64,000 bases of DNA, from contig NC_088209.1 of assembly GCF_037126465.1 (NCBI RefSeq), positions 24,495,146 to 24,559,145 on the forward strand, read 5' to 3'. This DNA comes from Ornithodoros turicata. Its lineage: Eukaryota; Arthropoda; Arachnida; Ixodida; Argasidae. The notes beneath the pieces are model-generated. The model was not told the origin of the DNA, ran no database searches, and worked only from the letters and a program-made list of their open reading frames with translations. The position numbers were made by a program, and so were the translations under genes. Shown piece after piece: positions 1 through 64,000 of this stretch (its first letter is position 1; every line of letters begins with the position of its first letter).

Positions 1-705
1 CGTAGTGTACGTGTTTCAAAGTTCAGCGAGAATCTGCAGAGGAGCAGTAGAAAGAAAACAAAAGACGCGTCCAGACCTGATGCATTTTTGATGGACAGAG
101 AGAAAGAAAACAACGCAATAGAAACAGTGTCAGTTAAAAGATTAGAAGAGATATGCTGATAAAGCTGAGGCATAGGTTAGCTCCTCTTTTCGTTGCTGTG
201 TGCCTGTGTGTGTGTGTGGGGGGGGGGGTTGGAGGGCTCTGTCCTACAGGTGCGACTTCCCTGGCAAATCTGAAACGTAGCTGACGTCATGCGGATAAAG
301 GAAAGGTGCTGTTGCTCTCTTTTTGATGGACTTTTTTAATTGACTCTTTTTAATGGAGTTGGGAGGGTAGAGTTGAGGAATTGAGAAGGGTGCTGCGTTA
401 AAATGACGTAAAAAGTACGCAGTGGAGCTAATATCCTGAAAATTTCTTTTGGCACACCTCCGTCAGATTCGCGAGTTGTGGCGCAACGAAAACACGAAGA
501 AAATATTACGCACAATAAAGACAGACAAAGCAGAACCTAATAAAAAAAAATACGTTGGACAATAATCAGTCGAGAGTGTTTCATAGTCGAGTAGTGTACC
601 ACATGCATTGAGACAGCCGCCTCTGTCAGGGGTGACATACCTATGACGAAGGCTCTCGACATAGGCCAACGTGATTTTCGTCTCGATTTTTTTTTTTTTT
701 TTTTG
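1..705. other. No gene seen
   Basis: It contains a G-run near 221-230 and a T-run at 688-704. Nothing else was supported. With 963-9691 it may be intron of GPCR copy A if its next exon lies to the left of the window. Confidence 0.5.
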
Positions 706-962
706 AATTCCGTCTTAGCGCCGCGAAGCAACTGTGGCTATGAGCGGCGCACATACGTGGACAGATTGAGAGAGGGCAGCGGGAATGAGTGGAGAGACAG
801 GAGGTTTAGTAGGCGCCGTGGGCCGACTCCAGAGGAGGGGGAGGAGGAGGGGGGCGTGACGTTTACAGAAAGAAGAAAGGAGGCCTGCGTGCCAGAATGG
901 GCGGCAAATTGCCCCATAAAAAATCGGGACGAACTGTGCCGAGAGATTTCCGTCTTGAGACA
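706..962 (-). repeat. tRNA-derived SINE, 3' part with internal insertion
   Basis: On the minus strand the SINE tail CAACTTGTCC-type region is recognisable as TTAGCGCCGCGAAGCAACTG, then GGCTATGAGCGGCGCA and GGGCAGCGGGAATGAGTGGA on the plus strand. This matches copies at 48385, 55610 and 58965. The body block CGAACTGTGCCGAGAGATTT follows at about 932. Between them, 830-925 is an unrelated purine-rich insertion. Confidence 0.6.
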
Positions 963-1116
963 GGATTTATTGATGCATGTCGTTGCATTTAATTTAATGT
1001 GTCTTTCCTTTCGTTCCGAATCGTGGCGTGTGGTTCCTTTCCTTTCTTTTTTTCTTTTTTCTATGCGTCGCCTTCGTGACGTTCATCCCCGTCTCTAATT
1101 AAGCCAGCCAGAAGTA

Positions 1117-1331
1117 CAGCTTGGGACAAAAGTTTACGGAACACGGTACCTGCGTATTTCTTCATCGGAGCGCTTCACTGCTAGCTGTCACGAAGCGATC
1201 GAATAGGAAACGGGTGGCAGGCTATTCTATTCATCTCTCAGTATGTATGTCCACTCCTTTTTGCTGCTAGGTTGCCGCTCCATTGGAGAAATGCGACACC
1301 CCGGTGTTCCGTAAACTTTTGTCCCAAGCTG
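1117..1331. mobile_element. MITE with 28-bp terminal inverted repeats and TA target duplication (mariner/Tc1 type)
   Basis: Perfect 28-bp inverted repeats lie at 1117-1144 and 1304-1331, beginning CAGCTTGGGACAAAAGTTTA. The 215-bp element is bounded by TA at 1115-1116 and 1332-1333. There is no coding potential. The TA duplication and length fit a non-autonomous Tc1/mariner element. Confidence 0.85.
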
Positions 1332-1333
1332 TA

Positions 1334-3044
1334 CGTGTTCCTGCACAACCAGCCCAATATCTGCAAGGGCGCGTCTTCAGGCGTGGAGCGGGTATCAGCG
1401 ATATGTGATTCTTACAGGGGTACAAAAGCGCAGAAATTTTTCCTCGCGGTAAAAAAAAAAAGATGCCAATATATTGATAGCAATACAAAACATAAAAGTG
1501 CGATTGATCCGTTGCGTCGTTCGTGAGTTAAGCGCGAAGGAACCCGCAATCTGCGCTTTCCTTACTCTTCCCTTCTTCTCAGGAGACGCGACAATGTAGT
1601 GCGGCCTCCCTTTGGTCTCCGCAAAGGGCTTCCAGCGATGATTGGATACCCCTCCGCACGGATCTCTTTCGCACTGACTGCCCGCTTGGCATTAGCCTCT
1701 CCGCACACGGACACTCCTATATTATGCATTTTCTGGAATCAGCGCCATTTAGAAATCATCCCTTTCATCTCTGCTTCTGCTAATATCCCGACGGTATCAG
1801 ACGCGGCGTCACACCACCTCTACGCTGTTTCGCGTTGTTTAACGTCCGTTTGCATAAAACATACCAGCGTGAAAACTGTGAAGGCGAAATCAACTTCGGG
1901 GCAGTTGCCTTTTCATCTTCCAGTTCAGTTCAAACTTTACGGTGCCCATGAGCAACTGAATTGGTCTGAGTAATTCTGCACTACACCAAATAATTGTAAT
2001 CAAACATAATATGACGGTAACCAAGCACGACAAACAAACAATTGTGACACGGCGCTCAAGGCCGATAAGAAGGCTGTTTTTACACACAAAAATATCTGCA
2101 TCTGTAAGGTGGTGTGGGCATCGATAGGGAAACTGGAAGGCAAAGTTCGTCCGTACCAGCACTTCATCACACGCGCACCTTTATTTCTAGCGCGCATAAA
2201 TTTAAACAGGAACATACTCATTACGAATTTAATGTTCATTTGACTCTCTCTAGCGACGCTTCAGGACAGGCAACATTCATGGGACTGTCCCTCCGCTGAA
2301 CACCATTATCAAATTCAACTAAACGTGCGTTGGCAAGCTGGCGAATGGCGTTGCATCCACACTATACGCAGTTCGCCACCGTTCGCGCTCGAATTCTCAA
2401 CAAAAGACAGGGCAAAAATCCCACCGTTGTTGTGAGCCTCTGATCTTTTTTTTTTCTTTTTTTTCTTTTTTTTTTTACTAAAATATTCCGCGGGGATGTA
2501 GCTCATGTGAAGATGAAGACACGGTTTCCTGACAGTCTTTTCCGGCACATGTCTCATTACTCGCTGCTGTCCTCTCCATCTGTTAACATCGGTACACGGC
2601 TCATAGCGACGGTTAAGAACCCAAAGAGAGAGGGAGAGAGATAGAGAAAGGGAAACATAATCCGTTCGAAGAAGCTCTGAGCTCGAAAAACGGGGAAACA
2701 ATTTTAAAATCGTCTCATGGTGGCCAATCTCATTTCAGGACTGCTCATACGAGGGATTTTTTCGCACAGCAATATTTGCTTGACACTTCAGAAATGAGAC
2801 ATCTTCCTCTCTGAACGTTCTCTCTCTGTTTTTATTTTACATCTTTCTTGCTGCCCTGGATATCGAAGTTCACATATTGCAAGCCGATCCGAATGAACCG
2901 CTCGTTGCTTCGCGTGTCACTCGCATATTCGTGTGCTTGGCTAGCACAAGTGGAGCGTCGTTTTGAAAATGTCGAGTGCAAATGCGATTTGCATATAAAT
3001 TATGTTGGTGGACGTTTAAAAGGAACGATGACACGGACTGGCAA
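1334..3044. other. No gene seen
   Basis: It holds an A/T-run at 2445-2476 and a single terminus of the 8428-type MITE at about 2482-2513. An open frame at 1599-1973 shows no recognisable domain. Confidence 0.5.
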
Positions 3045-3155
3045 GGCGGCGGGATATGTTTATTAAGAAAAGGAAAGGTTTGCCATGCAAAAAGCCGGCT
3101 TGATATTCCAAAGAAAAGGGGAAAAGAAAAAAAAAGGAAAGAAATTAAAAAGAGA
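3045..3155 (+). repeat. Purine-rich dispersed repeat (TATGTTTATTAAGAAAAGG family)
   Basis: GGATATGTTTATTAAGAAAA, GGAAAGGTTTGCCATGC, AAAAAGCCGGCTTGATATTCC and a long A/G-rich run. The copy at 11115-11300 has the same blocks. Minus-orientation relatives lie at 42745-42850 and 57885-57960 (GCAAGCCGGCG or GCAAGCCGACG with GACCTTTCCCCCC). Confidence 0.6.
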
Positions 3156-3819
3156 CGCTACAACAACGTGACAAAGTCACAGGCAGATCACGAGTCCTGA
3201 GGCTCTGGGAAAACTGTGGAGAGAGCGCTAACCATGGGGGATGATGTTGTGAAACCGCAACTTCGTTGTGTTTGTTTGTTTCGTTGTTTTTACGTGCCCA
3301 TCTAGTCTTCTGGCGGCATGCAAGCCGTGCGGCTCGTATACAAAAGGAAGAGGTTAGAGTTGGAGTTGGACGAACTAAAGGAGGTTATTCGAGCATACAT
3401 GCTGTGACAGCCAGCCTGTGACAGGTTGGGGTGCAGGACGGTGCCAAGGAGAGCGGCCAGGGAAAAGTCATTGCAGCACTACAGTTGGGAACACGACTGC
3501 AACGGAGGGTGTTCCGATGGTGAAGGTGTCACGCAGCACAGAGTGCAGTTTGGGGAACTGAAGCGGCCCATTTGGCAAGGCTCTGCTACTGGAATAAGGT
3601 CAACTTCAAGAGCCTGTTGGCTGCAAAATTACTTGATATTTGATCTGTATAACGTGGAAAGGGTGCGTTCGGTATTGGCCATATGTTTAAATTTGTCTCG
3701 TGTTCTGCATTGTGGAACAGGTGGTGTTTATTTTATTGAAATTTATTTATCGAATCAAATAATGTGTGTGGTAGGGAGTTCATAACGTATGCTGTTAGAA
3801 ACGGCCTTTCCATACGACG

Positions 3820-3962
3820 AACAGGATGGTGGTATGCGCTCAGACAGAGGTAGAGTATAGACGTTCAGACAGAGAGGTAGAGAGGCTGGGGTAGAGTATC
3901 GCCCCTGGCGGTGAAACTCACCATTCATCAACTCACAATAAAGTTGCTGTTGTTGCTGTTGA
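3820..3962 (+). repeat. 3' UTR remnant of the RNase H non-LTR retrotransposon family
   Basis: The block GGGGTAGAGTATCGCCCCTG, then GCGGTGAAACTCACCATTC and CACAATAAAGTTGCTGTTG, matches the 3' UTR and tail of the copy at 21541 in the opposite orientation. Upstream there is only a short duplicated segment (CAGACAGAGGTAGAGTATAG and a second CAGACAGAGAGGTAGAG). Confidence 0.5.
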
Positions 3963-4284
3963 TGTTTCAATTACGTAGCGGCGTATGTTGTGTATGAAAC
4001 TGTGCTCATTTTTAGCACATGAGAAGCTGAGTTTGAGACTTGGTCTGTGTGTATCTGTTATCGTCGTCCCTATAGACTCTGGGTCGTTACCGTCAATCCG
4101 TCATGTAGCCTAGTCACCAGCTCGCTTGCTATTTAGCAATTATTTCAATAATTTTTAGAGTCCAAGAAAGCGTGTTCCGTAATCTGATGAAGTGGTTTGT
4201 TAGGGGTCAGCTCCCCAACACATTGCATGAACGAAATTAACAACAACCACTGTATTCATCATCCCTTTGTGTTTTCATCATCTC

Positions 4285-4395
4285 ATCATCTGTTTGAACT
4301 TTCTGTATTAAGTGGACTGGGGTAGCCAGTCAGACTTCGTCGGAACTCACATCCCCATTTTTTCTTTATTCACATCACATCACATCACATCACTG
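4285..4395 (+). repeat. Short retroposon 3' end with (CACAT)n tail
   Basis: CTGGGGTAGCCAGTCAGACTT, CGTCGGAACTCACATCCCC and a T-rich stretch precede CACATCACATCACATCACAT at 4371-4393. Sister ends are at 22005, 36960, 55898 (plus) and 23680, 36150 (minus), each with an A/T/C simple tail. Confidence 0.6.
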
Positions 4396-5029
4396 CACTC
4401 AACAATTCTTCTGTTTGCGACAAAAATTGAAGACTGCATGGCATAACAACACTTGTTCTATTATTTATTATTCCTTACCGTAAACGTCGGAAGGGTAATT
4501 CACGAAGCTTTTCGAGAAGGGTAGAAGGTGAATAATGCCGATTAGGAAACATTACGAAAACCTTCTTGAAACAGTGGAGACAACCGCTTGAAGAGACATC
4601 CAGCACAACAAATAAGTCATTAAGAGTACATTTGTGATGACATTCTTGACATTGCGAAATGGAGACAGTCCGCATACAAACACAGCAGCCCGATCCGAAA
4701 GACGAGTCCTTGGGGCACGCCCATGGCATCGTAGGACGCGTGTGAAAACACTTCATTTTGTGTCGTGTGTTGACATTGCGAAGGTGCATAACTGCGCAGG
4801 GACATTCCACATCATGCCGCGAAAGCCATAATAATGCAGATTCTGTAACAAGACTTTGCGTGTAACGGAAACAAAAATCTGTCGTAAACAGAGCAAAAAT
4901 TGCTGGACAAATTAATAGGGCGTAGCCGAGCCAGTGTACGTAGATAAACGCTAAACTTCGTTGTTTGTGTCTGAAGGGGAAAACAAATCAAAAGTCTGAG
5001 TCATAACGAAGTATAGGGCTTCCACTCCA

Positions 5030-5142
5030 TGAAGATAAACCTGAGCAATGGGTACACTTACATACAGGATAGACGTGCTAGACAAACAAAAAAGGTGTTT
5101 GTCCTGTATGTGAGTTTGCCCATCGCTCAGGTTTATCTTCAT
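5030..5142. repeat. Short foldback repeat (about 43-bp arms)
   Basis: The left arm starting ATGAAGATAAACCTGAGC at 5030 and the right arm ending GCTCAGGTTTATCTTCAT at 5142 are imperfect complements through ACATACAGGA. The 27-bp loop is AT-rich. The flanks show no obvious target duplication. Short ORFs on both strands read through it only because of the symmetry. Confidence 0.75.
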
Positions 5143-6370
5143 TTGGTTCGTCCACCAGCTTGCCTGCGTTTATGCCATCCTGATGTTGATGTTGGCGAAA
5201 AAAACCCATCCTCTCTGGGGCTTCTACATCATTTTCTCGCAATGTTTCTTCCTCACATTCCAGGAAACGATGTCTTTATCTACACAATCGTAGTAAGGCG
5301 AAGTTGCTAGACTTGCTCAACACAAGGAATAGCTGAATTTGTCAATTCACCAACACATAATCGATGTTTTACCCTGCGTGGTACATCGTATTTATCGGTA
5401 AACTAAGTCATCTGCATGCATATCATTCCAACCATAGTTTTTCTAATTTTTGCGAATTTAGTATGTATTGCACTATGCTCTGAAGTGCTGCAGCGTGCTG
5501 CGTGCCACTTTGAAGTGCCGCTGCACGCCGCAGTCCAAATGTTCCGAAACAAAGCTCGCCCAAATAATTAAGATTATGAATATTTTCATGTAATCTAATC
5601 TAATCTAACCACGAAGACTGGTTGGTGACACGCAACGTTGCTCATTACGAGAGAACATCCAGGAAAGCACAGGCACTGCGAAGTGAACACTGCCCGTAGA
5701 GTACTCATCAGCGATTCAGTGCACTTTCCGGGGCTTTTACACAGATAAATTAGAATCTCATACGCATGAAGAAGTAGCTCGCGCAGGCATTACCGAAGAG
5801 TGAAAGGTCATTTACGTAAATTTAACGAAATGAATTTAGATACTGCTGTCAGGGCCGTTCCCCCATTTTTGCCTTCCTCGGAAGTATAAATATACGAGCA
5901 AAGCCTATACAGACAATTAACTCCGCTGTCGCAGGCGGTCCTTTTACTTTCCGCTGGTATAGAGCTGTCCGTAGCTGAGGAATTCATGCAATCTCCTGGA
6001 GATAAACTAGATTATCCCAGGAAGAAAGTTTCTGCGCGGTGCGCAGGAGAAAGGCAAGAAACTGTAGGGTGCACTGGCCGGTAATAAGTCACGTTTGCAG
6101 AAGATTGAGCTGCTTTGTGATGCAGTAACTGGTGTCATCATCGTGGACTCTGCGGGACGTTTATTGGTGCCTTTTTGTTCTGTTGTGGTCGTTGCGGAAG
6201 GGCGAAGGTGACGACAGGGAGCAATAAGGCTGTTACCGGACCTGAGATGATAAAATGAGCGTTTAAGACCCGTAGTCTAAGATCCCATCCGTACAGCTTT
6301 GAGCTTTTGGTTGCTTGGCACTCGACGAATGTAGAACCTTTGTCAAGTGCGGTTAACACAAGATAAAACA

Positions 6371-6515
6371 CCAACTACTGTTTCTGAAACAGTATATGCT
6401 TTCTTGCCGTTAGTCTGCATTTCGTCAGGTACAAAAGTGGTAGTGGCTCTCTATCACTTTTGTACCTGACGAAATGCAGACTACTGCGAGAAAGCTTGTA
6501 CGTTAATAAACAGTA
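6371..6515. repeat. Foldback repeat around a TCAGGTACAAAAGTG hairpin
   Basis: AGTCTGCATTTCGTCAGGTA at 6412 is complemented by TACCTGACGAAATGCAGACT ending near 6482, and outer arms pair AACTACTGTTT with AAACAGTAGTT. The internal word GAAAGCTTGTAC recurs near 51672, next to TCATCAGGTACAGAAAG at 51628, so a diverged relative probably lies at about 51590-51690. Confidence 0.65.
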
Positions 6516-7510
6516 GTTTCAGTGTTTTTTATCATTTTGTTGCTTGGTAGGTAAGAAAGAAGCATTAACTAATGATTTGCGAAGATAGTTTTAATGACTG
6601 TCTTCCAAGGGCGCTAGAGGGACATCGCGTGAGTCGTACGTACCTTCGTGGTCTCTACCTCTCCAGCGTGATTTTCGTATACCTCTTAGGGGTACAGCTA
6701 CTTTGAAATAAAAAATAACCATGTACAAGTAACGTATGTGCAGGGAGTACTTGTTTTTTTTTTTGTTTTTTTGTTTGTTTTTTAGTTGGGTAAAGGAGCT
6801 GCAGAATTGTCATCGGTCATTTCCTTCTTTCTTCTGCGCGGATGCGTATTGACTTTTTTTTTTCTCCAAAAAAGGAGGATATGTGCTTATGGTAAATGAA
6901 TAAAGCAGGGGAAGGTCAGCCAACACGCGAGTCGCCTTGCCGTTCTCTTTGTCCATAAAATAGTCAATACCCTGATGCGTAGTTACCGGGGACACTGAAA
7001 TGCTTCCACCGCGAATATATATATGTATAAACCTCCAAGAAACGAAGTATGTGCATGCTGATCGAGAATATGTTGCGATTCAGAATGTGTCTGTAGAAGG
7101 AAATGTCCTTCAGTCCTTCGTGAAAGACACAGAACAAACATTGCCTAAACGAAACGAAAGTAGGCGGGTTACCCTGTCTAAAGTATAACGTGAACCCGTA
7201 CACAGCATAGAGTTATTAAAATTAATGAGCGTGTCCTGCGATGAGCGATGCCGGCCAGCAGGCTGGAAGCTGCCCCAGTGCCCCTAGCTTATTAATACGC
7301 CATTCTGATTCCCTTTTGTAATAGTTAACGACGTGACAAGATGTTTCACCTGATGTCAAATCACCTACGAAAAGTTAAGACAAGTTCAATTGGGTTACAG
7401 TGTATTGGAGCTAGGTTGCTGCCCTAAGAGCGCCTGCAGCTCCAGTTTTTATGCGTTAATATATGATAATTGGGAGGGATGGAATTTAGAAGCAGTCTTT
7501 TATACCGCTA

Positions 7511-7700
7511 TCAGTTAAGTGCTTTGGATTGTTGTTGCTTTGTGGGCCATCTTCCGGCAATCTTGCAAAAGGAGAAAGGCCCGTTGTTCAGTGCGGCTAT
7601 AGTCTGTTGGAGCTGAAGTCTGGCTTGGCTATATTCTGGGCATCTTTTCATTCTTTTGCATCGTTTGCAAAGGTTCCCGTCGGAGAGCCATAGTTGGTGC
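7511..7700 (-). pseudogene. C-terminal fragment of a non-LTR retrotransposon
   Basis: The minus strand reads RCPEYSQARLQLQQTIAAL, then PFSFCKIAGRWPTKQQQSKAL and a stop near 7511. This matches the block after the zinc knuckle in the other copies (CPxYxxxR, RPFSxxKxLGxWP, xxxALK). The upstream cysteines KRCKRMKRC are only a distorted knuckle. It is short and diverged, so the assignment rests on this one block. Confidence 0.5.
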
Positions 7701-8427
7701 CTCGGTCCAGCGCTGCACAACGCAAACCAAAATTTGTCTTCATATATAGAGCGAAGGACCACTGCCGTTCGCCTGTGTTTCCGCGATTGAAGTTACCCAT
7801 GAGTCAAAGTTTTCCCGGTTGAATTGTCATCGAACACTATAGTGCTCGACCGACATCAGCGACAACGACAGACGTACTTTTCCATAGTATCAATATCTGT
7901 TCGGTGACTCTCGGCGAAAGTAGAAAAGAAAAAATAGACATCACTTCTCGATGCCGGTACACGAACGTCCCCCATGTATCTTGGTTTTTGGTTTCTTCTC
8001 ATTCTTTTGTGTGCGTATTCTTTTATGCTCCTTCTGAACAACATGCCTCTAGAATGAGGAACGCGGAGATAAATGGGATGCTTCGCGCCCAACCAAGCGG
8101 ATCATGAGATGCGTGTAGCAAAACAGTTGACAGGGCAAAAGCACACATAGCTCGCGCTCTTTTGGAAGGCTCCCAGAACGGAAACAGACCAGTTTATGCT
8201 CCTTGGAATAAATAAGGAAATAATAAACAGACGGCAATGGATATAGATGACCGCGGGAAACGTCAGCATTTCCTACAAAACTGAGTCGTCTTTTCAGAAA
8301 GCCGTTTCATTTTGCTCGCCATAAGTTATTACAATATAATGGACACAAAACTGCAATACATTTGGTCTCTGCAGGACGGTGCAGTATGCAAGGAACGGTA
8401 CGACATGTGAAAGCTACCGTGAATTCG

Positions 8428-8715
8428 CACCAGCGACATCCCACAGGAATATTCTAGTTGAAGAAAAAGCAAGACAACCTGTTCGCGGCGCGGAAGGTAT
8501 GCCGCGTCTTGCGTTGAACATTCGTACGACTGCAGATTATCGGGAGTGACGCATTCTACACATAGCAGACGACAGCGTCGGCTGTGTCGTCTGCTACGGA
8601 ATGTCTCCCTGTACCGTTAACTAATGTACATCTCGCGCTCTCGTGGAGGGAAAGAGATGTGAAGTTTTGCGCGTCTTCCGCGGGAGTATTCTGGGGAATA
8701 TCGCTCGTGTGAACA
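8428..8715 (-). mobile_element. MITE family with central TAGCAGACGACAG palindrome, copy 1
   Basis: The outer ends CACCAGCGACATCCCACAGG and (complemented) CACGAGCGATATTCCCCAGA are imperfect inverted repeats. The centre holds TAGCAGACGACAGCGTCGG and its complement CTGTGTCGTCTGCTACGG (8563-8600). The same plan in opposite orientation is found at 29880-30095. A lone terminus lies at about 2482-2513 (AATATTCCGCGGGGATGTAG). Confidence 0.6.
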
Positions 8716-8795
8716 CAGAATAGAATAGAAGTAGAAAGAAAAAAAATGGAAACATAGGTCGCACTGGCGCGACCAGCTCTGAACACAGCGTTATA
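8715..8795 (-). repeat. Dispersed repeat with GGTCGCxCCAGTGCGACC palindrome, copy 1
   Basis: In complement it reads GAGCTGGTCGCGCCAGTGCG, then ACCTATGTTTCC, a T-rich run and CTACTTCTATTCTATTCTG. The copy at 20885-20955 on the plus strand matches it throughout. Confidence 0.7.
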
Positions 8796-9691
8796 TGGTA
8801 CGATAAAGGAAGCTCTCAAATTAAGTTCAGCAACGACATGTCAGTCATCTCAAAGGAGTAAGGCGCTTGGCTTGTCATATTTACGGGTTCTTGAGCACCT
8901 TTCGGTCTAAAAACTCGGTATTGCGGGGGCATCGAACTATAGCGCGTAGCTCTCGATATCGATTGTTTGAGGAACAGGGTTTAAGAGCGATAAACCTGAC
9001 GGCTTCAGATGAGTGGATTTCCAGGCCCAAAACAAAGATCATTCCTAAACTTTTAAATATTACTCATAAAAACATGAAATTCACGTGTCGTGCGTTCGAC
9101 AACCGCAAAAGATGTTGAAAATGTCGAATGTGTATCGCATCGTATTTTACATGAAAAGTAGACAGACACAAAGAATGCCACGATTAAGCCCGAAGACTTG
9201 CCGTAAAAGGAGCATTGTGAGGAAGAAATGCCGATGGAGAGCAGCTGTTCTTGAACGGGAACACGCCAGCTGACGAACACAATACAACACTATCTTCAAG
9301 GTGGCTATAGGAGCATGAAGAATGCCGCTGTGTGGCAAATTTCACTGCTGACGAATGTTAGCCCAAAAACCTCCACATTTTAATGAACTCATCAGGTATT
9401 TGTTGAATCTGGTTACTTCTGATGACACCCCTCAACGCGCGACACACTTCGGCGTACCACAATCCCGCGCACAAGTGCTCCTCGTAAGCTGTGAAGTTAT
9501 ATAATTAAGAAGGACATAAAAATATGCGCTGGTAAACTCTGGTGTTCATGTCGTCCGTATTATTTTGTGTGCGCGTTTACGCTTTTAATCTGAAGTTACG
9601 TTCTATTGTAAAATACCACGCATTACAGACGTGACAGACCTTCATAAATAATCCTAGAACATTAAAAAAATATATATATATCCATACTCAC
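8796..9691 (-). other. Start of the intron after GPCR copy A exon
   Basis: It begins (on the minus strand) at the GTGAGT donor at 9691 and includes a TATATATATA stretch at 9670-9680. No exon with TM4-TM7 features was found here or further left. Confidence 0.5.
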
Positions 9692-10134
9692 CGGTCCACT
9701 CCAATGGCCGTAAGAGTGTAAACCGAAACGATCACCGATAGATGCTGCATGAACAACACCGCGGGACAGAAAAGTGGCTCAAACACCCAGCGTCCCAGCA
9801 TGAAATCCGTGTAGGTGAACGGAATAGAAAACACAGCCATGGTGATGTCCGAAAGCGCCAAGTTCACCAGAAATAGCCTCAACTCCCTCGACGACCTCTT
9901 GCCCAACACCAACACGACGACAACCGTTATGTTACCGCCCAACGCTAGGACGGCCGTCAAGGTGTACAGCACGATTAGGAAAGTTTGCACCTCGTTACCG
10001 AACACTTCCATCGGAGGATAATCTTCGTCGCTTATGTTCGTCCACGAAGTATTCCAGTGGTTCGCCCTGGCTTCGGCGAGTCGTGAATGATCCGCCGGCT
10101 GCGCATCGTCGGCGTGAGGAAAGTTGGGCAACAT
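9692..10134 (-). CDS. First coding exon of a class A (rhodopsin-like) peptide-type GPCR, copy A
   Basis: This exon encodes the first 147 residues plus two bases of Arg148 of a seven-transmembrane receptor, expected at the plasma membrane and signalling through G proteins. In order: an extracellular N-terminus (1-49) with sequons N28-T-S and N33-I-S; TM1 about 50-76 with the GN motif (N68); TM2 about 86-106 with the NLALSD signature (D96); an ECL1 tryptophan (W116); the conserved TM3 cysteine (C123); TM3 ending at VDR (147-148) of the DRY motif. Transcription runs leftward. The donor is G|GTGAGT with GT at 9691-9690, splitting Arg in phase 2, the usual DRY-motif intron position of this class. 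I chose the ATG at 10134 because it is the first in frame after a TAG at 10200-10198; the frame is open upstream only through TTG. The TM3 pattern CPxxLFMQxLSVxVSVYTLTAI recalls invertebrate kinin receptors, but the ligand is unknown. TM4-TM7 are not seen, so the gene is partial here. It is paralogous to the exon at 57212-57624. Confidence 0.9.
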
Positions 10135-11099
10135 GATGTCCCGAAGAAAATAAATTATACAGCAGTGCAAAAGCTGCGGCGGCGTCGGTTCGACCGTCTA
10201 GGCTAGTCGGCGTTCTCTCTTGCTTTCGACCACGGGCGTTCGCCGTGTGCTCCTCATATGTTCTCCTCATATGTGCTCTATCCTCTTTCCCTCTGCCACG
10301 GGGCGCGCTCGCCAGGTTGCCCGTGTGGCGGTAACGCAACAAGCTGCCGTGCCCTTAATTTCGCTTCGATGTGCAGGTAGGATAGAGTTCAACGTTAAAA
10401 GTAAGGGCGTCCTTTCCTGCGTTGCTACGAGAGTTTGCTGCTCGTCACCGAGCAGTTAAAGTGATTATTGCGTACTGTCGTTTCGGTCCTAGTGAGGGAG
10501 CGAGGAGGATACGTAAAAATGGTTACGCAGATATGTTGATCGATTACAGGGATTTGCGCCGGATTTTCAACTCCGGGGTGCGACGTCCCGTACCTGCCCC
10601 GCGATACCTTTTTTCGTGCTGTTTTGGCAGACATATTTTTTGGGGGTTGTTGGGACCGTTAGGGGGGTAGCGGTGATGGGAAAGCCCGTGTTTGGTCATA
10701 AAAAAATAGAGTCTGCAACTCTGTATTGATGGGTCGTTAGCTGTTGGCAAATGAGTCAGGCGCTACAAAAATGAAAGCCGGTGTGTACGGTATGGTGATG
10801 TACCCAAATGCACCGCACCATGCAGCACTGACATGACAAGACACGGCTAAACACGAGAGGGCAGTTTAAATATGACCGTCGTCGGAACAGCCAGACAGCG
10901 GCGGAATCGAAAGACGCACCTCTCGACTGCCGGTGGGGTGTGCTAACCACTACACGGTACGCTTGTTTTGTATTCGTCTGTATGTGTGTTTCAGCTTTAG
11001 AACGGTTACTTTCTAACATGTTCACACGAGGGCAGGGCTAAAATGCATGTTCAGTACCGTGTACATTTGTATGCATGTTTCCAGAAGCGAAAAAGAAGA
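10135..11099. other. Upstream region of GPCR copy A
   Basis: It should hold the 5' UTR and perhaps the promoter for the minus-strand GPCR exon. I found no clear TATA or initiator. The repeated words CTCATATGTTCTCCTCATAT at 10253-10273 are the only local pattern. Confidence 0.4.
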
Positions 11100-11300
11100 T
11101 GGCGGGGGGGGGGGGGGGTAGTATATGTTTATTAAGAAAAAAGAAAGGAAAGGTTAGCCGGGCAAAGAGCCGACTTGCTATTCCGAAAAAAAAACGGGGA
11201 AAAACAAAAAAGAAAAGGAAGGAAATAGAAAAGCAAAAAGGAAAAAAAGAGGGAAAACGAAAAAGAAACGGAAGGAAAAAGAAAAAAAGGGGCAATGGAA
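11100..11300 (+). repeat. Purine-rich dispersed repeat, second copy
   Basis: A run of G (11102-11118) is followed by TATATGTTTATTAAGAAAAA, GGTTAGCCGGGCAAAGAGCC, GACTTGCTATTCCG and an A/G tract to about 11295. Open frames across it are low-complexity only. Confidence 0.6.
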
Positions 11301-12129
11301 GATGGGTATGTTACGTCATCATTCGTCAGGGGTTCAAGTCGGGGTGTCAACCCAATGGTGCAGAAGTTCCACGTCTCAACAATACTAATCAATCAACGAT
11401 ACAATTCAACCCGAATTCACAATTTCTCTACCTGTCCTCTGCGATAGGCAGTCAAATTTTCAGAGCATTGTAGTGTTCATGTAAGTGACGGTCAAAATTT
11501 GAGTTGGCCAGCTCGTAGTGGAATGTGCATATATAGGTATACATGTACTGCACCAGTGCCTCATAAAACGTGCTCACGTAAAGTGTGACACCACAAACAG
11601 ACAACAACAGAGTTTTACTTGCACGTTGGTAGCGCATTTTAGAAAAGGGGATATTATCGATCGTGCTAGCACAGTAAACAATAGCACAGCACAGTAGCAA
11701 TTTGGAGAGGGGGGTATGTTTATTGAAAAAAAAAAAAGCGCCGCGCGGATAGGCTTTAACCTCCTCTCTCTTTTTCTTTTTTTTTTTTCAGCTGCAGCAA
11801 TAAACGCTAGGATTATCTACATCTTAGCTATGCAATAACGGCTACCTGCGGGCACGAGATCTCGTACAAACTCCTCTCAGCTTGGACGCAACTCCCTCTG
11901 ACGTGACCAGCAGAATGTCTTCGCATTGCTTTAGCCCAGAGGGAGTACGCGTAAGTTAAAATATTCAGTGGCGATTTAGCGGTAAATGCGAGAGAAATGC
12001 GTTAGCATTAAGCGCCTTTTCCGGTCTACACTTGACATCCGGGTATCCACTTCCGGTCTAACCTGACTTCCGGATGTGCTGTCTATACTTGACTTACCGT
12101 TTCGACACTTTCAACTACTATATGTAAGT

Positions 12130-12465
12130 CAATTTGATTAACCTTTATTAACCTCAGTTACTTTAAATTACCCTTCAATTACCTAAGGTAACCCAGGTTA
12201 CCCGAGGTAATCTTTAATTTAATTTAATTCCCTTTAATTACGTTTACGTGGTGTAATTACTCTCAATTTCCCTTTAATTGACATTAATTACCTTTAATGA
12301 TATGTAATTACCTCCGGCAACCCGCGGCCACTTTCGGTATTCCTTAATTTCATTTCATCATTCTCTTAATTACATATGTCTTACATTCAGTACTTTCAAA
12401 CACAACTTTCTTGCTTTAATTACCCTTAATTACCTCTAATTACCTTCAATTACTCTTACCTCTTA
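12130..12465. repeat. Degenerate TTAATTACC / ACCTTAATTA array
   Basis: About 330 bp of loosely repeated words such as TTAATTACC, TTTAATTACC, CCTTTATTAACC and GGTAACCCAGGTTACC. Unit length varies from about 8 to 14 bp, so it is a decayed minisatellite, not a simple microsatellite. It is AT-rich and without genes. Confidence 0.65.
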
Positions 12466-12582
12466 CTCTTACTTACCTGAAACCACTTCAGTTTCATACC
12501 ATTTACCTTCATTTACACTTACCCTCATATCTCCCCTTTACATCTTCACTTACACCTCTGCCTCGGTGAGGCTTCACCATCT

Positions 12583-12606
12583 CACACACGCACACACACA
12601 CACACA
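12583..12606. repeat. (AC)n microsatellite
   Basis: CACACACGCACACACACAC followed by ACATACATAC. Confidence 0.9.
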
Positions 12607-13317
12607 TACATACAGCTTTTTCCACTTTGACACTCCTAATGCTAACGCATAAAAGTAACATAAATGAAAGTATCCATTTCGGAAGGGAGTTGTTACTCGC
12701 GATGAGGCGATCCGTCAATTTTCCAGAGCGACGCTGCCTCGGTTCAAATGGGAAGCCTTCATGACTAGCATTGTTTCAGCGCTTGAACTTCGTTTGTAAC
12801 CCTGTCGGAACGAAGAAACCGTAGCTCCACGGCGGAAATGGCTGGTTTTTCTTTTTTCTCTTTTTGTCCTTTCTGCTTCCGTTGGATGTAGTAGCTGCGC
12901 GAAGACACCTCGTCGCATATTTTCTGCGGTCAGTTGTGGAAAGCAGACAAGAAAGCAGGGAAGAAGACATTGGTCATTACGCTATATTGGAGTATAGTGG
13001 AGGGGGAAGATGGAATGTTTCGAGTTTAAGGGCCATTTCTTGACGGCCGCATTTTAAACGGCACAGGCTGCGCAGGCAGCAACGGCAGCGCAGGCAGGCA
13101 GGCAGGCAGCAAACGGCGCAAGCTGCGCATTGCCGCTGACCTGCTCGCATGGAGTATAACGCGGTTCCTGTAGAGTTTCGTCCGGATAGGGAAACGGAAC
13201 TCCGGATATATGACGGCAGATTTGTATGGACTGACACCTGTCCCCATGTTTCTTGTCCGGATAGCGCGTGATCCGGATAAGCGAAGCACGCATAACCGGG
13301 GCTATTCCTTCGTGTTG

Positions 13318-13435
13318 TTACGTGTTTACTTTACTTTACTTTATTTTACTTTACTTTATTTTACTTTACTTTACTACTTTACGTTATTTTACTTTACTTT
13401 ACTACTTTACTTTATTTTACTAATTTACTAACTAA
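13318..13435. repeat. (TTTAC)n microsatellite
   Basis: Repeated TTTAC with TTTAT variants fills the interval. Confidence 0.9.
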
Positions 13436-14379
13436 CTACGTAGGAAGGGAGTTGCCTCAGGACAGAAGCCGCCGATATTTCAAACAGAGACTGTTCTTCT
13501 TCTGAACACCGTCCTCATCATTGGCATGGTATTTAAAGGGTTAGGTGTGACGTGTTTAAAGGTTCATGCGAATTGTGGGTCAACAGCCCGGAGGGAAGAA
13601 AGGTTCCGTACGGGTTTCTACGGCCGGAGTGAATGGCTGCTTTGTTAGAGTGTGGAGGGGATTATGTGAACGTAGTGATCTAACTACGTGTTTCTACGTG
13701 TTCTGTATTTCTACGTGTACTACTAACCACGTGTTTCTTTCCTTTGCTTCTTTTTTCGCGCCGCGCTGGAACTCTTCTTGAGCGTGCCCCAGAAAGCATG
13801 CCGTCACACTCATGGATCGGTAGCTACCGTACAGTAGCGACACCGCCCCCATAACGCTTAACAAAAACACACAAGTCGTACGTTCCACTTTTAGTCTAAT
13901 ACGCACACAGAAACAGTCACGTATGGTCAGCAGCTGTCGACTTTCCCGAGAGGCCAGGCAGCCCAGCCGTTAAACACGACAACGGCTTCCAGAAAGTGTT
14001 TCCCCGACAACGTGTAATGGCTTCTCTGGGCTCGAACAAGGTCGGTATAAGTTATGTGCGTTGTGGATACGTCACCGTGAGAGGAGGGCTATTTTTGGGT
14101 CGTGGTTGCATCCCTCGAAGACTTGCGATGGATTTTCTAAACTTATAGCGAAATTTATTAAAGATTATGAGCACAATTGTATGCACGCATTCCATTGCGT
14201 TGTGTTTACATGCAGATACTATTTGTCGTTGTTCCTGCGATGATGTGCGAACTGTACAACAACGTGTGTACGCGCAACATGTCTTTACTCAAATACATGA
14301 CTATGCACCTATGAGTGACTACACATGCGGGGATTATAATTATAATTGCAGTGGCACTCCAGCGATGGTAACATATAGG

Positions 14380-14570
14380 TGCCCAGGAATGGAATATTTC
14401 TATCAGAGTTGCGGAATGGCATCACCCATTCCCATTCCAATTCCATTATATTCCGAGGAATGAAGATTTGTGATAATTCCATTCCTTTCAATTCTTTAAT
14501 GAAAAGGTATGGCCAATTCCCACTCCCGGAATGGCTTGGCAACCCCATTCCATTCCTTTAATTCCACCAA
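14380..14570. repeat. ATTCC-rich degenerate tract
   Basis: Irregular repeats of GGAATGG, CCATTCC and AATTCC occur on both strands, so short palindromes form throughout. It is related in composition to the cores of the dispersed repeats at 14790 and 24088 but is not an ordered copy. Confidence 0.5.
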
Positions 14571-14748
14571 TAAAAGAATTAGGACCGGTAACCGTACTAG
14601 CTAGCCCAGCAGTGCGATAGAGGAGATTGACATTACCCAGCACGGAAGAAGCACAAAGACAAGGTTATTTCGCCCTCCTCATCGCCTCCTGGTATGGAGT
14701 AGCCGGCTTCCACGTTGGTAGTGCCAATTTTCTCAATTTTTTTCTTTT

Positions 14749-14785
14749 ACACTCACTCACTCACTCACTCACTCACTCACTCCTC
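14749..14785. repeat. (ACTC)n microsatellite
   Basis: Tandem CACTCACTCACT lies directly upstream of the ATTCC-core dispersed repeat. Confidence 0.95.
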
Positions 14786-14789
14786 TCCT

Positions 14790-15125
14790 CCTCCTCCTCC
14801 CCCTCTTCATTGGCATCATCATTACAGGAGTTTTCCACTAAAATATCCTGTGCAAGACATGTACGGTTGCGGGCCTCACACTAGTGAAGCCAAAATCTCC
14901 ATTTTATTTTTTCTTAAAACCAAACCAAACCATCGCCCTTGACCGTGTGGCACCCAGACCATTACATTCCAATTCCATTCCGCCTGCGAAAAAATGCCTA
15001 ATTCCATACCCATTCCATTCCCAGGACAGTTTCCGCCATTCCATTTCAATTCCATTCCGGGCTCTGGTAAATCTCGAATGATTCCACTATCATTCCAACC
15101 CCGGAGTGGCAGCTCAGCAACGCAG
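14790..15125 (+). repeat. Dispersed repeat with ATTCCAATTCCATTCC core, copy 1
   Basis: It begins in a CTCCTC run with CATTGGCATCATCATTACAG, then TTTTCCACTAAA, AAACCAAACCAAACCATCGC, CCTTGACCGTGT, several ATTCCAATTCCATTCC units and TTCCAACCCCGG. The reverse complement of 24088-24427 matches it end to end. An additional ATTCC-rich stretch upstream (14380-14570) contains GGAATGG words but is a different arrangement. Confidence 0.8.
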
Positions 15126-15329
15126 ATCTCTATTATACAGTATATGCGCCCTGGAAAGAATGACATCGGAAATCATCTTCCCCTATTGCAGACAAGTATC
15201 GCTTCTGTATGTCTGTAAGACACACAGTCTGCAAACTGTGGAGCAGCAAGAACAAGGGAATGCTGAGCCGATGCTGTGCCACAGCTTTACAGCGACGAGA
15301 ACGCTAATTCGATGGCACGACTCGACTAT

Positions 15330-15660
15330 GGAGAGGCACTGGGCAGACGACGTTTGTACACCGCCGCACAACGTAGTTGCCAAATGATCACCGAACTGCG
15401 ACATTCGAACACCACATGGCGGGTTGTCTTCACGCAGTCACAGGACGGGAAATAGCGTTCTCCCTTGAAGTAATGTTCCAGGTCCAAAGGTCGTCCCGCG
15501 TTGGTTGAATATCCTATGCGAAGCAACAGAATGTATCACGCAAGGGGGCGGGAAACCGAGGGCATATTGCCGCCTTCCACGCGATGCTTCCAACTTGTTG
15601 TTGTAGCCCAACTCGCGTTGGCATGACTGCGATGCAAAATCCAGTGATCCCATTTACAAC
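15330..15660 (-). pseudogene. Decayed retroelement fragment with a zinc-knuckle-like end
   Basis: On the minus strand two shifted frames read GYNNKLEASRGRRQYALGF and then RIGYSTNAGRPLDLEHYFKG, PSCDCVKTTRHVVFECRSS. The spacing of RIGxxxxxxxxxLxxF and CDC(x)4-5T(x)HVxFEC resembles the C-terminus of RNase H-bearing non-LTR elements, a different family from the CCHCG copies. At least one frameshift is present. Confidence 0.4.
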
Positions 15661-16864
15661 CTTAAAACCACTGCCAGGTGCGCTCAAAATAGGACAGTTC
15701 ATGGGCATCGCCGGCTTGGCATTTAGAAAGAGATACTGCAATGCGTTCTTCCAATAAGCGGGTGCAGGTCCATTATGGCCGAGTAAAATGTTTGAAAGGG
15801 GGATATTAAAATTTATCACAGAGGAAAAAAAAGGTCAGGAAAAAAGGAAAGGTCGATAATGGTCAGGCATGTAGTGCATGAGAAAGGCGGAAATGAGTAC
15901 AGCACGCGGCTTCCAAGAAGCGTTACTGTAGTCTTCCCTGATAAGGCTGACTATGCATCGTAGCCACACAATGAGACAGCATCTTCAACACAACTGGTGT
16001 GGCCATCTCACACCACGTTAGCGCCCAGGCGCTTATTCCTGCCTCCCGACCTCAACGAACACGTCATTGTTGTGCGGGATCGCATGCGTAAACCGTTGCA
16101 GGCCGCACATTTCTTGTCGAGAGCTGCTGCTACCGTCCAGTACACACAACAAGTTTTCTTTTATAAGTATACAAGTTTTCTTTTGCATGCTAACGATCGG
16201 GCACAATGCGATCGATAATGCGAGGTAAATTCTCCCCGCTTTGTGTCTAAAAGCTTAGTATGTATAAATAAACGTGGAAGGGCTCTGGAAAAAATAGGTC
16301 AGGAAGAGGAGAAATTATGATTACAAGCCCTGGGATACATATTCATTCGGGATGCGAATATGTATGGGCGCGGAAAGTACGGGTGCAGCGCGTAATCATG
16401 GCGCGCAAGAGAGCTTTCAATCACGCGAGTCAGAAAAGTCGCTTCCCTCAGCTGCCGGCCTGAGCATAGTGAGGGCCGCGTGCCGTCTTTTTCTTTCTTT
16501 CTTTTCGCCTTTCTGTTTGGAGCCGCGCGTCCCGCGCCTGAAGTAGAGCAGTCGACCGGTGGCCTTGATTCCGCGCCGTAGCATACGATTCTCGGCACCC
16601 AATAAGCGTGCTCGGATGAGCTGAGGTCACAACATCCTGGACGGGGCCACGAGAGCTCACTGCCGCTGCGCGCATTCTTGTAAACGAATTTCGTCAGGAA
16701 ACGTGCGCTTTCGAAAGGAAATATTTTCAGTGACACTATACACACTATTCGGGGTGCCTTCCATGCTATAGAATCAGGTGCTCAGTCGTTGTTGTGGTGT
16801 CGTTATTTACCGCGTGGTGATACGATGTACAAAGGAAGAGGGGTTTAAAAATTTACTGGTTTTC
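15661..16864. other. No gene seen
   Basis: Open frames here lack motifs. There is a T/C-rich stretch at 16489-16512. Confidence 0.5.
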
Positions 16865-17070
16865 CACCACCACCACCACTACTGGGCTATTTGCCTGCCT
16901 CATATGGCTGTATGCTGTACGGGATGATTGTATTCTGGGTCGACTTCACAAGGTAGTGTGCCGACATTTGCCTCGTCAGAGGAAAACCCAGGAAAAACAC
17001 CGGGAAAGCGCAGCCGGAGCCGCGCTCCGGATTAGAATCACGCCGTTGCTTTGAAGTGGCTGACAGGACA
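16865..17070 (-). repeat. tRNA-derived SINE
   Basis: In complement it reads GATTCTAATCCGGAGCGCGG (a mutated B box), TTTTTCCTGGGTTTTCCTC, AATGTCGGCACA and TGTGAAGTCGACCC. A CCACCACCACCACCAC run at 16864-16882 forms the 3' end, as in the copy at 23775. Confidence 0.7.
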
Positions 17071-18774
17071 CTGGGTTTCACAACTCTATATTTACCATAT
17101 CGTTTCCGTAAAGTGCGTAACTATTAGGAATTTTTCGATAGACGGTTCCGAAAACGTGAAAAGACCAATCGCGCTACTCCTTTCAACACGCTGACATAAC
17201 ATCACATTGTCTGATTTTAGATTTGACAGCATCCTTTACCGTATGGTTTTCGGAGCTGGCTTCTGAACAACGCTTCTAATCAGATACTGAGCTGCCCTTG
17301 ACCGGTAGTGCATATCTCACGCAACATGAGGCACCACATATCCAATCAATTGTACTCATAAATAACGTGATATCCCGTAAGAATCTCACCATGTGACGAC
17401 ACAGCATCATGGCTCAGGGTTGTTTGGATCCACATTGGTTTTATCCGGTGGATTATTTTGTATTTTATACACACAATTTTATCCGGATTTTTGTAGATAT
17501 TTAACGTCACACGGAAAACTCCCGGTTTATTTTCTTGTAGTGTTGGCTGTTTCCAAAAGCTCAGGTACGCGCAACATTTGCTTTTAACTTTTTTAACTAA
17601 CTTTTTTAACTAACTTTTTAACTTAGCTTTTTAACTTATAACTTTTCAGATTTAACTTTTTCCCGCTTTCTTCTACTTCTGACAGCTAGCCCAGGCGTGT
17701 AGGATCCACACCATTCAACCACGCGTGCATGGAACTCCACTTTTCGGAAAACAATAGAAACTGATACTATATTGCTGGGACAGGCAGTTCCGTAAACAGA
17801 AATTATGAGAGGTCACCCAAATCAAGAACAGCCTCTCTGTATTATTTTTAGTCCGTCCAACTCAAACTCCAAGAACAGCAAAGCACAAAAGCAAGCAGCA
17901 AGAGCATTTGTTTTTTTCTCTGTGTCACATTTCTAGCCTTGTATATATTCTCCAAAAATGTCCAAAAATATCCGGGTTTTATCCAAAAAAGCCCACAGGA
18001 GAGGATCTTTTTAAAAATATCCGGATTTTTTTTTTTCAGCCCTGTCATGGCTCTTGAAGGAACGGGGCAATGGCGACACTAACTCTCCGCTTGCATTTTA
18101 CAGCTATGCGCTCTATCGTACGAGGTTTCTCCATGTGGCGAAGCAGCTTATTTCAATACGATTTGGGTACACTCAAACACTTTGCGAACTCTGCCTTAGG
18201 TTGGAACTTCCATTTCCTGCGGAGTATTTTATTGACTCCGAGGCTTCCTTTCCACGAAGCAATTTATTTTCGTAGCGATGTCGAGTCTCGCTGCCTTTTC
18301 GAATAGGATGCATACGTCTTGCGCGTCTTTAGGCCTGAAAGGGAAGTCCTGATCGTTATGTTCTGTAAGTGGGATTTGCGAATCTCAGGCGGCCCCAAAG
18401 TGGTTTTCGAACCGCGGGTCCGTCCTCTAGACGGGTGCCTGGGGGGTCATCTATTCAAGGAATACGTCTTCTAGTGTTTGTAGTGTGTTTTGTTGTCACT
18501 TTATGATTATTTACCGTCATATTCCTCTTATTCGTAACGCAGTTAACCGGAAAACTCGTTATCCACTCTGCGTTGCCGGGAACGGTGCTACTATTAGGTT
18601 TCCATTCGGCTATCCAGAATTGGCTCTACGTATTCGGTCGTAAACTACTGGCAACACTTCTTCCAGAACCAGTCAGTCTTATAACCGCTTGTCCGGAAGC
18701 GTGCAAGGGTATCCAGCCCTTCGCGTTTGGTAGCGTTTGCGCTGTCCCCGGGGCTAACCTCACGGAAGTCGGGA
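17071..18774. other. No gene seen; ATCCGG-containing low-complexity stretches
   Basis: ATCCGG words near 17440-17490 and 17970-18030 occur in roughly opposite orientation, and a CTTTTTAACT repeat lies at 17585-17655. These may be an old inverted-repeat element, but the ends could not be fixed. Confidence 0.4.
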
Positions 18775-19046
18775 TCCGGAAAAATCGTCCCCGGAGAAAT
18801 CGTCCCCGGTAGGAACCTAGGTTAGAACCGGGTCCTAAGTTAGTTTTCGGAGGTTAGGTTAGTTTAAGCTTGCTTTTGACAGTTCACCATGCGGTTGAGG
18901 GAGGCCATCCACGGGGGGCACGCGCGCTACGCTACGCTATAACGCCGTTTGACGAAAACTACTTTTCTTGATACTTTTCTCGCGGGGACATTTTCTCCGG
19001 TGGACGTTTTTTCCGGGGACGATTTCTCCGGCGACGATTTTTTTCT
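18775..19046. repeat. Foldback element with GGGGACGATTTCTCCGG termini
   Basis: The left end GGAAAAATCGTCCCCGGAGA, followed by AATCGTCCCCGG, is complemented by CCGGGGACGATTTCTCCGGC at about 19013-19033 and ACGATTTTTTTC to 19046. The interior holds GGTTAGGTTAG-type and CGCGGGGACATTTTCTCCGG repeats. It is about 270 bp without coding potential. No clear target duplication was found. Confidence 0.55.
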
Positions 19047-19829
19047 ACACCCGAGGAAGCCGTCTATTTGCCTGTTTGTCCTGAGGTCAGCCTGCACAAG
19101 CTTGAGCGCGCAGACGGTGTCGATGGTTCCCGAGAAGTGAAAGAGGCGTGCCATATTTTAATTTACTTATCAACTTATCAACTCCAGGCTTCACACGTCC
19201 ATTTGATAGACAGACGTTTCGCGCAAACAGACAGACGGTCACCATTTTGCAACTTGGGGAGGGGGGGGGGGGGCTTCTAATGCTTACGCATTGAAAGTCT
19301 ATGTGTAAACGGCGATATCCATCACAAAACATTACCAGCATGCAGGACTGTCGTCTGGTCCGTGTGTCTGTCCATCGTGCATTTCTCCATATAGAGCAGG
19401 GGGTAGGTTACTCTATAGTTAGATAGTTAATAAATTAGGAAGATAAAGTAAACCTTGGAGCTTTCAGCAACCCACCATGGGTGCTACCTGCTCCATTGCA
19501 AAAACTATATAGCTATTACACATTCGGAATCAAAATCCTCACAGCAATCAAAACAAATCACAGCGGGATCCCTCACATTCTCACGGGCACCCAATTAATA
19601 GAGCGCACTTAGTGTTCACGACACAGTTGTGAGACCAGTCTCACTCAAGAAGGCTACCAGCAGACGGATTGCCTTTCGTTGATTGCGCGGAGTATCCCAA
19701 GGACCCAATAAATGAGTCAGCTAGCTATAGACTCAGGGAAATGTTATCAGCAGCTAGCCTACACCAGCTTGCTCGCGTTTCGTTTCTTTGTTCCAAAGCA
19801 GCTCATTCGATCGGAGTTGACGTTTACTG

Positions 19830-20160
19830 TAATTGGCTGCTCGAATTGCTCACCATAAAAGAACCACTCATAAAGTCTACTTCACGCAATTTGATGCGAA
19901 GTACTTCCTCGCCTCCTTACGTAATCGCCTCTCTAAAACTATGTGGACAGGCGACGTCTTGAATCACTCGTTCCTCGCGCGGATCGACCCAAACTACACC
20001 TACTGCCTCCCATCGAAGATGGGATGGGTAGTTAGAGTCCGTCATCCATCGCCTGCGACTCAACGTCCTGTTCGCAGCAGCATTCCTCCGTAAGACAGGT
20101 GTCGTTGGATCGCCGAACTGTTCAACTTGCGGAACTGTGGAGAACACGGAGCACGTGCTG
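19830..20160 (+). pseudogene. Non-LTR retrotransposon fragment, 5' part, interrupted by a MITE
   Basis: Two overlapping frames carry retroelement sequence: first a stretch ending PNYTYCLPSKMGWV (about 19830-20030). A shift then gives ESVIHRLRLNVLFAAAFLRK and NCSTCGTVENTEHVL, the linker and zinc knuckle of RNase H-type elements. The reading frame stops abruptly at 20160 where a MITE begins (20161-20667). Beyond the MITE it resumes in the correct frame at 20670. The original protein would have continued through the knuckle cysteine without loss of a base apart from the 2-bp target duplication. Confidence 0.7.
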
Positions 20161-20667
20161 CACTCTTAAAAATGAACTTCTCCGCATAGCACGATCCTAA
20201 CCAACCGTCATCTCTAATGATATCGTTATCTACCCTGGGGGCTTAATCGCTTCATCGTCGTTACGGTCGTTACAAGCTAACGAGTGGCGGGAAATTCAAA
20301 AAGACGGGCGGGAAATTTAAAAAGGTGGGCACGTGATAAAACACGTGCACGGCGCTCTTCGCGGGATACGTGAAGTATACGTGAAGGCCGAGGTACACGT
20401 AACGCGCAATGTGTCACGTGCCCACCTTTTTGAATTTCCCGCCGCTCGTTAGCTTGTAACGACCGTAACGACGAAGAAGCGATTAAGCCCCCTGATTTGT
20501 TGAAAACGGGAGGCGTACGCCTTTTTTGTGACAATTATGAACAGCATAAGTGTCACAAAAAAAGGCCTACGCCTCTCGTTTTCAACAAATCAGGGCAGAT
20601 AACGATATCATTCGAGATGATGGTTGGCTAGGAGCGTGCTCTGCGGTGAAGTTCATTTTTAAGAGTG
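20161..20667. mobile_element. Foldback MITE (CACTCTTAAAAATGAACTTC family) inserted in a retroelement
   Basis: The termini are CACTCTTAAAAATGAACTTC on the left and its reverse complement at 20648-20667. The flanking dinucleotide TG (20159-20160 and 20668-20669) looks like a 2-bp duplication. The 507-bp length is explained by a 254-bp secondary insertion at 20238-20491; without it the element is about 250 bp, like the copy at 49078. The interior is itself palindromic around 20510-20600 (GGCGTACGCC arms and TTTGTTGAAAAC / GTTTTCAACAAA). Confidence 0.85.
20238..20491. mobile_element. Second MITE nested inside the MITE at 20161-20667
   Basis: Inverted termini start GGGGCTTAATCGCTTC and extend about 60-90 bp (TCGTCGTTACGGTCGTTACA, then GGCGGGAAATTCAAAAAG on the opposite arm). 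It is flanked by CTG at 20235-20237 and 20492-20494, absent as a duplicate in the uninterrupted sister copy at 49078. The core holds CACGTG repeats. The 254-bp length and 3-bp duplication suggest a PIF/Harbinger-like non-autonomous element, but the superfamily is not certain. Confidence 0.8.
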
Positions 20668-20669
20668 TG

Positions 20670-20850
20670 GTCACCTGCCGACGCTTCGACTCCAGTCGGC
20701 GAACACTGAAGGACGTTCTTGCTAAACTTGACAACCGACCTTTTAGTGTTGGGAAGGTACTGGTGAGCTGGCCAAAGCAGTAGCAACAACCTGCTCTGTG
20801 TGCCTTGGCGAACTACCTCGAGGACATACGTGCTGAAATAATCTTTTAAA
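20670..20850 (+). pseudogene. Non-LTR retrotransposon fragment, 3' part, continuation after the MITE
   Basis: This stretch reads VTCRRFDSSRRTLKDVLAK, then RPFSVGKVLVSWP, then a TAG at about 20781, followed in frame by ANYLEDIRAEI. It is the C-terminal knuckle (VTC) and RPFSxGKxLxxWP block of the same element as 19830-20160. Removing 20161-20669 joins EHVL directly to VTC. Confidence 0.7.
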
Positions 20851-20881
20851 TCATTCAGTGCTTTCACACATCAAGCGTCAT

Positions 20882-20960
20882 GGAACAGCTGGTCGCACCA
20901 GTGCGACCGATATGTTTCCTTTTTTTTTTTTTCCTACTTCTATTCTATTCTGGAATTGTG
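20882..20960 (+). repeat. Dispersed repeat with GGTCGCxCCAGTGCGACC palindrome, copy 2
   Basis: It reads CAGCTGGTCGCACCAGTGCG, then ACCGATATGTTTCC, a T-rich run and CTACTTCTATTCTATTCTGG. It is homologous to 8715-8795 on the other strand. Confidence 0.7.
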
Positions 20961-21458
20961 CACAGCTTTGTGACGGTGTTCTATGCAGCATTTTGCTGAG
21001 CGCCAAGTTTGGTGAGTATGGCTTAAAACCTTGAGAGACAGGAATGGGAATAAGACGGGAAAAATCTCACACCTATAGCATTCTTTCTACAGCGTAGCGT
21101 GTTGGGTTGAGAATGCTAGCGATCGTAGTCGCGCAAAGATCGAAGGCGTAAATATGATTTCCCTCCGGTGATGCGTTTCCTTCAGACTTCTGAAAAACAA
21201 AAAGACAAAAAAAGATAAAGAAATAAAGAAAAAGAAAATCGATAACTAAGGTCTGGGAAGACAGGCTCAACGAATTGACAACAACAGGGGGGAACGAATT
21301 GACGGAGACTGCAAAATATAGCCGTACAAGGACTTCAGTTCTATAGAGCCACGAGCAGTGCAGGCAGGCGTCTCCACTTGAATTCAGCAGAGACACATAT
21401 CCACTTTAGATCGCAAGCACGGCCGCAATTGAAAACGCGACGTTATTATTTTCTGTCT

Positions 21459-21459
21459 A

Positions 21460-21507
<48 letters not shown>
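21459..21507. repeat. (CTGT)n microsatellite
   Basis: About eleven uninterrupted CTGT units next to the retroelement tail at 21541. Confidence 0.95.
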
Positions 21508-21508
<1 letters not shown>

Positions 21509-21540
21509 GCTCCCAAGTATAGCGTTCGTAAACGTACAAC

Positions 21541-21745
21541 AACAAACAACTTTATTGTGAGATGATGAATGGGGAGTTTCACCGCCAGGGGCGATACTCT
21601 ACACCATTGCTGGTGGTGATGCGGGGAATGAAATAATGAGCCCCTTCACAATAAGGGTCGAAGTCCTATAGTATCCAGAAAGGTCAAGAGAGCGTTGAGG
21701 GCAAAGCGTTGGTGGGCTGGATGTGGCCGTGAACGTACACGAGTC
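21541..21745 (-). pseudogene. 3' UTR and last codons of the RNase H non-LTR retrotransposon family
   Basis: Read on the minus strand, the last codons give HPAHQRFALNALLTFLDTIG, followed by the family 3' UTR (CACCACCAGCAATGGTGTAG, then GCGGTGAAACTCCCC). It ends with CACAATAAAGTTGTTTGTTG next to a GTCT microsatellite. It is a heavily 5'-truncated insertion. Confidence 0.65.
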
Positions 21746-22004
21746 TTCGTAAGTAAAGCACTTTTCAACATACAAGCGAACTGCGAATTCAGCCGAAGTT
21801 TGAGAACCAAGCTGTGGATGATTTAGTTTGCTTTCTATTTATTTTATTTTTTTGTAGCGCATAATTCGAATCAGTGAGCGATCAAGGCGAAAATACATCG
21901 ATATTAGCTTTACTAATTGTACCTATCGTAAAAATGCGAAGTTCGCTTCGCGGTATAAACATTTCATAACATAATGTACACACTTTGTCTTCGTATAGAC
22001 AGTT

Positions 22005-22068
22005 CCGAGTGGCTTGGGACTAACGTCTTCATTTTTATTCTTTTACCAATCAATCAATCAACACTTCG
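22005..22068 (+). repeat. Short retroposon 3' end with (AATC)n tail
   Basis: CCGAGTGGCTTGGGACTAAC, then a T-rich run and CAATCAATCAATCAACAC. It nearly matches 55913-55977. Confidence 0.55.
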
Positions 22069-23682
22069 ACTTTAAAAGCTCGTATGGTTGCATTACCGCT
22101 CGTAACAACAACAACTACATGTATGACGATGGGATGAGGTAGAACTGAGCGGCAGAAATGAGAAATAAAACATACTATAGGTCAAGTAATACTCACAGTG
22201 AACTTCCCATTCACATTCGGTGCTTCTCTTAGACATCCACTCCATCATTCACCATCATCCATATCATTTAGTACACGGCACGTTTGCGAAGCCGCAAACG
22301 AACACCTAAAACCGCAAATATGATGTTAAAGAAAGTCAGACGACTGTTCGTAATGATTGATTTTTCCAATCACGGTACTATTGACAACCACCGCATATTT
22401 TTTCTTTCGTTTACCTTTCCTCCTTTTAGGAGAACTGCAGTATAGCCAGCCTTCTTCACGGGCGCCACATTCTCTCTTTCTGATCTGCTTTTGTTTACCA
22501 AGACAATACACCAAAAACAAACAAACAAACAAACAAAAAAGACATTGCCAAATGCCAGTGCCCGGGGCCAGGTACTTTCGAGCCCATCAAATAAACGGTA
22601 CGTGATTCGTGTTGTACAATCCTGCCACTTAGGTATGGATATTATATGCATGCTGTTTTGAGGCTCGCATGATGCATGCACGTTCTTTTGTTCTTTGTTC
22701 ATCATCGTCTCTTTATGTATGTGTGTTTTTGGTGACGCGATCATCAAACATGCACCAGTCATGAATGGCTTCGTTCTCTGAATTGAATTTATTTGCACGC
22801 AAAATGGTGCGGGCAAACTGCGACAAAAATGCCAATCTCGCTTTACCTCTTTGATTACGCGGGCATATTTATGGCGTTCGATACGTTTAAACTGGAGTGC
22901 TCGGAATTATGAAGTCTTTCTGATATACCGGCGTATCCACTTCGGGAAATTGATTATTCCTACTAATAGCGCACGAAAGGGTATGGCGGCTGGTACAGAA
23001 TTCGTTGTGGAGTCGTTTGTGGCAAGTGTGAAATTTCCCTCTATAGTTCGGTTTTTGTACGACAAACCCGCACCGTACATCGTTGTGCTTTTATTTATGT
23101 AGCACCCTTACTCCTGTCGCTGCCACCTGAGCATTTGAGTATACACTAAATTTAGCAGTGGCGCCTTGTCGCTTGAAAAGGCTGTGCACAATTCAGGAAA
23201 CATTGGGGCTGGATCGATGTTGTAATTTGTTCTGATTTCTCGTGTCTTCAGGTCATAATTAGCCCAATAAGTATCCCATTGTACGCGATAAGTTGATAAA
23301 GGTACAATGATGGGCGTCACAGTAACGAAATCCTACAGTGTCCGGAAAGGGGAGCAGTCTTTTTAGGATACGGAGTTGGTGCCCTTAATTTGAACCATAA
23401 ATCAAGCAATCATGTGGTAGTGATAGGGCGAGAACCCGACTTTTCACAATACTGAATGCGGAGTACAGGCAAAAGCTGACGTCCAGCACAATAAACCATA
23501 TTTCCTGCCACTTCATGACACCAAAGCCTGATTTCGTGACAAGAAGGAATTGCCTCTGGAGCTCACGAGATGATTTGTGTGTGACAGTTGCGCAGTTTCT
23601 CACATACAGTACGTGTTGGTCGTGTTTATTAATTAGCGCCAGTAATTTTAATTTGATTTTGTGTAACACTTTAAACATTGGG
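22069..23682. other. No gene seen
   Basis: It contains a CAAACAAACAAACAAA run at 22517-22535. Open frames at 22370-22816 and 22851-23102 show no family resemblance. Confidence 0.5.
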
Positions 23683-23774
23683 TGATAATGATGGTGATGG
23701 AAAGAAGAAAAAAATGGGGAGGTGAGTCACGACTAAATCGGATTGGCTACTCTAGTAGACCTACGTATAAAAAA

Positions 23775-24000
23775 AGGGGAATGGCGGTAATGGGAGGTAC
23801 CCGGGTTCGAATCCCGGTGCCGGCTGTGCTGGGGTTTTTCCTGGGTTTTCCTCAGACGCTTTCAGACATATGTCGGCACAGTTCCCTTAGAAGTCGGCCC
23901 AGGACGCACATTCCCCCAGGGCGTGAGTCGTGACGTTGCCCACATACGTGAGGCCGACAACGGCAAGCCCTATCACCACCACCACCACCACCACCACCGG
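23775..24000 (+). repeat. tRNA-derived SINE with intact B box and (CAC)n tail
   Basis: The polymerase III B box GGTTCGAATCCC lies at 23804. It is followed by the body GCTGTGCTGGGGTTTTTCCT, GTCGGCACAGTTCCCTTAG, AAGTCGGCCCAGGACGCA and CGTGACGTTGCCCACATACG, ending in CACCACCACC repeats (23971-23998). The tRNA-like head upstream is decayed. Confidence 0.8.
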
Positions 24001-24087
24001 TAACAAGAAGTGTTAAGAGAGAGCGAAAGAAAACGAAAAGCCACAGCCAAGCAGAGAGTCGAACACTGTGTGTGGGTCACAACCATG

Positions 24088-24427
24088 CAGGGTTGCGGAG
24101 TTGCCACGCCGGGGTTGGAATGATTCCGGAATCATTCCAGATTTATGAGAGTCCGGAATGGAATTGGAATGGAATGGCGAAAACTGCCCGGTGAATGGAA
24201 TGGGAATGGAATTAGGCATTTTTTCGCAGGCGGAATGGAATTGGAATGTAATGGTCTGCGTGCTACACGGTCAAGGGCGATGGTTTGGTTTGGTTTTAGG
24301 GGAAAATAAAATGGTGATTTCGGCTTGACTAGTGTATGGCCCGCAACCCCACATCACTTGCACCAGTTACTTTAGTGGAAAATTCCTGTAATGATGATGC
24401 CAATGAAGAGGAGGAGAGGAGGAGGGC
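24088..24427 (-). repeat. Dispersed repeat with ATTCCAATTCCATTCC core, copy 2
   Basis: This is an inverted copy of 14790-15125: GGGGTTGGAATGATTCCGGA, GGAATGGAATTGGAATGGAA, GCGATGGTTTGGTTTGGTTT and CCTGTAATGATGATGCCAAT follow in the expected reverse order. Similarity by eye is about 85-90 percent. Confidence 0.8.
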
Positions 24428-25651
24428 GAAATTTACAGCCACAGTAAGCTGTTCCTTCTGCAACATCTACGTAGATTCTTCTCCGGATGTCGAACAGCTT
24501 TGCCGAACGTCGTGCAGTATCCACATATTTTCCGTCAATTTGAGGATTTCCTCCTTCGAAAGAAAAACCATGGGCGAATTCTCTTAGGTCAATTAATCTG
24601 GAGACCATGTGCAAGGTGGACACCCGACGCGTCGGGCAGTCAACGATTGGCTTCTTCAGCCCGAGGCCTCTGACGAGGGACATTTACAGACTGCACACGG
24701 AGCTTTTTCACAATTGCACGGCACTCTCCTATACAATCTGACAACACCCCAAAACTCTCAGTGCGTCAAGAACTTATTCCGATTGTAAATATTTATCAGG
24801 CGTCCACTACACAGTTCGTTAAGTCTAATCATCACTCCCCCCCCACTCCCCCTCACCCCCCTTGCAAACAGAAAGATGCCTATATTTACCACACTAACCG
24901 CACTTCCGGGTAAGATTCTCGCCGACGTAATTCAGTGGACGATATGAATGAAGACTGCCTCGATGTATGTCCGCATTCGCCAAAGTCAACAATAGTATAT
25001 ACGTGCCAGTAAATGTGACCCCCATATCTATTCGCGATTTCCTACGCGCAAGTTGACAGCTGCCGGTATGACCTACGTGCACGATCCACCTTGGATGGAA
25101 TCATCGTTGATGCAGGACATCAACTAAGCTAGGACATTTCGGTAATCTTCGCTAGAACCTCGTTGCTTCTGCTGTTAGCTCCTAGCAACTGTTTACAGAC
25201 AGCGGTCCCGCATAATTACTGGGTCCTGCCATGAGATAGGTCATGCAATGGTTGACGTAAAAGGACGTAAAGGAAAAAAAAAGTTATAAGGAAACGCAGG
25301 AAACGATGAGGTTGCTGTTTCGGGATAGATGGAGTCGTTGAGATGGATTAGGTCGAACGGCATGAGTGGTGTGTGTGGAAGCGGTCGGGCTGCAAGAATC
25401 AGGAGGTAACGCAGATTCTGTAGGCGGACTTCGCCACAAAAAGGTTCGCAGGTTGTGAAAGTAGAGTTCTGCAACGGTGCTACTCTGTCCATAGAAGTAT
25501 GTGGAATTAATTTACTCTTTTTCTTTTTGTCGTTTGCCCCTTCTTTCAGTACCTGTTTTCGTTTTATAGAACCTCTCAATCCCCTTTTCCCCATTCTTTT
25601 CTGCTTTTTCTTCCTTTTTTTTTAGATTTCACGCCTGTGTGTACCAATTCA
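24428..25651. other. No gene seen
   Basis: C-rich runs at 24837-24862 are the only structure noticed. Confidence 0.5.
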
Positions 25652-25653
25652 TA

Positions 25654-26551
25654 TGCAGGGTGTCCGGTGAGAAAGTGTCATTAAATTTCTTTTAAAAAAA
25701 AGAAGAACTACGCGCGGTAAAAATTTGAGAGTTGTTGTATGACACTCCTGAAGGTGTTTGCCACCCAAACAAGCGGTTTGCATGAGTGTACCTCATGAAT
25801 TAGGCTAATTATCTTAATTGACCTCAAAATTTTGCCAAGGAAAGGTAACGTTTTTTTTTTTTTCGTTAATTAGAAGTCCGTGGCATATTATCCAAACCGT
25901 AATTTAAAGTTCCTTCAACTATTCCCCCCCAATTACTTGACTACCCGAAAACTTCCCATCTCTGCAAGCCGGTTTTCGGATTTCATCAGTGCCGGCACTA
26001 TCGGCAAGGCCCGAAGACACTCCCACTGCGCATGTGAAAACAGAAGAAAAAAAAGGGGGGAGGGCGGGGACCGGCCCAATCACGCATTTTGTCTTCGCAA
26101 GCTTATCTGTTCGCAGCCATCAGTTACTGATAATCACCGACATTGGATCTTCTGTGCTGTTTTCTGTGTCGGCCTTTTCTCCTTCCCATACTTTAGGCGG
26201 GGCAACTTGAACGAGCGCGCCTTGATGAGCGATGTTTTTTTTTTTTTTTTGGTGGCTGTTACGTGTTCGGGTGTCAAATTTTTGTGGAAACATTGTGAAA
26301 GATCCTGTATTTGTGACTGAAACGGTGTGTTGCGGCCATGGGCTTTCTAATTAACGCAAAAATGTTGTCTTTCCTTGGCAAATTCTTGAGTTCACTTAAG
26401 CTAATTAGACTAATTAATGAGGTACACTCACGGAAAACACCTGTTTTTGGTAGCGAAAACCTTCACAAGTGTCGTGCACAAGGTTTCCCATTTTTATCTC
26501 ACATAGACTTTTTTAGAACTGTAATGACACTTTCTCACCGGACATCCTGCA
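25654..26551. mobile_element. 898-bp non-autonomous element with long inverted termini
   Basis: Termini begin TGCAGGGTGTCCGGTGAGAA on the left and TGCAGGATGTCCGGTGAGAA on the right complement, with a TA duplication (25652-25653, 26552-26553). Similarity continues inward imperfectly for about 200 bp, including GAGTGTACCTCAT near 25785 and its complement near 26420. The middle (25880-26320) is open in one frame for 146 codons but resembles no transposase I know. The superfamily is probably Tc1/mariner by duplication. Confidence 0.75.
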
Positions 26552-27059
26552 TACTGTCTTTAACTATCTTGTAAGATTTACTTGCAAATGTTTACCTAGC
26601 GAAGGGCATTGGCGTTTCGCGTACTAAATAGGATCGATCAGCCCACTCACTATCCGAGACTGGTGTAATTTCCCTTCTATCATCATCATCATCGTCATGA
26701 TCACCATCATCGGACGGCATTGAGTTGGGTGGGCCTTAACCATTTTACCCCCCCATACCTAAACCCAGTGTCACAATGATGTGGGGCTGTGCAGCACGAT
26801 GAGGATATACAGCCTCTTTATAGTAACAAAAATGGCAGATCTGAAAATGAGTGCAGAAAATTCGTATAAGCTCGTAATACAAATACGTGCCTGAATTGGA
26901 CCTGTATAGCGTAACTCAACCAAATCCCCGAGCAACGTACGTGCCGCCAATCTGGGCAGGCAGACCGCTCGAATCCCCCCGTCACCCCCCCCCCCCCCAA
27001 CCAAATCGTTCGGCGCATCATGATCTCTGTTATCCTTGCGCCAGTAAAGTCAAATCAGA

Positions 27060-27138
27060 TCAAGTCACCATCACCACCACCTCCATCATCATAATCATCA
27101 CCATCCTCCTCCTCCTCCTCCTCCTCCTCCTCCTCCTT
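27060..27138. repeat. Compound CAC/ATC/CTC trinucleotide microsatellite
   Basis: CACCATCACCACC, then CATCATAATCATCACC and finally about ten CTC units to 27138. Confidence 0.9.
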
Positions 27139-27185
27139 CAAATTTGGTGAATATGACTGACCCTAACCTCTCCCAGCAAAATCAG

Positions 27186-27460
27186 CCGCCCTCGGTGGCT
27201 CAGTCGGTATAGCGTATCCGCCTGCTGATCCCAAGATCGCGGGTTCGAACCCGGCCGAGGACGGTGGTAACTTCGCGGAAGGGTACAAGTTAGGGTGCCT
27301 GAATACTAGCTTAGAGGGAGCTAGTATTGGGGGCTATTGCTCAGACACGGCGCACGTTAAAGAACTCTCAGGTGGACAAAATTAATCCACAGACCCGACC
27401 ACTGTGGCGTCGCTCATGATCGCAGTTGTGTCCACGTTTTGCTGTAACGCATAGGTTGCA
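27186..27460 (+). repeat. tRNA-derived SINE of the tick Ruka-like type
   Basis: The head has an A box in GGTGGCTCAGTCGGTATAGC and a B box in GGGTTCGAACCC (27240). The ends CCCTCGG and CCGAGG can pair as an acceptor-like stem. The body carries CACGTTAAAGAACTCTCAGG, TGGACAAAATTAATCC and GTGGCGTCGCTCATGATCGC, a block I recall from tick SINEs. It is not a functional tRNA: the anticodon arm does not fold well and the body continues. Confidence 0.8.
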
Positions 27461-27646
27461 TTTTTCATTCCATTGTACTATATGCCGTATGCTTTGGTCT
27501 CTTCTGATATAGCGCCGTTGAAAGTTTGACTTCATTTGGTGTATTCTCTGTTGTGCTGTATGTGTGCCGAGTTAATATGTCGACGCGTTATTTAGAGTTA
27601 TATGTTTCAGGCTCTTCTCTGCGTTTGCTTTTTACCTTGCATTATA

Positions 27647-27856
27647 TACCGGCTGTTTCACGAAAGTCCTTCGGCTGAATAATTCGTAAACAGGTGGCGT
27701 TACCGAAAAGCTTTCTTTCTAGTCGCCATCCCTGAGACAGCGGCCGAGAACTGAGCAGAGCAAGCCTCATTGATGCTCACTGAAACAAGATATTTTCGGT
27801 AGCGCCCCCCTGTTTAAGGATTATTCATCCAGGGGACCTTCGTGAAACACCCGGTA
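27647..27856. mobile_element. MITE with TACCGGxTGTTTCACGAA termini and TA duplication
   Basis: The left terminus TACCGGCTGTTTCACGAA and right terminus (reverse complement) TACCGGGTGTTTCACGAA extend imperfectly for about 50 bp each (GATGAATAAT and TAAACAGG blocks). TA is present on both sides (27645-27646 and 27857-27858). At 210 bp without coding potential it is mariner-like by length, termini and duplication. Confidence 0.75.
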
Positions 27857-28731
27857 TACTTGGACAATACCTCTCTATGTCCTATGGTTTGTAGTGTAAC
27901 AAACAACTCCATTCCGTTATGTAACAGCCGCAATCGAGTGTCCTTAATGTGCAAATGAAATGTAATGGGAAAGATGCGAAATGGTGCATTACGAAGCACG
28001 ACAGCAGACGTGGTCTTTCATGAATACAACGTGCATTTTTTATATTGTTTATATTAGTTCGTGTTGTTAACTCGCATGCACTGAGGTATGGTACAGCAAT
28101 TGTAGCGGTGAAACACCTCATCCTATCGTCATTCGTGTAGTTGTTGTTGTTGTTGTTCTTAATGTCTTTATTTTGCTTTCTTGTGATGGGAGGTAATTTT
28201 AGTGGCTAACAACGTTTCTCAAACAATGGAAAGATTTTTAGGCATAGTTTATACGACGCTTAATGCGAAGAAGTCGCGAAGACAGCGAACTAAGCACTAG
28301 TCAATTAATTAAGCTATTTAAAAAAAATTTACAAGCTAGGTAACTTACAGAGCAAGCAAAAAGAACAAGCTAACATTCTTGCAAATCAGTAAATAAACGA
28401 ACGAGAACAAAAAAATTTTATGTCCCCCTTTGTCCACGTTTTCAATGCGAGCTTTACCCGGACAAAAAGTAAGTACACCGTTACGAGTCGTAATTTATGT
28501 CACGTTATGACATAGAAACAGAAGGAGCGAATTCCTTCAACACAAAATTTACCGACGCACAATGCGCTACGCATAAAAGTGTCCTCATTCGTAAGACAGC
28601 GTTACGCTGTCGAGACTCGAAAAATGCGACGGTTAGTTTCTTCTATGTGGAATAACTTTGCTAACATGCCGATGTGGGTCGCGAAACGTATTGTTCTTGG
28701 TTATTAATGGGCCGCGAAATTATAGTTGAGC

Positions 28732-29292
28732 CTAGCATAATCGCGGTTTCTTTGCTTGCTCGCATCCAGCTGTGTCTCTTTTTCCATTTCGTTTCACTTC
28801 CCTTCCACTTCCATTAAAAGTTTTAAGCGTAAATTTCCTATCACGTTTCCTCAGACTCATATTTAGAGAACTGCGTTCAGTGGAGGATTTTTTTTCTTTT
28901 GAAGCGCTCAAAGGATAAATGTGTTCCGCTGAACGAGGGCAAACTTTTATTTGGCCACAAGGCAAGGAAGTTCGCTCGAATCCTTTTTCCCAGAACGGAT
29001 GCTCCTTGTTCGTCTTCTTAATTTCCGAAAGAACTATACGGCAATATAAAAATGCAACTACATTTGCCGAGTATTGATAGACGCCGTGCACCTCAAAGAA
29101 GTCGCGGCTCTTGTCCTTTTGTTTCCTTTGCTTTGTTTTTCGTTCGTCGTGGTCGTCGGGGTCGTCGTTTGCCCTGGTCCCCTGGAAACTGTGCCTGCCT
29201 ACTATAGTGCGGTTGAGGACCAAGTGCAAATGATGGAACTTCATTTGTGAAATACGTTGAGTGCAGATGAGATTTTTGAGACATATGATCAC
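28732..29292 (-). other. Unassigned 186-codon open frame, probably non-coding
   Basis: This is the longest open frame in the window, but its formal start is GTG and the first ATG is internal (MKFHHLHLV). Composition is lysine/serine/arginine-rich with no signal peptide, membrane segment or motif that I know. No plausible splice or promoter context stands out. Confidence 0.12.
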
Positions 29293-29879
29293 TTATGAGA
29301 TCACCTGGAACTTCGTTTATGAGAAATCATAAGCAGAACAAAACAAACAAAAGCTGGGAGAGAAAGAGAGTAATGGAGGAGAGTAAATGACTTGTACGGA
29401 GGTGATACCTCCTCTCAGAATCGAAGTATGGGAAGTATGGGGGAAGTAATCTCAGAATCGAAGTATCCACCATACTGTGGATTCGGTCACGGCCTTTCCA
29501 CGTGTGAACGCCAGTCCGCTTCGGCACCCTGGTATCCAATCCAATCCAAGTCATTTCTTCCACTGGCCACCGTGTGCCATGCCGTGTGCGAAGTGTGTTT
29601 GTGTTGTCTGCTATCATCGTGTGAGCTTGGATTGCTTCCTATTACGTAAGGAACGGGTATTGCGACATGCGAGAACGGCGCACGGAGCTTGTAGGAGATG
29701 CCGTTCGTAACATGTTAGGCCTACCGTATCTATCATGGCGGCTGGCATGCTGTCACGCACCCACTCGCTAGCTTGGCTTCTAGTTGTTATGAGAGTTCTG
29801 TGCTTGTGGCTGGAATGCGGTCCGGTATCCGCCTCATGAAAGAAGAGGAAGACGAGGCCACGACGGGAATACCGTGTAA

Positions 29880-30095
29880 TGGCACGAGCGACGTTTCCCG
29901 GAACACTGCCACAAGACACTCCGTAGCAGACGACAGTCCTGAGCGATGCTGTCGTCTGCTATGCGTGCGGTGGACCACTCCCGATGCTGGGGCGCCGTGC
30001 GAATGGTCAACGTAACGCGCAGTGAAGCTTCCACCCTGTGAGCAGTATCTTGCCTTTTCTTCCATTAGAATATTCCGTGAGGATGTCGCTCGTGT
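29880..30095 (+). mobile_element. MITE family with central TAGCAGACGACAG palindrome, copy 2
   Basis: The inverted ends GCACGAGCGACGTTTCCCGG and (complemented) CACACGAGCGACATCCTCAC surround TAGCAGACGACAGTCCTGAG / CTGTCGTCTGCTA at 29927-29970. Blocks such as ATTCTAATGGAAGAAAAGGCA (read in complement) match copy 1 base for base over long runs. It is not coding, although several frames are open through it. Confidence 0.6.
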
Positions 30096-30386
30096 GAATA
30101 AACGGGAAGAGGAAGGCGGCGAAGGAGAAGTGGGGCAAATTGGATCGGACAAACGGTCTAGAGCCATTTATCAACGGCTTAAGTGTGTTGAGGAAACACC
30201 TGGTGACTGAAAACATGTTGGGCACATGTAAATTAAAATTGCATGTGACCATTCAGCTTTCGAATTCTAGTATGGTACACCTAGAGCGAACAGAACGCAC
30301 GAACTTCAACTGAACTTCAAAATACAGCGCCTGAAATACCTATATATCACTTAATTAATAATGAAAGTGATTCACGACATCCAGTG

Positions 30387-30903
30387 AGTGACATCCCCCT
30401 CCCCTCATCTATGCTGAGAAGAGTTGATCCAACGCTCGCTTTCCGCATGCCACGAAACACCTCTCGTCAAGATGCTGCATTAATTCATCGAATGCGAATC
30501 CATGTGGCTTTTACAGCTCAGTGTCGTTACCGCTTGAGACAACTGGACCCTACCAGATGCTGTCACTGCGGTGCTGTCGAAGATCTAGAGCACATTCTTC
30601 TCCATTGCCCACACTACCATCCTTCCCGAACCCCTCCGGACCGCTTGACGAGCTGGACTCTCGCCCCCCCTCCCCCTTCTATCTCTTTCTCTCTCTCAAA
30701 ATTGATTGGTCCCTGGCGAAATCCAACCCACCAACACTCTGCCTTCAAAGCAGTTTTGACATTTCTGAACACCATAGGACTTCGATCCTTAGCGTGTTGG
30801 GCTCATTATTTCATTCCCCACATCACCACCAGCAATGGGGTAGAGTATCACCCGTGGCGATTAAACTCCCTGTTCATCATCTTAAAGATAAAGTTGTTGT
30901 GTG
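30387..30903 (+). pseudogene. 3' fragment of the RNase H non-LTR retrotransposon family
   Basis: The plus-strand frame starts in the linker downstream of RNase H (RRVDPTLAFRMPRNTSRQ). It continues through the zinc-knuckle segment CCHCGAVEDLEHILLHCPHY and ends with LSKLIGPW and VLTFLNTIGL. The stop seen after RSLL in sister copies is lost here by substitution, so the frame runs into the former 3' UTR. The UTR retains the CACCAGCAATGGGGTAGAGT block and ends with a short AAAGTTGTTGTG tail at about 30900. The copy is truncated just downstream of RNase H. It is close to the copies at 41175 and 52864. Confidence 0.8.
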
Positions 30904-31429
30904 TCAAAAAGCTTTTCTGACACTCATTTTTCAGACATTATAGTGTTCTGTTGTAAAGCCCTCCTATACTCAATAGGCTATGTCCATGATTGGAACGGTC
31001 TGCCGGCGAAAGTTGTTTGTCTGTGTTACAAACTGTATTGTATCCCAGTCACCCGTAAAGACCCAAATATGGGTCAACAGTGTTCTAAATAATAAAATAA
31101 AATAAATATCAGGGCTACAGTCAAAGAAGTATGCCACCGCCAGCGGTAAATGTAATCGGCACATTTAGTGTGGGGCGTATGAGAAAGCGGTGAAGCCAGG
31201 TAGCTAAGACGACGGGGAGCTCTATTCAGAGGTTTGGTTAACGCGAATATCTTACGGGTTTGCTATAAAAAAAAGTTTAAAAGAGCGGGTGTCTAGAGGT
31301 TCCTATTACGACACGTGAGAACAGTCACCGTAATAATAATAATCAATCTTTATCACAAGCGACCTTGGAGCTCCAGGGGGGGGGGGCACGCCCCCCCCCC
31401 ATGCTACCGCCTCGGTACGCCCATGGTGG

Positions 31430-31995
31430 CACCCGTCACTCAACACTTATTAACGCTCTTGAACAAGTACAGAGCCGTGCGGTGCGTTTATTCATTCGCA
31501 ATAACTATACCATCGGACAGGCAACGTGACGTTAATGAGGCAGCAGCTTTCCCTTCAAACCTTAGAAACTTGGCGTAAGATTGCAAGTATTTCCCTTTTT
31601 CACGAGATAAATTTTCATAACCATGTACTAAAACAGGAATTCATATCCCCTCCGCACTATATTATCAGTACGAATGGATCACACTCATAAAGTTTTTGTG
31701 CCCTCAGCCTTTACGAACATTTTCGCTAATTCGTTTATTCCTCGCACATCATTAAGTTGGAATCACCTTCCCTCCTCAATTTGTAGTATTGTTTGCATTA
31801 AACATTTTAACGATTATTACTTGATCATATTTCGTATATTGCATAACTGTTTCTTTGCACAGGTAACATCGCACATCATCATCATTATTTAGTTGTTGTT
31901 TGCATAGATCAGTTACCAAGATATTTATCTGTTTAATGTTCCCATCTCATTGATGTTCTTATTTATCTTCTGACCAACTCCCTCTGTAGAGTTAC
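31430..31995 (+). pseudogene. 3' fragment of a CR1/Jockey-like non-LTR retrotransposon
   Basis: The plus strand reads NALEQVQSRAVRFIRNNYTI, a stop and frame change, then TLMRQQLSLQTLETWRKIA, SLFHEINFHN and IPRTSLSWNHLPSSICSIV. This is the typical sequence downstream of reverse transcriptase in CR1/Jockey-type elements (LExVQxRAxRF, LxLxxLExxR, PRTxxLWNxLPxxI). It has at least two frame disruptions. The 3' end is a short AT-rich UTR finishing with ACAAATAAATAG at about 32020, different from the GTT tail of the RNase H family. Confidence 0.75.
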
Positions 31996-32601
31996 TACCT
32001 TGAGGGTATTACAAATAAATAGATGCACGGTTTCCCCCCTCCCCCTGGAAAAAATCCTGGGAACGCGCATGCTCACGGCCCAAATTTTCTTTCTTCTTTT
32101 TTTCTTATCACGTCAGCAATACTCTCTCACAAATCATCACCATCATTCACTGTCCATTGTCCGAAAAGCGGTCCCCACAAAAAAATCGTCTATATTTTCG
32201 AGTCGTCCGTATTAACGGGGTCCATATTAGCGAGGAACGACTGTAACTCCCAAAATAGAAGGTCACCGTCTGTATCAAATTGCGTCACTCAACAGAATAT
32301 GTCATCACCCACTTTCGCCTGTCTTGAACCCGTACGAGTGATGAGCCTTTGCGAAATGCGAGACGGAGCCGGCCACCGGACGTAATCTCAAATGGAGGGT
32401 AAGGAAGAAAGGAAGGAAATAGAAGGAAGGGAGGAAGGAATATTCTAATCAGGAATATCCACACATCTTCCTCGCCTGAATAAGTGAACAGTAGGTGAAC
32501 TGATGAGGAAAGTGATGCCGATATTAATGACTCTGTACTCTCTAAGACATAAGCTCCGTTTGTCACCTAATACCGTAACGGCGTTGCATTTGTATGTTTA
32601 A

Positions 32602-33288
32602 TACCTCTGTCAGACGGGCACATATACGGCCTTTAAAGTTACGGCATTAAGAAATGGCCGTAAGTTAATACGGCCTTAAGGGAAGCTGCCAGACGGTATC
32701 CGTGAAGGCATTTTGTCGATGATGTCCACATCGATAAACAAGACTGTGAACGTTGAATGTAATGTAGTGAAGTCACGTTTTTTTTCTTACTGAGAGTACA
32801 CGAAAACAATGTTTTGTTGGTATTTTGAAAATACAACAGCAAATTACATTTGCTTTGAAGTGGTTTGGATAGTTTTTGAGTGGCGTCCAACTTTTTGGAT
32901 GCAGACGACACGGTGCGATGCCGGGGAAGTGGTTCGAGGGTGTCACTATACGAACTTCACACCTGTACAGACGAGATAAAAAGCGAAGCCAATTGTAAAA
33001 ATGCCAGAAGAACACGAAAAAAAAAAGGTGGCAACATTACTTCGGGTAAAAAACATTTTATTTCGAATTGAATTAAATGTGCAAAATTCTGCTTATATAG
33101 CGCTTGATGACGAGGCTTGGGCAGTTTCGATGGAATGACGTAAACTGTCTTGCGGGAACGCCGTTGCTCATCCATCTCTGTTTTATCGCAAAGGCAGTAT
33201 TTCCGACCGTCTGGCAAGAAGTTAATGACAGTATGCATTTACGGCCGTGACCGGTTAAGGCTGTAAGTGTGCCCGACTGACAGGGGTA
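32602..33288. mobile_element. PIF/Harbinger-like non-autonomous DNA element
   Basis: Termini TACCTCTGTCAGACGGGCAC and TACCCCTGTCAGTCGGGCAC (right end, complemented) are flanked by TAA at 32599-32601 and 33289-33291. Subterminal motifs ACGGCC(T/G)TAA recur near both ends. A 3-bp TWA duplication is the hallmark of PIF/Harbinger. The 687-bp body holds no DDE transposase; a lysine-rich minus-strand stretch at 32639-32911 is of unknown origin. Confidence 0.7.
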
Positions 33289-33609
33289 TAAAATAAACTG
33301 TTCCCAAGTTCCAGAAGCTGCGCGAAAGAAATGTCGAAGTTATTGTATTGGAGATTCAATAAGAATTTTTGCATATGGAGGATGTTATCACTTCATTCGT
33401 GTACCGTTTTACGACAGTGAAACAAAAGTATCGCAATTAAAAACTTGCTATGCTCCTTTGACGCCTAACGTTGAACTCTATAGTATGCAGGATGTATTCT
33501 TTGAGTGCGTGCCCGCCAGCGCTGTAGACCTGGCACCAATGAAATTCTGCAGTGAAATAGTGAAGTCGTTGCCAACTCAGTTTTGCTTTGCCGACGGACT
33601 TGCCCGTAT

Positions 33610-33805
33610 TTGCCCTCTTGGGTGCGTCCTGGGCCGACTTCACAGGGAACCGTGCCGACATATTTGTCTTAAAGAGTCTGAGGGAAACCCACGGAAAGCA
33701 CCCATACAGCACAGCCTGCGCCCGGAGTCGAACCCATCTCACTTCCCAGTCTCGGCGAGGAATGGCAATCGTCGTGACGACTACGCCACGGAAGCACGCA
33801 CCAAC
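33610..33805 (-). repeat. tRNA-derived SINE
   Basis: In complement: GTGCTTCCGTGGCGTAGTCG (A-box region), GGGTTCGACTCCGG (B box), GCTGTGCTGTATGGGTGC, then GTCGGCACGGTTCCCTGTGA and AGTCGGCCCAGGACGCACCC. It shares its body with 23775 and 48385 but has a different tRNA-like head. Confidence 0.75.
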
Positions 33806-34194
33806 TGAGCTCTCTGTAGACGTGCATCTCGTGATGCGTTACGTCATCGAACATCTGACCAATGACATTAGCATCCGTAGCGGAGCGAGCGCAAAGGGGA
33901 GTGGGATTCTACACAGCAAGTGGAGAGGGAAGTCAGAGCGGGAACGGGGGACAGTGTCGTGGTAGAGGGCACTGCTGAGCGCGCTGTGAGGGAGGGGGCA
34001 CATCACGTCTATTTATTTATTTTGACTGTGTCCATCAACGGAAAAGTAGACGTTAGAAAACTTTGACTCAAACATCACAGTTGTTGTGAAAAGGGTGCGA
34101 AAAGGCGGTAACTTCTATAGTTACCACTTATAGGTCAACATAGCATGTGATAAAGGGTTTGAAGGGGTGGTAAAAGCAATTATCATACATCCAA

Positions 34195-34362
34195 ATTGCT
34201 ACAAAAAGGCGTACGCCCCCTCGCTCACCGAATCAGAAACGGTAACCCTATAATTCGTAGGTAGCAGGTAGAACTTAGCAACCTTTTAGGCACACCATAT
34301 GCGACAACTATTACCCCCTAAAAGGTATAACTGCTCCACCCTTTTTTCTAAGAGTGTGCAAT
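34195..34362. mobile_element. Diverged relative of the CACTCTTA foldback MITE family
   Basis: It shares the internal ACAAAAAGGCGTACGCC block followed by an AATCAG and GTAAC stretch, and ends TTCTAAGAGTGTG, the same terminal heptamer as the copies at 20161 and 49078. The left terminus is not clear. An additional related direct stretch (GAAAAGGGTG) lies at 34088. Confidence 0.45.
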
Positions 34363-35639
34363 GATAGCCTGATTGGCTGTTTGTTCTCTCTTCCACCGGA
34401 AAAAAGGAAATAAATTCAAATTCAAATAATGAAAAACGTTACCTACACACGCGGCTTCAAAGCAGACAGAACATAACAGAACACCCTCTTAGCGTCGGTC
34501 GTTTTTGTGCGTTACATTCCCGGCTGTCAGGCGCGATACAAGGTGTTTCGAGTTCTTTACGTGTATCTATACGAAGGCGAGCCCTATATTAGATGGTCAC
34601 CTACGGCCCTCACGGGAACGGCTAACCTGGGCTGTCTGAGCCAATATCTTTCTATATAGAGTGATGTCAAGCTACGCACGGAAACGTTCTCTGTGAACAG
34701 AGCGGCACCTCAACGGCCGATGGCACCAGATCGGTTTGTTCTCATTACCAGATCACTCTACGTAATTGAAGGCAGATAGCTTAACGGAAGGAGTCAAGAC
34801 TTTCCCCTCCCAATCAACTACGCCCTTTGTGTGTTTTATGACTTTAGTGCGAGCTTCGGTTTCTCTTTCTTTATTTCTTTCTTTTCTTTTTCCTTTTCTG
34901 TTTTTTTTCTTCTTCTTTTTTTTCGTGCTGTGGCAGTACAATACGGCACGCCGGAAGAGAGCTGTTTCTGCAGAGCAGTGTTGCGGATTGCATAATATGC
35001 AGGAATTCCCGATTGAGTTGGAGACACTGTCGACGTCGCGGGAGCTCTATGGGGCCCAGCGACGTCAACAGCAGCGTAGATTCGTCCGTGACACCTGTGG
35101 AGAGAGTGAAGGACGAAGAAGTCGCAATGGCACCTCAACTCGTGTGTGCGCGCGCGTCGGAGATCGGAACATTGCTCATTAGTGCAACCGCATTTGGACG
35201 CGTTTGACAGTACACGCAAAGATGCAGCCATCCTCCTCCCTCCGTGCACTGAACCCTAACTTAATTATACTTTGCAAGCATCACGATAAACTTGTCATAT
35301 AGTTAAGGTGGTCTACGTTGAAGACAGTTGAACTATTTTACTAATAACAGTCAGAATAATAGTCTAAATTGTACCATAATTCGCTAACTGAATCCTCAAA
35401 CCTTTGAGAAATGATGCACCAATTACTGTGATGCTAAACCAGATATTTATTTCGTACGAGCCAAAAATGACACGCTACATATTTTCATCAACTTACCCCA
35501 CCCTATTGGTAAGTTGAGGTCATCAAAAAATTAATGCCGGATTTAAATTTTGTCTTTTGTTTGGGCCAGCCGAAACGGTCCGCCACGAGTAGTGCACATG
35601 GAATGGCAGTGACACTGCATCATAACGGTGAGGTCCTAT

Positions 35640-35935
35640 TTTATTAGCCGAGGAGCACAAATGAGCAAATTGGAAGTCAATGCTCGCGAAAGTTACAGAT
35701 GGGACAAAAAAAAAAGGCCCCTCTTACTTCGACCACATCTGCAAAACAGCGTCTCACGTCTTTCTAAAAAGCCGCGCGCAGAACGTCAACACGTTACTTC
35801 AAAGGCCAGACAGCGACTGCGCTCACCCTGGTGTCACAGACGAGAAAAAAATATTGCTAAGAAAATGCCAAGCGAAAAACCCAAACTGTCCTCAACTTGC
35901 CCCCGTCTTCAAGAAGCCCCACTTTCCCTAATTGG
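35640..35935 (+). other. Possible decayed coding fragment
   Basis: Two overlapping plus frames are open; one reads GPSYFDHICKTASHVFLKSR and NCPQLAPVFKKPHFP before a TAA at 35932. The sequence has protein-like codon use for about 80 codons but matches nothing I recognise. It may be a piece of an old transposon. Confidence 0.2.
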
Positions 35936-36149
35936 GACTTGGAAACTGTCAAGAGAAAATTCATGCAGGACAAACAGCTCCTCTAAACTCAAGAGGAAAA
36001 TGGTTGCGAAGTCAAGCCGGGATCGTCTCACGACTGATGGCCACGTGTAGTCCAATAATGTACAACCGTTGCACGCCTTAGTGCTTGTACGGGTCGGTAA
36101 GTAGGACAGTGAATGGCGCATCTCCCTCATGCTCTTTCTCTCAATTCGA

Positions 36150-36235
36150 CTACGACGACATTGATTGATTTGTAAAAGAAAGAAAAAAATGGAGATCTTA
36201 GTCTAGAACCACTCGGGACTGGCTACTCCAGGACG
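36150..36235 (-). repeat. Short retroposon 3' end, minus orientation
   Basis: The plus strand reads TTGATTGATTTGTAAAAGAA, then AAAAAAATGGAGATC and CGGGACTGGCTACTCCAGGA. This is the complement of the T-rich tail and TGGAGTAGCCAGTCC of the family. A further minus copy lies at 23683-23760. Confidence 0.5.
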
Positions 36236-36954
36236 CGTTATTCAGAAAAGAAAGGGAAACCACACAAATCTATACACTTTGAAACGGAAGGGAAACGGAA
36301 TGGATGAAAACATCACCACAAAACTTGGCACCAAAAGCAACCGTGTAGGAGCATCCACGTGCGAAATCTCAATGCACAAAAAACAAAGAGCGTCACAAAG
36401 TGTCGTTCTCTTTGACGACGACGTTCTTTCTCTCGATTCGACTCATTAGGATGTAAAGCAGCAGGAGGCTGTTGAATTGAACGGATATCTTCGAACGCTT
36501 TTAGCGCATTCTTAACAATGGCCATGAAGGCGTGCCTTGTCGGCAGTGATTGTCCTCGCATGAAAGCTGGAAGGCACATGAATACATGGGGACTGTACGT
36601 CCAGAATGGAATGAGAATTCCTTCGTTCGGACTGCTCGTGCCTATTCATAGCGTTCATGCAAGAACAGGAATTTCGCTGTTCAGACGTCATGAGATCTCG
36701 CGCGTAAAATGCTAGAGTGGTAAAATCGGAATCGTGTATGATCGCGTTATTTCGACTTACGGAACGCGTGGCGGGTTGTGAAACCACGTATTTTAAGGTC
36801 TCCTCAACAATGGCCCGTGTAACGGAGTTGTAGCTGAGACAATGAATCATAGAAGGACGACAAAAAACGAAGAAAGCCAAGCAACAAGCCACACAACGTA
36901 CATAATACAAAAGGAATGGGATTCATTCGTTCGTTTCTCATCATCTCATCATCT

Positions 36955-37105
36955 TTCTGTACTTTCTGTGTGAAGCGTACTGGGGTAGTCAGTTCGACTT
37001 CGTCGAAACTCACATCCTGTTTTTTCCCCTTTTTTCTTTATCACATCACCATCATCATCATTCGTTCGTTTTTTCTTTTACAAATCAATCAGTCAATCAA
37101 TCGTT
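36955..37105 (+). repeat. Short retroposon 3' end, same family as 4285
   Basis: GTACTGGGGTAGTCAGTTCG, ACTTCGTCGAAACTCACATCC, a T/C-rich run, then CACATCACCATCATCATC and AATCAATCAGTCAATC. The match to 4285 is clear over about 60 bp. Confidence 0.6.
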
Positions 37106-37249
37106 CGTCTCTTGGTTCGTGATTTGTGCGCGGAGGAAAGCGCAATTCGCGTTTTCCCTATTCTCTCATTCTCAAGAGTATGATCGTTTGAGCGACGTGA
37201 CGTCACAATTAGAATTCCGCCAATCACGCCCGTGGTTTCAGCGGTGGTA

Positions 37250-37545
37250 CACACAGAAAAATAACCGTTCGAGAGAGAACCTTTTAAAGTTATTTGGCTT
37301 GTCTGTCTTTTTCACTTTTAAAAGGTATAGGAGGGGATATGCGTAGCCATTCTTTCGTTCTCAAAGATGGGAAAGGCTCAGAGAAAGGTTCTTCCTAGTG
37401 CAAGAACTTTTCTTATCCTTGAGAACAAAGGAATGGCTAAAGATATCCTGGCGCCCTACTTTTGAAGAACCTTTTTACAGAGAAAAATACGGAGAAGCCG
37501 AAGAACTTTAAAAAGTTCCTTCTCGAACGGTTATTTTGCTCTGTG
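37250..37545. mobile_element. MITE with about 40-bp imperfect TIRs and TA duplication
   Basis: The left terminus CACACAGAAAAATAACCGTT and the reverse-complemented right terminus CACAGAGCAAAATAACCGTT continue with CGAGA(G/A)(A/G)GAAC. TA is duplicated at 37248-37249 and 37546-37547. The 296-bp interior contains a second inverted pair around GGAATGGCTA / TAGCCATTC. There is no ORF. Confidence 0.8.
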
Positions 37546-37724
37546 TACAAGTAGTATGGTTCCTTGGTCAATTCGCGAGCTCCAAGCAAAACCTGACATG
37601 CCGGCTTTCGTCACCACCACCACCATCACCTGACATGAAGACTGGAACCGGACACACGGAGACTCCGTTGTCTCTGGTTGCAGCCTTCAGTATGCATCAG
37701 CTTGTCTAGCCCTCTCTCTTTTGT

Positions 37725-37806
37725 CGACCTGACATGAAGTTCGATGAAAGATGGAAGTCACTGAAAAGGTTAGCCAGCTGTAGGACTCGAACCCACATCT
37801 TCTGGA
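37725..37806 (-). repeat. tRNA-like SINE fragment, uninterrupted B-box copy
   Basis: In complement: ATCCAGAAGATGTGGGTTCG, AGTCCTACAGCTGGCTAACC, then CAGTGACTTCCATCTTTCAT. It is the reference for the split copy at 40533-40935. Confidence 0.7.
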
Positions 37807-37894
37807 TCACAATTTCTCATGAAGTTCGACGTCGTAAAAATCCTTACACTAACCGAATCTGTGAATAATAATAATAATGGTACCGTGCTATTAC

Positions 37895-38095
37895 ACGTAA
37901 GGTTTGTCTTCGCAGTGTGGTGACATGTTGCACGTGCCGCAGGGTAGGACTGCGGATAATTTGAACCACCTGGGGGCGCTGGAAGCAATGTTTACCTCCC
38001 CCACATTTCTACCGCCCCCGGCCAGGATCGAACCCGCGATCTTGAGCTCAGCAAGCCAACACGTTACCGACTGAGCTTCTGAGGACACATTCCCC
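37895..38095 (-). repeat. tRNA-derived SINE, Ruka-like head with a divergent body
   Basis: In complement the head reads AGAAGCTCAGTCGGTAACGT (A box) and ATCGCGGGTTCGATCCTGGC (B box). The body has CAGCGCCCCCAGGTGGTTCA and AATTATCCGCAGTCC. It is related to the copy at 27186. Confidence 0.75.
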
Positions 38096-39844
38096 ATACC
38101 GAAAAAGCCAGAGTCGGGGCAACACAAATGACGGTGTGTATTGTCGCTTCTGTTATCGTCTTACCACGGGCCCAGACATAGGCTTTTTCAGTGCGGAGCT
38201 CCTCCATAGCCAGCAATGCATGCAATAGATTATCCAGAATCGCAAACATGGGGGGTGTCGCCAAAAATGGGGAAGGTGTTGGGGGGGGGGGGGGGTCTGG
38301 ATAAATCACCGAATGCATGCATTTATGCCATAATATCACGTCAAGAAACCTTACCGGTGTCTTAAGAATGCCACTGTAAATGCCAAACCTGAAACGTAAT
38401 TAATATGCAGGGAATACTTCGAGCGACTTGAACGTTTCCCTGCATAGCACTAAGCGATAGAGCGTGCAGTATCCTCGCAAGAAAAGCTGTGGATTGAATC
38501 GTTTCCATCAAAGTCACAGCATTCGCATAGCAAAGGGATAAATTGAAATCTGCTCGCTACCGTTCGTGCAATAATAATAGCAAATAAATAAATAAATAAA
38601 TCGGCATTGTATAAACCAAATAAGAGGGGAGTCGTGTTTGTTTTCGGCGCTTGAAAACTCTGTAGTGAATTGTGTGCTGTTGACAGAGTGTGTTTGGGTC
38701 TTTCGCGAGTTGTGTCACAGAGTTCCTTGTCTTCCTTCCCCTTTGTTATGGGGGTTCAGTGTGGGTGTAGCAAAATTCGCCAACTTCAGTTTTGCCTCTC
38801 TCTCTACACTTGAATCCTTGAAAAGTACATTTAAACAGTCGCTTGCGCGCCACTTTATTACTTTCCACTGCATCAGCTCTGATGTTGCCCATGTTATAAC
38901 CTGTTCTTTGTTGTAACGAAGGAAGGAAGGACAGGACCGGGTATGCTTCGCTGCCTTTATAGTGTTCCTCTTACAAGCTGTGCGACGGTGCAGTGTTATT
39001 GTGCCCCGTTCAATCTCCTCGATCTTCGGAGTGATATATGGTTGCCGAGCAACAATTGCGACCCTCTCCGAAGTTGCTTCCCCCGTGAGAGATCACAGTC
39101 TCCCTCGGTCTTTAAATGAGAAAAAGTGCGCCCGTCCGTGTTGTATTTTATCACCACGTATAGCAGTATTCTGTCTTCTCTCCCCTTTTTTCTCTCGCCC
39201 CCTCCCTCCCTCCTTCTATGCATTTGAGTAGCGTGTGCAGGAATTTGCTTTGCTCTGTCTTCGAATAAACTTCAAAGGGCCGGCGTATCTGCGTTGAATC
39301 ATTGACCGCTTCGGCAATTTTCGTTCAGTGGGCAAGTGTGAGGTATACATCACTTACTGGCACAACCTGTAAGAACAGCTCTCAATTCGCAAGAATGACA
39401 ACTAGGAATGGAAGACTGCACCTACCTTTCTCGTTTTCTTATTTTTATTCTAATACGGTGAGACTAGTCTTTAGTACGCCTCACATCACGTACACAAAAT
39501 GTTGGGTGTACATGCACCGACGGGGTCAGCAAGGAAATCGCAGGCGCCAGAAAAACGCCATCAAGTCAAAACGACCAGCAAGCCGCGAGAGAAACAAGAA
39601 AACACTAAAACAATCCTACACTGAGGACTGGCGTTCGAGACAGAGGAAAATACAGGACATTAGCAAAGAGGGGATACGTCCGTGACATGTGAAACACATA
39701 GGATACGGAAACATATCCCGCTCAAACGGAACCTTAACTGTATCATCAACCATGTATGTCATCGGTCATATCTCGTTTTTAAATACGTGCACATCATTTT
39801 TGTATTCAGCATTTACTACCTTTTACTGCCTTTAAACACCGTCT
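38096..39844. other. No gene seen
   Basis: It contains a G-run at 38280-38295 and an AAATAAATAAATAAAT run at 38582-38601. A stretch at 38800-38860 (FASLSTLESLKSTFKQSLAR) faintly recalls the end of CR1-like elements but is too short to call. Confidence 0.4.
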
Positions 39845-40160
39845 CGGCTCCACCTCGTCTTCCCTCTGCCCCACTTGTGGAGTGCACGTCTGCCACGTTA
39901 TCCTGGCTTGGGGGCAATATCACCACGAGCGTGCACTAATGGAAGTTTCTATGCAACGTATTGACAAACGGCCGTTTAACCTCGCGAAGATCCTCGGACC
40001 GTGGTCGAACGCTGCCCACCAGATTCAAGGCTTTCGTCTTCTTGCGGAGTGCTTGCGCTCCACCGGTCTGGTGACGGATCTCTGAAAGTGCCCCCTCCCC
40101 CGTCATCATCCCCTCATCCGTTCCCAATGTGCAATAGGGCAGTGTACCGCTTCAGCAGCG
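39845..40160 (+). pseudogene. C-terminal fragment of a related non-LTR retrotransposon
   Basis: One plus-strand frame reads CPTCGVHVCHVILAWGQYHH, a decayed version of the terminal CCHC segment. It then gives MQRIDKRPFNLAKILGPWSN and ends at TGLVTDL with TGA near 40085. The order zinc knuckle, arginine-rich spacer, RPFxLxKILGPW and final helix matches the intact copies, but the sequence is more distant, suggesting a second subfamily. Nothing upstream of the knuckle is recognisable. Confidence 0.6.
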
Positions 40161-40309
40161 GTGAATCGCCCACCTCATCATAATCCAATGTATGTGTGTG
40201 TTGTATTCAGCAACAGCGTTAAAAGACAAAGCGATTTCGCAGTGGGTGCGAGAGAAATGAGAGAAGTAAGAAACAATCTACTCCTTCAACTCCCTAGAAA
40301 CTCTCTGTA

Positions 40310-40382
40310 TGAAAGATGGAATTTCTTAGGCACTTGAGGTTTTGTATGTATTTGTACTTTCTATGTGTTCCAGCCTCATGTT
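40310..40382 (+). repeat. Tail of the same tRNA-like SINE
   Basis: GAAAGATGGAATTTCTTAGG is followed by CACTTGAGGTTTTGTATGTA and TTTGTACTTTCTATGTGTTC. The match to 40863-40925 is nearly exact over this stretch, about 550 bp away in the same orientation. Confidence 0.7.
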
Positions 40383-40532
40383 CAACAGTTGCCGCTTGCG
40401 TCGATCCCTTGGTATGATTGTGTGTATGAGTGAGAAAAATGTAAGAGTGAAAGGGGGATTGAGTGAGAGAGAGAGAGAGTGGTTGATTTGTCCCTTCAGA
40501 TGACGCGCCTTTGGAGGTCGCTGGGGAGGTGT

Positions 40533-40935
40533 GTTAGCTTAGCTCAATTGGTAGAGCCCTGGACCGGAAATCCAGAAGATGTGGGTTTAGATTTTATTGG
40601 ATTTAGATTTTTATTGCTTAGAAACAGTATAGTTCAAATACATGAAAAATTAGGCTGAGAGGGCAAGGCCTGTCGAACAGCCGAGGAAGAAACACGGGTA
40701 TACAACAATGTTACATGAGTCTTGTGAGGATTGTCCAGACAACAAAAGATGAAGAGCGCTCAGGTGGAGGTTAAACGGTAGACGAAAAACGAAAATACGT
40801 GTTATGGGGTTATGGGTTCGAGTCCTACAGCTGGCTAACCTTCCCAGTGACTTCCATCTTTCATCGTTAATTTCTTTGGCACGTGAGGCTTTGTATGTAT
40901 TTGTCCTTTCTATGTGTTCCAGCCTCAGAAGATCA
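40533..40935 (+). repeat. tRNA-like SINE split by a 225-bp insertion
   Basis: The 5' part GTTAGCTTAGCTCAATTGGT (A box) continues to CCGGAAATCCAGAAGATGTG and stops in the B box at TGGGTT (40587). The sequence resumes at 40813 with TGGGTTCGAGTCCTACAGCT, GGCTAACC, CAGTGACTTCCATCTTTCAT and GTATGTATTTGTCCTTTCTA. The intact order is confirmed by the minus-strand copy at 37725-37806. A tail-only copy lies at 40310-40382. Confidence 0.75.
40588..40812. mobile_element. 225-bp insertion inside a SINE, with TGGGTT direct repeats
   Basis: The hexamer TGGGTT flanks the insert (40582-40587 and 40813-40818), as expected for a target duplication. The insert begins TAGATTTTATTGGATTTAGA and has no terminal inverted repeats, so it may be a retroposed sequence. 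I do not recognise it elsewhere in the window. Confidence 0.5.
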
Positions 40936-41089
40936 GTTCACTCTCTGTGTAAGTTATAATGACATTATTGCACTGACTTAAATCCCCCATATTTTTTTTT
41001 TACTTTTTCTATCACACCACACATCATTGCGCGCTTGCGAACGGGACAAGCGTAAGCGCACTGAAATTTCAAATAACTCAGAAAAAAGG

Positions 41090-41150
41090 TGCTCACGTCA
41101 GGATTTGAACCTACACCATTAGACCTTGATTCCTTAAAGCCCTAGACCTA
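41090..41150 (-). repeat. tRNA-like remnant upstream of the retroelement copy
   Basis: In complement it reads GTCTAGGGCTTTAAGGAATC, then GTAGGTTCAAATCCTGACGT, a B-box-like GGTTCAAATCC with tRNA-like spacing. It is too degraded to be a gene. Confidence 0.35.
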
Positions 41151-41174
41151 CATGCCCTTTTGGGATTTCAGTGG

Positions 41175-41826
41175 AGTTTCAGTTCTGGTGAGAGGAGACC
41201 GCCGTTCAATTCTGCGACGCCTAGAGACACTCCCGGCTTCCCGACAATGGACAACCGACATTCTTCCCCCCTCTATGTTGAGCAGAGTTGATCCAACGCT
41301 CGCTTTCCGCATGCCACGAAACACCTCTCGTCAAGATGCTGCATTAATCCACCGAATGCGCCTCCATGTGGCCTTTACAGCTCAGTGGCGTTACCGCTTG
41401 AGACAAGCGGTAACGCCACTGAGACAAGCGGCTGAACTGAGACCGCGACTGAAGCGGCGGTAACTGAGACAAGCGGCTGACTCTCCCACCTGCTGCCACT
41501 GTGGTGTTCTTGAGGATCTGGAGCATATCCTTCTTCATTGCCCCCACTACCACCATTCCAGAACCACACTCTCCGAGTCTCTTCGTCAGCTGGACTCTCG
41601 CCCCTTCTCCCTATCGAAATTGCTTGGTCCCTGGCCTAATCCAGCCCAGCAACGTTCTGCGCTCAAAGCTCTTCTGACATTTCTGGACAACATCGGACTT
41701 CGATCGTTATTGTGAAGGGGCTCGTTATTTTATTCCCCACATTCCCACCAGCAATGTGGTAGAGTATCACCTGTGGCGATGAACCTCCCTACTCTCCAAA
41801 GCCAAAATAAAGTTGTTGTTGTTGTT
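41175..41826 (+). pseudogene. 3' fragment of the RNase H non-LTR retrotransposon, internally rearranged
   Basis: The copy begins near LVRGDRRSILRRL and continues through SRVDPTLAFRMPRNTSRQ to FTAQWRYRLRQ. There it is interrupted at about 41400-41480 by a palindromic and partly repeated segment built from its own sequence. It resumes at TCCHCGVLEDLEHILLHCP, runs through LSESLRQLDSRPFSLSKLLGPWP and ends at GLRSLL with a TGA stop near 41714. The 3' UTR has the CACCAGCAATGTGGTAGAGT block and ends with AAAATAAAG followed by GTT repeats to about 41826. It is 5'-truncated and not functional. Confidence 0.8.
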
Positions 41827-44610
41827 GGAATTTCGTTGTTTCTTGGACGTTGGAAGCTTATGTTTTGTGTCGTCCATGTTTGCACTATGCCTCGGCTAAT
41901 TCTCGCTGGTTTGCAGTATACACGTATACTCTTTAAGATGTTCAGACCACATGGCGTATTTCAAGCTTTAAACGTGCATTTTGACGAAACCCAGTTCATA
42001 TATCTTGCCTACTATTTACATATCTTAGTATCAGAGGAGCGCACAGCACTGCACAAAGACAGAGGAGAAACGACCAAGGATGTAATAGGACGAGGGAGCA
42101 CGATGTACGACGAGGGAGTTACGTAATACTTTACAGGTCGTTAAGGTAATAAAATGAAATTAAAATGAAATGACAAGCGCTGTTATTGCTTATCACACGA
42201 AACCGGGATATTCCGTCCCTCTTTCCTGTGGTAAAGCAACGCACAACATCTCTAACACAATGAATAAAAGGGCCCCTATCCTTGATGACACATCTAGGCA
42301 ACTCTGTCCTTGCGTCGTGTTGTGCGCTTCTCTGATACCATGGCCCTCTGATAGAAGACCAATTATCGATCCTTCGGCATATCTTACTTCGGCAACCGAA
42401 CGTTCGTATCGAGACGACGACCTCACCATTCCTCGTGTGCATCAAAACTCGAAAGAGGATATCTGCTGAAATGAAGCTCACTCCATGCACGCGCCAAGCA
42501 ATTAAGCACCGCGGCTTTCACGGACCACTGCGGCCGTCGTTCGTGGGAGGGCGCTGTGGTTCTAAAAATAGGTGTCGCTGCGGTTCACGCACAGAAGGCT
42601 CTAATTGCATAACATCTCGCGCCGAAGGTGGCTGAATGCGATTACCCTACCTCATTTGTAACCTAGGTAATGTCATTTCCCTGCAGAAATTTGTACGAGG
42701 ACTTCCTACGGGATGTTGATAACTAAGCGATAGATAGTCGCTGTGGTTTTTTTTTTTTTTTTTGAAAAGCAAGCCGGCGTGTTTCCTGACTGACCTTCCC
42801 CCCTTTTCCTTCCTTTCTCTGCTTTCTTTCTGCCAATAAGTGCCCCCCATATAGTCCCTATCTGGTGCTCGCTATCGCAGGCATTGCGGTTGTATTTTCG
42901 TTTGGTCTTTGTGTTTGTGTAGTGTTCACACGGGTCCTGGTGATGCGATAGAAGGTACAGTTTTTAATTAGGCTTGACGTTCCGCCTGCAATATCAACTT
43001 GATATTGCACCTCTTTGCCTGGCCTTTCCTTCTAATCGTTAAACACTTTCACATAACAAGATGGTTTTTATAACTGATAATACGGGGCTTTACGTCGCGA
43101 GACAACTATGATCAAAGAAATTGCTACGTTACTTTCTATGCCATTACTGTCAGCGGCATGTTTATTTTCATGTTGTCGTAGTGGGCGTTTCTTACTTTTC
43201 ACTTCTCGGCACATACGAGTACACGTATATGTACAGACGCCGTCAGACCGGAACGTTATGCGCGAGCGCGCAGCTTGCGCAGGCCCGCGGAACATTCGCC
43301 GCTAGAATTGATACTAGGTCCCAGCGCGCATGCAGCCGTGCCGGTGGCGATCGTATGTACGAAGCAGAGCTTCATTGTAGGTACGATAACCGGCCCAGCC
43401 GTGCATGCCGAGCGTCCTTGTATGGGGCAAACCTATTTCGTACCTATGTCAAAAATGCAGTTTTGCACCGAGGTGTCAATGCTGGAGTGTGTGGCGTAGG
43501 GATATACCTTGCAGGACGCATATCATACGCGTATTCTGTATTCTTAACGGAAGCTTTCGCTAATACCGCCATACAAGGTAACAGGAACAGAATCAGCGCA
43601 TCAACGTGATCAAACACACATAGTATAGCCAACGCTCGAAAAACGAAGCCTTACGAAACGGAGGCTACACATTCTCTGCGAGAAGCTCTACCAACTGCGA
43701 GCGGATCAGTATGGACCACATTGCAGATGCGTGCGAAACAGAAGCTAGAGCAGTGCTGGGACGGTCATAGTAGTGTGGTTCTGTGATTATGAAGTCCATC
43801 TCTTCTATTGTACGTTCCGCAATGCTATTCCAGACAGAAATTACGATTTCTAGTGAGACAATTCTTGAAAACAAATCAATACGTTATCTTCATTGGCAGA
43901 TGGGGCATTTCGTCATTACGACGTATCCATTCGTCATTTTGACGTGAAATTCCCCATTACACACACCTCACAATCAGCGCGCACTTGTTATTCTTTCTGC
44001 GTTGCATTGCGAGCGTTTTTGAAATGATAGGCATTGGGTACAGAATTTTTCCTACTTCCAGTAGCCTACGAGATTCACAAACACCAACCCCTTTAGAGGC
44101 CCTTTAATGCCCTGTGCGCTGTGAATTTTCTATTCGTGCACATTTCGTCCTGCAGTTAGAAAGCGAAGTCCGCACGGCCCGAGGCAGTCCCCTGTAAAGC
44201 GTGCTTTCACTGCGCTGTGGCAGTGCGCGCCGGAGAAGCGCCCAACTAATTTGTCTCTTCCTGGTTCTCCGAACGTGTGACGTTGTTGTGCTACTGTAAT
44301 GGATTATAATAATAGTGAGGCGAACCATTCCGCTTTACTTAACCACACACCCGAGGAGGATAGTAATGAATTGCAATTCAGAATTAGGAATGCAGAGGTA
44401 GGGTGATTACATAAAGTGGTCAGAAACTGACCCTGCGCACAGGACATTGCTTACCTCAGCCAGCACAAACCTATTCTCCGCATCACCCTCGCAACGCAAG
44501 TTAAGTAGCGTTAACCGAGTGCTGAGATATTCCAGAGGTGGTTACTCCTGCGAAATGCGAGAGTACCTCGCCATTCGCAGGGGCCAGAGATAATTACGAG
44601 GTATTTGCAA
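41827..44610. other. No gene seen
   Basis: It includes the minus copy of the purine-rich repeat at 42745-42850 and a short SINE-end-like TTTACGTCGCGAGACAACTA at 43090. The 162-codon frame at 43121-43609 overlaps others on both strands and has no motif. Confidence 0.45.
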
Positions 44611-44670
44611 ATATATATATATATATATAAAGTAAAAAAATAGCCGAAGCTCTGTAGCTGCACGTTGAGC

Positions 44671-44949
44671 ATATGTTTACAATTTGATCGTGCACTCCCA
44701 GCCAAGGACAGCTGTTTCGCTCTACTTGGAGCTCGTCAGTCTGGCGTAGGGAAGTGACACGATCTTGGGTCGGCACAACCTCCACAGCGGCGGCCTCCAC
44801 AGGTGGCGTCGTCACCGTGGAACATTGACGTCTCACCGAGACGCACTGTTGTGCCGACCCAAGATCGTGTCACTTCCCTGCGCCAGGCTGACGAGCTCCA
44901 AGTAGAGCGAAACAGCTGTCCTTGGCTGGGAGTGCACGATCAAATTGTA

Positions 44950-44956
<7 letters not shown>
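44671..44956. repeat. Large hairpin: two 109-bp inverted arms bordered by TA repeats
   Basis: The arms 44671-44779 and 44848-44956 are near-perfect reverse complements (for example AATTTGATCGTGCACTCCCA and its complement), separated by a 68-bp loop. TA dinucleotide runs lie outside both arms, at 44611-44630 and directly after the right arm at 44954-44989. No gene is present. It could form a stable cruciform or hairpin RNA, and may be the remains of a foldback element. Confidence 0.85.

Positions 44957-44989
<33 letters not shown>
44954..44989. repeat. (TA)n microsatellite
   Basis: Uninterrupted TA dinucleotides directly follow the right arm of the hairpin repeat. A shorter TA run lies at 44611-44630. 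Confidence 0.95.
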
Positions 44990-44992
<3 letters not shown>

Positions 44993-45339
44993 CCACGCGC
45001 ATTGCCTTTGAATGTCGTGACCGCAATCGCGCACAGAGTACGGCGGAATGTATTCTGCATACTCATATTTGGTCGGGGTGATCAAAAGAGTTCTGCGGCA
45101 AATTTTGTTCGCGTGAATAAGAAAAGAGAAAGAAAATGCAACTGACACAAAACAATGAGATTTGTAAAAGTCTTACAGCGGTTATATGATGGTGCGGTTA
45201 TATGATGCCATCATCGTTTGCGGATAGACATATACCGTTTTCAAATCCGTCCGGCTAAATTGCGGATAAAACCGTGCTTCTTCCCGCATCCGCGATATCT
45301 ACAAATAAGCATTAATCTCTCTGCTGACGTCCCTTACAG

Positions 45340-45513
45340 CAGCAGAGCCGTAGGAAGGTGGGGGGAGAGGGGAAGGAGTTCAATCCTCCCCCACACTGAA
45401 ATTGGTCCTTTGTTAGTGAACTGGGGAGAGGGAAACGAGAGGGAAATCCTCCTCATCCATGTAAAGTCCCCACGGAACCTCTCTCAAAATAGTTTTCTGG
45501 CTACGCCACTGGC
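45340..45513. mobile_element. Possible MITE inserted in a GCGGAT-rich repeat
   Basis: The right end CTGGCTACGCCACTGG matches (complemented) the widespread CCAGTGGCGTAGCCAG terminus of many arthropod non-autonomous elements. The left end CAGAGCCGTAGGAAGG is a diverged form. The surrounding DNA is rich in GCGGAT/ATCCGC words (45220-45300 and 45535-45600), as if a single repeat had been split. No target duplication could be fixed. Confidence 0.4.
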
Positions 45514-45619
45514 TAGACTCAATATCCCTGCAGATGCGGATGCGGTTTCGGATGTTACTACGGTTTCGGATACTTTTTCGGATACTGTCAATCTTATCCG
45601 CCCTCACCACTAAAGAGGG

Positions 45620-47502
45620 GAGGGGGGTGCATACGTTGGGTAGACTAGCTGTCTGCCGGCCTAGACTGGTGACGCGCTGCGTGGTGGAGACAATTAGACC
45701 TCTAGACAATTAGAAAGTGCATTTTTGCAGCTTTCCAAAAATTGCTGCGAAGTGGAAGAACAATTTCAAGTCTTGATCGCATTTCAATGCACTGCTTGCG
45801 ACAGACTGGTCTGAAATCTTCATTTAAAGGTACGGCGGCTCGTGTTGACTTGGCCGCCCCCGAAGGATCTGCACCATTTTTATGTCTGGGGGTGGGCAGT
45901 ATGCCGAACACGTCTATTATTCGGAAGAAACAACCTTTCAACACCTGAAGACTTCAGACGGGATAAACAGTGAGCTGTCCATTTCAGACAAGTGTGTCGC
46001 AAGCAGCCCTTTTCCGTACCTTTTCCGACAGAACCATTCGCGATTAGGTGTGGCTGTCGGATCCAAGAAGAGTAACATTAGCTGTCAGCCACAGAAAATA
46101 CATGGAACGGATTGGAGCCGATGTGGAAATACCTGTCAACATTACCGTGCGAAACAGCAGTGAGTGATATTTGTTGACGTGTCACGCACATAAAACCGTT
46201 TGCAACAGCGGTTCTTGTGTACCTCTTACGAAAGGAAACTGCTGTTGCTGAAGCCCAGCTGATTTCGAAACGGACGTTGTAGTGCGATGTGACAGAAGAA
46301 GAAAAAAAAAACGGGGATTTAAGTCACGATAAAGTCAGACTGCCAACAAACAGACGAAACCACGAGATGACCGTTCGCGCGTAACGCATTTGGTCGCATC
46401 CCGTGTAAATCAACACTCAATTATTTTATTTGTCGTTCACATTCGTAACAAATTCGTGCGCGGCCATATAATGTTATCGATCCAGTTCATTGAGTCGTTA
46501 TGCTCGGATCAAGTCATTCGCGGAAACGGAGCAATCAATAGTGTCACATCCGTAAACACTACACGGTGCATGCTTCTGAATAAGAACGCCCATGCCTCCT
46601 TTTCATGATAGCTTCTTTTCACTACACACGCTTACACAGAGTATCGCTGCTGGATGGCATGCATGGATGACAGCCAGCTACTTCATAATCAATTTCCCTC
46701 TTACTCATGTTATGGAAATACATTGAGAAAGTACGCTATACATATGACGCTGCAAGCTCTTTCGCAGAATACCAATCAAGGAGCGCACATACCGATCCGT
46801 CCCACTCGCATGTGCACGCCCAAAAAGCTGAAGAGTCATGTTTGCTCCGGTAGAAACTTCCGCTCGTTGCGCAGGAAACATTCCCTCCTATTCACTAAGC
46901 TGTAAAATGAATGAACGACGTCGTCTCCGCTGTGCGACGTAAACAACTGATCGATACAGCGATGATCGTGAAGCGCGGCAGAAAATCTTGTAATTTATTT
47001 CTTCCCTCTTTTTTTTTTCATAAGAAACATATCCTCCTCCCCCCCCCCCCCCCCCCGATTCTGTAACCGACGTGCGTGGCTCTATTATTACTTTGGAAAT
47101 AGGAGACCCTCCCTCTTATTCGTGGTTATAATATTTACCGTGAACAGGGTAGCGAAAAAATAAACAAATAGATCACCACGAAACTGGTTTATTTACTATT
47201 TATGGACTGCTTTTTTTCTTTCTTCATGTCTATAACGTCTGAAGAGATATCGAACCCATCCGCCCTCGCATACGAGGCTCTTGAGAAATGTCAGCTCTAA
47301 GCGTTTTCCCCCCAAAGTTATCTTTCAAAGCTATAGGTTCCTTTGTTAGAAAAAAAAAAAAAGAAAAAGCGACAGCTGAGATTAGACTTGTGCGATGGGA
47401 GTGATTCACATCCGTCATGCAAAATGTACTACTGCCTTTGTTTGTGTAACAACGAAAAAGTCTATAGCAACACTTTGTTTCGGCGACTACGAATGGGATC
47501 TT
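45620..47502. other. No gene seen
   Basis: It contains a C-run at 47038-47056. Nothing else was supported. Confidence 0.5.
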
Positions 47503-47832
47503 CTATCGCGATGGTCGATACAGTAGTCTAATAGCGTCTTCGACTGGCAGCCACCGATCGTTCTGGAGCGCTCTATATCTTCGACTGGTCAAAACGAAGC
47601 GCTCTGACAACAGCTTCGGCAGTTGTTTCTTCCAGCTCGGAGAGCTCTGGCTTAGAGCATTGGTACTGCCAGACGAAGATACCATAAGTGAAGTAATAGT
47701 GCTTCTTTTGCTACTTCTTCTGCTACTTCTTTTGCGGGAAGATCCCAGAAGATGATCTGAGAAGTTGACTGCCGAGTGATGGACATCGATTGCCCAGGAA
47801 GGTATACGAAAGGGCAGATTTCGTTCATTCAT
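47503..47832 (-). other. Unassigned serine/arginine-rich open frame cut by the hAT-like MITE
   Basis: The minus strand is open for 109 codons from an ATG at 47832, with a serine/arginine block (SSRKRSSRRSSKRS) followed by SPSWKKQLPKLL and RRYRALQNDRWLPVEDAIRL. I recognise no family. The ATG lies inside the left target duplication of the MITE at 47837, so any upstream coding sequence was separated by that insertion. It could be a decayed transposon protein or chance. Confidence 0.2.
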
Positions 47833-47836
47833 AGCT

Positions 47837-48209
47837 AGGGAGTGACTTTTTCGGGTTAAATGCCTTCCTCAGATGCGGGGTAAAAATCGGGCGCTGTTGT
47901 GAAATCTGTAATTCGGGGAGAAATCGAGCGATAATTGTGCCTTCGGGTGTTATTGGGTGTTTTTGTTTCTCTTCTTGTCTATTAGGTCATTTCCTAATGT
48001 TTTTTGCCGACGCACATGGGTGTATTGTATTGTATAGTACATGTGTTACACTTTGCCACCTTTGTTCGTCTTCAGTGGAAACGTCACTTGAGGATTTCAT
48101 AGTGACTGGAATTCGGGGAGAAATCGGGTTTAACCCGAAGTGGTCGGAGGTCAGTTCGGGGGGGAATAACCAGGTGAGATCGATTTTAACCCGAAAAAGT
48201 CACTCTCTA
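47837..48209. mobile_element. hAT-like MITE with perfect 8-bp target duplication
   Basis: TCATAGCT is present at 47829-47836 and 48210-48217. The termini read AGGGAGTGACTTTTTCGGGT on the left and (complemented) TAGAGAGTGACTTTTTCGGG on the right, each followed by TTAAA. Internal repeats GAATTCGGGGAGAAATCG occur twice (about 47910 and 48110). The 8-bp duplication and AGGG-type end fit the hAT superfamily. Length is 373 bp with no ORF. Confidence 0.8.
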
Positions 48210-48384
48210 TCATAGCTCGTTCTTTGTGTCATTTCGTGTCAAAAGCTCGTTTGAGAGCGCTATTATTGCAGCGCGCTTTGTCACGTGGTGTTTTTATTAT
48301 CGTATGTGCATTGCGCTGGTGGAAAGAGAGCTCCGCGGAGGGTAGCATATCGTAAACAACTGGAATAAGGTTAAGGCGGTCCCA

Positions 48385-48645
48385 CTTGTTTGTGGTAGCC
48401 AAGGTCGTGCTGAAGACTGGGAGGTAGTGGGTTCGAATCCTACAACCGGCTGTGCTGTCTGAGGTTTTCCCTGGGTTTTCCGAAGACTTTCCAGACGAAT
48501 GTCGACCAAGTTCTCCCTGAAGTCGCCCTACGACGCATATTAACCCCCCCCCCCTGTCCCTCACTCCTTCCTGTTGTCCTCTCTCCATCTGACCAAGCCT
48601 GTACGCCGCTCATAACCACAGTTGCTTCGCAGCGCTAACACGGGC
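48385..48645 (+). repeat. tRNA-derived SINE, near full length
   Basis: GGTTCGAATCCTACAACCGG (B box) is followed by GAGGTTTTCCCTGGGTTTTC, ACTTTCCAGACGAATGTCG and CTGAAGTCGCCC. The tail reads CTCTCTCCATCTGACC, CGCCGCTCATAACCACAGTT and GCTTCGCAGCGCTAACACGG. The same family is at 58965 and 55610. Confidence 0.8.
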
Positions 48646-49077
48646 ACACAGAAATTGGAGTCAGCTACATTCTAATGCGTCCTACAACTTTCCAAATGTG
48701 GCTTGGGCTCTTCAAACGACATTTAATATGGTAGTTACTATGCTGAACTTATTAGTATACCTAGTACGATACCTCTGCTTGTGCAAGACGTCTGTTTACC
48801 ATATTCGGTTGGTTTCATCCTAGCATAACGCACCAAATGTATATTAATAAACAAAAAACTTCAATGAAGTACCGCACTTCCTGCATGGCCCAAAGAAAAA
48901 GAAGCCGAATTTGAGCGCCTACTTGCAGCTTCTGTTGAAAATGTGCATGCCACTATTTTAGTTGACAGCAGTATAGTAGTGTCCTTGTTATCATTCTTTT
49001 GTTCTTTGCTTTCGACATATACTACGAGAGGGTAGGGCAGGAGAGCCGTGCATGAACTAGCGAGAGCGTACCAGGTA

Positions 49078-49325
49078 CACTCTTAAAAATGAACTTCACC
49101 GCACAGCACGCTCCTAGCCAACCATCGTCCAGAATGATATCGTTATCTGCCCTGATTTGTTGAAAACTGGAGGCGTACGCCATTTTTGTGACACTTATGC
49201 TGTTCATAATTGTCACAAAAAGGCGTACGCCTCCCGTTTTCAACAAATCAGGGCAGATAACGATATCATTCGAGATGATGTTTGGCTACGAGTGTGCTAT
49301 GCGGTGAAGTTCATTTCTAAGAGTG
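49078..49325. mobile_element. Foldback MITE, uninterrupted copy of the CACTCTTAAAAATGAACTTC family
   Basis: This 248-bp element is almost entirely one palindrome: left arm 49078-49200 and right arm 49203-49325, with the turn at TATGCTGTTCATAA. Termini match the copy at 20161. The target duplication is TA (49076-49077 and 49326-49327), as for Tc1/mariner insertions. Confidence 0.85.
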
Positions 49326-49329
49326 TACA

Positions 49330-51966
49330 GTGCTGCTTATCTGTTCAGGATCCTGTTACTATTCGTGAGGTCTAAGATCTCTTTCGCTGTGTACAGCTAT
49401 CAGTATTTGTGTCGACTGAACAGTTGAGCTTTTGTTTCGTATGCAACTTTGCGTGCGTGCGCGTTGCTTTGCTTTGCGAACTTTCTGTTCGTAGCGTATA
49501 GCTGTTTAGTATTTTGGTTCCTGTTTCATAGCGGCGTATAGGCATGTCTTTTTTTGCGGGGTTTTCCCTCTGTTTTCCTTTTTCTACTATCGCAAATGGC
49601 GCTTTTGAGTGTCGTAGTCGGAAGACGTGATTAATCGTACTAAATGGACTGCAATTTAGACTTTCTGCATACTCACAGCTGAGGCTGCCTTTGTCGACGA
49701 TATGTATCTTAACGTTTCGTCGAACGTTTTACGAGCCACGAAGCATCAGCATGAGCTTCCCTGCACGCCCTCTTCGGCTGGAGGATGTAAGAGTCGCTTG
49801 ATGGAATTTTTACCCACGTTGGTCATCATCATCAGTCACGAAGGGGTGGCTACAGTGAAAAACCCACATATATATACTCGGTACGCAGTTGGACGCATGC
49901 CAAGCCGAATAGAGCCGCGGTTTATTCTTTCCCCAAATATCTGGATTGAACGGTGTGTGGTTATAAATTTTCCAGGAACCTTATCCGAAATATATAGCAT
50001 AGTCCCGGCGGAGTATAGGAACGTGAGTGTAGTATATCCCTGAATCAAGTAAAGGTTGCAAACGGAAATGAAAAAAAGTATGTATGTAAAAAGACAACTT
50101 TATTTAGATTATGATGATTGAGATGATTGGATAATGTAAAAATGTAGCACGAAAAGCGTGTAATCGCATCTATCGCAACGCCGCGAAATTCATTTGTCCC
50201 CAACAGAGGTTTATCGTGGCGTCCGATTATACGAAACACGAGTTTCGGCTACTTTGGTTTCGTCATTCATTCTGTGGAGCCGGTGGAAGGATAATCCATC
50301 AAACGCGCCATCGATCATTAGGAGTCTATTTGACTATTACGACTACAGAGGGTCAAGTTCTACCGTGCACAGTGAGCTTTGCAGATCTCCTTTTAGATAA
50401 GCTCGAAGCCCCACTGAAAGGAATGCACTCCGTTTAGGTTTTCATCGTCAGCGTTCCCCGTTAGTGGTCAGTAGGTAATTCGTGTCATCTATAAAACGAA
50501 TAATAGCAAAACTGATATGAGGTGCACTATTATCTGTCCCGCGATAGCTACTGACGCTGGAAAGAATTGAACACAATGTTACTATAAACGGAATTGAGGA
50601 CATAATTTGAAATAAAAAGTGAGCAGCAATAGAGAATGGAACTAACTAATACGTCGACAAACAACGCGAAAACAGAAGAGAAAAGTTTAAAAGAGTTAAC
50701 AGAGTTTCAGCACATGATTGTTTACTAAAGTTTCCAATGCAGAAATGGTGACAACAAGCATACTATGCAAAGGAAACAACACCATATGGAAACACAACCG
50801 CCTCTGTAGCAGTAATGAGGAAATTAACGTTAATTAACCTGTGCTACCTGTGATAATATTTTCTCTCTCTCTTGTTAAAGACGCCCGTGTGCAGCAATGA
50901 CAAAAATACAATGCCGAGCGGCAGACATTTCATACGCGATGTTCTCATAACGGCTCCTTCCCGAACCCTTGACGTTTGACATTACCACCTTCTGCATGCG
51001 CCATTTCTCTCAGCCAAATAGCGACTGTTGTTGGGAGAAAGCGTCACGTTTCGGTGTCTCTTCTTGCGTGCAACGATTCACCGCACAAAGAAAAGCGTGC
51101 GTTCTCGTCAAATAGAACACACCCACGAACGAAATGCGCATGCCACGGTCCATTAGCTTACGGAACTGCACTTCCGAATCCTTTGATCCACAGGGGCATG
51201 CAAGCTGGACGACTATCGCTCGGCTGACTGGTGATACGAAGAAAATTGCTCTTCCGTGTTAGCATACACACTTCGTGCTTTGTTCCGGGGCAAGTGTGTG
51301 TCTGCGAGCATTTGAACGATGCCGGCTCTGTGATTGAGAAAAGGAATTGAAATCCTTTTTTTTTCTCTCTCTCTTTCTCGCTCTCTTTTGTTCTGCGTTA
51401 ATGATGGCGCACGTTGTGATTGTCAAACTTTCGGGAACTGTGTGTTTTCTGCCATAGCAATACCCGTGGCACGCGAGCACGAAAAATTACATTCAGTGCG
51501 TAATGAGTTCAGTCATAATGTCATTCCTGCCGTGCTATACGGCAGGGGAATGCATAAGGAATACATATGAGGAATGTACATAAATAAATAAATTATACGT
51601 ACAAGCTCTCGCTTCGTGGTCCACGATTCATCAGGTACAGAAAGAGGTAATGAAGCGTGGTACACCGCGCGAAAGCTTGTACATATTAAGCACATACTGT
51701 AATAAGGAAGCACAGGCAGATCCGTTTATTAGAGAAACACGTGAGCAAACATGTGATGGTGAGGATGATAAATGCTAATTATGAAGGCAAGTTATCAACA
51801 ATGGGGATATATGGCAACATATACATCATCCCCGCTTTATGACCTCTCCCGATGGCGTCCACATGTAACTCTTTTTCGTTAATATGACATTATGTTTATA
51901 TGACAGTGACCGGTATTTTCTGCACAACCAGAGGCTAACACGTGTACTTTACCCTAGAGAGCATTC
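49330..51966. other. No gene seen; possible relative of the 6371 hairpin near 51590
   Basis: The stretch 51590-51690 shares TCATCAGGTACAGAAAG and GCGAAAGCTTGTAC with the foldback repeat at 6371. The rest shows short open frames only. Confidence 0.4.
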
Positions 51967-52866
51967 CTTTTCCGCGCCTTAGTCGTCGTTCAGTGTCCGC
52001 GATTGGGCTGACCGTGTCACGTGGTTTCTCCTCCTAAGAACGCGTCGTCCATGTTGAGTGCCCTCCATCCAAAACCGGTTTCCTGGGTTGCGATCTGACT
52101 GCGCGCTGTCCTCCGGCGGAGAAGGGGGAGATTGGCGTCCCGTTGCTAGGCGACGCAGCCGCGCCGGACCCAAGATGGCGGTCTCGCTCGTCGGCGTGGC
52201 TCAGTGTCGCTACTCTACTCCCTATTTGGTGACTTTACTTTACACTCGTTAAAGCAGGTCCCCCAAGGTCGCCATTTGCCCATGTATTTGTTCCTATCCC
52301 GATGCGTGCAATGCCGGAGGCCGCCCTTAGATACCCCATTGTTACCAGACGTTGGCTTGCGTTTGATGGTAGCGCGCTAAAGATCCAGTTGAAGCACAAT
52401 CCAAGCCAGGCCAAGTCGCCTAAGGAGAAATGGACGACTGCGCCTGCGGCGCCTGGTACGACAGGTACGCTATGTGATGCACGCAGCCGTGCACTATAGA
52501 TCCTTCCGATCGCTCAACACGTTTAAAAACGGGACCAAAAAGTGAAACACGACACAGAAAGTTGTTATACGCGTTTTATTTGGACATATATAAAGACTAG
52601 ATTCATTCGCAGAAACAACAAAAACATTTTGCCGCTAAACTTGTGCTAAACTAAACCGGTGCGGCTGCATCGCCTAGCAATGGGACGCCAATCTTCCCCT
52701 TCTTCGCCAGACAACAGCGCCCAGTCGAGCCAGCTCGCAATCGAGGAAACCGGGTTTTGTATGGAGGAGACTCAACATGGACGGCGCGATCTTGGAAAGA
52801 GAAACCACGTGACACGACCGGCCCAATCGCGGACACCGAACGGCGGCTCCGGCGCGGAAAAGGAAC
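51967..52866. mobile_element. Large inverted repeat with about 200-bp arms
   Basis: The left arm, about 51967-52172, and the right arm, about 52655-52866, are reverse complements at roughly 80 percent by eye. Shared words include CCTTTTCCGCGCC at both outer ends, GTGTCCGCGATTGGG, GAGAAACCACGTGACACG and CGCCTAGCAA. The spacer 52173-52654 is unique and includes CAAGATGGCGG. No target duplication is visible, because the right end abuts the 3' tail of the retroelement at 52864-53765. It may be a DNA element with long TIRs or an inverted duplication of a promoter-like segment. Confidence 0.6.
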
Positions 52867-53765
52867 AACAAGAACAACAACTTTATTTTGGGAGGAAGAG
52901 TGGGGAAGTTCATCGCCAGAGGCGATGCTCTACCCCATTGCTGGTGGGGATGTGGGGAATAAAATAATGAGTCCCTTCACAATAACGATCAAAGTCCGAT
53001 GGTGTCCTGAAGTGTCAAATGAGCTTTGAGCGCAGATCGTTGCTGAGCTGGATTGGGCCAGAGACCAAGCACTTTCGATAGGGAGAAGGGGCGAGAGTCC
53101 AGCTGACGAAGAGACTCGGAGAGTGCGGTTCGGGAAGGTTGGTAGAGGGGGCAATGAAGAAAAATGTGCTCCAGATCCTCAAGAGCACCACAATGGCAGC
53201 AGGCGGGAGAGTCAGCTTGTCTCAAGCGGTAACGCCACTGAGCTGTAAAGGCCACATCGAGGCGCATTCGGTGGATTAATGCAGCATCTTGACGAGAGGT
53301 GTTTCGTGGCATGCGGAAAGCGAGCGTTGGATCAACTCTGCTCAACATAGATGGGGGGTGAATGTCGGTTGTCCATTGGTGGGAAGCCAGGGGTGTCACG
53401 AGGCGTCGCAGAATGGAACGGCGGTCTCCTCTCAGCAGAGCAATACTGGTCCGTGTCCGATACGAGAGTGCTACTTCTGCGGCGCTGTCGACCTGCTCGT
53501 TCCCCAGGACACGACAATGGGCTGGAACCCACTGGAGAACTAGCCTGTGGCCTGCTGCGTAGACAGTGTTGTAAGCCATTAACACATCTGTGACTAGGGT
53601 TGCGGATGGGCCTCGTATGCCGGAAATTGCAATAGCTTGAAGTGCAAATTTGGAGTCTGTGAAGACTGCCCATTCCCGCGGAGTAAAATCAGCGATGTGT
53701 TGTAGGAAGAAAAGGATGGTATAGGAAAAGGAATGTGATACTCTGTACCCCTATTTAGTGACTCT
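52864..53765 (-). pseudogene. 3' end of an RNase H-bearing non-LTR retrotransposon (best-preserved copy)
   Basis: Read on the minus strand from about 53745, the frame gives the middle of an RNase H domain (AVFTDSKFALQAI with the catalytic Asp of TDS). It continues through the WVPAHCRVLGNEQVDSAAE motif, the C-terminal RNase H block HxGxxGNExAD with His-Cys in place of the usual His-x-Gly. Next come a conserved linker (RVDPTLAFRMPRNTSRQDAA) and a zinc-knuckle-like CCHCGALEDLEHIFLHCP segment, ending in TIGL near 52990. A 3' UTR follows with AATAAAG and a GTT-rich tail at about 52864-52890. Reverse transcriptase and endonuclease are absent, so the copy is 5'-truncated as is typical of target-primed reverse transcription. 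RNase H plus a terminal CCHC points to the I/LOA/R1-like group; the exact clade is not resolved. Related copies lie at 30387, 41175, 39845, 21541, 19830 and 7511. Confidence 0.85.
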
Positions 53766-54726
53766 AATGATGCTTACAAGTGCAGTGCTCTTGGTCATAT
53801 GGTCATAGTGACCTGAGCTAGCTGAGCTGCAGTCATACGGCATTCAGGAACAGCGGTGGCTGTCATAATGAAGAAGCAGATATGCGTCAGATTCAAGGAG
53901 CGATCATGGACCCACCAGGATCTCATACACGCGAACTTTTTCTAAAAATAAAAAAAATAAAGTGTTACGCGTTATTTGAAAATGTCTCATTATTTGTATT
54001 CTCATACCAGCTTGCGTCATTTTCTACTTTTTGAAGCATACGTAAAGAGTATGGTACGACTCGTAACACGTGTTCGTTAATGGGACAATTCGCTTTATGG
54101 CCAAAATCCGCAGGAACGACCGCGATCATATTAACGAGTTTCGACTAAATTTAGAAAGCTTCAGTGTCATTATTTTGCGTGTTCTATACAGCCATCTTGT
54201 ACTTTACTTACCCTCAACAAACGATTCCCTATTCAACTGCAAACTGGTCTTAGAGCTCGTCGATCGCAAATCTTTTTTTATTGGCAAGGTGCACCTGACA
54301 TATGATATGATAATTGATACAAAGAACTGTGTGTCCGTATAATGTTCTGCTTCTAGTTCATTAACCCAATAACACAAGCGTAATCGCCTTACAACATTGT
54401 TTCGCAGAACTTCATTTAGTGGCTTCGCTAACGACTGCCTAATGTCTCACGGGAATTGTTGGCGTCAGTTGGTTTATGGCTATAGCTCGCACGATTTGTT
54501 CGCTAAATGTAACTGACTGAAATAATGTCCCAGTTCCGACAAGCATGATACTTGGGGCGAAATGTTCCTCGATTGGGTTGCTAATAGCGTGACTTGCTGT
54601 ACGATGTTTGCATATATATAGACCAACAGCTGTATGCCTCCCCGCTCTGTCAGCTAGACCAATGATACGACCAGAGTAGATAGACGTAATGGATGTATAG
54701 AACGGAAACAAATGGAACTCGCAATC
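53766..54726. other. No gene seen
   Basis: AT-rich, with a 90-codon plus frame at 54070-54342 that matches no family known to me. Confidence 0.5.
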
Positions 54727-54729
54727 TTA

Positions 54730-55503
54730 CACCGCCGTCACACGGCAAATTGAATGTCATTCTCAGCGAATGACGTTCGCACTGAATGACATTCGTTCCG
54801 TGCCACACGGTGAAACCAAATGGCATTACATGCGACTGACATCGGGGAACTCATTCGCTTTTCCCTTTCGCATCGACTGCGTAGTGCGTACCCTTGGAGT
54901 AGAGAGGTGGCAAAAAAAAATAAACAAAGATGAACTGTTTGAAGAAACTAAACACGACTGAAAAGTTGTAATCCAGTATTTTATCACGAATTTGATAACT
55001 TTTGAAACGAAGGACGGAAGGCTTAACAGTGTTTCTCTTAGAACCACCCTCGTTCCCAGTCGCCACGTTGCTAATGCGTGGTACAGACAGGCTTCTTACT
55101 TGACAGTAGTTTGTTCTCTTCTGTGTCCGTGTTTTTCCCGCGTAATACTCTACTGCAAGTATGTTTCAACACGCCAATCGTCGCACCCTGTTGATGTTCT
55201 TACCTGTCTTTGATTGTGACGCTTAGTCAACTGAGCGTCGTCGTCAACGCAGCGAAATAATCTAAATAATCTTGCAAAATAATCTAGTGCTTCGCTAGTT
55301 TCGAGAAATAGAAATAAAACTATAACTAATGTACCCGTATAATGTTTCATACGTTCGGCCCTGGTGTCTTAATCACCGACAGTGACATCGTTTGCGAATG
55401 ACATTCTGTTTCTTCGTGTAGCTTGATGCAGTACAGACGAATGAAATTCGGCGCGAATGTCCTTCGCTGGGAATGCCATTCAATTTGCCGTGTGACGGTG
55501 GTG
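54730..55503. mobile_element. Second PIF/Harbinger-like non-autonomous DNA element
   Basis: Termini CACCGCCGTCACACGGCAAA and CACCACCGTCACACGGCAAA (right end, complemented) continue with TTGAATG(T/G)CATTC. They are flanked by TTA at 54727-54729 and 55504-55506. The palindromic subterminal word GAATG(A)CATTC repeats near both ends. The 774-bp length and lack of transposase indicate a deletion derivative. The core of the termini (GTCA-x-ACGG-x-CA) is reminiscent of the element at 32602. Confidence 0.75.
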
Positions 55504-55594
55504 TTACAGTTTTGTATGGCTTACTTAGCGACGCAGCGACAAAAAGAGAGTCAAGTCGTCTGCGGCATGCATTACAACACATCCCTCTACCCCC

Positions 55595-55700
55595 CTACAA
55601 ACCCCACCTCTCCCCCACTCCATCCTGAAGTCCTTTCTCTCTATCTTTATACTCGCCTGTACGCCGCTCATAACTACCGTTGCTTCGCGGCGCTAACACA
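55595..55700 (+). repeat. SINE tail, plus orientation, fused tail to tail with the next SINE
   Basis: It consists of the 3' third of the family: GTACGCCGCTCATAACTACC and GTTGCTTCGCGGCGCTAACA. It ends exactly where an opposite-strand copy begins. Confidence 0.65.
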
Positions 55701-55890
55701 GAGGAGGGCAGCGGGAAAGAGTGGGCGACAAGGGGCTAGTGTGCTTCCTGGGCCGAATTCATGGGGAACTGTGCCGACATTCGTCTTGAATGTCTGCCGG
55801 GAAAACGCCAGGGAAAACCTCAGACAGCAGAGCTGTTGTGGGAATCGAACCCACCACCTCCCAGTCTTCAGTACTACCTTGACTACCACC
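55701..55890 (-). repeat. tRNA-derived SINE, minus orientation
   Basis: In complement: GGTGGGTTCGATTCCCACAA (B box), CTGCTGTCTGAGGTTTTCCC, CAAGACGAATGTCGGCACAG and TTCCCGCTGCCCTCC. It starts at its 3' end directly against the plus-strand tail at 55700; its terminal GCGGCGCTAA part is missing. Confidence 0.75.
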
Positions 55891-55897
55891 AACGATT

Positions 55898-55978
55898 GGA
55901 TGTTTTCCCCCTTCTCTCGGAGTGGCTTGGGACTCACATCTCGATTTTTTTTTCTTTTACAAATCAATCAATCAATCC
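55898..55978 (+). repeat. Short retroposon 3' end with (AATC)n tail
   Basis: CTCGGAGTGGCTTGGGACTC, ACATCTCGATTTTTTTTTC and AAATCAATCAATCAATCC. It belongs to the family at 4285 and 22005. Confidence 0.55.
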
Positions 55979-57052
55979 TTCTCGACCATGCCGCTGCCTG
56001 AGCAGTAATCACTCGCAAAGTCACGCTTTTTAATAGATAACCACCATTCAGGCATCGCGACCTGTCCCGTCCTCCAGGTAACAATACAAGACAATACACA
56101 TGCCTTTCAATAGTCTGGACTTCGGCTTGGCTGCGACAAGACACATACGTTAATCCTGGACAGGCTGCGAGTTCTTGTTCAGGAGCTCGTATTCACCTAG
56201 TCGTGGTCTGTCTAGTTCCATCGAAATGTTAGGGGAAGCCACTCCGTGTGACTAGACTTCAACTTTAATGCCAAAGTAGTAATAAATGTAATAATTTTGC
56301 TGACTTGATAGAGTCACCTCGTTTGGTTGACATCCAACATTGATGCCAAAACATATCCACACGGAAGACATATCTAATCAGTGAACAATGCAATGGGGTT
56401 AGGTGTAGATGTCACGAAATTTAAATTACGGTAATCTGATCATTCGGTCTCGTGCATCCGTACATAATAGAAGACGGCTTACATGAAATAAAATATAGAG
56501 TACCGTTAAGGAACATGAGCTTGCCTTTTGTTAACTCATGTAATAATTGCCAACATGAAGACACCTGCTAAATCTAACCAAGCGTGGGGAATACGTACGT
56601 AGTATGTAATAATACGGATTCATTTTCGAAGCCGCGCTCGCATTGTTTTATGCCCTGTCTTGTGGGGCTTTTGGGTTACAGCAGCTTCGGAACCACATCC
56701 CCTTTTGCAGCTTCGAAAGTATTGAAATGTGCTCGTTTCGGGAAAGACATCGCTTCGATCCGAATTTAGAACACACAATTTCATATTAGATTCCAAACTC
56801 GAATCGAATATACAATTTAACCGCATAGATATTCAAAAATTCAGAATATATACGCACATCCCTATTAGCTATAGATACTTGAGAACACTCACTTACAGCT
56901 TCTTTTTATTTTCCCTGCTTTTTTATATTACTCCTACTAAACTATACTACTTTTTCATCCCACGTGCAATCAACCGCTTCAAAACGTCTCTGGTTACAAA
57001 TGAAGTTCCCGGGAAAATTTAAAAAAAAACTAATCAGACAAACCACAGCGTG
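55979..57052. other. Upstream region of GPCR copy B
   Basis: It contains ATTCGAAT-rich satellite-like words at 56745-56850. No upstream exon could be identified. Confidence 0.4.
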
Positions 57053-57058
57053 TATAAA
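57053..57058 (+). promoter_or_regulatory. Possible TATA box upstream of GPCR copy B
   Basis: The hexamer TATAAA lies about 155 bp before the ATG of the plus-strand GPCR exon, which would leave a 5' UTR of roughly 120 bases if it were used. I see no initiator consensus at the expected place, and a 5' UTR intron cannot be excluded. This is a positional guess only. Confidence 0.2.
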
Positions 57059-57211
57059 GTACACGCGCCATAATTTGTCGGAGGAACGAAACCAGAGAGA
57101 AAGAGAAGTGACATCTCCGAGTTTCGAACGCGCCGGCGCCCGGTGCCAGAAAGTGCGTCGCGACCCAGCCTGTACGGAGCATCGTCTCAACAGCTTCGCG
57201 CGCACGGCGGT

Positions 57212-57624
57212 ATGGGCTTCACTGAACGCGTGCACCTTACCCAGGGGACCACCGACAACAACGTGTCTCTACCCAGCAACATATCCAACACGGACTACCC
57301 ACCCATGTTGGCGCTCGGTGTCGAACTGCAGGTTTTTCTCATCGCCCTCTACAGTTTCACCGCTCTCTTGGCTCTCGCCGGAAACATTATGGTGATTGTC
57401 GTGTTACTTCTGGGCCGAAGATCCTCCCGGGAACTGCGCCTGTTTCTTGTGAATTTGGCCCTCTCGGATATCACGATGGCTCTGTTTTCCATTCCCTTCA
57501 CGTACACGGATTTTATGCTCGGCCGCTGGATATTCGAGCCGTTTTTCTGTCCCGTCGTGCTTTTTATGCAGCACCTCTCCGTGATTGTGTCGGTGTACAC
57601 ACTCACTGCAATAGGAGTAGACAG
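57212..57624 (+). CDS. First coding exon of a class A (rhodopsin-like) peptide-type GPCR, copy B
   Basis: This exon encodes residues 1-137 plus two bases of Arg138 of a receptor paralogous to copy A. In order: an extracellular N-terminus (1-39) with sequons N17-V-S and N23-I-S; TM1 about 40-66 with GN (N58); TM2 about 76-96 with NLALSD (D86); W106 in ECL1; C113 at the start of TM3; VDR at 136-138. The donor is AG|GTGAGT with GT at 57625-57626, again phase 2 in the DRY Arg codon. The ATG at 57212 is the first in frame after a TAA at 57071-57073. From the shared DYPPM segment to VDR the two exons align over 111 residues without gaps with 19 differences (about 83 percent identity by eye), while their N-termini before DYPPM differ. 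Third-position differences are many, so this is a duplication of some age and not an allele or assembly copy. Transcription runs rightward; no TM4-TM7 exon is recognisable before 64000. The family is a class A peptide receptor, with kinin- or NPY-like TM3 features and unknown ligand. Confidence 0.9.
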
Positions 57625-58964
57625 GTGAGTCGGACCTTCCTGTGAACTTCAGTCGTGCAATCTCATTCTTCAGTGCTCCACTCTCACCCTCGACGCATTA
57701 ACCTCATGCTTTTCTTTTAAAGTCATCTTCTTCTGTAATCCATCTCATCCTTCTTTCGCCGTTTGTTAGTAATATTTTTGTTGTCATCTTTGTCTGTAAT
57801 ATATATCTCGTCCTTCTTTTACCGTTTGTTAGTTTATCCTTTCTTTCCTAATACTTTTATTTTCCTTTTTATTTATTTTATTCTTCCTTCATTTCTTTTT
57901 CTTTTTTCTTTGCGGAATAGCAAGCCGACGTCTCGTTTTTGCTGACCTTTCCCCCCTTCCACGTGCATGAAAAGGACGAGGAGATGGAACGAATCTGTCT
58001 CGTCCTTCTTTTCTTTATTATTTTTTTTTCCTCTTTGATTTCGTCATCTCTTTCGTCGTTGTCTCGGAACTTGTCGAATTCAAGCAGATGCTACCGTCGT
58101 CGGAATTACGACAGCTCACTCGCGTGCTGTTACTATGTCCTGCGTTTCATGATATTCGCTGATTCGCTCGATGTTCCTCTCTTTATGGATGCGGGAAGTT
58201 TACGTTTGTACATGGCACATGCGGCGCTATGGGGATCATAATACTTAAACATAGACACCTTTCCGTAGCGGTTGGCATGTCCAGTATTTTTATTTTTATT
58301 TATACGACAGTAATACAATGTTATATCTGTCATCTACATGATGTAATGCCCGGCTGTGCTGCAGATACATTTGCAAGAAAGCTTAAACAACTATGTATCG
58401 CTTGCAACACGTCGTCAGCTTTACCTTGCTGTGGTTTACGCGAAACTTCCTTGCAGTACCTCTCGCCTATGCAGCGGAATCGTGGGCCGAGCTCCAGGTC
58501 ACGTCTACCTTGCCCATTGATATTGATGTAATGGATCGATTGTCCTCACTTACTGCAAACAAGGGTGATGTTATTCCACAGCTATACAGGTTGTAGATGT
58601 GTATAGAACGAATGCTGGAATTTCCATGTAGTGCATGCATTTCAGCCTTGGTTTCCTATATTGTGGTGGGATTTTTTCTACGGACTAATTTGAAGATGAA
58701 ACTATTTCATTTTGTAAATTTACGCACAATACGTACAATACTGATGTTGCAAACTTTACTACCATTCAGCACACAATGGGTTCGAGTTGGTAAAATACGT
58801 CAACAAGAGGTTACAAAAGATGCACCTCACCTATACCACACCTCAATCAGTTTACTGCAGAATTCAAATCATTTTACCCATGAAAAAAAAATGCCCATGC
58901 AGGTTTGGTTAACGAAATACTGTTTCATGGAAAAAGCGACAACAACAACAACAACAGGGGGCGT

Positions 58965-59215
58965 CCCGCTCATTGGTGGTTGCCAAGGTCGTGCTGAAGA
59001 CTGGTAGGTGGTGGGTTCCAATCCACTGTCTGAGGTTTTCCCTGGGGTTTTCCGAAAACTTTCCAGACGAATATCGGCACAGTTGCCCCCTGAAGTCGGC
59101 CCAGGACGCATACTAACCCCTCTGTCCCCCACTCGTTCCTGCTGTCCTCTCTCCATCTGTCCACGTGTGTACCCCGCTCATAGCCACAGTTGCTTCGCGG
59201 CGCTAACACGGAACA
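58965..59215 (+). repeat. tRNA-derived SINE within the presumed intron of GPCR copy B
   Basis: It has a decayed B box (GGGTTCCAATCC), then CTGTCTGAGGTTTTCCCTGG, TTCCAGACGAATATCGGCAC, CTGAAGTCGGCCCAGGACGC and the tail GCTCATAGCCACAGTTGCTT, CGCGGCGCTAACACGG. A short run of CAACAACAACAACAACA precedes it at about 58941. Confidence 0.8.
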
Positions 59216-60139
59216 ACCTCAGGGTAAAAGAAACCGAACCTTTTCTAGGATGAAAGAACCTCACACATTGATAGAGCGTCACACGTGTCTAGTTGAAAAT
59301 GAACTCCTACTAAGACTTCGTTACTGGAAAGCGCTTTTCCACTGTTAAGTTCACTTCCCGTCGAGCACAAGTGTGCTGCAGTGAAGCGCGCATAACGACC
59401 GGAGCGGGTGTCGTGTACTTTTCCTTCCTCGCGCAGTCTTACCGACTTCGAAGTTTCGGATGTTGCCCATAATACCCCCTTTCGGAGCACAACGTGCAAG
59501 TTAACTGCCCTGGAAGATGGGTTCCAATGGGTAACCAATAAATTATGCAGGTACAGACGAAAGAAGCTGGAAGACAAACGATAAATACCTAGGCTGGGGC
59601 CCTCCAAGGAAAAGACGGGGATGGCATCAAGGGATTCTAGGCAGCAATTCAAAATTCGGAAATCCGAACCCCAGTGCCTAAAACTGCGAATCGAATCTTT
59701 CGAATCCACCAACCACGTTTGTTTGTTTCTTTTTTTTTTTTTTAATTGGTGCCTCCGGAGTCCGCCGAAAGCCTGATTTGTTTTATGTTTGTTTACATTG
59801 CGGCTCGGGACTGAAAGAGACCTGGCAGGAACTCTTACATTGCAAGTTTAAAATAGCGTGGTTTTGCTTTTGATTGTTCTTAGTTTTATTGAAAGAATTC
59901 AGACTCGAGAGTTTGTGTGTTTCCTTTAGTTGATGAACAGCATGTTAAATAAATTACATTCAAGAAGTATATCAGTATGTTTTCTCCTGTCATAGTCATC
60001 AGTTATTTGCTGTTGTTGAAAGCGAACTATTACTTAAGTTGTTTTTCATTAAACAAAGATATCAAATTCTGCTTCGAAACACTTTTCAGTAGAAGTGTTT
60101 TTCCCCTGGCTCTCTAAACTCTTTTTAAAGATGAGATTC

Positions 60140-60195
60140 GTAAGATTCGTGGATTCGGATTCGGATCCGGATCCGGATTCGGATTGGTAAAATTG
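60140..60195. repeat. (GGATTC/GGATCC)n minisatellite
   Basis: Six tandem hexamers GGATTC or GGATCC lie between 60150 and 60187. Scattered ATTCGAAT words at 59660-59710 and 56745-56850 suggest the same satellite family. Confidence 0.75.
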
Positions 60196-63100
60196 TGGAT
60201 TCGTCCCATCTCTAGCATCAACCTATGAACCGATACACCTTGAGAGCCTGCTGACATTGCACATTTTATAACTTGAACATCTCTGTTGGTCTCGTTCAAT
60301 AACCTTTTGAAGGATGCAACTGTAGTGAGAGGACTTCTGCGTCACTGGGTTTATTCACATTTCCGTTTTGCAAAGGCTCCTATTTTAATGCTCAGTGAAC
60401 ATGATGCATGCGAAGCAGATATTAAGGCTACATCGATTACAGTTCGTGACTTTTACTGTCCCCGACAAATCATACTTGTACTATAGTTTATCCACCCGTT
60501 TAGAACAAAAAATGACTTTTCTCATATAGATGTCTCACATATTGATGTGGCAATCCCTATATACGTAAATATTTAAATGCCGTTTGAAATGCAGCCCCTT
60601 GGTGTATTCATCACTTCTCCTTCATTTATTGTCGCCGTTGTTGTTGTTGGTGTATTCAAACCGCGTTCGAGTGCACGCACTTACAGAGTTTTAATAGAGA
60701 TCATGATTCCCGAACATCACAAAGAGATCCACAGCAGAAAACTGCCTGTCCGAGGCAAACGCACTTCCAAATGGGTGGAAGTTAGAAAAATATTTTGTCC
60801 CAAATAACAAGAACAGATGAATTGATGATGATGATGACGAACCAACACCAAGCTGCACCAACATGTGAGGACAACTTGCGAATTCGTGCTGACGAGCGCT
60901 CGGTTAACACTTACGATAATCAACAAATGCGCACAAGAGACACAGCAACGAACACACATGGATCAAAATAGCCAGCCAGCCAGCCAGAGCAATGTCAGCA
61001 ACAATAAGTAATCAGATAATTGAACTGTCTTGGCGCACTATAGCCTCAGTTGCTTGTGCGCCATGAAAACTCAAATCATCATCATCATAATCATCATCAT
61101 AAGGTAATTGAAGGAGGACGAAGCGCTTTTGCCCGAAGTGTCATAATCAAATAGCTAATTAATTACTTTGGTGTAATTAGTCATCTTCTAGTTGCATACT
61201 CTCTTCGAGAGCATCTAAAGCTACAGCAACTAAAGCTATACTCTCTCCGAGAGCATGTCCGCCTGTCTGTATTACTCAACTGCAAAAATGACTGACTGAT
61301 ATTCATTGAAAAAATATTTTTAAAAAATTAGAAAATGACAAAAACGATGGTGATGTGATGTGAGAAAAAATAGGGATGTGAAGACGAAAACGACATCTGT
61401 GCAGCTCTCATAGCATGTTCTATTTTAAAAAATCTGTAAAGGATAAAAAAAAGCGCCCTTTATGTTGTTGATGCTTCTCGACGTAGCTAGTTCCGCCCAC
61501 CAATCCCGCTACAAGTTTTACTCATTTAGTATTAGTGAAATAATTTATCCACGTTGCGTTGGCAGCGACAAAGAACAATAACATTGTTATCAGTATCACT
61601 TGCCCTGTCGGTACAAGAACAACAGTGGGGTAAGGAACCAGAAAGCGATTTGCCTGGGGGAAAAGTACAGCAGAAAAAGAGGAAGAAGAACGTCCACCCA
61701 GACCACAGCTCCAGACCGTATCGCGTGAATGGGAGGAGAAAATTGCATAAATTAATTACTGGAGCATTTCAGGGACTGCATTATTCTCCAGCAAAGACAC
61801 TGCCGATGGAGCGACCGCAGCAGGACAAGCCGGGATCAAATCAAATCCGATGCCCATTGATCTGTGAAAAACCCCGGCCGTTAGAGAACTGCCAAAACGA
61901 CACCCCGTCGTCGGACGCTCCTGCTACGGCATTGTTGCTTTTACATGTGGATGCACACTTTGCTTTTTCTTGGGCACAGTAGGAATCAAGAACGAATTCG
62001 TGTAGCGACGATGAGTGAAGAAATTTGCCACTGAATTTGCGTCAGAACGACATTCATACGCGCCATAAGAAGTTGTAGCGCCACCTTCTTGCAGAAGGCC
62101 ACCTTCGTCAGAACGGCGTACATCGTACTACCCGTGTACCAAATAGCCACCTCTTTCCGATATCCTCGCTTTATATTCTTGCTGTAAACTTCTTAGACGA
62201 AAGCACATCCGGTGAAAACAAATTTTGACATTTCAGAAATTCTGCAGCGACTTTCTTCCATCACGCTCGTCCTACAATAACACGCTATCCGAAGAGGCAC
62301 CTTATGTTTCCTGCTGGATCTACCAGTATAGCGCACGGTACCTTCGAGATCCCCTGCAGTCGTCCCCCCCCCTCCTCCCCCGATTCTTCATTCGACTCGG
62401 CTATCGTAGTGTTCCAAAGGAGCACCGGAACTTTATTTCCAGGGGTACTTTTTCAACAGACGTGCACCTATGTCGGCGGTATATCCTTACGATAACAGTA
62501 TACAACACTAGAATTTCATAGGTGTATCGGTACACGAGGCACACGCTGATTCTTTTATTGTTGGAGGAAAATTTAATATAACGTGATGGTAATGATTCTT
62601 TTATATGTTTACATACTGCAAGTGTAGCCTGGTGGGAATCTTGCCGCAAATCATATTTTACATGGGAAGCGTATGTTTCCGGCTGGAGTTGCAGACGAAA
62701 GGTACAACTCAGTGTAACTCATGCGGTTTGTGAAAGGCATCACACATCCCAGTACTCAGCTTGTCGCTTCGAGATGCCTCCCAAGGAGGTCAACGGTGCT
62801 GTACTCTTTCTATCAGGATGCGGTCTTAGTTAAGCCGTAAATTTATGCACGCTACCCTTTCTTCAAAATCGCGTTGGCACACCTATTGGAACACCAACCG
62901 AAGACTGCGCAAGTATCTTGATTGCATTGGTCAGTGTGCATATTCCACGCAATTATAGCTGCGTCATTCCGCGTCATGGAGCCTGCCGAGAAAACGAGGG
63001 GCAATATGTTTATTAGAGCAAAAGGGTTATGCATACGAGACAGCAAAACTCGCACTAAAAGATTTTTTTGTAACTGATCTGGTTCTGATCCATATTTCTA

Positions 63101-64000
63101 AACACGAACATTACAGCCTTGTTATGCACGTAGGGCTAGAGTTAGAACAAGTATTGAGCATATTATGCGACTGCTCTGTTAGTCCAGCAGTCGTAATACA
63201 TCGACACAGAAAATAGGTAATTTAAAAATCAATATGAGCTACGTGAAACTCACCAGTAATGTATGGCGGGCACAGAACGCGAACATGTCTGCGAACAAAC
63301 GAATATCGTCTGCATTGCGGCGGTCTCTGTACAGCCTGTCGTCTGCCAGCATCAACTGTATTTTCGTCCGCGTAACATCACAAATGACTTGTAGACGGCT
63401 GCCACGGCCTCAATTTATGCCCGTCCAAAAATTACACTATTTGCTACTTTTCCTAATAGCCATCTTCTATTGAATTTATGGGAACGCTCTCAGGCTGGTT
63501 GCGCGTAAAAGAAGCTATACTGCAACATCTCTTGTGGTTGTTTGTTGGAATGAAGAAAAGACGGCGAAACTTTAATTTCGCCAGTTGTGCCGTTTATTCA
63601 CAGTTTCGTAACCTCGTTCATCATCTGGTTCGCTTCGCACATGGTGTACGGCGTCTTCGCGTCAGCTTCAAAGGTAGTAAAATCGTTAAAATGCTCCAGT
63701 GCTGGGTAAACAGATTTAAAACAAGGACAAGATGAAGGATACAACACAGGGCTGTATATGTACTTAAACAGGTTCAATAAAGGAAATTATCACTTGGTTG
63801 GAGTTCAGCGCTTGTGTTGAGTCCTTCATTTTGTCTGTTTACCCAGCACTGGAGCATTTCAACGATTTTAGTATGTATATACCAACCTGCCCAATTTCTT
63901 ACACCCATTCAAAGGTAGTCCTTCAGATGTCATTTTGCATAGACACGTGTAGACTGCCGGAGTGCGGTAAGTGAGCGCGTAAGAATATCGCACTTGAAAG

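Follow-up and report, generated by a model that had tools for sequence, protein, structure and literature searches.

Two outward-facing first exons of peptide-receptor genes in Ornithodoros turicata and the receptor family to which they appear to belong

We analysed a window of 64,000 nucleotides of O. turicata DNA (assembly GCF_037126465.1, contig NC_088209.1, positions 24,495,146 to 24,559,145). It contains two receptor exons on opposite strands, each running from an ATG to the last coding base ahead of a GTGAGT splice donor, and both facing outward. The features are as follows.

9686..9691, minus strand: 5' splice donor GTGAGT adjoining the minus exon (read directly)
9692..10134, minus strand: first coding exon, encoding the N-terminus and transmembrane helices 1–3 (TM1-TM3) of a class A peptide GPCR, P0012/P0001 (ORF, Pfam)
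10135..57211, no strand assigned: interval between the start codons, partly repeats (tblastn, within-window repeat scan)
57212..57624, plus strand: first coding exon, encoding the N-terminus and TM1-TM3 of P0102, 364 aa (ORF, Pfam, protein match)
57625..57630, plus strand: 5' splice donor GTGAGT adjoining the plus exon (read directly)

The exons were found exactly where the initial annotation had placed them, at 10134-9692 (minus) and 57212-57624 (plus), both pointing outward. The donor lies in phase 2 in each, so that the break falls within the R codon of DRY. Class A GPCRs are marked by GN in TM1, LxxxD in TM2, a Cys opening TM3 and the D-R of DRY; all these residues can be read in both exons. 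Matches to Pfam 7tm_1 over TM1-TM3 exceeded the cut-off of 30.5 bits for the minus exon (62.4 bits, 6e-17) and for the plus exon (69.3 bits, 4.6e-19), bearing out the earlier assignment to first coding exons of neuropeptide-type class A receptors. The minus exon has 148 open codons and encodes two N-glycosylation sequons. The plus exon is 100% identical to residues 1-138 of P0102, ‘RYamide receptor-like [Ornithodoros turicata]’, a database protein model that runs on through TM4-TM7 and thereby gives the plus gene seven helices. The two are thus confirmed as intact first coding exons that cover TM1-TM3 of neuropeptide-type class A GPCRs.

A tblastn search with 223 proteins (E <= 0.01) matched these two exons only in the whole window; the interval yielded no further exon belonging to the family. 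Repeats occupy at least 7,093 of the 47,077 nt between the exons, a lower bound that counts just those recurring inside the window. A scan of 10 ORFs, eight of them in the interval, revealed an RNase H/zf-RVT fragment (52992-53750), both matches being under the Pfam cut-off. The claim that the interval is ‘filled with transposons’ is confirmed only in part. Between 6 kb surrounding the minus exon and 7 kb surrounding the plus exon, blastn reported three stretches of similarity: one spans exon and donor (10001-9686 versus 57315-57630, 74%), one covers 84 nt elsewhere in the flanks (73%, E 5.6e-6) and one is 17 nt long. With matches limited to these three, homology does not extend outward past the exons.

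In a gapless alignment anchored at the C-terminal end, the two exons differ at 19/111 residues, exactly the count given in the initial annotation. BLASTP scored the pair at 197 bits, with 95/117 residues identical. Differences fall on 20, 10 and 61 of the 111 first, second and third codon positions, respectively, and different codons are used at 56 of the 92 identical residues. Estimates of dN are ∼0.11–0.14; those of dS are either at saturation (1.78 by LWL85) or undefined (NG86). No gene conversion tract was found between the exons, the longest identical run being 12 nt.

O. turicata has at least four copies of such receptors, namely the minus exon (P0012), P0102, P0104 and P0107, and possibly five. 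P0148 is an O. turicata record with TM4-TM7 only; it, P0104 and P0107 match P0102 at 72–76% over the shared part. The candidates scored were the ∼8,000 sharing most words, and copy numbers are accordingly lower bounds. The database names of P0102, P0104, P0107 and P0148 are ‘RYamide receptor-like’ and ‘prolactin-releasing peptide receptor-like’.

That the exon pair is an assembly or haplotype artefact can be practically dismissed, given that 61/111 third positions differ and that homology stops at the exon edges; the earlier view of the two as paralogs of old divergence holds. The same annotation had taken them for an established inverted duplication, of which the age and the opposite strands stand; the sister pairing gains no support. 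If a single local event had produced both exons, they should be mutually closest relatives. Their opposite strands and their spacing of 47 kb are consistent with such an event, and an AU test does not reject the pair (p-AU 0.131; cost 5.75 log-likelihood units). Against it, the free tree of 107 columns and 19 rows, itself poorly resolved, does not hold the pair; a 26-row tree joins the plus exon to hard-tick copies (88/94), a placement on which the 19-row tree does not decide; and the window pair, with 19/107 differences, lies within the range of O. turicata copies generally (13–20/107). For the pair, and likewise for the four O. turicata rows together, sister status is neither supported nor rejected by the tree test, and we regard a local inverted duplication as rather doubtful.

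It must also be asked whether the minus exon is stranded, a recently dead or partial duplicate no longer joined to TM4-TM7, and whether both exons encode RYamide (luqin-type) receptors, the name under which the plus copy is filed in the database. With the tails of seven relatives as queries, nothing convincing by way of TM4-TM7 exons was found in the 64-kb window, and no full-length record contains the minus exon among the best 120 of 261 matches; because ∼8,000 candidates were scored and these best matches taken, that absence is weak evidence. The minus exon is moreover the most changed TM1-TM3 copy in O. turicata, differing from Ixodes P0003 at 16/107 positions, where the remaining copies, three in number, each differ at 10. 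Against stranding, its 148 codons are open, its donor is retained, and P0012 keeps all 32 columns found invariant across 31 other rows (30 from the family plus P0102; family row P0122, which needs a gap, was left out), while P0107, a full-length copy, breaks one of 33. Together with synonymous sites near saturation and the dN given above, this indicates that P0012 has been under constraint at the protein level. In Ixodes persulcatus, TM1-TM3 (P0003) and TM4-TM7 (P0195) likewise lie in separate records; faulty annotation may accordingly account for an absent join. A stranded minus exon thus seems improbable to us. Still less probable, indeed very unlikely, is the RYamide reading. It draws on the database names of P0102 and P0104, and on an Apolygus lucorum orphan listed as A92 in a published table, whose best Swiss-Prot match is Drosophila RYa-R and which may correspond to family row P0151. 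Against it, O. turicata P0208 falls among rows named RYamide receptor from moth, katydid, aphid, hard tick and horseshoe crab, in a clade separate from the P0102 family at 100/100, and is 34% identical to P0102. The 42-row tree splits 35 family rows from seven RYamide-type rows at 100/100; the names in the latter clade are database labels, one of the seven being tachykinin receptor 99D. Judged by sequence, the RYamide label of P0102 looks wrong.

The family tree, built from 42 selected rows that leave aside tachykinin, orexin, NPY and NPFF receptors, places P0102 alongside GPCR A44 and rows from Limulus, spiders and further arthropods, and unites it with insect, crustacean and myriapod rows in a 29-row arthropod clade (100/99). 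This runs counter to the proposal of an expanded ligand system specific to chelicerates; the accompanying idea of several receptor copies in chelicerates fared better, with at least five Limulus records, two spider clades and at least four O. turicata copies. By these trees the receptor family is at least arthropod-wide and distinct from RYamide receptors. The ligand system cannot be read from the sequence. Mollusc, Lingula, hemichordate and shark rows fall on the arthropod side of a tree whose sole outgroup is RYamide-type, and in a quick 69-row tree the long-branch rows Lineus P0207 and Argiope P0222 fall between the RYamide-type rows and the family. The rows on the arthropod side would be in keeping with a peptide-receptor family of ancient, bilaterian origin, to which no ligand has been assigned and whose members go by several database names (RYamide, NPY5, GPR83, QRFP-like, substance-P receptor). 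Such a family would have expanded separately among horseshoe crabs, among spiders, among mites and among ticks, with four or five copies in O. turicata, one lacking a complete record; further variety would come from an alternative C-terminal tail (P0102, Ixodes-like P0103) and, among hard ticks, from TM1-TM3 exons that have become homogenised. We put this forward tentatively, at somewhat less than an even chance, because outgroups of a single kind underlie its bilaterian reach.

For the window itself, we consider it highly probable that the two exons are the 5' coding exons of two distinct, functional peptide-GPCR genes, members of a set that numbers at least four in O. turicata. Each would supply an N-terminus with N-glycosylation sequons and helices 1–3, and splicing inside DRY would join it to TM4-TM7 exons outside the window; these would lie at least 9,691 nt left of the minus exon and at least 6,376 nt right of the plus exon. 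The splice is represented in the database protein model for the plus gene and predicted for the minus gene. Among related rows, 64/99, P0012 included, end exactly after [GA]x[DE]R, which is what a phase-2 GTGAGT donor at that point would make a mechanical ORF do. The likeliest TM4-TM7 partner of the minus exon is P0148, a pairing towards which we lean slightly. Among the TM4-TM7 halves, P0148 has changed least (17/185 from P0103, versus 23, 33 and 45), whereas among the TM1-TM3 copies P0012 has changed most, which speaks against joining the two. By homology, the receptors would bind a secreted neuropeptide and signal via heterotrimeric G proteins. Their opposite orientation may be a by-product of growth of the gene set; a promoter shared over 47 kb is no part of the explanation.

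Chelicerate neuropeptide genes were reportedly treated by Veenstra in 2016. Multiplied neuropeptide-receptor sets have been published for Ixodes scapularis (PMC4748124), and a search by title or abstract found no literature on this receptor family in ticks among the entries listed. The O. turicata exons are new members of an already known kind of receptor. Neuropeptide receptors of ticks are candidate control targets, and in the present family, for which the sources consulted give no ligand, database entries bear names taken from other systems, so that RYamide peptides applied to P0102 would probably test the wrong ligand. Some tick records also keep the TM1-TM3 and TM4-TM7 halves apart. Corrected labels and rejoined halves would make a clean ligand hunt possible.

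Compared with known systems, the nearest solved structures by sequence profile are vertebrate tachykinin, orexin, NPFF, PrRP and NPY2 receptors (195–183 bits), none of which stands out, and orthology is not claimed. Placement of the family by this ranking was rejected: RYamide-named P0208 also ranks tachykinin receptors first, so the ranking does not place the family. The RYamide-named receptors P0208 (O. turicata), P0205 (Amblyomma) and P0202 (Manduca), which served as outgroup, are likewise class A peptide GPCRs; they differ from P0102 in their identity of 34–35% and their separate clade (100/100). Nilaparvata lugens ‘GPCR A44’ (P0141) and Diaphorina citri ‘neuropeptide receptor’ (P0137), at 52–53% identity to P0102, belong to the same family as its insect branch, neither having a named ligand in the sources consulted. 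Within O. turicata, P0102 begins with the plus exon, and the minus exon is a further TM1-TM3 copy without a full-length record among the matches listed. Hard-tick copies in the same family are Ixodes P0003 and P0140, the read-archive record P0103, which resembles Ixodes, Haemaphysalis P0105, Dermacentor P0142 and P0147, and Rhipicephalus P0005 and P0009. Grouping of P0102 with P0103 (99/97) was not accepted as orthology, because a C-tail of one kind is common to both and because a tree from TM4-TM7 by itself joins P0102 to P0107 (82/88). Rhipicephalus sanguineus has two TM1-TM3 records with 107 identical residues and different N-termini, a likeness that the O. turicata copies do not show. Five tick rows form one clade in the 42-row tree (100/100), in which P0103 and P0105 stand with the O. 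turicata rows, and the quick 69-row tree, which includes P0012 as exon only, recovers an 11-row tick clade at 97.

The two exons read from ATG to splice donor at the positions and on the strands assigned by the initial annotation:

10134-9692, minus strand: receptor first coding exon, ATG start, GTGAGT donor at end (minus exon, held in protein record P0012 as a mechanical ORF)
57212-57624, plus strand: receptor first coding exon, ATG start, GTGAGT donor at end (plus exon, start of record P0102)

Coding capacity, donor and phase are directly visible in both: the donor splits the DRY motif within its arginine codon, and Pfam 7tm_1 is matched from position 1 to 82 and 83 of 260. Exactly 19 of 111 residues differ in an ungapped alignment, as had been counted by eye, and differences at first, second and third codon positions number 20, 10 and 61 of 111, bearing out the remark that third positions often differ. 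dN is ∼0.11–0.14, while dS is near or past saturation. Similarity of the two loci is confined to exon and donor, apart from one 84-nt and one 17-nt match in the flanks; a search for a long identical tract between the exons gave a longest run of 12 nt. Given the near-saturated third positions and dS, the low dN and the shortness of identical runs, the pair is an old divergence under protein-level constraint, an established duplication as proposed. Artefactual origin is ruled out by this divergence and by the DNA match stopping at exon and donor.

The further proposal of an inverted duplication of one pair stands as far as opposite strands and true paralogy go, but sister status is neither favoured nor rejected. 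Over 107 columns, copies in this soft tick (Argasidae) are 13–20 residues apart from one another, against 19 for the window pair; a tree over these columns does not resolve the O. turicata copies. Constraint tests, whose power is low, gave p-AU 0.131 with the window pair together and 0.229 with the four O. turicata rows together.

Two features lie in the interval:

52992-53750, minus strand: LINE-like RNase H/zf-RVT fragment (24.5 and 18.4 bits; cut-offs 25.8 and 27.5)
44882-44926, plus strand: type I hammerhead ribozyme (Rfam RF00163, 35.8 bits; gathering 34)

The fragment came from one of 10 ORFs scanned, eight of them in the interval, and falls below the Pfam cut-offs; two related copies occur at 30401-30900 and 41184-41827. 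The ribozyme belongs to a hairpin made by an inverted repeat (98%) and lies within one of its two 109-nt arms (44671-44779/44848-44956). Repeats recurring inside the window cover only 7,093 of the 47,077 nt between the exons. That the interval is 'filled with transposons' is plausible and confirmed only in part.

Profile search and trees group the exons into one arthropod clade of a peptide-receptor family (100/99, 29 rows; P0012 placed by its exon only, in the quick tree). The clade spans ticks, mites, spiders, a scorpion, horseshoe crabs, sea spiders, myriapods, a crab and insects, including GPCR A44 of Nilaparvata. Molluscs, Lingula, hemichordates and a shark fall on the family's side of the outgroup, a reach that is provisional because RYamide-type rows were the sole outgroup. 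By homology, the products would be membrane receptors for a secreted peptide and probably couple to G proteins; the sources seen here name no ligand. Horseshoe crab (Limulus P0106, P0109, P0110, P0114, P0127; quick and 42-row trees) and oribatid mite (Oppia P0123, P0125, P0129; quick tree) copies appear to have multiplied separately. P0156 of Sarcoptes scabiei, a family-profile match, has 'nuclear pore complex protein Nup85' as its database name, which probably reflects misnaming or an erroneous fusion.

The database calls P0102 'RYamide receptor-like [Ornithodoros turicata]'. Seven RYamide-type rows, including the tick's own P0208, split from the family at 100/100, and 11 stand apart in the quick tree (support 95); 'RYamide' thus appears to be a label by resemblance, and 'RYamide receptor-like' a probable mislabel. 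Labels on family rows conflict (RYamide, NPY5, GPR83, QRFP-like, substance-P receptor). Ranking against solved structures decides nothing, because tachykinin, orexin, NPFF, PrRP and NPY2 receptors score nearly equally with the family profile (195–183 bits) and tachykinin receptors also rank first for P0208.

The plus gene has a full-length model: P0102 (364 residues) reaches through TM7, its residues 1–138 identical to the plus exon. The minus exon has 148 open codons and an intact donor, breaks none of the 32 columns that 31 other rows keep unchanged (P0122, which needed a gap, having been removed beforehand) and carries two N-glycosylation sequons. Within the 107-residue core only F4 and A84 are absent from other rows; for comparison, P0104 has three residues unseen elsewhere and P0107 breaks one invariant column. 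The minus gene would be complete, its remaining part lying beyond the window. At least four TM1–TM3 copies (P0012, P0102, P0104, P0107) and at least four TM4–TM7 copies (P0102, P0104, P0107, P0148) occur in O. turicata; there may be more, since each protein search scored only ∼8,000 candidates. These records and P0208 all list a longest contig of equal length, 44,835,408 bp, and so very probably lie on one contig. P0148 starts with methionine immediately ahead of YYAIMYPLS, a model therefore lacking TM1–TM3, and P0012 and P0148 are most simply read as the two halves of a single gene. Their unequal rates somewhat disfavour this pairing: among first halves P0012 has changed most, and among second halves P0148 has changed least. 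In Ixodes persulcatus the halves likewise occupy separate records (P0003, P0195) on equally long contigs, as would fit a long first intron overlooked by gene finders.

The C-tail NFRADVMQLI is shared by P0102 and P0103 (Ixodes by likeness); P0104, P0107, P0148, P0140, P0142, P0105 and P0147 have the type DL(R/K)QL...CC. P0103 and P0140 are identical over TM4–TM7 but differ in tail, which suggests alternative last exons common to soft and hard ticks. In Rhipicephalus sanguineus, P0005 and P0009 have unlike N-termini and no differences in the 107-residue TM1–TM3 core, while hard-tick TM4–TM7 halves are of two kinds (P0105/P0142 and P0147/P0159), so that gene conversion of the first exon is possible there.

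Three points are of use: the RYamide name is probably wrong, the minus copy has no complete record among the candidates scored, and a family to which these sources assign no ligand is widely spread. Multiplied neuropeptide receptors are in print for Ixodes scapularis, in a passage that does not name RYamide receptors (PMC4748124). The exons described here are additional members within this known type of multiplied tick neuropeptide receptors.
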